25,182 nt of DNA, taken from the IMG/VR virus record IMGVR_UViG_3300043617_000010, positions 1-25,182 of that record. One strand, 5' to 3'. The position numbers and the translations under genes were made by a program. The stretch's first letter is position 1. Each line of letters opens with the position of its first letter. Below, piece after piece: positions 1-25,182 of this stretch. Under the pieces are notes generated by a model. The model did no database searches, was not told the origin of the DNA, and saw only the letters and a program-made list of their open reading frames with translations. This DNA is from a virus.

Positions 1-42
1 CCACGGTTTTTTTACCGGAATCGCGCAAAAGGCGTTGGCACT

Positions 43-49
43 TTTGACA
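43..49 (+). promoter_or_regulatory. TTTGACA element ahead of small terminase
   Basis: First of nine copies of TTTGACA/TTTGACT found in gaps ahead of structural genes. It ends 13 nt before the GTG start at 63, and no Shine-Dalgarno is visible between them. Function unknown. Confidence 0.6.
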
Positions 50-62
50 TGGCACTCCCGGC

Positions 63-1082
63 GTGGCCAATGGCTCGAATGAAGTGACGGCGGAACACCT
101 GGCTGATTTGAAATCAGCGCGGGAGGCCCAGCTCGTGCGGAAGTTCGTCGCCGGCCGGCCGCTCCTGGAGCTCGAGATGTCGGAGCTGGCGCACTTGATC
201 CCGGCGGCCGCGCTCGCCAACCCGCCGCCGCTCCGCTCGGAGTACCGCCGCGAGATTCCGGAATATGCTGCCGAGATCGGCGTGCACAAGCGCTCAGTGT
301 ATCGGTGGGTCGACGCCGGCGTCGAGGCACGCGATCCCGTTCCCCTGGACCAGCCCGACCAGATCCTCGCGTGGTGGGGACGTCACATGAGCCGCTCGGC
401 GCCCGAGTACCTTGTAAAATGGGCCGCGAACGCAAACCCTCGCGGGGTTGGGGCGCCGCCCGGGGTGGCGGAAGAGAAAGCGATCGCCTCGAAAAACTCT
501 TCCGCCGGCATCGGAGAGAATGAAGACCCGCGGGCTTCGCGCCGCGAAGCGATCCATCTGACGGGCTTGTCCGGCATGGGGCTCGACGCCTCAGTGATCC
601 TGCTGCGGCAGACCGTCGAGGCCAATGCCAAGCTAGTGGGCAACGCGCACGCGAACCCCGACGACACCGCACTCGACCACTACCAAAATCGCCTCGAGAA
701 ATCGATCGACCAACTGCGCAAGGCGGAGGCCGCCCTCTTCCTCGTCCAAAAGCAGCGCGGCGACCTGGCGCCCAAATCCGAATTCCGCGCCGACCTGCTC
801 ACGATCGCCACCGGCCTGCGCGGCATGATGATGCGGCGCGCCAACAACGTCGGCGCCGCGGTGCGCCTGGCGCTCGACAAACTCAAGGTGGATCCCGCGC
901 TCTCCGCCGAGCTGCTCTGCGTGGTGCGCGCGGCCGTCGAGGCGGAAAGCCTGCGCGACGAGTATGAGCTGCGCAGCGTCCGCACCTGGCAAACGCTGCC
1001 GGGCGGCGCCGTGGTCTTGCCGCCGATGATCGCCCCCGCTCCCGCCGCGGCCGTGCTCGTGCCGGCGGCCGCCGCGCCATGA
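63..1082 (+). CDS. Terminase small subunit (DNA recognition), probable
   Basis: This 339-residue protein ends four bases inside the large terminase gene (ATGA overlap), the usual arrangement of a phage packaging operon. Residues about 66-110 look like a winged or simple helix-turn-helix (AAEIGVHKRSVYRWV followed by an ILAWW segment), as expected for the part that binds the packaging site. Residues about 175-235 form a charged helical stretch (HYQNRLEKSIDQLRKAEAAL) suited to oligomerisation. The C-terminus is Ala/Pro-rich and probably contacts the large subunit. The start is GTG at 63; no better ATG lies close in frame, and the TTTGACA element is 13 nt upstream. It is longer than many small terminases (about 150-200 residues). 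The assignment rests mainly on position plus the HTH; sequence similarity to lambda Nu1 is not obvious. Confidence 0.75.
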   Translation: MANGSNEVTAEHLADLKSAREAQLVRKFVAGRPLLELEMSELAHLIPAAALANPPPLRSEYRREIPEYAAEIGVHKRSVYRWVDAGVEARDPVPLDQPDQILAWWGRHMSRSAPEYLVKWAANANPRGVGAPPGVAEEKAIASKNSSAGIGENEDPRASRREAIHLTGLSGMGLDASVILLRQTVEANAKLVGNAHANPDDTALDHYQNRLEKSIDQLRKAEAALFLVQKQRGDLAPKSEFRADLLTIATGLRGMMMRRANNVGAAVRLALDKLKVDPALSAELLCVVRAAVEAESLRDEYELRSVRTWQTLPGGAVVLPPMIAPAPAAAVLVPAAAAP

Positions 1083-3034
1083 TTGCGACAGTACCGCTCG
1101 CCGCCACCTCGGCGTGGTCGCCTGGCTCCGCCGTCCCGGATGTCTTCGAGCGAATCTTCGCTGCCCCGTCGCCGCTGGGCGAAGTCGATTGGGATGAGGA
1201 GAATATTTTTCTCTCGAAAAAGGAGTCGAGTACTTCCTCCGGCATTTATCGTTCATACGTCACCCCTCATGCCCGGTTCATCCGCGAGCAGATGGGCAAC
1301 CCGCTGCTGCGTCAGATCACGATCCAGAAGAATGACCAGAGCTCGATCACCCGGCACGCGCTCAATCTCATCTGCCGGATCGTCGCCGAGCGCCCCCGCA
1401 ATGTCCTCTACGTGATCAACTCCCTCGAAGAGGCCCGGCGCATGTCCGCTCGCTTGCGCGCCTCGCTGATCGCCTGCCCCGCCACGCGTGACCAGGTCAC
1501 CGAGGGCCAGGACCATGAGGACACGGAGCTGATGACGCTCACCTTCAACCTCCGCGACATGGTGATTTATTTCGTCGGCGGCGGTTCGATCGGCGGTGTC
1601 GCGAACAAACAGATTTCCGTGATCATCGTCGACGAGGCCGACAAGATCCCGCGCGTCGCCGCCTCGCAGAACACCCACGTCGTCGACGAGGCGAAGTCCC
1701 GCTTCAAATCCGTGCCGATCGGCGAGGGCCTCATCATCGTCTTCTCCAAGCCGAACCAGGAAACGGATATCGTCCACACCGAGTACAAGCTCGGCACGAT
1801 GCGCACAGGGCGCATGCCCTGCCCGCACTGCGGCCACCGCCAGGAGTGGGTGCAGCAGCGCCTGATCTTCGAACACTGCAAGCTCCCGGGCGGCGACTAC
1901 GACAAGGCCCGCGTGCTCAAGGAGTCCTTCTACCGTTGCGAACGGGCTGGCACACCGGAGTGCGGCGAGGGCCAGATCTACGACCACCACCGCGGCAACG
2001 CCACCGCGCACCTCGAGTGGGTCGCGACGAACATCAATCCCGAGCCCGGCCATGAATCGTTTCACGTCACCGACTTCTGCCTCAACCCCGAATTTTTCCC
2101 CGACGCGTCCCTCGGCCGCATCGCCCTGGACCTGATCGAGGGCATCAAAAAGCCGGTGAAGAACAAGGCGGTGCAGGCCGCCCGCTTCGGGCTGCCCGAG
2201 ATGCTGCAGCGCGCGCAGCTCAAAGAGGACGACATCTATGCCCTCCGGTCCAACTACGTTCGGGGCACCGTGCCGCGGGGTATGATTTATGTCGGCATCT
2301 ACTCCGACCTGCAGGGCATCGGTCCGAAGTGGGTCAAGTTCGGCATCAACCGGAAGGAAGAGCTCTTCATCATCGATTGGGGCACCTTCCTCGCGATCGA
2401 CGACCTCATGGCCGAGGCGCGCCTGGGCGTGCCAGAGATCGACGAATCGCAACAGATGGCGCCACCGCAGGGCGAATCGCCTGCGCAGTACAAGCCAACA
2501 GGCATCATCCTCTACCCGCAGAACGGCGGAATCGACGAAGGAGATGAACATGCGATCGTGCGCTCCTTTGTCGTGCGCTCCGGCTTCTTCTTCCTGCCGA
2601 CCAAAGGTCGCGGCCAGGTGCAGCAGCGCGGCTCGCTTGTATCGCCCAGCCCGCGCGATCACGACGGGCACAAGTTCGAGGCCTACCACTTCAACGACGA
2701 TCAGTTCAAGAAGGCGCTCTACCTCCACCGGATCCGCGACCACCACAAAATCATCGCCGGCAAGTCCCGCGTGCCACGCATTCACTTCCCGATCGATGTC
2801 GACCATCAGATGGCCGCCGAGATGACGTCGGAACACCTCACGATCGAGAAGGATCCGCGCGGCTACCAGGTCGAGAAGTGGGAGAAGGATGGGCCCAACG
2901 ATTTCGGCGACGGCGTAAAGGGCTGTCTCGTCATGTGGCACGTCCTTGGCCCCCGCGTTCTCGAGGGGCTCGTCGCCCAGGAAGCTGCCGCTCAGGAAGC
3001 CGCCGCGGCCACACCGGCGGCCCCCAAAGTTTGA
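1079..3034 (+). CDS. Terminase large subunit, GpA-like packaging ATPase/nuclease
   Basis: The 651-residue protein drives DNA into the procapsid and cuts concatemers. Walker B is clear (VIIVDEAD, residues 181-188). The Walker A position, K84-N-D-Q-S-S-I-T91, lacks the classical GKT but keeps a lysine at its start, like the deviant Walker A of lambda gpA. A four-cysteine zinc-finger-like insert follows (C248xxC251 and C287x7C295), then the GpA-type segment GHESFHVTDFCLNP near residue 324. The C-terminal half should carry the RNase H-like nuclease (start of the domain near YVGIYSDLQGIGPKWVKFG). Length matches the GpA family (about 600-700). The ATG at 1079 overlaps the stop of the small subunit. 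The tail is Ala-rich (QEAAAQEAAAATPAAP). Family assignment is secure; the exact nuclease residues are not. Confidence 0.93.
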   Translation: MIATVPLAATSAWSPGSAVPDVFERIFAAPSPLGEVDWDEENIFLSKKESSTSSGIYRSYVTPHARFIREQMGNPLLRQITIQKNDQSSITRHALNLICRIVAERPRNVLYVINSLEEARRMSARLRASLIACPATRDQVTEGQDHEDTELMTLTFNLRDMVIYFVGGGSIGGVANKQISVIIVDEADKIPRVAASQNTHVVDEAKSRFKSVPIGEGLIIVFSKPNQETDIVHTEYKLGTMRTGRMPCPHCGHRQEWVQQRLIFEHCKLPGGDYDKARVLKESFYRCERAGTPECGEGQIYDHHRGNATAHLEWVATNINPEPGHESFHVTDFCLNPEFFPDASLGRIALDLIEGIKKPVKNKAVQAARFGLPEMLQRAQLKEDDIYALRSNYVRGTVPRGMIYVGIYSDLQGIGPKWVKFGINRKEELFIIDWGTFLAIDDLMAEARLGVPEIDESQQMAPPQGESPAQYKPTGIILYPQNGGIDEGDEHAIVRSFVVRSGFFFLPTKGRGQVQQRGSLVSPSPRDHDGHKFEAYHFNDDQFKKALYLHRIRDHHKIIAGKSRVPRIHFPIDVDHQMAAEMTSEHLTIEKDPRGYQVEKWEKDGPNDFGDGVKGCLVMWHVLGPRVLEGLVAQEAAAQEAAAATPAAPKV

Positions 3035-3036
3035 CA
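3030..3036 (+). promoter_or_regulatory. TTTGACA element ahead of the 69-residue gene
   Basis: The element contains the TGA stop codon of the large terminase and ends 12 nt before the next ATG at 3049. No Shine-Dalgarno lies in the gap. Confidence 0.6.
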
Positions 3037-3048
3037 CCTGCTCTCCGC

Positions 3049-3258
3049 ATGGACGCATCCGAGCAGCTTAAGACCTTCGACCAGCTGGCCAACAAAGCCA
3101 GGCGCGCCGGCCTGGTTCGTTACCATGATCACGGCGTTCTCATCGTCGTGCAGCCCGACGGGCTGAGGCCGCCGGTGACGGTTGCAGGCGTCCTCGATTC
3201 TGCGCGCCGCCCCGAGGCCACGGCACCACAACCTGCCGGTCCCGTCTCAGCGGGATAG
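3049..3258 (+). CDS. Small hypothetical phage protein, 69 residues
   Basis: I do not recognise this protein. It starts MDASEQLKTFDQLANKAR and has a short helical N-terminus, a middle with beta character (GVLIVVQPDG) and a disordered Ala/Pro C-terminus. It lies between the large terminase and the gpW-like gene, a slot that in lambdoid phages holds small head-completion proteins. The ATG at 3049 is preferred over in-frame starts further upstream because those would overlap the terminase by more than 100 bases, and because 3049 sits 12 nt behind a TTTGACA element like several neighbours. A role in head completion or DNA packaging is only a positional guess. Confidence 0.6.
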   Translation: MDASEQLKTFDQLANKARRAGLVRYHDHGVLIVVQPDGLRPPVTVAGVLDSARRPEATAPQPAGPVSAG

Positions 3259-3272
3259 GGACGGCGCGCGCC

Positions 3273-3279
3273 TTTGACA
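3273..3279 (+). promoter_or_regulatory. TTTGACA element ahead of gpW-like gene
   Basis: It lies in the 34-nt gap after the 3258 stop and ends 13 nt before the ATG at 3293. The remaining gap is CT-rich without a Shine-Dalgarno. Confidence 0.6.
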
Positions 3280-3292
3280 TATCCCGGCTCCC

Positions 3293-3616
3293 ATGCCGGC
3301 CCAAGCAGTCGACCACTACGACACCATCCTCGCCTATCTCCGCGACAAATACTGGAACGCGGCAGACGGAACGTGGGATGTAGAGGCACTGCGCGAGATG
3401 CGGGATGCCGCCTTCGCCGCGGCCACGCGCGTCATCACGATCACCAGCTCCTCGAGCGAGGCCGGCGGCGCGGCCGCGGGCGAGATTACCTTCGACCGGA
3501 TGACCCTCGTCGCCGCGCTCAACGACCTCCTCGCCGAGGCCGATCCCGCGGCCGCCCCGCCGGTGCGCAGCCGCGGCATCCAAGTCGTTTTCTCGAACCG
3601 CAAGTCGAGCACCTGA
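3293..3616 (+). CDS. gpW-like head-tail joining protein, probable
   Basis: The 107-residue product lies directly before the portal gene, where lambda has W. The second half reads as a gpW-type fold: a short beta segment (GEITFDRMTL) runs into a helix (VAALNDLLAEAD), and an RG-rich end follows (VRSRGIQVVF). This parallels the strand-helix-strand ending of lambda gpW. The N-terminal half (DHYDTILAYLRDKYWNAAD) is an added helical region; lambda gpW is only 68 residues. Such proteins seat under the portal to stabilise packaged DNA and accept the tail. Sequence identity to known gpW proteins looks low, so the call rests on synteny plus secondary-structure pattern. Confidence 0.55.
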   Translation: MPAQAVDHYDTILAYLRDKYWNAADGTWDVEALREMRDAAFAAATRVITITSSSSEAGGAAAGEITFDRMTLVAALNDLLAEADPAAAPPVRSRGIQVVFSNRKSST

Positions 3617-3625
3617 GGCTTGCCC

Positions 3626-5263
3626 ATGTCCGGCTCAAAACGCAGCAAGCTCGCCTCAACGAAAGGAAGTCGTGCCGGCACGACTTCCCCGGGCCCCGCC
3701 CTGGATGGCGAGCCGAATGTGCGGCCGCTCTCCTCTTCCTTCCCTGGTTTCGGAGGATCCGGCAGCGGCTACAACGGCGCCGACACCACTGCCTCCCGTG
3801 GCCTGGTTTATTTTCCCCAGCCGGATACGCGGAAGGAGGTAACGCCCTACACCTTCGGCGAGCTCCGCCGTCGTGCGCGGTACCTGGTGGCGAATGTGGG
3901 CCTCGCCGGTCGCTTCGCGCAGGCGGTCCCGCGCCTTGTCCTGGGCACGGGCATGATGCCGCAGGCCCGCACCTCCGATCGCGAATGGAACAAATTGTCG
4001 GGGGAGCGTTACGACGCCCGCGCCGGCCAGGCGCTCACCTACGCCCTCGACGGCAAGGCCGACTGCTATTCCGACCAGCTGATCAGCTACGGCTCGTCCA
4101 TCGTGGATGGTGACTTCTGGAAGGTGAAGACGCTCGACGATTCCGGTGCCCGCATCCTCGCGCACTATGAGTCGCACCAGTGCGACAACGGCCAGCTCTC
4201 CGCCGGCGACGATGTGAAGTCCCTCTTCAACGGCGTGCGCGTGAATAAGCACAACCGGATGATTTCGGCGCGCTTCCTCGATCCGAACACGCCGGGCCGC
4301 ACAATCGAGATCGCGGCCGAGAACCTGATCCACGTCTGCCGTCATTTCCGCCATGGCCCGGCGCGACCGGTTTCCCGCTTCCATCGTGCGGTGAACCATA
4401 TGCTCGACAGCTCGGAGGCGATCGCGGCTTTCAAAGGGCAAATCAAGGTCGCCGCCGAGAAGGGCTATTACATCACGAAGACCACAGACGCGAAAGCTCC
4501 CCAAGGCTGGGGCGTCACCAATGGCCCGACCTCCAGCCCGCTCACCACGCAGACGGTGACGATGCCTGACGGCTCGAAGAAGAAAATCTCGCTCGAGCAA
4601 ATCATGGGCTCGCCCGGGCAAGATATCCCGGATCTTCCGCCTGGCTTCGACCTCAAGCTCCTCCTCGACCAGCGTCCCCACCCGAACACGCTCGGCTTTC
4701 TCGACTACCTGGTGCGCGACATGTCGTGGGGCTTCGACCTCGCGCCTGAGATCATCTGGTCCATCGCGAACATCGGCCGCTCCAACACGTACCTCGTGAT
4801 GGCTGACGCGCAGTCCTTCGTCGAGGTGGAGCAGCAGAACTACGTGGACAACGTCGCCGGCCAGGAGTGGATGTGGTTTGTCCAGGGCGAGATGATCGCC
4901 GGCCGCCTCCGCGCGTGCCAGGATCCGGAGTGGTGGAAGGTCGCCTTCATCCCACCCGCGCGCTGGACGCTGAACAAGGGCAGCGACGGCAAGCTCTACC
5001 TCGAGCAACTCCGCTCCGGCGCCCTTACCTTCCGCCGATTCTTTGGCTGGGATGGCATGGGCCTCGAGCAGCTCGACGAGTGGCTCGACGAGAAGGCCTA
5101 CATCATCCGCGGCTGCCGCGAGCGCACCGAGCTCGTCGACCGGGTCGACGAGACCATCGCCCAAATCTACGGCCGCGCCGGCAACGGCGCACCCACCGCG
5201 ACCAGTGACGCGCCGATCGACGGCAACGCAGCCGAGGACGACGAAACCAACGACGACAAATAG
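3626..5263 (+). CDS. Portal protein, lambda gpB family
   Basis: The 545-residue product matches lambda-type portal length (about 530). It forms the dodecameric ring through which the terminase pumps DNA. The early region (TPYTFGELRRRARYLVANVGLAGRFAQAVPRLVLGTGMMPQ) is typical of the family: an arginine-rich helix followed by a beta strand. The segment ENLIHVCRHFRHGPARPVSRFHRAVNHMLD fits the conserved 'H.f...rpgQ.RGvs' region, and the WSIANIGRSNTYLVMADAQ stretch fits the conserved domain ahead of the crown. The C-terminus is Asp/Thr-rich and disordered. Start: the ATG at 3626 is preferred to a TTG six bases upstream because TGAGG, overlapping the previous stop, lies at a usable distance from it. 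The gene is followed after seven bases by the prohead protease. Confidence 0.9.
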   Translation: MSGSKRSKLASTKGSRAGTTSPGPALDGEPNVRPLSSSFPGFGGSGSGYNGADTTASRGLVYFPQPDTRKEVTPYTFGELRRRARYLVANVGLAGRFAQAVPRLVLGTGMMPQARTSDREWNKLSGERYDARAGQALTYALDGKADCYSDQLISYGSSIVDGDFWKVKTLDDSGARILAHYESHQCDNGQLSAGDDVKSLFNGVRVNKHNRMISARFLDPNTPGRTIEIAAENLIHVCRHFRHGPARPVSRFHRAVNHMLDSSEAIAAFKGQIKVAAEKGYYITKTTDAKAPQGWGVTNGPTSSPLTTQTVTMPDGSKKKISLEQIMGSPGQDIPDLPPGFDLKLLLDQRPHPNTLGFLDYLVRDMSWGFDLAPEIIWSIANIGRSNTYLVMADAQSFVEVEQQNYVDNVAGQEWMWFVQGEMIAGRLRACQDPEWWKVAFIPPARWTLNKGSDGKLYLEQLRSGALTFRRFFGWDGMGLEQLDEWLDEKAYIIRGCRERTELVDRVDETIAQIYGRAGNGAPTATSDAPIDGNAAEDDETNDDK

Positions 5264-5270
5264 TTTCCGC

Positions 5271-6128
5271 ATGAATCCAAACTTTCAGATTCACCTTCTC
5301 CGTTCGCTTTGTGGCGCGCCGTTGCTGATGCACGATGGCTACCTCTCTTCACTCACGGCCATGCTCCTCAACCAGGCTGGCAATATCCAGCCGGAGTCGC
5401 GAGCGAACGCCGCCGATACCCGCAATCTGAAACCGTGGGAAGCGTGGGAGGCCATGAGCGTCACACCAGGCGGCACCGCGGTGATTCCGATGCGCGGCAT
5501 GCTCTACGCTGGTCTCGATCAGTTGACCGCCTGGTGGTTTGGCCTCTGTCGCCCGGAGGCGCTGCAGGCCAACATCGAAGCCGCGGTTGATGACCGCAAG
5601 GTGAAGGCGATCGTCCTGGATTCCGATACTCCGGGCGGAATCACGACGCAGATCCCCGAGACCGGCGAAGTCATCGCCGAAGCGCGCGGCCAGAAATTCA
5701 TCGCAACGCACGTGTCAGGCATGTGCTGCTCTGCCGGCTATTGGCTCGCGTCGCAGACGCACCACATCGATGCCGCCGGGTCCTCCGACGTGGGCTGCGT
5801 GGGAGTGTATGCGGCCTACTACGACATGACGCGCATGCTCGAGATGCGCGGCGTCGACCTCGAGCTCTTCAAGGCCGGCAAGTACAAGGCCATGGGTATC
5901 CCGGGCGAACCGCTGACCGATGAACAGCGCGCCTTTATCCAGGCCGACGTCGACCGCATCAACACGCGCTTTGTCGCTACCGTCCAGGCCGCCCGTCCTC
6001 AAATCGGTCGCGACGACTTGGAAGGCCAGGTCTTCGACGGCGATTTGGCCTATGCGAAGGGCTTCACCGATTCGAAGTCGCGCAACCTCGGCGCGATGGT
6101 CCGCGGGCTCGAAAGCCGCGGCGTTTGA
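5271..6128 (+). CDS. Prohead protease, S49 (SppA/ClpP-fold) family
   Basis: The 285-residue protein is a serine peptidase that matures the procapsid by cutting scaffold and portal. The nucleophile is Ser154 in GMCCSAGYWLASQ, the usual S49 block; the general-base lysine is probably Lys204 or Lys206 in FKAGKYKAMGIP. The preceding VKAIVLDSDTPGG segment forms the oxyanion-hole strand and loop. The lambda equivalent (gpC) also carries the scaffold Nu3 nested in its 3' end; here a separate Ala-rich gene follows instead. The ATG at 5271 comes seven bases after the portal stop. The frame stays open far upstream into the portal gene, but that part is a shadow. Confidence 0.9.
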   Translation: MNPNFQIHLLRSLCGAPLLMHDGYLSSLTAMLLNQAGNIQPESRANAADTRNLKPWEAWEAMSVTPGGTAVIPMRGMLYAGLDQLTAWWFGLCRPEALQANIEAAVDDRKVKAIVLDSDTPGGITTQIPETGEVIAEARGQKFIATHVSGMCCSAGYWLASQTHHIDAAGSSDVGCVGVYAAYYDMTRMLEMRGVDLELFKAGKYKAMGIPGEPLTDEQRAFIQADVDRINTRFVATVQAARPQIGRDDLEGQVFDGDLAYAKGFTDSKSRNLGAMVRGLESRGV

Positions 6129-6130
6129 CA
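6124..6130 (+). promoter_or_regulatory. TTTGACA element ahead of scaffold-like gene
   Basis: It includes the stop codon of the protease gene. The spacing to the next ATG (6163) is 32 nt, longer than most copies. Confidence 0.55.
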
Positions 6131-6162
6131 AGCCACCACGACTAATCGTTTCCACCACGCGC

Positions 6163-6732
6163 ATGAAAAATTCAATTCTGTCTCTCCTGGCCGCCTCGAT
6201 CATTCCTTTCCGGCTCTACGCCGTCGAGCCCGCCAAGGAACCGACCCTCGTCGAGAAACTCAACGCCTGGCTGAAGGACAAGGGGCAGCTGACCGCTGAT
6301 CTCTCCGCCGCCAACCAGCGCGCGGCCGAGGCCGAGGCCGCCCTGGCCAGCGCCAAGACCGAAGCCGCGAGTGCCGCGACAACGGCCGCCACGGCCCTCA
6401 CCGAAGCCACCGGCAAGGTCACCGCCGCCGAAGCCGCTCTCGAGACCGCGAAGTCCGAGGCCTCCGCTTCTGCCCTTCAGGTGTCAGCCTTCGGCGCCTT
6501 GTTTGCTGCCATCGGATTCAAGCCCGCGGCCGACGCCAAGCCCGAGGACGTGCAGAAGGCGTGGAATACCCACATCGCAAACGGCGTCTCCGCCAAGCTG
6601 GCCGAGCTCGGCGTCAAGGCCGACAAGCTGCCGCCGCCCGTGAGCGCGGACCAAGGCGAGTCGAGCATCAAGAATCTCAAGGGCTTCGACAAGGTGCGCG
6701 CGGCGTTCGCCGCGCAGGCCCAGAAAAACTGA
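6163..6732 (+). CDS. Probable scaffold protein with N-terminal signal-peptide-like segment
   Basis: The 189-residue protein lies between the prohead protease and the major capsid gene, the classic scaffold slot. Residues about 45-105 are an Ala/Glu-rich coiled coil (AEAEAALASAKTEAASAATT), and the C-terminus is helical (NLKGFDKVRAAFAAQAQ), both typical of scaffolds. The N-terminus is odd: MKNSILSLLAASIIPFRLYA followed by VEPAKE reads as a lysine, a hydrophobic core and an Ala-containing cleavage site, i.e. a Sec signal. A cytoplasmic assembly factor should not have one. It may be a membrane anchor for procapsid assembly, or the protein may not be the scaffold at all. The ATG at 6163 fits the signal-like start; earlier in-frame codons fall inside the protease gene. 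Confidence 0.6.
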   Translation: MKNSILSLLAASIIPFRLYAVEPAKEPTLVEKLNAWLKDKGQLTADLSAANQRAAEAEAALASAKTEAASAATTAATALTEATGKVTAAEAALETAKSEASASALQVSAFGALFAAIGFKPAADAKPEDVQKAWNTHIANGVSAKLAELGVKADKLPPPVSADQGESSIKNLKGFDKVRAAFAAQAQKN

Positions 6733-6738
6733 ACCCTC

Positions 6739-6745
6739 TTTGACA
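6739..6745 (+). promoter_or_regulatory. TTTGACA element ahead of major capsid gene
   Basis: It lies seven bases after the 6732 stop. The 45-nt gap to the capsid ATG is the longest among the nine copies and is C-rich with no Shine-Dalgarno. Confidence 0.55.
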
Positions 6746-6790
6746 CCTCTCCCCGTCAGCTAACCCGCCCACCCTCAACTGCTGCCCACT

Positions 6791-7741
6791 ATGTCCCGTA
6801 TCACTCTCCTCGACGTCGCCAAGAATAACGGCTCCGATGCCGTCGTCGGATTGGTTGAGGAGGCCCTCTCCTACGCTCCGGAGGTCGGCCTCTTCCCCGT
6901 TCGCTCAATCGAAGGTACGGCGTACAAGACGCTCGTGCGCGAAGGCCTCCCGGCCGTCGATTTCATCGCCGCCTCCAGCGGCATCGACCCCGGCAAGTCC
7001 ACCTTCCGCAACGACCTCTTCGAGTGCGCCATCCTTGGCGGCCGCATCGAGGTCTGGAAGAGCGTCCTGGACTCGCCGGAGAACGGCCCGGCCGCCGACA
7101 TCAAGGCGACGGAGGCCTCGGGTGTCATGGAGGCCGCCATCCGCAAGGTCGGCCGCCAGATCATCTACGGCAAGACCGCGCTGGGTCGCCCGCTGGGCTT
7201 CGTCGGCCTGGTCTCCTTCGTCGACGCGAGCAAGATCCTCGACGCCACGGGCGCGGCGGCCAACACGGGCAGCTCGGTTTATTTCGTGAAGTTCGGCCCG
7301 AAGGACGTCCAGCTTGTCATGGGTCGGAACGCCGAAATGTCCCTCAGCGATTTCCGCGTGGAATCCCTGACCGACGCCGAGGGCAAAAAGGGCCCCGGCG
7401 AGGTGGCCGACCTCTGCTCCTGGATCGGCCTCCAGAGCGCCTCCAAGAACTCGGTGGTCCGCATCAAGAACATCACCGAGGAGGCCGGCAAGGGCGTCAC
7501 GGACGCGCTGCTCGCCAAGGGCCTCCGGAAGTTCCCGACCGGCTTCAAGCCCGACGCCATTCTCATGAGCAGCCGCTCCCGCGGCCAGCTGCAGGATTCA
7601 CGCTCGCTGGTGGCCGCCCTGCGCGGGGTCGGCAAGAACGACCTCGGTGGCAGCATGGCCTACGCGCCGACGCCCACCGACTTCGAGACCATCCCGATCA
7701 TCGCCACCGACTCCATCCTCGATATCGAGCCCATCGCCTGA
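6791..7741 (+). CDS. Major capsid protein
   Basis: The 316-residue product has the length of an HK97-fold coat protein and follows protease and scaffold-like genes. Recognisable elements: an N-terminal arm (ITLLDVAKNNGSDAVVGLVEEAL), an E-loop-like region around TAYKTLVREGLPAVDF, a helix with a polar face (VMEAAIRKVGRQIIYG), and a late region with RGQLQDSRSL and an IPIIATDSIL strand near the end. That last block resembles other phage coat proteins, which commonly close with 'G.Pii.td.i'. It should be the most abundant product of the operon. The next gene is a small cement-like protein and then two hairpins, which fits a need to express these two genes more than those behind. I cannot name the precise coat family without a profile search. 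Confidence 0.85.
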   Translation: MSRITLLDVAKNNGSDAVVGLVEEALSYAPEVGLFPVRSIEGTAYKTLVREGLPAVDFIAASSGIDPGKSTFRNDLFECAILGGRIEVWKSVLDSPENGPAADIKATEASGVMEAAIRKVGRQIIYGKTALGRPLGFVGLVSFVDASKILDATGAAANTGSSVYFVKFGPKDVQLVMGRNAEMSLSDFRVESLTDAEGKKGPGEVADLCSWIGLQSASKNSVVRIKNITEEAGKGVTDALLAKGLRKFPTGFKPDAILMSSRSRGQLQDSRSLVAALRGVGKNDLGGSMAYAPTPTDFETIPIIATDSILDIEPIA

Positions 7742-7794
7742 GCTCGCCGGCGCGCCGCCTCTCACTCGTTCCCACCCACCAACTCCCTCCTCCC

Positions 7795-8199
7795 ATGCTG
7801 TCCCGCTCTATTCTCGACGCCGCGCTTATCGCCACGAAGGCCTTCCCGTTGGCTGGCGCTTTCAACACTTCGCCCGCCATCGACCTTGAGACGGCCGCGC
7901 CTGGCATCTCCCTGGAAACGGTTGAGTTCGGGGTCGTCGCCCCCGCCCTCCCGCTCGTCGCCGATGCCGCGACGATCAGCTACGTCGTCGAGGATTCGGC
8001 CGACGGCGTCGCCTTCGCCCCGGTCGTCGGGTTGGCCCCGATCATTTCGACCGGTGCCGGTGGCCTGGGCGCTCCCGCGCTCGAGCGCAAGGTGAAGCTG
8101 CCGCCCTCGATCCGCCGTTACGTGCGGGCGAGCACCACCGTACTCGCCGGCGGCGGCGACAACACCGCCCTCAAGTATTCCGCCTCGCTGTTCTTCTGA
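7795..8199 (+). CDS. Probable capsid cement/decoration protein (Bbp16-like)
   Basis: The 134-residue protein follows the coat gene directly. It is almost all beta-prone: alternating hydrophobic strands (TISYVVEDSADGVAFAPVVG), Gly turns, and a closing strand (LKYSASLFF). The pattern 'residual difference data of a measured quantity', with SIRRYVRAS near the end, resembles Bbp16-type capsid cement proteins, which bind the coat lattice and stabilise it. The assignment is by position, size and strand pattern, not by a strong motif. The 53-nt gap upstream is C-rich without a Shine-Dalgarno and without a TTTGACA element. The ATG at 7795 is the first sensible one; the long upstream extension of this frame is a shadow of the capsid gene. 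Confidence 0.6.
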   Translation: MLSRSILDAALIATKAFPLAGAFNTSPAIDLETAAPGISLETVEFGVVAPALPLVADAATISYVVEDSADGVAFAPVVGLAPIISTGAGGLGAPALERKVKLPPSIRRYVRASTTVLAGGGDNTALKYSASLFF

Positions 8200-8201
8200 T
8201 C

Positions 8202-8219
8202 CCTTTCCGAGCCGAAAGG
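8202..8219 (+). other. Small hairpin after the cement gene
   Basis: A perfect 6-bp inverted repeat (CCTTTC/GAAAGG, 6-nt loop) begins right after the stop codon. It is short and only interesting together with the larger hairpin that follows. Confidence 0.35.
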
Positions 8220-8233
8220 TCTTGGGATTCCAG

Positions 8234-8268
8234 CACCGCCCGCTTCGGCCTCGCCGTCGCGGGCGGTG
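8234..8268 (+). terminator. Hairpin, probable partial terminator after the capsid/cement genes
   Basis: A perfect 10-bp GC-rich stem (CACCGCCCGC paired with GCGGGCGGTG) encloses a 15-nt loop. The tail is TCATTTCC, not a run of T, so termination is likely incomplete or Rho-assisted. It separates the capsid and cement genes from the connector genes, so it could step down transcription or protect the 3' end of the capsid message. Confidence 0.6.
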
Positions 8269-8283
8269 TCATTTCCTCCCCTC

Positions 8284-8290
8284 TTTGACT
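8284..8290 (+). promoter_or_regulatory. TTTGACT element ahead of head-closure gene
   Basis: A variant ending in T, located 15 nt after the terminator-like stem and 17 nt before the ATG at 8308. Confidence 0.55.
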
Positions 8291-8307
8291 CCGCTCGATC
8301 GTCGATC

Positions 8308-8667
8308 ATGTCCGACCTTTCCGACTCCCTCGCCGAGTTCAACGCCATCAAGGCGGCGGACCACCAGGCCCTCTATCCCGCCAAGGTCATCTTCACCCGC
8401 GGGCCAGGCACCGAGTACGCCTGCTCCTTCGGCGAGGTGAAGGACGACGGCGGCCTGCACCCGAGCGGCCAGATTGTGCAGCACCACCGCAACGGGGTGA
8501 TCTACTGGCCGCGCACGTCGGGCCACAGCCCCGACCTGCTGAGCACTTTCAAGATCACCGCCTGCGCCCAGGATCCGTCCCTGGTCGGTACCATCTGGCA
8601 GATCGACCAGCGCACCACCGCCGCCCACGAGCCGGTTTGGAAATTCGATTGTCACCAGCAGCTCTGA
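8308..8667 (+). CDS. Probable head-closure (head-tail adaptor/stopper) protein
   Basis: The 119-residue protein sits between the cement protein and the neck gene, where phages encode stopper proteins. After a short N-terminal helix (LSDSLAEFNAIKAAD) the rest is beta-rich (AKVIFTRGPGTEYACSFGEV, GQIVQHHRNGVIYWPR, ACAQDPSLVGTIWQIDQ), in keeping with the small beta-barrel of FII/gp16-type connectors. No residue motif proves it. The ATG at 8308 is chosen because the upstream in-frame extension runs through the hairpin and the TTTGACT element. Next gene follows after four bases. Confidence 0.55.
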   Translation: MSDLSDSLAEFNAIKAADHQALYPAKVIFTRGPGTEYACSFGEVKDDGGLHPSGQIVQHHRNGVIYWPRTSGHSPDLLSTFKITACAQDPSLVGTIWQIDQRTTAAHEPVWKFDCHQQL

Positions 8668-8671
8668 TGCC

Positions 8672-9379
8672 GTGGAACCGACCTTCGATGTCCTGGCCCC
8701 GGGCGCGATTCCGCTGCAACGGTACGCGATGGTGATGGACCGGACGTTTCCCCAGGTGCTCGAGCGCGCCGGCCGCGGCATCGTCCGCCGCGGCATCTCG
8801 ATCACGCCACCGGCAACTGCGGCCGGTATCGAGGGCGAGCTAGATTCCGGCAGCGAGGCGAAAGTGCGCGGCTTCCGCACCGTCAGCCGCGACCTTAACA
8901 ATCTCTTCGTGCCGGTGAAACTGAAGCACAAGCGCAAGGAGGCGATCTCGGGGACCGAGATGGTCCGCATCCACACGCGCGCCCTCAGTCTCAAACGTCC
9001 AGGCGCCAAGATGCGCCGCGATCGCGGCCAGCCTTACTATGTCGACGCCCGAAAATTCCGCGCCCTGGAGCTAAAGCTGCGCTCCCACGTTGGTCGCCTG
9101 GCTTCCGGCTGGGTGGCGGCCGCCCAGGCAATAAAGGCCGCCGTGCCGGCCTGGGTGAGCCGCCACGGCGCCAGCCGCGGCAGCGTCCAGATGGATTTTA
9201 GTTCCAAGGAGCTCTATTTCGAGGCGGTCAATTATGCGCCCAACGTGCCGGCCTTCATCCGCACCGAGACGCAGCGCCGCATCAACTACGCCACGCAGTA
9301 CCAGGCCAACGCGATGAACCGCGAGATGCAGGCGCTCCTGCTCAAGCGCGGCGCAGAGAGCGGCCTGCAGACCGGCTAG
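8672..9379 (+). CDS. Neck / tail completion protein (gpZ or HK97 gp10 type), probable
   Basis: The 235-residue basic protein starts at GTG four bases after the previous stop; no in-frame ATG lies near enough to be better. The early block (ERAGRGIVRRGISITPPATAAG) and the ending (YAPNVPAFIRTETQRRINYA followed by an amphipathic helix, NAMNREMQALLLKRG) match the general pattern of neck proteins, which have an N-terminal helix with paired arginines, then beta strands, then a C-terminal helix. It is larger than HK97 gp10 (about 145) and closer to lambda gpZ (about 190). It would bind the tail terminator and join tail to head. Position between closure protein and terminator supports the call. Confidence 0.6.
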   Translation: MEPTFDVLAPGAIPLQRYAMVMDRTFPQVLERAGRGIVRRGISITPPATAAGIEGELDSGSEAKVRGFRTVSRDLNNLFVPVKLKHKRKEAISGTEMVRIHTRALSLKRPGAKMRRDRGQPYYVDARKFRALELKLRSHVGRLASGWVAAAQAIKAAVPAWVSRHGASRGSVQMDFSSKELYFEAVNYAPNVPAFIRTETQRRINYATQYQANAMNREMQALLLKRGAESGLQTG

Positions 9380-9381
9380 TC

Positions 9382-9388
9382 TTTGACT
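9382..9388 (+). promoter_or_regulatory. TTTGACT element ahead of tail terminator
   Basis: It lies two bases after the stop of the neck gene and 21 nt before the ATG at 9410. Confidence 0.55.
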
Positions 9389-9409
9389 CCGCCCAATCTT
9401 CGAAGCGCC

Positions 9410-9949
9410 ATGACAAAGCCCACCCCCGAGGAACTCTATAGCTGGGAATTGAACATCCTGCCGATCGCTTCTGCGATCCTGAAGGATGGCGGCGTGCCGG
9501 TCTTCTCGCCCTTCATCCCCGCCGCGGCCGGCCCCGTCGAGTTGCAGCTGCTGCGCGAGAAGCACGCCATTGTCACCTTCGAGCCCGCGCCGGTGGATCC
9601 CACCGTCAAGGCCTTCGCCACGGGAGTCTCCGACGCCGAGGACGGCGTCGACTCGATCGAGGTCGGCTGGAGCGGCGACCTGGTCGTCGAGCACAGCGTG
9701 CCCGTGGACGACAACCCGCCGGCGCCTGGCGAGGTCCCGGGCTGCTACTGGGAATCCCTGCGCCTGGCTGGCCGGATCCGCGCGCTGATGCTCTCGCCGC
9801 ACAATCCCTTCGCCCAGCGGCTCCCGTGGTACAACATCCTCTCGATTCGCTACGTCCAGCCCCAGCGCGGCGTCGATGCCCCGCGCTCCGCCAACCAGGC
9901 GACCGAACGTTTCCGCATCACCTTCATGCCGGCGCGCGGAACGCTCTGA
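9410..9949 (+). CDS. Probable tail terminator protein (gpU-like)
   Basis: The 179-residue acidic protein follows the neck gene and precedes the tail tube, the place of lambda U. The order of helix (EELYSWELNILPIASAIL), beta-rich middle with VELQLLREKHAIVTFEP, a long helix (GCYWESLRLAGRIRALML) and a final strand (ERFRITFMPARG) suits the alpha/beta terminator fold, in which a hexamer stops tube growth. An in-frame TTG at 9383 exists, but it overlaps the TTTGACT element and an ATG is available at 9410. The product is longer than lambda gpU (131). Confidence 0.55.
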   Translation: MTKPTPEELYSWELNILPIASAILKDGGVPVFSPFIPAAAGPVELQLLREKHAIVTFEPAPVDPTVKAFATGVSDAEDGVDSIEVGWSGDLVVEHSVPVDDNPPAPGEVPGCYWESLRLAGRIRALMLSPHNPFAQRLPWYNILSIRYVQPQRGVDAPRSANQATERFRITFMPARGTL

Positions 9950-9957
9950 TCCCGCGT

Positions 9958-9964
9958 TTTGACA
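9958..9964 (+). promoter_or_regulatory. TTTGACA element ahead of tail tube gene
   Basis: It is preceded by an extra T (TTTTGACA), starts nine bases after the previous stop and ends 16 nt before the ATG at 9981. Confidence 0.6.
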
Positions 9965-9980
9965 CTCGGGCGCTCATACC

Positions 9981-10691
9981 ATGAGCGACCACGATTTCCC
10001 GACAATGATGGACGGCCGCCGCGCGCCGCGCCAGCCCACCGTAAAGTGCTGGAACCTACTCCTCGATGACCTCCCGCGCCGCTACCACTGGCTGAAGGAC
10101 GACATCAAGGTCTCCGGCTATTCCCTCGACTGGCTGATCGAGTCCACGGGCGAGCACCTGGGCGGCTTCTCCGGCGCCTCCGCGCGCAAGGGTCCGCTCA
10201 CCGTCCTCCTCGACGACGCCACCGACCCGGTCCCGCTTCCTGGCCACGTCGTTTCCATCACGAAGGGCGCCATCACGGGTTGGTATCGCGTCGAGGAAAC
10301 GTCCGAGCCGATGGAGGGCAAGCAACAGGTCACGCTCACGCTCACGCTGACGCGCCTGGTCAACCCGTTCTTCACCGGCCTCCTCTCCGAGGACGAGGGC
10401 GACACCCTCCGCGTGGATCTTTCGCTCGCGACCATGGATCCGGTCACGACGATTGCCACGAACCCGGTGAACCATCGCGAGGGCTCGACCAAGGATTATT
10501 TCATCGAGCCTCTCGGCGACACGACGACCTACCCGGGCATCACCATCGATCCCGCGACGGGTGAGATTTCGGTCGCGGTCGCCACGGCCGTGGCGGGTGT
10601 GTACGAACTCGATGTCCTGGGCACCGACACCCTCACCGGCAAGCGCACGCTCAAGGGCGGCTGCCGCCTCATCGTCACCATCACGGCTTAA
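9981..10691 (+). CDS. Major tail (tube) protein with C-terminal Ig-like domain
   Basis: The 236-residue protein has the lambda-V layout: an N-terminal tube domain of about 155 residues and a C-terminal Ig-like domain. The tube part is beta-rich with a long polar loop (STGEHLGGFSGASARKGPL) and paired strands (KQQVTLTLTLTRLVNP). The last 70 residues (YPGITIDPATGEISVAVATA, then AGVYELDVLGTDTLTG) match the putative Ig (He_PIG) pattern, in which a 'Itid..tG.is' strand is followed by a 'G.y.l.v.atD' strand. In lambda this domain decorates the tail surface and aids adsorption. The tube protein should be the most abundant tail component, and two hairpins follow its stop codon. Confidence 0.8.
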   Translation: MSDHDFPTMMDGRRAPRQPTVKCWNLLLDDLPRRYHWLKDDIKVSGYSLDWLIESTGEHLGGFSGASARKGPLTVLLDDATDPVPLPGHVVSITKGAITGWYRVEETSEPMEGKQQVTLTLTLTRLVNPFFTGLLSEDEGDTLRVDLSLATMDPVTTIATNPVNHREGSTKDYFIEPLGDTTTYPGITIDPATGEISVAVATAVAGVYELDVLGTDTLTGKRTLKGGCRLIVTITA

Positions 10692-10717
10692 CCGGACCAT
10701 CTTCATCGCTGGTCCGG
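10692..10717 (+). other. Hairpin directly after the tail tube gene
   Basis: A perfect 8-bp stem (CCGGACCA/TGGTCCGG) with a 10-nt loop starts at the base after the TAA stop. It could protect the 3' end of the tube message or work together with the stronger stem 13 bases further on. Confidence 0.5.
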
Positions 10718-10730
10718 CCGGCACCACCTT

Positions 10731-10760
10731 GGGTCGCTCGCACCAGCCGAGCGACCCTTT
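10731..10760 (+). terminator. Strong hairpin between tail tube and chaperone, probable attenuator
   Basis: A perfect 10-bp stem (GGGTCGCTCG paired with CGAGCGACCC, 7-nt loop) is followed by TTT and then CCCTTT. The T tract is short, so partial termination is more likely than complete. It ends seven bases before the ATG of the next gene, so it could also shield that start and lower translation of the chaperone, which is needed in small amounts. Confidence 0.65.
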
Positions 10761-10766
10761 CCCTTT

Positions 10767-11444
10767 ATGCTCACCGCCGCCGCCCAGGAGCTTCTCGCCA
10801 GGGAAAACCGTGCCCGGCTGCGCGCCTACGATCCGATCGCGCTTCCGCTGGCCCTGCCTGACCGCCGCGGCCGCTCCCTCGTTTTCCCCCTGGCCACGCT
10901 CACCTGGCGCCATTGCCGCGACCTGGCCAAGGCTGACAATGCTTTCTTCATCCCGGGCACCGTTCCGCAGCGCGGCGACTACTACGAGCTGCTGTGGCGC
11001 TTGCACCCGTACTTCCGCAGCGCTTCAGGGCGCTATGCAAACCTTCCCAGGGACGACCGCCGGCCGGGACCGTTCCGCTCCTGGCTGAGTCGGAAGCTGG
11101 TCTGGATCTACTGCTGGAATCTTGACCTGGTCGCCTCCGAGATCCCGGTGCGCCTCCGCCTTCAGGAATCTCGCAACGATCAGCCCGCCGCAAAACGTCG
11201 GGATGCCGGCACCGACTTGCTCGCGCAACTTGCCCCGGTCAATGCCCTGGACGACGCGGCGGAATATCTCACTGCGCGCGGCTTCGGCCTCGAGGATTTT
11301 CTCGATTGCCCGGTGGCCGTTTCGTACCAGCTGCAGCGCCGCGAGTTGATCGCTGCCGGCAAGGCCGAGCTCTTCATCTCCGAGGCCGGCAAGCTCCTCG
11401 AGTTCGAGCCGGAGCCCCCGGCTAAATCGGAGGCCAGCAAATGA
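10767..11444 (+). CDS. Tail assembly chaperone (gpG-like), probable
   Basis: The 225-residue protein lies between tail tube and tape measure, the position of gpG/gpT tail chaperones that wrap the tape measure before the tube forms. It begins with a helix and a beta hairpin (YDPIALPLALPDRRGRSLVFPLATLTWR), has an aromatic helical middle (YYELLWRLHPYFRS, RKLVWIYCWN) and a second helical domain (AEYLTARGFGLEDFLDCPVAVSYQLQRRELIAAG). Many such genes use a -1 frameshift to make a longer form. I see no clear slippery heptamer, and the next gene simply overlaps by four bases (ATGA). Sequence similarity to known chaperones is not evident. Confidence 0.6.
   Translation: MLTAAAQELLARENRARLRAYDPIALPLALPDRRGRSLVFPLATLTWRHCRDLAKADNAFFIPGTVPQRGDYYELLWRLHPYFRSASGRYANLPRDDRRPGPFRSWLSRKLVWIYCWNLDLVASEIPVRLRLQESRNDQPAAKRRDAGTDLLAQLAPVNALDDAAEYLTARGFGLEDFLDCPVAVSYQLQRRELIAAGKAELFISEAGKLLEFEPEPPAKSEASK
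11429..11433 (+). promoter_or_regulatory. Clear Shine-Dalgarno (GGAGG) for the tape measure gene
   Basis: GGAGG stands seven bases before the ATG at 11441, inside the end of the chaperone gene. It is one of the few strong ribosome sites in the operon and contrasts with the SD-less starts behind TTTGACA elements. Confidence 0.6.
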
Positions 11445-12934
11445 ACCAAATCTGGCTCCTGCTCGGTCTCAAACCGGAGGGCTTTCGCGCCGGCATGAAG
11501 AAGGCCGTCGACGACACCAAGGAATTTGAAAAAGGCTGGAAGGGCCTCGCGAAGATTTTCGCCGCCGGCGGCATCACGACGGTGATCCTCGGCTTCCTGA
11601 AGCAGATGGCCAGCGAGGCCCAGGCCACCCGGGCGGAACTCGAAAAGCTCGGTCAACCCATCCCGCAGGCCGTCACCGCCCTGGCCACCCTGGGGGATGC
11701 TTTCGACGGCCTCGGCAAAATCTCCGGGACCGTGGTCGGCACGATCCTTTCCGGCTGGAAGCAGCTCTTCGACGTCGGCGGCTCGCTGATCAACCGCATG
11801 CGCGGCATCAGCGAGGCCCAGGAAAACATCGCCGCCGCGGCCGCCAAGGGTGCGGAGGAGCAAGAGGCCGCCCTGGCGAAAGCCCGCGCGGAAAACTCGC
11901 CGGAGAAAATCAAGGCCGCGCAGAAGGGCCTCGACGACTACCGCCGCAAAGCCGCGATGGAGAGCCTCGATGGTGAGGCGAAGATGTCGGCGCTCTTGCA
12001 GGAGAACATTCGCCTCCGCGAGCTCGCGAAGTCGACCGACCAGCAAACCCTTGTGGGCATCCAGGCCCAGAAAGACCTCGAGGCAAACATCGTCGACATC
12101 AGGAAGCTCGATCTTCAGCTGAAAAAGGACGCCACCGCGGAACAGAAAAAGTCCTCCGACGAAGCAGCTAAGGCCGCGGCGCACCTGGCCCAGGAACACG
12201 AGCGGCTTTCCAAGGCAAAGTTCGAAGGCCTCTCGATCGACAAGCAGATCGAGACGCTCGACCGCTCCCGCGCGGCCCTCGAGGAGAACATCCGCGCGAT
12301 GAAGCACGACGGCCTGGATACGACGACCCAGGAGGCCGACCTGGCGGAAGTGATCAACGCGCTGACGGCCAGGCGCAAGGATCTCACCGAACAGGTGGCC
12401 GACGCCACTGCAAGAGTCACGAAGGAGATGGAAGGCCAGGCCGAGGCCGCGCGGCGCACGCAGCAGGCCTACGAAGCGATCATGTTCGGCATCACCAATG
12501 GTGGCGCCACCTCGGACGAGGTCCAGCGGTCGGGCGACAGCGCGCTCCAAGAGAAGATCCGGCGCAACAACCAGCAGTTGATCGGTCTCAGGCAAAACCC
12601 GGGCGGCCCTTTCGACTACGGCAACAGCCTGACCATCCTCCAGCTCGAGAACGAAAACAACCGGCTCCAGAAGGAGCTCTCCCTTCGCAACAACCTCCGC
12701 AACGACGTCGGCTTCATGGGCGTCGAGGGCGCGCGCACTCAATTCAAAGGCGACCCACTTATCTTCGATCGCCTCGTCGAACAATTCATCAAGGGCGGAA
12801 ACGAGGATGCCGAGCAGACCCGTCTGCTGCGGGATATTCGGGCGAACCTCCGCCCCACTGACGAGAACACCAAGCGCATCGCCGACCTCCTCGATAAAGG
12901 CGTCAACACCGTCATCCAGGGCAACACCGGCTGA
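11441..12934 (+). CDS. Tape measure protein, short
   Basis: The 497-residue protein follows the chaperone and is almost entirely helical. Residues about 1-45 are a basic entry segment (FRAGMKKAVDDTKEFEKGWKG). A hydrophobic stretch follows (IFAAGGITTVILGFLKQM, about 39-56), which could cross the host inner membrane during DNA entry. Long charged coiled coils then run through most of the protein (EEQEAALAKARAENSPEKIK, KAKFEGLSIDKQIETLDRSR). Tape measure length sets tail length at roughly 0.15 nm per residue, so about 75 nm is implied; lambda's is 853 residues. No lytic or peptidase domain is visible. The C-terminus ends in a helix (NTKRIADLLDKGVNTV). Confidence 0.8.
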   Translation: MNQIWLLLGLKPEGFRAGMKKAVDDTKEFEKGWKGLAKIFAAGGITTVILGFLKQMASEAQATRAELEKLGQPIPQAVTALATLGDAFDGLGKISGTVVGTILSGWKQLFDVGGSLINRMRGISEAQENIAAAAAKGAEEQEAALAKARAENSPEKIKAAQKGLDDYRRKAAMESLDGEAKMSALLQENIRLRELAKSTDQQTLVGIQAQKDLEANIVDIRKLDLQLKKDATAEQKKSSDEAAKAAAHLAQEHERLSKAKFEGLSIDKQIETLDRSRAALEENIRAMKHDGLDTTTQEADLAEVINALTARRKDLTEQVADATARVTKEMEGQAEAARRTQQAYEAIMFGITNGGATSDEVQRSGDSALQEKIRRNNQQLIGLRQNPGGPFDYGNSLTILQLENENNRLQKELSLRNNLRNDVGFMGVEGARTQFKGDPLIFDRLVEQFIKGGNEDAEQTRLLRDIRANLRPTDENTKRIADLLDKGVNTVIQGNTG

Positions 12935-12947
12935 TCCCTCTTTCGCC

Positions 12948-14837
12948 ATGCTCCCGACCCCAGACCAAATCCGCATGACCGACGGCCGCCTCCACGAGAC
13001 GGAAATCTTCGGCGAGGCCCACACCCGGTTTCCCTTCAAGGAGAACTCCAAGCCCGACCACCACGCGCGCATCCACACGCGCAAGTTCTGGTGCGATCCC
13101 CGGCGCTACGTCCCGCTCCTCTCGAACCGCACGCCCTTCGAGAATAAGCTCAACAGCTCGGACGCCTTCGACCCTGCCGCCTGGGCAAACCAGGCGGGCT
13201 TCACGCGCACGGCCGACAACGCGGCCAACCCGTGGGACGGCGCCGTCACCGTTGATCGTCTGCTCGAGGCCGCCCCGGTCACCGGCCACCTTACCGGCCG
13301 CGCGTACGCTTTCACGGCGGCCGCCCGGCACGCGCTTTGGTCCATCCTGGCCCCGATTGGCGGCCGCCGTTTCTGGCGTCTGCGCGCGAACGACGGCACC
13401 ACGAACTTCGACGCGGTGTTCGATCTCGTGGCCGGCAAATTGAAGTCCATCGCCGGCGCCGGCGTCACCGCGTCGATCCTCAAGCTCGAGGGCGGCTACT
13501 TCCGCATCGCGCTGATGTTCACGCCGCTCGCGGCCGCCGGCACGGTCGCGCTTGCGGCCTCGACCGATGGCACGTTCGCCGCCTATGCCGGCGACCCCAC
13601 CAAGGGCTGCTTCCTGGCGCAGATCCAGCTCGAGCTCGGCGCCGCGCCTGGCCCGCTGATCGTCACCGCAGCGGCCGCGCGCTCCATCCTGGCGCCTGAT
13701 CGCGACCCCGAGGATATTTTCGCCTTCCTCCTCACCGAAACGGACCAGGGCGAATACGGCGGCGGCCTGTCCGCAGTGCAGCGGGAGTTCGGCCGGATCC
13801 CGCGCCGCCAATGGACCTATCCGGGCTCGAAATATATCACGAAGCCGGACTACACGCCTGGCTCGGCATATAATCCCTACGACGTGACCAGCGGTGCAAC
13901 TGCGAAGGGCCAGGCGGTCAACTTCCCCGATGAAGCATCGCTCGGGAACGCGAGCTACTCCGTGGCGAACGGCCTTTGGACTAGCGGCGACGGCTCGATC
14001 TACACGAGCATCAAGCAGCCCAGCGCGCAGACGCCGGCCTACGCCACCGCGGGAAACTTCACCCTGACTCGCGGTGCCAACACCACGGGCGCGCTCGCCT
14101 GGAACGCCGATGGCCCCACGATTTGCGCGGCGCTGAATGCGCTGCCGAGCTCGATCGCTGACGGCCTCAACTTCTACCCGAGCGGCGGCACCAATGGCCT
14201 CCAGGCCACCACCGGTGGCTTCCTAGTGTTCAACGTGAACGGCGGCAGCGACGCCGCCAGGCTCGTGCCGGTGACGATGAATCCCGCCGGCCTGACGCTC
14301 TCCGGCGCAAATTCGCCGAACGCGCGCACAAAGGTGTTCACCGCCAACACCCAAATCATCTACTTGAATTCGTGGCTGACGATCAACGCGCACGGCCTGG
14401 ACACGACGAAGGCGCTCGCCGTCTGCTACGGCGCGTCCGGCGGGGTGACGATCATCTACCCGCCCGGCTATTGGGGCAGCCAAAGCGCAAACGTGATTTG
14501 GGTGTTGGCCTACAATGATCCCGGCAAGCCCGCCACCCTGGTCGGTACCTACGCGAGCACTTTCGTCCTTTCCGCGGAGGGCTCCTACGCCGGCGGCACG
14601 CGGCTCGCCGGCCGCCAAGTCTACACCGATTATTACCTGCCAGGTGTGAGCGCGGGCATCGACGATCCCTCCGATATCACGAGCCCTCCTGGCATGCAGA
14701 ATCCGAGCACGTTTCTCACCGCGCTCCTGACGCCCTTGGCGGGGTACCAGGATTTTGAGAGCGACGGCGCGTCGTCCTGGCTCGGTCTCATTTATGGCCG
14801 GCCGGTAATGCAGGTGAACTTCGACGACTTAGTCTGA
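12948..14837 (+). CDS. Tail tip protein with carbohydrate-binding-like module
   Basis: The 629-residue protein is the first after the tape measure, where distal-tail or hub proteins are expected, but I recognise no Dit, Tal or gpJ domain. Residues about 1-65 may attach it to the tail. Residues about 68-231 follow the pattern of phage spike/CBM-like jelly rolls: a leading 'F.p..W', a 'FT...a..pWdG' turn, an 'AVFDL..GkL' strand pair, a 'LEGGYFRIAL' strand and the ending 'FLAQIQLELG'. The second half (about 330-520) is Gly/Asn/Thr-rich and beta-structured. The C-terminus ends near PVMQVNFDDLV. The ATG at 12948 is 13 nt after the tape-measure stop; the upstream extension of the frame is a shadow. 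Probable role: contact with surface glycans. Confidence 0.6.
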   Translation: MLPTPDQIRMTDGRLHETEIFGEAHTRFPFKENSKPDHHARIHTRKFWCDPRRYVPLLSNRTPFENKLNSSDAFDPAAWANQAGFTRTADNAANPWDGAVTVDRLLEAAPVTGHLTGRAYAFTAAARHALWSILAPIGGRRFWRLRANDGTTNFDAVFDLVAGKLKSIAGAGVTASILKLEGGYFRIALMFTPLAAAGTVALAASTDGTFAAYAGDPTKGCFLAQIQLELGAAPGPLIVTAAAARSILAPDRDPEDIFAFLLTETDQGEYGGGLSAVQREFGRIPRRQWTYPGSKYITKPDYTPGSAYNPYDVTSGATAKGQAVNFPDEASLGNASYSVANGLWTSGDGSIYTSIKQPSAQTPAYATAGNFTLTRGANTTGALAWNADGPTICAALNALPSSIADGLNFYPSGGTNGLQATTGGFLVFNVNGGSDAARLVPVTMNPAGLTLSGANSPNARTKVFTANTQIIYLNSWLTINAHGLDTTKALAVCYGASGGVTIIYPPGYWGSQSANVIWVLAYNDPGKPATLVGTYASTFVLSAEGSYAGGTRLAGRQVYTDYYLPGVSAGIDDPSDITSPPGMQNPSTFLTALLTPLAGYQDFESDGASSWLGLIYGRPVMQVNFDDLV

Positions 14838-15631
14838 TGGCGGCGCTTGTCATTACATCAGGCCGTGGGCTCTTGCAGCGGCGGGGCACAGATATGGTGC
14901 TCACCCTGCCAGGTCGCGAACCCGAGGTTCCGGTTGAGGCCGAAGAAATCGATCCGCGACTCGTGGCATGGTGGAAGATGAAGGAAGGCACCGGCACAAC
15001 GCTGGGCGACAGCACTGGCAAAGGAAACACCGTGCAGCTCGTCAACGGCCCGCAGTGGGCGAACGATGCGCAGGCAGGCGCTTGCCTGGAGTTCGACGGC
15101 ATCAATGATAGGTACGGGATCGGTGTGGCCCAGGATGGCGGCCAGCTTTTCGGCAGTCCGGCCAAAGCCACTTTTGCCTGCTGGATCAAATGCGCGCCCC
15201 AGTCGACCGCAGCCGGATCGTCGAAATATCTAATCTGGCCGCATCCCACAGCCGTCGCCTTTGGCTTTCAGGCGGGAGTCAATTCGCCGAGCGGCCTCAT
15301 TTCCCCGCCGCGCCAAAACAAGTTCTTCTTCCAGCAGTCGTCGCAGGTAAACCTGACCGATGTTACCGTTTCCGCGTGGAAGCATGTTGTGGCCGTGATG
15401 GACGGAGGGACAGGCCAGTTGAGAATGTACAGCGATGGCGCGCTGGAGAACACCATAGTCGCCGCCTCCCTTCCCGCGGCGTCCGGCGGCTTCGCCTACG
15501 TGCTCGGATTGGCGTACAACGGCTCGGCCTTCGCGAGCCGCTATGCTGGACGCATGAGGGACATGCGTATCTTTAACGACACGCTGACCGCCGCGGAGGT
15601 TAACCAATTGTATTCGGGGTCGCGCGTTTGA
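14837..15631 (+). CDS. LamG/concanavalin-like lectin-domain tail protein
   Basis: The 264-residue protein shares its first A with the last base of the previous stop (TGATG), so translation is probably coupled. Residues about 40-260 are a laminin-G-like jelly roll: the entry LVAWWKMKEGTGTTLGDSTG, then CLEFDGINDRYGI, then ATFACWIKC, then VSAWKHVVAVMDGGTGQLRM and SDGALENTIV, and finally GRMRDMRIFNDTLTAAEVNQLY. These are the standard blocks of LamG_3 domains, which usually bind glycans or matrix proteins with a calcium ion. Residues 1-38 are a non-LamG leader that may dock to the tail. It is likely a receptor-binding protein next to the CBM-like protein. Confidence 0.85.
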   Translation: MAALVITSGRGLLQRRGTDMVLTLPGREPEVPVEAEEIDPRLVAWWKMKEGTGTTLGDSTGKGNTVQLVNGPQWANDAQAGACLEFDGINDRYGIGVAQDGGQLFGSPAKATFACWIKCAPQSTAAGSSKYLIWPHPTAVAFGFQAGVNSPSGLISPPRQNKFFFQQSSQVNLTDVTVSAWKHVVAVMDGGTGQLRMYSDGALENTIVAASLPAASGGFAYVLGLAYNGSAFASRYAGRMRDMRIFNDTLTAAEVNQLYSGSRV

Positions 15632-15649
15632 TCCCCATGTGGCCCCGGC

Positions 15650-15656
15650 TTTGACA
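15650..15656 (+). promoter_or_regulatory. TTTGACA element ahead of the baseplate-like gene
   Basis: The last copy in the operon. It ends 14 nt before the ATG at 15671 in a 39-nt gap, and no Shine-Dalgarno is present. Confidence 0.6.
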
Positions 15657-15670
15657 ATCGCCCTGGGCAA

Positions 15671-16363
15671 ATGGTCGACCTGCCGCTTGTCCTGAATCTT
15701 TCCGAGCAGATCCCGGCCCTGCGCCGGGTGCGCGCCCTGGACGAGCTGCTGATGCTCGACCTGCCCCCGCTGGCGGCCGGCACCACGCTGACGGGCGACC
15801 TGGTCCTCTGCGATGGGGACGGCGTCGACCAGGACATCACGGGCACCACCCCGCTTCTGGTGATCAGCCGGTTCGCCGCCGATGGGCCCGAGATCCTGGC
15901 GATCGTCTCGGACTTCGTGCAGGCCAACGCGAAGAAGTGGACCTTCAGCCTGCCGTTGCTCTCCGAACCGCTGCTCACGTATCTCGGCCAGGCGGGCGAA
16001 TCCAAGGAGGCCGTCTTCGAGGTCTCCCAGGCGAGCGCCGGGCTCGTGCGGTTGCTTTACCGCCGGGCGGTCACGCTCATGGCGGCCGCCTACGATCCGT
16101 CCGGCGGCACCACGCCGCCAACAGTGCCGCCCGCCTACCCGCAGCTGCAGCCATCGATCACCACGCCGGCCGAGCTCCGCGCGGCTGTCACAGTCGGCGC
16201 CACCTTGCCTGTCGTCTACCTGGTGCTCTTCTCGGGTTGGGAGTGCTACACCCTGCGCGCTCGCCTGGCCGGCGAAGAAGATGACGGCGTCACCTACATT
16301 CTGCCCGACGACTGGAATGCAGACACCAATAACGTCATCTGGGTCAAGACCGCCATCTCCTGA
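15671..16363 (+). CDS. Small tail/baseplate protein, possibly BppU-like N-terminus
   Basis: The 230-residue protein lies between the LamG protein and the long fibre. The first half has a strand pattern (GTTLTGDLVLCDGDGVDQDI followed by TGTTPLLVISRFA) that resembles the N-terminal domain of upper baseplate proteins, which hold receptor-binding proteins to the tail. A Pro-rich linker (GGTTPPTVPPAYPQLQP, about 152-168) separates this from a C-terminal domain (AVTVGATLPVVYLVLFSGWE then YTLRARLAGEEDDGVTYILP). It may be the adaptor between tail tip and fibre. This is inference from position and fold pattern only. Confidence 0.5.
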   Translation: MVDLPLVLNLSEQIPALRRVRALDELLMLDLPPLAAGTTLTGDLVLCDGDGVDQDITGTTPLLVISRFAADGPEILAIVSDFVQANAKKWTFSLPLLSEPLLTYLGQAGESKEAVFEVSQASAGLVRLLYRRAVTLMAAAYDPSGGTTPPTVPPAYPQLQPSITTPAELRAAVTVGATLPVVYLVLFSGWECYTLRARLAGEEDDGVTYILPDDWNADTNNVIWVKTAIS

Positions 16364-16368
16364 TCACC

Positions 16369-19278
16369 ATGCGCTTTAACCTTCTCATCTCCCTGCTCCT
16401 TGCTCCCTGCTCCATGCTCGTCGCGCAACAGCCGAGCAAGGCCATCACCGCCAACCCGACCACCGGCGAATTGCTCTGGCCCGACAAGGAGACGTTCAAG
16501 CTGATCAACGGCATCGCTTCGGGCATGAGCAATCCGATGACGGCCCCTGGCGACCTGATCGTTGGCGGCGTCGGCGGCGCGCCCGCGCGTCTTGGAATTG
16601 GCCTGCCAGGCTACGTCCTCGCGGTGAATCTCACGGCTGACGGCCTCGTTTGGATTCCAGCCCCGACCGGCGGCGGCGGAGGAGGCACCGGCACGGTGAC
16701 GAGCTTCAGCGCCGGCACGCTCTCGCCCCTGTTCACGACTAGCGTCGCCACCCCGACCACGACGCCGGCGCTCTCGTTCTCGCTCTCGAGCCAATCGGCG
16801 AATCGCATCTTCGCTGGACCTGTTACGGGCGGCGCCGCTGCGCCGACCTTCCGCGCCCTGGTGCCGGCCGACGTGCCGGACCTTTCGGGCATTTATCTCA
16901 CGCCAGGCGCGGCCGCAGCTGCCTACGTGCCCGTTACCAGGACGGTCAACGGCCACGCTCTTAGCGCCGACGTCACCGTGACGAAGGCCGATGTTGGCCT
17001 CGGCAACGTCGACAACACGAGCGACCTCGCGAAGCCGATCAGCACCGCGACCCAGGCGGCACTCAATGGCAAGATGAGCAATCCGATGACGGCCGCTGGG
17101 GACCTGATCGTGGGCGGAGCCAGCGGCGCGCCAGCGCGCCAGGCTATCGGCACGGCCGGGCAGGTCCTCGCCGTCAATGGCACGGCCAACGGTGTCGTTT
17201 GGATTCCAGCCCCGAGCGGCGGTGGCGGCACGGTGACCAGCTTCAGCGCGGGCGCGCTCGCGCCTTTGTTCACCACGGCCGTGGCGACGCCGACCACGAC
17301 CCCCGCGCTTTCGTTCTCGCTGACGAACCAAGCGGCGAATCTGTTCTTCGCCGGCCCAGCGTCGGGTGCGGCCGCCGCTCCCACGATGCGCGCCCTGGTG
17401 CTGGCCGATGTGCCGGACCTCTCGAGCATTTACCTCACGCCAGGCGCGGCCGCGGCCGCCTACGTGCCCGTCACCAGGACGGTCAACGGCCACGCTCTCA
17501 GCGCCGACGTTACCGTGACGAAGGCCGATGTTGGCCTCGGCAACGTCGACAACACGAGCGACCTCGCCAAGCCGATCAGCACCGCGACCCAAACCGCGCT
17601 CAATGCCAAGGCCACGGCCGGCCCAGTAACCACTTCCGGCCTGACGATGAACACCGCGCGCTTGCTTGGTCGGACAACGGCGGCCGCCGGAGCCGTCGAG
17701 GAAATTACCGTGAGCACCGGTCTCAGCCTGGCCTCGGGAGTCCTCACTGCGACGGGCGGCAGCGCCATCACGGCCCTCACCGGTGATGTGACGGCGACGG
17801 GGCCGGGATCCGTGGCGGCGACGCTTGCGACGGTGAACTCGACGGTCGGCACCTTCGGCAGCGCCTCGCTCATTCCCGTCGTGACCGTCAATGCGAAGGG
17901 CCTCGTCACCAGCGTGACCACGATCGCGCTATCGGCTGGCCCTGCGGCGGCGGGCACGCTGACCGGAACGACGCTCGCGGCCAACGTCGTGAACGCCTCG
18001 CTCAATTCGATCACGCCGACGGGCGGCACGCTCTCGGTCGCTGGCGCGGTCACGGCGACGGGCGCGGTCACGATTGGCAACGGCGCGGCCGGCACGTTCG
18101 CGCAGATTATTCTCAACGGCGGCAGCAATGCGACCTTCGGCTCATACATTCAATTCAGCCGAAACACGGTGGCCAAGGCTTACATCGGACCGGAGTCAGG
18201 AATACTCGCGACTAACAGCGACAACCTCACGCTTTATGCACCGGCAGGAATCAGCACAAACATCTGGGCAAATGCTACGCTCGCCGGTTCTTTCACTTCG
18301 GTAGGCCTCACTGTCACGAACTCACTTTCCGCAGGCGGCAATCTCAGTGTTGCGGGAGACGTGTCCGCAAGGAGTGGAGGCATCCTCTTAGCCGGTTCAT
18401 CGGTCAATCCATACATCCAGCTCACCGACACGGGCGGCGCTTCCTATGTCGAAGTATCGGGCGGCATCCTGCGCCTCGTTCCGCGAGCGGGGCAAAGTGC
18501 CGCCGTCACGACGAACCTTACTGTCGCCGGGCAGACACAAGCGTTTGCATTCAAAGCAACGGCGGGCATCGGCGCACCATCCGCGAACTCGGTCGGCCTC
18601 GATCAGATCGGTTATGGGCGCATCTTCTCAATGGGTGCCAATACCTCGACCGCCGGCACGTTCAAGATCGCGGTGGGTTCATCGGATGCGAGCATTTATG
18701 CAGCGGTTGCCGATTTCAGCAGCTCCGGCCTCGCGATCGCTGGCAACCTGAGCGTCACCGGCTCCATCTCGAAAGGCTCCGGTACCTTCCGCATCGCCCA
18801 CCCACTCGCCGCGCTCAACAGAACGACTTACCTCGTGCACTCGTTCATCGAGGGCCCGAAGGCGGATCTCATCTATCGCGGGCGCACCGTACTCGTCAAT
18901 GGCAAGGCGACTGTCGACATCGACAAGGCGGTGGGCATGACCAAAGGTACGTTCGTGGCGTTGGCCGAGAATCCGCAGGTTTGGATTCAAAACGAATCCG
19001 GCCCCGCTCCAGTGCGCGGCGCGGTCATCGGTTCCACCCTCACCGTTGAAAGCGCCTCCGGCGTCGGTGATTTTGTTTCGTGGCTCGTCATCGCCGAGCG
19101 GCATGACGAGACGATACAGGCGGCCGACTGGACCGATCTCAAGGGCAAGCCGGTGCTCGAGCCCATCAAGGTCATCGATCCCGTAACGGGAGTTGAGCGG
19201 CCAGAGAACAAGACCGACCGGGCCGAACCCATAGCGTCGCCAGCGAAGTCGGTTAAACCAGCACCCAAGAAGATTTGA
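16369..19278 (+). CDS. Tail fibre with tandem duplication and N-terminal signal-like segment
   Basis: The 969-residue protein has a composite build. Residues 1-19 (MRFNLLISLLLAPCSMLVA) look like a Sec signal peptide, which is unusual for a virion fibre. Two tandem repeats of 183 and 179 residues follow (about 53-414). Each holds a Gly-rich hinge and ends in the common fibre motif VTVTKADVGLGNVDNTSDLA. Residues about 470-800 are Thr/Ser/Val-rich beta repeats of trimeric shaft type. From about 805 there is a conserved-looking distal domain (GTFRIAHPLAALNRTTYLVH, then FIEGPKADLIYRGRTVLVNG, then AGMTKGTFVALAENPQ-like blocks), known from fibres of many phages. The tail is Lys/Pro-rich and disordered. 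The protein probably reaches the receptor. Confidence 0.85.
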   Translation: MRFNLLISLLLAPCSMLVAQQPSKAITANPTTGELLWPDKETFKLINGIASGMSNPMTAPGDLIVGGVGGAPARLGIGLPGYVLAVNLTADGLVWIPAPTGGGGGGTGTVTSFSAGTLSPLFTTSVATPTTTPALSFSLSSQSANRIFAGPVTGGAAAPTFRALVPADVPDLSGIYLTPGAAAAAYVPVTRTVNGHALSADVTVTKADVGLGNVDNTSDLAKPISTATQAALNGKMSNPMTAAGDLIVGGASGAPARQAIGTAGQVLAVNGTANGVVWIPAPSGGGGTVTSFSAGALAPLFTTAVATPTTTPALSFSLTNQAANLFFAGPASGAAAAPTMRALVLADVPDLSSIYLTPGAAAAAYVPVTRTVNGHALSADVTVTKADVGLGNVDNTSDLAKPISTATQTALNAKATAGPVTTSGLTMNTARLLGRTTAAAGAVEEITVSTGLSLASGVLTATGGSAITALTGDVTATGPGSVAATLATVNSTVGTFGSASLIPVVTVNAKGLVTSVTTIALSAGPAAAGTLTGTTLAANVVNASLNSITPTGGTLSVAGAVTATGAVTIGNGAAGTFAQIILNGGSNATFGSYIQFSRNTVAKAYIGPESGILATNSDNLTLYAPAGISTNIWANATLAGSFTSVGLTVTNSLSAGGNLSVAGDVSARSGGILLAGSSVNPYIQLTDTGGASYVEVSGGILRLVPRAGQSAAVTTNLTVAGQTQAFAFKATAGIGAPSANSVGLDQIGYGRIFSMGANTSTAGTFKIAVGSSDASIYAAVADFSSSGLAIAGNLSVTGSISKGSGTFRIAHPLAALNRTTYLVHSFIEGPKADLIYRGRTVLVNGKATVDIDKAVGMTKGTFVALAENPQVWIQNESGPAPVRGAVIGSTLTVESASGVGDFVSWLVIAERHDETIQAADWTDLKGKPVLEPIKVIDPVTGVERPENKTDRAEPIASPAKSVKPAPKKI
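16525..17073 (+). repeat. Tail fibre tandem repeat, copy 1 (549 bp)
   Basis: The copy runs from ATGAGCAATCCGATGACGGC to the AAG before the next such start. The last ~150 bases are nearly identical to copy 2, while the middle differs more and contains a longer Gly run. Confidence 0.9.
17074..17610 (+). repeat. Tail fibre tandem repeat, copy 2 (537 bp)
   Basis: It starts with the same bases as copy 1 and ends at the equivalent AAG. It is 12 bp shorter because the Gly-rich hinge has four fewer codons. The repeat keeps the reading frame. Confidence 0.9.
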
Positions 19279-19284
19279 TTTCCC

Positions 19285-19725
19285 ATGTCCAAATACATCG
19301 CTCTCCTCCTCGCGGCTTTGCTTCCGCTTTTTGCCTGCGCCGCCGAACTGCCATTGAACCTGACGCGCGTCGAGGCCTCTGAGCTCTACGTCGCGCTTTC
19401 CGGTGCTGGCGAAGGCCTGGCTCCCGCCAATGCGATCGCCGCGGCCGACAACATCAACACGCTGCGGCCGCTCGTCGAGGGGCTCGACAAGGGCAAGGTC
19501 GCTTACCAGCGCGCCGTGCAGAAGCTCGCAAAGGCCCAGCCTCCGGACGTTGAGGCTCAGGTGGAAAAGCTGACGGCGGAGCTCGAGGCGAAGGCGGCCG
19601 AATCTTCCGCGCTCAAGCTCTCGAGCCTGGCGCTAACCGATGAGGAAATCACCGCCGCCAAGCTGAAGCCGGCGACGCTGGCCGCGCTGCGACGCTGGCT
19701 CCTGGCCCCGCCGTCGAAGAAATGA
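19285..19725 (+). CDS. Exported or lipid-anchored helical protein, unknown role
   Basis: The 146-residue protein begins with a clear signal sequence (MSKYIALLLAALLPLFACAA). It can be read with cleavage after ACA, or as a lipoprotein with cysteine 18 in a degenerate LFAC box. The mature part is alpha-helical, with a coiled coil around 90-115 (VEAQVEKLTAELEAKAAESS), and ends with a basic tail (LLAPPSKK). It lies just ahead of the holin-like gene and might be a periplasmic lysis factor such as a spanin, but no spanin signature is clear. A role in adsorption or exclusion is equally possible. The next gene overlaps by four bases (ATGA). Confidence 0.65.
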   Translation: MSKYIALLLAALLPLFACAAELPLNLTRVEASELYVALSGAGEGLAPANAIAAADNINTLRPLVEGLDKGKVAYQRAVQKLAKAQPPDVEAQVEKLTAELEAKAAESSALKLSSLALTDEEITAAKLKPATLAALRRWLLAPPSKK

Positions 19726-20309
19726 CCGCCCCCACTCCAGCGCGCCCCGAGGATTCCGCCGCGGTCAATCTCTACGAGACCAGCAACGGCCTCACGCTGG
19801 ACTACGAGCGGATCGACGGCACCGGCCATAGCGAGGGCCTGAAGATCACCTCGCAGGCGCGCGATATCGTCGTGACGGTGGGGCGGCTCGAGGGCGGGCG
19901 GGAGGACTGCCTGGACGTCAATAATCTCTGCCGGAACATTAAGGTGACGGCCGGTTGGCGCGCGGCGGGCAAGTACCTGGCCACCGTCAAGGGCGGCTCC
20001 GAGGGGATCTGGCTCGAGGGCTTCGTCTACCGGCACGGCGCCTTCCGCGACGTCGACTTTGGCAACTGGTCCGACCAGTCGAACAACTGGTGCAAGCGCT
20101 GCAGCCTCGCGCTGCGCTCCCTGGACGGCACGCCCATCCGCATTCGGTGCCTCCAGGCTGAGGCGCCGGCGCTGGTCCCTGGCACCGGCCCCTACGTGTT
20201 CGATTTCCCGTCGCCCCTGGCGTGGTACCACGGCATCGCCATCTGGCTCCTGCAGCTTTGGTGGCGGCTAACCCGGCCGCCCGCCGAGGACCAGGATTCC
20301 GACCCATGA
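19722..20309 (+). CDS. Unknown phage protein with C-terminal Trp-rich segment
   Basis: I do not recognise this 195-residue protein. Its middle has regular short strands (SQARDIVVTVGRLEGGREDC, then LCRNIKVTAGWRAAGKYLAT) that resemble a small beta-helix. It contains several cysteines (DCLDVNNLC and NWCKRCSL). Near the C-terminus a Trp-rich hydrophobic stretch (WYHGIAIWLLQLWWRLT) could be a membrane anchor or an interface, followed by an acidic end. It is linked by ATGA overlaps to both neighbours and so is likely translated together with the exported protein and the holin-like protein, suggesting a role at the envelope or in lysis. No muramidase or amidase motif is visible. Confidence 0.6.
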   Translation: MTAPTPARPEDSAAVNLYETSNGLTLDYERIDGTGHSEGLKITSQARDIVVTVGRLEGGREDCLDVNNLCRNIKVTAGWRAAGKYLATVKGGSEGIWLEGFVYRHGAFRDVDFGNWSDQSNNWCKRCSLALRSLDGTPIRIRCLQAEAPALVPGTGPYVFDFPSPLAWYHGIAIWLLQLWWRLTRPPAEDQDSDP

Positions 20310-20695
20310 CCGCGGCCGATTATATCGCCCTCGCGAAGGAGCTCGTGCCCCTGTTCATCGGCGCCCTTTTCATCGGTTTCCTCCTGACCGCGGCCCTGGC
20401 TTGCCGCCCGATCGTCGTCCGAATGGTCAACGGCCTGGCGGACCGGGCTGATGGCAACGCGATGGCCTTTGGCCTGGCCATGGGCTACGGCCTGAGCGCC
20501 TCCCTGTCCGCCCTGGCCGAGCAGGCAACCGCCCTCAACTGGCTCATCCTGGCCGCCCTGGCGAAGGTGATCAACCCGTTCATCGTCGGCGTCCTGGCTT
20601 TCACCGCCCGATCGTCGAGGCCGGCCAGCAACGATCCGCCGCCCGCGCCTCCCGCGCCTCCCCATCCGCACGGCGCGCCCGGCCCGCGCGACTGA
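20306..20695 (+). CDS. Holin-like membrane protein
   Basis: The 129-residue protein has at least two and probably three hydrophobic segments: about 12-33 (LVPLFIGALFIGFLLTAALA), a weaker one about 50-70, and about 76-98 (LNWLILAALAKVINPFIVGV). It ends in a Pro/Ala-rich hydrophilic tail. Size, multiple membrane segments and place at the end of the tail operon suit a phage holin that permeabilises the inner membrane at lysis. The ATG at 20306 overlaps the preceding stop by four bases. An alternative is a membrane protein for superinfection exclusion; no endolysin partner is seen beside it. Confidence 0.65.
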   Translation: MTAADYIALAKELVPLFIGALFIGFLLTAALACRPIVVRMVNGLADRADGNAMAFGLAMGYGLSASLSALAEQATALNWLILAALAKVINPFIVGVLAFTARSSRPASNDPPPAPPAPPHPHGAPGPRD

Positions 20696-20707
20696 GCCAC
20701 CACGACG

Positions 20708-21361
20708 TTAGGGCGTTTCCTCGATCTTAACAACCTTCGTGGGCCGCTGCGCCGTATCGTTGCCCAGGATGACTTCCTTACTGTTTTTGAATTTCTCTCC
20801 CGGCACGCGCCATTCGTTGACCTCCTCGAACCCGCCGACCAGGCGGCGCGTGGAGCAATAAACGAAATAGGGCGTGTCCTTCGGAACGTTCAGCTTGAAC
20901 CGGCCATCGCCGTCGGTGGTGGCAACCGCCAGAGGTTTGGGGAGTTTGATTTCACGCTGGAAGGTTTCATCCCACATTTTCAGGTGGACGACGTCGAAGG
21001 CGTACACCTGCACGTTGCCGAACTTGTATGGCCCCGCGCCCCGGGTTTGCACGAACACCTGGCCCTCGAGGGTGACCTGCTCCACGGTCGTCTCGCCTGG
21101 GTACCAGCGCGGGCCACCCGGCCGCTTCTGCTCCGCCGCCGCCCTGACCTCATCGGGCAGGGCTTCATAGCGGAGCGACACGCTGCCCGTCTTATGGCGC
21201 ACGAAGACATCCAGCGTCTTGAAGCTGACGAATTGAACATCCTGCAGGACGCGGCCGTCCGGCAGGCGCAGCCGTGGCACCGGTTTGGAAAGATCAATCT
21301 CGGCCCCGAAAACGAGGCCGGCCAGCAGCACGGAAAAGACAGCAGCGACTAGGGTTCTCAT
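20708..21361 (-). CDS. Secreted protein, candidate lysogenic-conversion (moron) gene
   Basis: The 217-residue product starts with a signal peptide (MRTLVAAVFSVLLAGLVFGA, then EIDL). The first mature domain (VPRLRLPDGRVLQDVQFVSF, then VRHKTGSVSLRYEALPDEVR) resembles small exported domains common in Verrucomicrobiota, where a 'dG..y..v.v' strand leads to 'G...v....LP'. A carboxypeptidase-regulatory-like region follows (ATTDGDGRFKLNVPKDTPYF). It is transcribed against the structural operon, converges on the holin gene with 12 bases between them, and carries its own promoter. This layout is typical of a moron expressed in the lysogen. Function is unknown; it may alter the host envelope. Confidence 0.75.
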   Translation of the reverse strand: MRTLVAAVFSVLLAGLVFGAEIDLSKPVPRLRLPDGRVLQDVQFVSFKTLDVFVRHKTGSVSLRYEALPDEVRAAAEQKRPGGPRWYPGETTVEQVTLEGQVFVQTRGAGPYKFGNVQVYAFDVVHLKMWDETFQREIKLPKPLAVATTDGDGRFKLNVPKDTPYFVYCSTRRLVGGFEEVNEWRVPGEKFKNSKEVILGNDTAQRPTKVVKIEETP

Positions 21362-21371
21362 ATGCCGGCGG

Positions 21372-21400
21372 AGTATCGAGGAGCGGTTCTAAATGGGCAA
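21372..21400 (-). promoter_or_regulatory. Promoter for the secreted-protein gene
   Basis: Reading leftward, TTGCCC (21400-21395) and GATACT (21377-21372) stand 17 nt apart; each matches four of six bases of the sigma-70 consensus. The expected start of transcription is within a few bases of the ATG at 21361, so the message would be nearly leaderless. Confidence 0.5.
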
Positions 21401-21544
21401 GGGAACGCCGCCGCCGGCGAGCGCAAAGACGGGTCCGAAGCGCGTGGGAAATAGTCGCTCGGCGCGCGCGATGGCGGTGGTCTTTTTAGCGGCCGTTGGG
21501 CGGATCCTTAATCGGACTGGGCAGCCGGCCGGCCGCGCCGAGGC

Positions 21545-21578
21545 AAAAAAAGGGCAGGAGCTCAAAAGCATCCTGCCC
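21545..21578 (-). terminator. Intrinsic terminator, leftward
   Basis: On the minus strand a perfect 8-bp stem (GGGCAGGA/TCCTGCCC, 11-nt loop) is followed by seven T. It would stop transcription coming from the tRNA side before it enters the secreted-protein gene. One arm of the stem doubles as an arm-type repeat of the attP candidate. Confidence 0.8.
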
Positions 21579-21641
21579 AAAATCCGTACCGCCCATTTTA
21601 AGCACCTTGATACTTAAATACTTACGAAAGCAGTCTTTGCC

Positions 21642-21678
21642 TTAACAGTCACCTGCTCTGCCACTGAGCTACCGGGCA
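21642..21678 (-). tRNA. tRNA-Asn(GUU), 5' half only
   Basis: Reading leftward from 21678: a 7-base acceptor strand TGCCCGG, TA, D-stem GCTC, loop AGTGGCA, D-stem GAGC, A, anticodon strand GGTGA and loop CTGTTAA with anticodon GTT. After this the sequence departs: no TCACC to close the anticodon stem, no T-arm and no CCGGGCA acceptor. So the tRNA match stops exactly at the end of the anticodon loop, as expected where integrase exchanges strands in a tRNA gene. Not a functional tRNA by itself. Confidence 0.8.
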
Positions 21679-21689
21679 ATAAAGTGTTG

Positions 21690-21719
21690 AAAGTAAGGGG
21701 AAAACAGAGAGTTGCGCAA
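21690..21719 (-). promoter_or_regulatory. Weak possible promoter for the tRNA half
   Basis: TTGCGC (21719-21714) and TACTTT (21695-21690) are 18 nt apart, and the -10 ends 11 nt before the tRNA 5' end. The -10 matches only three of six consensus bases. If real, it would drive the tRNA rebuilt after integration. Confidence 0.3.
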
Positions 21720-21856
21720 GATTCTGGCGAATAGAACGTCGCGGCTTTTGCCGTTGTTTGCCGTTTTTTCCGGTTGAATCCTGCCCAAAATCTGCCCAAT
21801 ACTTTTCCCCACAATGCAAAATAAAGACCTGTTATTCGTATCCACCGCCACGCCGG

Positions 21857-21875
21857 CGAAGCTCGAGGAGCTTCG
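21857..21875. other. 8-bp inverted repeat ahead of the integrase
   Basis: CGAAGCTC and GAGCTTCG are separated by only three bases. It could be an operator or leader hairpin for integrase expression, or chance if the integrase starts at 21814. Confidence 0.45.
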
Positions 21876-21978
21876 TTCATTCTGCGGCTTAAGACTGCAA
21901 GGCAAGGCGGGCATCTGGGGAGTTCGGAAAACAGCAACCTCCCCGATTACTGGCAAGGAATCTTTTCTAAAAAAGAGC

Positions 21979-23094
21979 ATGAAGACGGCCGACCTCCGGA
22001 CCGCCATCATGCGCGCCCTCCCCCAGGTCGAGGCCTTCATTGCCCGCGCCACCGATCCGTCGGGAGCGGTGATGTCGTCCAGCGGCGAAGCCTCCACCAT
22101 GCGCGAACTCTTCGACGCCTACCGCCTGGGGCCCGCCATCAAGGCGAACGCCAAGACCCGGGAGCGCAACATCGCCGACCTGGGGCGCATCATCAAGCTG
22201 GTCCACGGGACCGATTTTGAAATCGAGCAGGCCAGCAGTGCCATCGTCTCCAAGTCGCTGGCGAAGGATTACCAGACCAAGCGCATCGCGGCCGCGCAGG
22301 CCGAGTTCAAAAAGAACCTGGCCGCGATCGAGGGCGCCAAGCGCGCCATGAATAGCACCCTCAAGCACGCGCAGAGCCTCTTCTCCAAGGCGGCCCTCGA
22401 CAGCTACGACAGCCTCACCCTGGGCCAGGGTGCGCGCGAGTTCGGCGACGCCCTGCCTGTCCCGGCGCGCAAGGCCGAGGAGCCCGAGCGCTTGAGCGAC
22501 GAGCTCGTGGCACGCATGCAGCAGAACATTGCCCACGTGCACGACGAGGACCTGACGGTGTGGGCCGGCTTCATGCTGATGGTCTGGGGCGGCCTCCGGA
22601 ATATCGAGTGCTTCCATGCCCGCAAAAACTGGCTGGAGAAGTGCCCTAGCGGCTACCGGGTGAAGATGCGCGCCGTCGACGACTTCCTGCCCAAGGGCCG
22701 CAGCCGCGTGGTCGTAATCCCCACGGCCATCGCCGAGGTCCTGCTCGCCATCACCGAGATCCGCGTCGCCCTGAAGGACGGCACCGTGCGGATCCACTCC
22801 ACGAAGGGGGACGACCACCTGGTGCCTGCCTTGAACGTGACCGACCGCCACGACGCCCTCTACCGCCGCTTGAACGAGTGGCTGCGCAATCAGGGCCTGA
22901 GCGACGACAAGGGGAAGTTCGCCTACCGCCTGCGCCAATACTTCCTGACGGTGGTGGCCGAGCAGCAGGGCATGCTCTACGCCCAAGCCGCGGCCGGCCA
23001 CGCGAACCTGCTCACAACGCAGGACCACTACATCGGGGCCCCGAAGATGGTCCAGCCGATCAAGCTGGCCCTCCCGGGCGGCGGCGCCGCCTGA
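21979..23094 (+). CDS. int: Tyrosine recombinase (phage integrase)
   Basis: With the start at 21979 the protein has 371 residues. A core-binding helical domain (about 30-135) starts with STMRELFDAYRLGPAIKANA. The catalytic domain has Arg207 in GGLRNIE, Lys239 in LPKGRSRVVVIP, the box Y316-R-L-R319, His341 in AAGHAN and the nucleophile Tyr351 in DHYIG. The usual histidine of HxxR is a tyrosine here, a tolerated variant. The frame is open from an ATG at 21814 (426 residues), but that extension uses many A/T third bases unlike the rest. Next to attP, it integrates the phage, probably at tRNA-Asn. It converges on the leftward genes. Confidence 0.92.
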   Translation: MKTADLRTAIMRALPQVEAFIARATDPSGAVMSSSGEASTMRELFDAYRLGPAIKANAKTRERNIADLGRIIKLVHGTDFEIEQASSAIVSKSLAKDYQTKRIAAAQAEFKKNLAAIEGAKRAMNSTLKHAQSLFSKAALDSYDSLTLGQGAREFGDALPVPARKAEEPERLSDELVARMQQNIAHVHDEDLTVWAGFMLMVWGGLRNIECFHARKNWLEKCPSGYRVKMRAVDDFLPKGRSRVVVIPTAIAEVLLAITEIRVALKDGTVRIHSTKGDDHLVPALNVTDRHDALYRRLNEWLRNQGLSDDKGKFAYRLRQYFLTVVAEQQGMLYAQAAAGHANLLTTQDHYIGAPKMVQPIKLALPGGGAA

Positions 23095-23109
23095 CGGCCG
23101 GTGACCCGC

Positions 23110-23130
23110 GGGGGGCCTCTACGGCCCCCC
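23110..23130. terminator. Hairpin between convergent integrase and leftward genes
   Basis: A perfect 8-bp stem GGGGGGCC/GGCCCCCC with a 5-nt loop lies 15 bases after the integrase stop and overlaps the stop codon of the opposing gene. There is no T tract on either side, so it is a weak or Rho-assisted bidirectional terminator at most. Confidence 0.5.
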
Positions 23131-23376
23131 TGGTCGATCGACGCCGGGCTCCCGGCTGAGCCCCTTGAAGTAGACGGTGCATTCCTCGAAGGCCTCCTGC
23201 ACGAGGACCTGGCTTTGCTGGGGCGTTTGCCCCCATAGCGTGAAGATCTGCCACGCGAGGCACTGGGCATACCCCGCATAGAAGGCCCGCATCATCTCCT
23301 GGCGCTGGTGTGCCCCGACCCCCGGGGGGATGTAGATCGCGGCAAATTCCGCCGCGCGGTCGGTGATGTGGCTCAT
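23119..23376 (-). CDS. Small hypothetical phage protein, 85 residues
   Basis: Last gene of the leftward cluster. The start overlaps the stop of the gene before it (ATGA at 23376-23373), and the long upstream extension of this frame is a shadow. The sequence has a helical core with a conserved-looking run HQRQEMMRAFYAGYAQCLAW, similar to small proteins of unknown function often found in prophages. A second helix (QSQVLVQEAFEECTVYF) follows and the end is Pro/Gly-rich. I cannot name a function. Confidence 0.65.
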   Translation of the reverse strand: MSHITDRAAEFAAIYIPPGVGAHQRQEMMRAFYAGYAQCLAWQIFTLWGQTPQQSQVLVQEAFEECTVYFKGLSREPGVDRPGGP

Positions 23377-23753
23377 GATTTTTCGGGGGTTTGGCCGTCC
23401 GCGGCCGCCGCGCGCTTCTTGTCCTCGAGGCGCCGCTTTTCTTCCCAGGCAGCACGCGCCAACTGATTCGCGCGCTCGTCCGCTCGAGCGCAGCGCGCGT
23501 GGTCGGCCGCGGAGAGCTCCTCCTGGAAGCCCGAGGAAACGAGCATGCTGCGGCCGACGTCGGCCTCCCAGGATCCCGTGCGCCGGCCGGCCGCGTCGGC
23601 GAAACAAAAGGCCGCCTGCTCGAGGAGGCCCGCCGGCGTCGACGGCGACATGAGGATTTCGGCGGACTTGTTCGCGCGCGCCAAGGCCTGCAGCCACCGC
23701 CAGGTGGAGAGGTCGAGTCGCACCGTGATTTTTTTCGTGGGGGATTTTTTCAT
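23373..23753 (-). CDS. Small basic protein with possible ribbon-helix-helix N-terminus
   Basis: The 126-residue protein begins MKKSPTKKITVRLDLSTWRW and continues LQALARANKSAE. A short basic strand followed by two helices is the pattern of ribbon-helix-helix DNA-binding proteins, so a regulatory role is possible. The middle (LLEQAAFCFADAAGRRTGSW) is helical. The C-terminus (RAAWEEKRRLEDKKRAAAAD) is a charged helix. It starts 15 bases after the preceding gene and overlaps the next by four. The RHH reading is tentative, as the second helix lacks a clear GxS/N turn. Confidence 0.6.
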   Translation of the reverse strand: MKKSPTKKITVRLDLSTWRWLQALARANKSAEILMSPSTPAGLLEQAAFCFADAAGRRTGSWEADVGRSMLVSSGFQEELSAADHARCARADERANQLARAAWEEKRRLEDKKRAAAADGQTPEKS

Positions 23754-23768
23754 GGGGTTCGCGGGGGA

Positions 23769-24164
23769 TTATTTAATCAGCTCGAGGACGTTGATTGCCT
23801 GGTGCCCTTTCTTGGCCAGGCCCTCGGCCCACACGTGCACGTCCTCGAGCGATTTGGCGGTGAAGCCAAATTCCTCCATGAGGAGCAGCATCGCGGCCGG
23901 ACTCGGAGCGCGGCCGGGATCCGGAACGCTCACACTGAGGTGCCGGCAGTTGCCCGCCGACTGCTGCTCGAGGGTGAAGCAACACTGGTAACCGAACGGG
24001 ATGACGACGGTGGTTTTTTCCCGGTTGCGCACGCCGGGCGCCTGATCGGCGCGACCCATCCGACGCACCATGGCGTGCAGCGGCTCCACGTTGGCCTCGG
24101 CGTAGGCCCGCACCTCGGCAATGCGCGCGCGCCCCTCCTCGTCGAGCACAAGCGGCCGGCTCAT
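23769..24164 (-). CDS. Hypothetical phage protein, 131 residues
   Basis: I do not recognise a named family. The N-terminus is helical (DEEGRARIAEVRAYAEANVE). The middle is a beta-rich block, VVIPFGYQCCFTLEQQSAGN then CRHLSVSVPDPGRAPSP, with three cysteines, and the C-terminal half is helical (MLLLMEEFGFTAKSLEDVHV, ending INVLELIK). It overlaps the cysteine-rich gene upstream by four bases, so the two are probably made and perhaps work together. Typical of accessory early-region genes of temperate phages. Confidence 0.65.
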   Translation of the reverse strand: MSRPLVLDEEGRARIAEVRAYAEANVEPLHAMVRRMGRADQAPGVRNREKTTVVIPFGYQCCFTLEQQSAGNCRHLSVSVPDPGRAPSPAAMLLLMEEFGFTAKSLEDVHVWAEGLAKKGHQAINVLELIK

Positions 24165-24826
24165 GGGGTGAAGACCAGGCGGTCCAACAGGGCGAGGGTG
24201 CCCTCAATGCGGCGGTCGATTTCGACCTCGGCCTCCCGGTCGCCGGGATCGAGCGCCAGGAGATACGGCCGGCCGCTCGTGATGGAGGCCTCCGTCTCGG
24301 CTCGCGTGGCCGCCCGGCCTTCGCGCCACAGCGAAATGCTCGTCGGTTCGCCGATGTTGAAGAGGATCCCGCCGCGGCCGTCGCCATGCGTGAGGGTGCC
24401 GCGTGTCGTCCACACGGCCGTCACCCCGGGGTTGCGCTTGAGCATGATGCCGGCCGGGTCGACGCCGTGGGTGCGCGTGAATTCGTCCTCACGCCGCTCC
24501 ATGGCGGGTTTCAGCAGGAAGGGGCACGCCTGGACGCTGAATTCGGCGCACTCGCGGTGGAGCGGCGGCTCGGCGCTGTTGCGGTTCACGCAGCACATGG
24601 GCCCCACGACGTGGGAGACGTAGGCGCCCAGGCGCTGGCCGCAGACCCAGCAAAGCCCGAAGCGCAGGGCCTCGCCTCGCGCCGAGGCACGCGCCAGGCG
24701 GAACTCTGGCAAGCCGTCCACGTAGGCGACGAAAAAGGGAATCGGATAGCCGCGCGCATTGCGCGGGAGTGCTGCGACCTTCGGAGGCATCGGCACGGAA
24801 AACGGCAGGGGGTGCGTGTGTTCCAT
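24161..24826 (-). CDS. Cysteine-rich, probably zinc-binding phage protein
   Basis: The 221-residue protein is the first gene of the leftward cluster. The N-terminal region PMPPKVAALPRNARGYPIPF then FVAYVDGLPEFRLA is followed by FGLCWVCGQRLGAYVSHVVG, a CxxC knuckle, then PMCCVNRNSAEPPLHRECAE and VQACPF. The spaced Cys/His pairs suggest one or two zinc sites. The C-terminal half is mixed alpha/beta. Similar proteins recur in the early regions of many temperate phages without assigned function. The start at 24826 (MEHTHPLPFSV) is preferred; the frame extends to an ATG at 24862, but those 12 residues look non-coding. No clear Shine-Dalgarno precedes either. Confidence 0.7.
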   Translation of the reverse strand: MEHTHPLPFSVPMPPKVAALPRNARGYPIPFFVAYVDGLPEFRLARASARGEALRFGLCWVCGQRLGAYVSHVVGPMCCVNRNSAEPPLHRECAEFSVQACPFLLKPAMERREDEFTRTHGVDPAGIMLKRNPGVTAVWTTRGTLTHGDGRGGILFNIGEPTSISLWREGRAATRAETEASITSGRPYLLALDPGDREAEVEIDRRIEGTLALLDRLVFTP

Positions 24827-25042
24827 GCAACATTGCAGTGGATGCGAGACGAGCTGAGGCAAACCCGAATTAAACTTGCTGATAATAGAATCGGTCTAGC
24901 GGAGCCTTCCGGATTGCACGTTTCGCACGGAAAAGCGGACGAAAGGGCCTGATTTTAGGTGCCCCCTGTGACGGCCTAAAACTTTGGTCCAACAGGTATT
25001 TGCCCTAGCCCCTTGGGCCAATTGACGACGCTCGAAAGGAAA
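24827..25042. other. Divergent control region
   Basis: These 216 bases separate the leftward cluster from the rightward leader ORF and are lower in GC than their surroundings. They hold the inverted repeat listed below and a TTGACG at 25022. I find no complete -35/-10 pair on either strand that I would trust. GATAAT (24881-24886) and its surroundings could form a -10 element but have no good -35. Confidence 0.55.
24953..24981. promoter_or_regulatory. Inverted repeat, operator candidate
   Basis: TTTTAGG and CCTAAAA form a perfect 7-bp inverted repeat with a 15-nt centre, in the divergent gap. Its size suits a dimeric repressor site or a small hairpin. Confidence 0.4.
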
Positions 25043-25141
25043 ATGAAATCTATTAGCAAAAACGACGTGCGGTTATTAGAATTGCATTTGCAAAGAGACC
25101 GTTGCAATTCTCGCACCGCATCGAAACCCAACCCCTGTTAG
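25043..25141 (+). CDS. Short leader ORF, 32 residues
   Basis: The ORF starts ATGAAATCTATTAGC after a good ribosome site (AAAGGA five bases before) and ends TAG four bases ahead of the next start. The peptide begins MKSISKNDVRLLELHLQRDR and ends CNSRTASKPNPC. It may be a real small protein or a leader whose translation controls the following gene. A 9-bp inverted repeat lies inside it. No similarity recognised. Confidence 0.5.
   Translation: MKSISKNDVRLLELHLQRDRCNSRTASKPNPC
25078..25111. promoter_or_regulatory. 9-bp inverted repeat inside the leader ORF
   Basis: AGAATTGCA and TGCAATTCT pair perfectly around a 16-nt loop that itself contains the palindrome TTTGCAAA. TTGCA therefore occurs three times in 24 bases. 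It could be a repressor binding cluster or an RNA hairpin that responds to translation of the leader. Confidence 0.5.
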
Positions 25142-25144
25142 CTT

Positions 25145-25182
25145 ATGTCGAAACCTAAAAGGAAGTATACTCGGGCGACCCC
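25145..25182 (+). CDS. Start of a rightward gene, cut by the window end
   Basis: Only the first 12 codons are present (MSKPKRKYTRAT...), a strongly basic start. The ATG follows the leader ORF by three bases. It reads away from the leftward cluster and so may be the first gene of the rightward early operon, perhaps a regulator; nothing more can be said from this fragment. Confidence 0.45.
   Translation, partial: MSKPKRKYTRAT

Follow-up and report, generated by a model that had tools for sequence, protein, structure and literature searches.

A TTTGAC element locked to the starts of late genes in a probable Opitutaceae phage and its relatives

Introduction

Cluster K mycobacteriophages and Microbacterium phages of cluster EF carry start-associated sequences (SAS/ESAS), which are short asymmetric repeats near start codons (PMC3203893, PMC7302621). 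By comparison of their features, these appear to be the nearest known kind to the TTTGAC element described here. Both are asymmetric repeats in one orientation at a near-constant distance from the start, mostly ahead of large-gap genes; both keep to a single functional half of the genome, are absent from or rare at the gene starts of the host, and sometimes overlap the previous stop codon. The cluster K SAS, however, is 13 bp long (GGGATAGGAGCCC), contains AGGAG, sits 3–7 nt ahead of the start codon, and is found at non-structural genes, whereas TTTGAC has a core of 6–7 bp, no Shine–Dalgarno sequence and no AGGAG within 3–7 nt of the start, stands ~13 nt away, and marks virion genes.

Stoperators of the cluster A phages L5 and Bxb1 are 13 bp long and occupy 20–30 sites genome-wide, including the early promoter (PMC6550527). 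They share with TTTGAC the asymmetry, the single orientation, and the location in gaps of temperate phages, but are not start-locked. Host leaderless promoters, with TANNNT ~12 nt before the ATG, are also start-tied and devoid of a Shine–Dalgarno sequence, but have another box at another position. T4-type late promoters (TATAAATA) consist of one short box ahead of many late genes and need a phage-made factor. In T4, late genes possess an AT-rich box and a leader bearing a Shine–Dalgarno sequence, whereas in TTTGAC genes the box is followed by GC-rich sequence and no common sigma factor was identified. A word-based, non-exhaustive literature search, with most subscription journals outside its range, returned no earlier report of a TTTGAC start motif.

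Materials and Methods

The window, i.e., the whole stretch of DNA analyzed, is a linear IMG/VR record of 25,182 bases with a non-coding share of 5.9%. Scans with single terminase and portal sequences gave no matches; alignments of the two proteins added 98 IMG/VR loci. The contigs are partial, and most of the IMG/VR relatives have no assigned host. Features accompanying the motif were analyzed in 126 motif-bearing genes of 47 contigs.

Results

The window encodes a GpA terminase, a lambda-type portal, an S49 protease, and a GP7-like capsid protein. The latter (6791–7741) is ~70% identical to those of L093–L101, whereas the terminase and portal of the same phages are only ~20–25% identical, a contrast that suggests the capsid gene has been exchanged. 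The 36-base tRNA piece, read by inspection as tRNA-Asn from its anticodon, had exact matches in 84 genome-contig stretches, nearly all titled Opitutae/Opitutaceae or Verrucomicrobia; an Opitutaceae bacterium is thus the most likely host, in agreement with the guess of the first-pass annotation of the window. The next gene after this piece resembles a tyrosine integrase by inspection, while the Pfam scan gave no match for it. The late operon and the tRNA piece are separated by a single minus-strand gene (20708–21361), whose product has, by inspection, the look of a secreted protein (moron).

TTTGACW occurs nine times in the window, always on the plus strand, while dinucleotide shuffles contained 2.3 copies on average and none of 100 reached nine. 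The positions, orientation, and start-codon spacings listed by the first-pass annotation were reproduced exactly (Table 1), and TTTGAC had no other occurrence on either strand. The annotated placement of all copies in gaps held for seven of them; strictly, it failed for those at 3030 and 6124, which overlap the preceding TGA stop (5/7 bases). In six of the nine copies the spacing was 12–17 nt (P = 0.0003 against random placement within the same gaps). The reported lack of a Shine–Dalgarno sequence was confirmed before each of the nine starts, and in six cases a −10 box set 17 nt onward would indeed begin no earlier than the start codon, while in a seventh the two would overlap. A terminator-like hairpin (8199–8283) lies 3' of the decoration-protein gene and recurs at the same junction in relatives, with or without TTTGAC behind it.

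Table 1. Positions of the TTTGACW copies and of two further features in the window.
Feature	Position	Strand	Remark
TTTGACA	43..49	+	13 nt ahead of GTG start 63; terS-like gene
GpA-type large terminase	1079..3034	+	anchor for finding relatives
TTTGACA	3030..3036	+	overlaps terminase stop codon; 12 nt ahead of ATG 3049
TTTGACA	3273..3279	+	13 nt ahead of ATG 3293; head gene
TTTGACA	6124..6130	+	overlaps stop of S49 protease gene; 32 nt ahead of ATG 6163; scaffold-like gene
TTTGACA	6739..6745	+	45 nt ahead of ATG 6791; major capsid, GP7-like
TTTGACT	8284..8290	+	behind terminator-like hairpin; 17 nt ahead of ATG 8308
TTTGACT	9382..9388	+	21 nt ahead of ATG 9410
TTTGACA	9958..9964	+	16 nt ahead of ATG 9981
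TTTGACA	15650..15656	+	14 nt ahead of ATG 15671; tail-region gene
5' part of tRNA, putative att site	21642..21677	−	36-base piece; anticodon GTT by inspection

Among GpA-terminase prophages of 252 Opitutaceae genomes, four (L250, L251, L252, L254) carried the element and the others did not. These four contained 18 forward copies and 1 reverse copy, with spacings mostly of 12–15 nt. Relatives with the same gene order were checked for loss of the element, which the first-pass annotation had named as a possible refutation; instead, orthologues at 23–50% protein identity retained it at the same starts. It was found upstream of terS in 5/5 phages (the window and these four prophages) and at 13–14 nt ahead of the head gene after the terminase, again in 5/5 (one copy being ATTGACA). 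The tail gene at 15671, the scaffold-like gene, and the gene that follows the decoration protein kept it as well. It also precedes two major capsid genes that share no detectable similarity, at 45 and 44 nt. The capsid relatives L093, L094/L095, L096, L101, and L163 carried it in gaps ahead of starts. An unbiased k-mer search ranked TTTGAC or TTGACA first among the upstream words of the window, L251, and L252; in the Akkermansia phage L267 the same search did not reveal the element.

Other repeated words were seen in some of the related prophages. L251, L252, and L254 have a common AAGGAATCT word upstream of terS, in a non-coding stretch of 400–500 nt before the late operon, possibly the main late control region. 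In L123 (G201:C435; a reversed locus), tandem TTCCTAA repeats precede several starts (gaps near 9771, 14786, and 17177), and TTGAC(G/C) stands 14–15 nt ahead of three other starts.

In 1,088 distinct genes of the related contigs, with starts taken from a codon-usage caller that made no reference to the motif rather than from curated annotation, the 5' end of TTGAC lay at −21, −20, or −19 in 110 cases against ~4 expected. The control words CAGTT, GTCAA, TTGAT, and TTGAA gave no comparable start-locked peak in the same genes, and a secondary, smaller TTGAC peak was located at −33 to −36. The spacing thus has modes of ~20 and ~34 nt, with outliers at 44–54 nt (the major capsid gene being at 45), and it is specific to the lineage: 19 in L356, 20 in L283, 21 in L297, and 33–34 in L094. 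In L094 the motif stands at a constant distance from the start, whereas its separation from the preceding stop ranges from 2 to 149 nt; therefore, the element belongs to the start. Internal copies were found even within the fused protease/scaffold gene of L093 and L094, ahead of in-frame ATGs and at each phage's own spacing (L093, 5988, 14 nt; L094, 9528, 29 nt). These nested starts recall the lambda C/Nu3 arrangement, in which the scaffold is nested.

The element is restricted to late genes: none of 91 genes upstream of the terminase carried it, compared with 95 of 446 from terS/terminase on (P = 5e-9; the contrasts here and below are between related sequences, and their P values are guides). 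In the L252 prophage of genome G107, 18 kb of upstream sequence, comprising the early region and adjoining host DNA, contained a single near-start TTGACW, at terS. Stoperator-like sites, at which a prophage repressor would block transcription of the late operon, are improbable given this distribution. They would suit the temperate phages, the single orientation, and the asymmetric sites in gaps, and L5 stoperators are likewise oriented with transcription (PMC6550527); however, their position would be independent of start codons and they would occur at the early promoter too, whereas here the start distance is fixed while the stop distance varies, no sites occur in the early regions, which would be a repressor's first point of action, and the core is only 6–7 bp.

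The core was (T)TTGACA in the 126 genes, or (T)TTGAC(A/T) for the element overall, and the remaining sequence over 45 nt upstream was flat: no −10, AT-rich, or second box was found near the motif. The spacer at −13 to −6 was 77% GC versus 52% in the same contigs (P = 6e-8). GG within −4 to −2 was present in 26% versus 6% (P = 1e-7), often as GG-Y right ahead of the ATG, and a pyrimidine at −1 in 77% versus 61–62% of same-contig controls (P = 0.002–0.005; 0.005 with other gap genes as the control). Terminator-like hairpins were located upstream of 19% of motif genes versus 5% of large-gap genes (P = 5e-4). Other genes avoid base pairing between the spacer and the first codons (z +2 to +3), but motif genes do not (z about −2), which would suit a spacer that is untranscribed or whose structure does no harm.

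The first-pass annotation had also offered an antitermination or transcript-processing site. TTTGACA resembles the boxA core, and a hairpin follows some copies with 27–29 nt spacing. By eye such hairpins between motif and start were suggestive, but against shuffles they were unconvincing (z −2.3 and 0). Moreover, the Opitutaceae rrn boxA (L258) is GCTCTTTGAAA, and the phage copies lack the GYTC half of the GYTCTTTRA core present in the host rrn leader; a nut/boxA-like site would also leave the start-locking without reason. This idea is accordingly weakened, and we consider it highly improbable.

In the host chromosomes the element is not a gene-start signal. In six Opitutaceae genomes TTTGACW was at most as frequent as its reversed control word, and in 610 kb of DNA drawn from many Opitutaceae species it was not enriched ahead of genes. 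In strain EW11 (G002), no motif peak was present at −20 of gene starts; copies near starts were few and mostly 26–35 nt away, and TTTGAC as a host-wide signal was rejected. The genome-wide count, set by the first-pass annotation as a possible refutation, hence showed a word poorly represented in hosts and not placed 13 nt before genes. Large-gap genes of EW11 had no Shine–Dalgarno rise, CC before the ATG, and a TANNNT peak at −15 to −11; on these grounds leaderless starts seem usual in an Opitutaceae host of this type. Few Shine–Dalgarno starts were also reported for Verrucomicrobia bacterium IMCC26134 and Akkermansia in a paper on 16S/mRNA pairing (PMC10783764).

Discussion

The start-locking, late-only use, and conservation of the TTTGAC element and its exclusion of Shine–Dalgarno sequences are real. 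The view that it is a start-tied signal is strongly supported by the start-locked, late-only copies in the relatives. So is the claim that it is not an ordinary sigma-70 promoter: the relatives have a GC-rich spacer and no −10, and the position where a −10 hexamer would be expected, 16–18 nt after TTGACA, would be inside the gene.

We assign a probability of roughly 45% to the element being a late promoter of single-box type, or a regulatory site, that gives rise to leaderless or nearly leaderless mRNAs. TTTGAC would act at the DNA level, as a promoter box or a regulator-binding site, and would be read by a putative phage-made factor produced after early expression; transcription would begin at the start codon or no more than a few nt from it, leaving the late mRNAs with no leader or nearly none. 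A phage-stage-specific reader is likely: late-only use together with absence from the host suggests that the reader appears late and is probably phage-made. The structure-tolerant GC-rich spacer, the pyrimidine at −1, and the upstream terminators fit a transcript beginning at or just before the start codon, as do the signs of leaderless starts in the host. The main difficulty for the promoter is the missing melting-prone box 3' of the motif, and the two spacing modes with the outliers at 44–54 nt also count against it.

We failed to find a sigma factor common to the motif-positive phages, although a Sigma70_r4 protein is encoded by one record, that behind L356; a search of the phages for T7-like RNA polymerase gave no match, and its control was equally silent. 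Among the mechanisms offered by the first-pass annotation, the box of an unusual sigma factor that yields leaderless messages fits more of the data, but no such factor was identified. Primase and helicase families fitted as early products special to motif-positive phages but are probably lineage markers. The early regions of the motif-positive L262, L265, L266, L296, and L317 encode a common family of proteins of 133–277 aa with a helix-turn-helix-like stretch (LTCEEAASLFGQG); two members scanned had no significant Pfam match. As an early product common to the motif-positive phages, this small family was rejected, being present in only 5/16 motif-positive phages.

The main rival to the promoter is a Shine–Dalgarno-independent translation signal, in which UUUGAC in the mRNA would recruit or position the ribosome instead of a Shine–Dalgarno sequence, perhaps with a phage RNA-binding or ribosome-modifying protein. 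It agrees with the sharpness of the TTGAC peak, which equals that of the GGAGG peak in this gene set, with the depletion of Shine–Dalgarno words ahead of motif genes (4.8% versus 12.8% expected from shuffled leaders), and with the nested in-frame protease/scaffold starts. Only 1% of the genes tightly coupled to the preceding gene carry the element, which also fits, because coupled genes need no start signal of their own. However, neither early genes nor host genes use it, the 16S 3' end (L258) has no stretch complementary to TTTGAC, and initiation regions usually have the opposite character to a GC-rich spacer that tolerates structure. We regard this RNA-level signal as possible but doubtful. 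The proposal that TTTGAC replaces the Shine–Dalgarno sequence thus stands as regards their mutual exclusion, while the lack of a 16S complement speaks against it, as does the late-only use, which argues against a plain signal read by host ribosomes. A late-stage, Shine–Dalgarno-independent translation code in which a phage-modified ribosome or an RNA-binding protein of the phage recognizes UUGAC ~20 nt before the AUG, and so shifts translation to virion genes, is unlikely.

TTTGAC is a statistically strong gene-start signal, tied to late genes, in phages of a poorly studied phylum, and it is unlike textbook promoters or ribosome-binding sites. It improves start-codon calling in these viruses and is an independent case beside the unexplained start-associated sequences of actinobacterial phages. 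It also gives a handle on how late genes are switched on in hosts that rarely use Shine–Dalgarno sequences.
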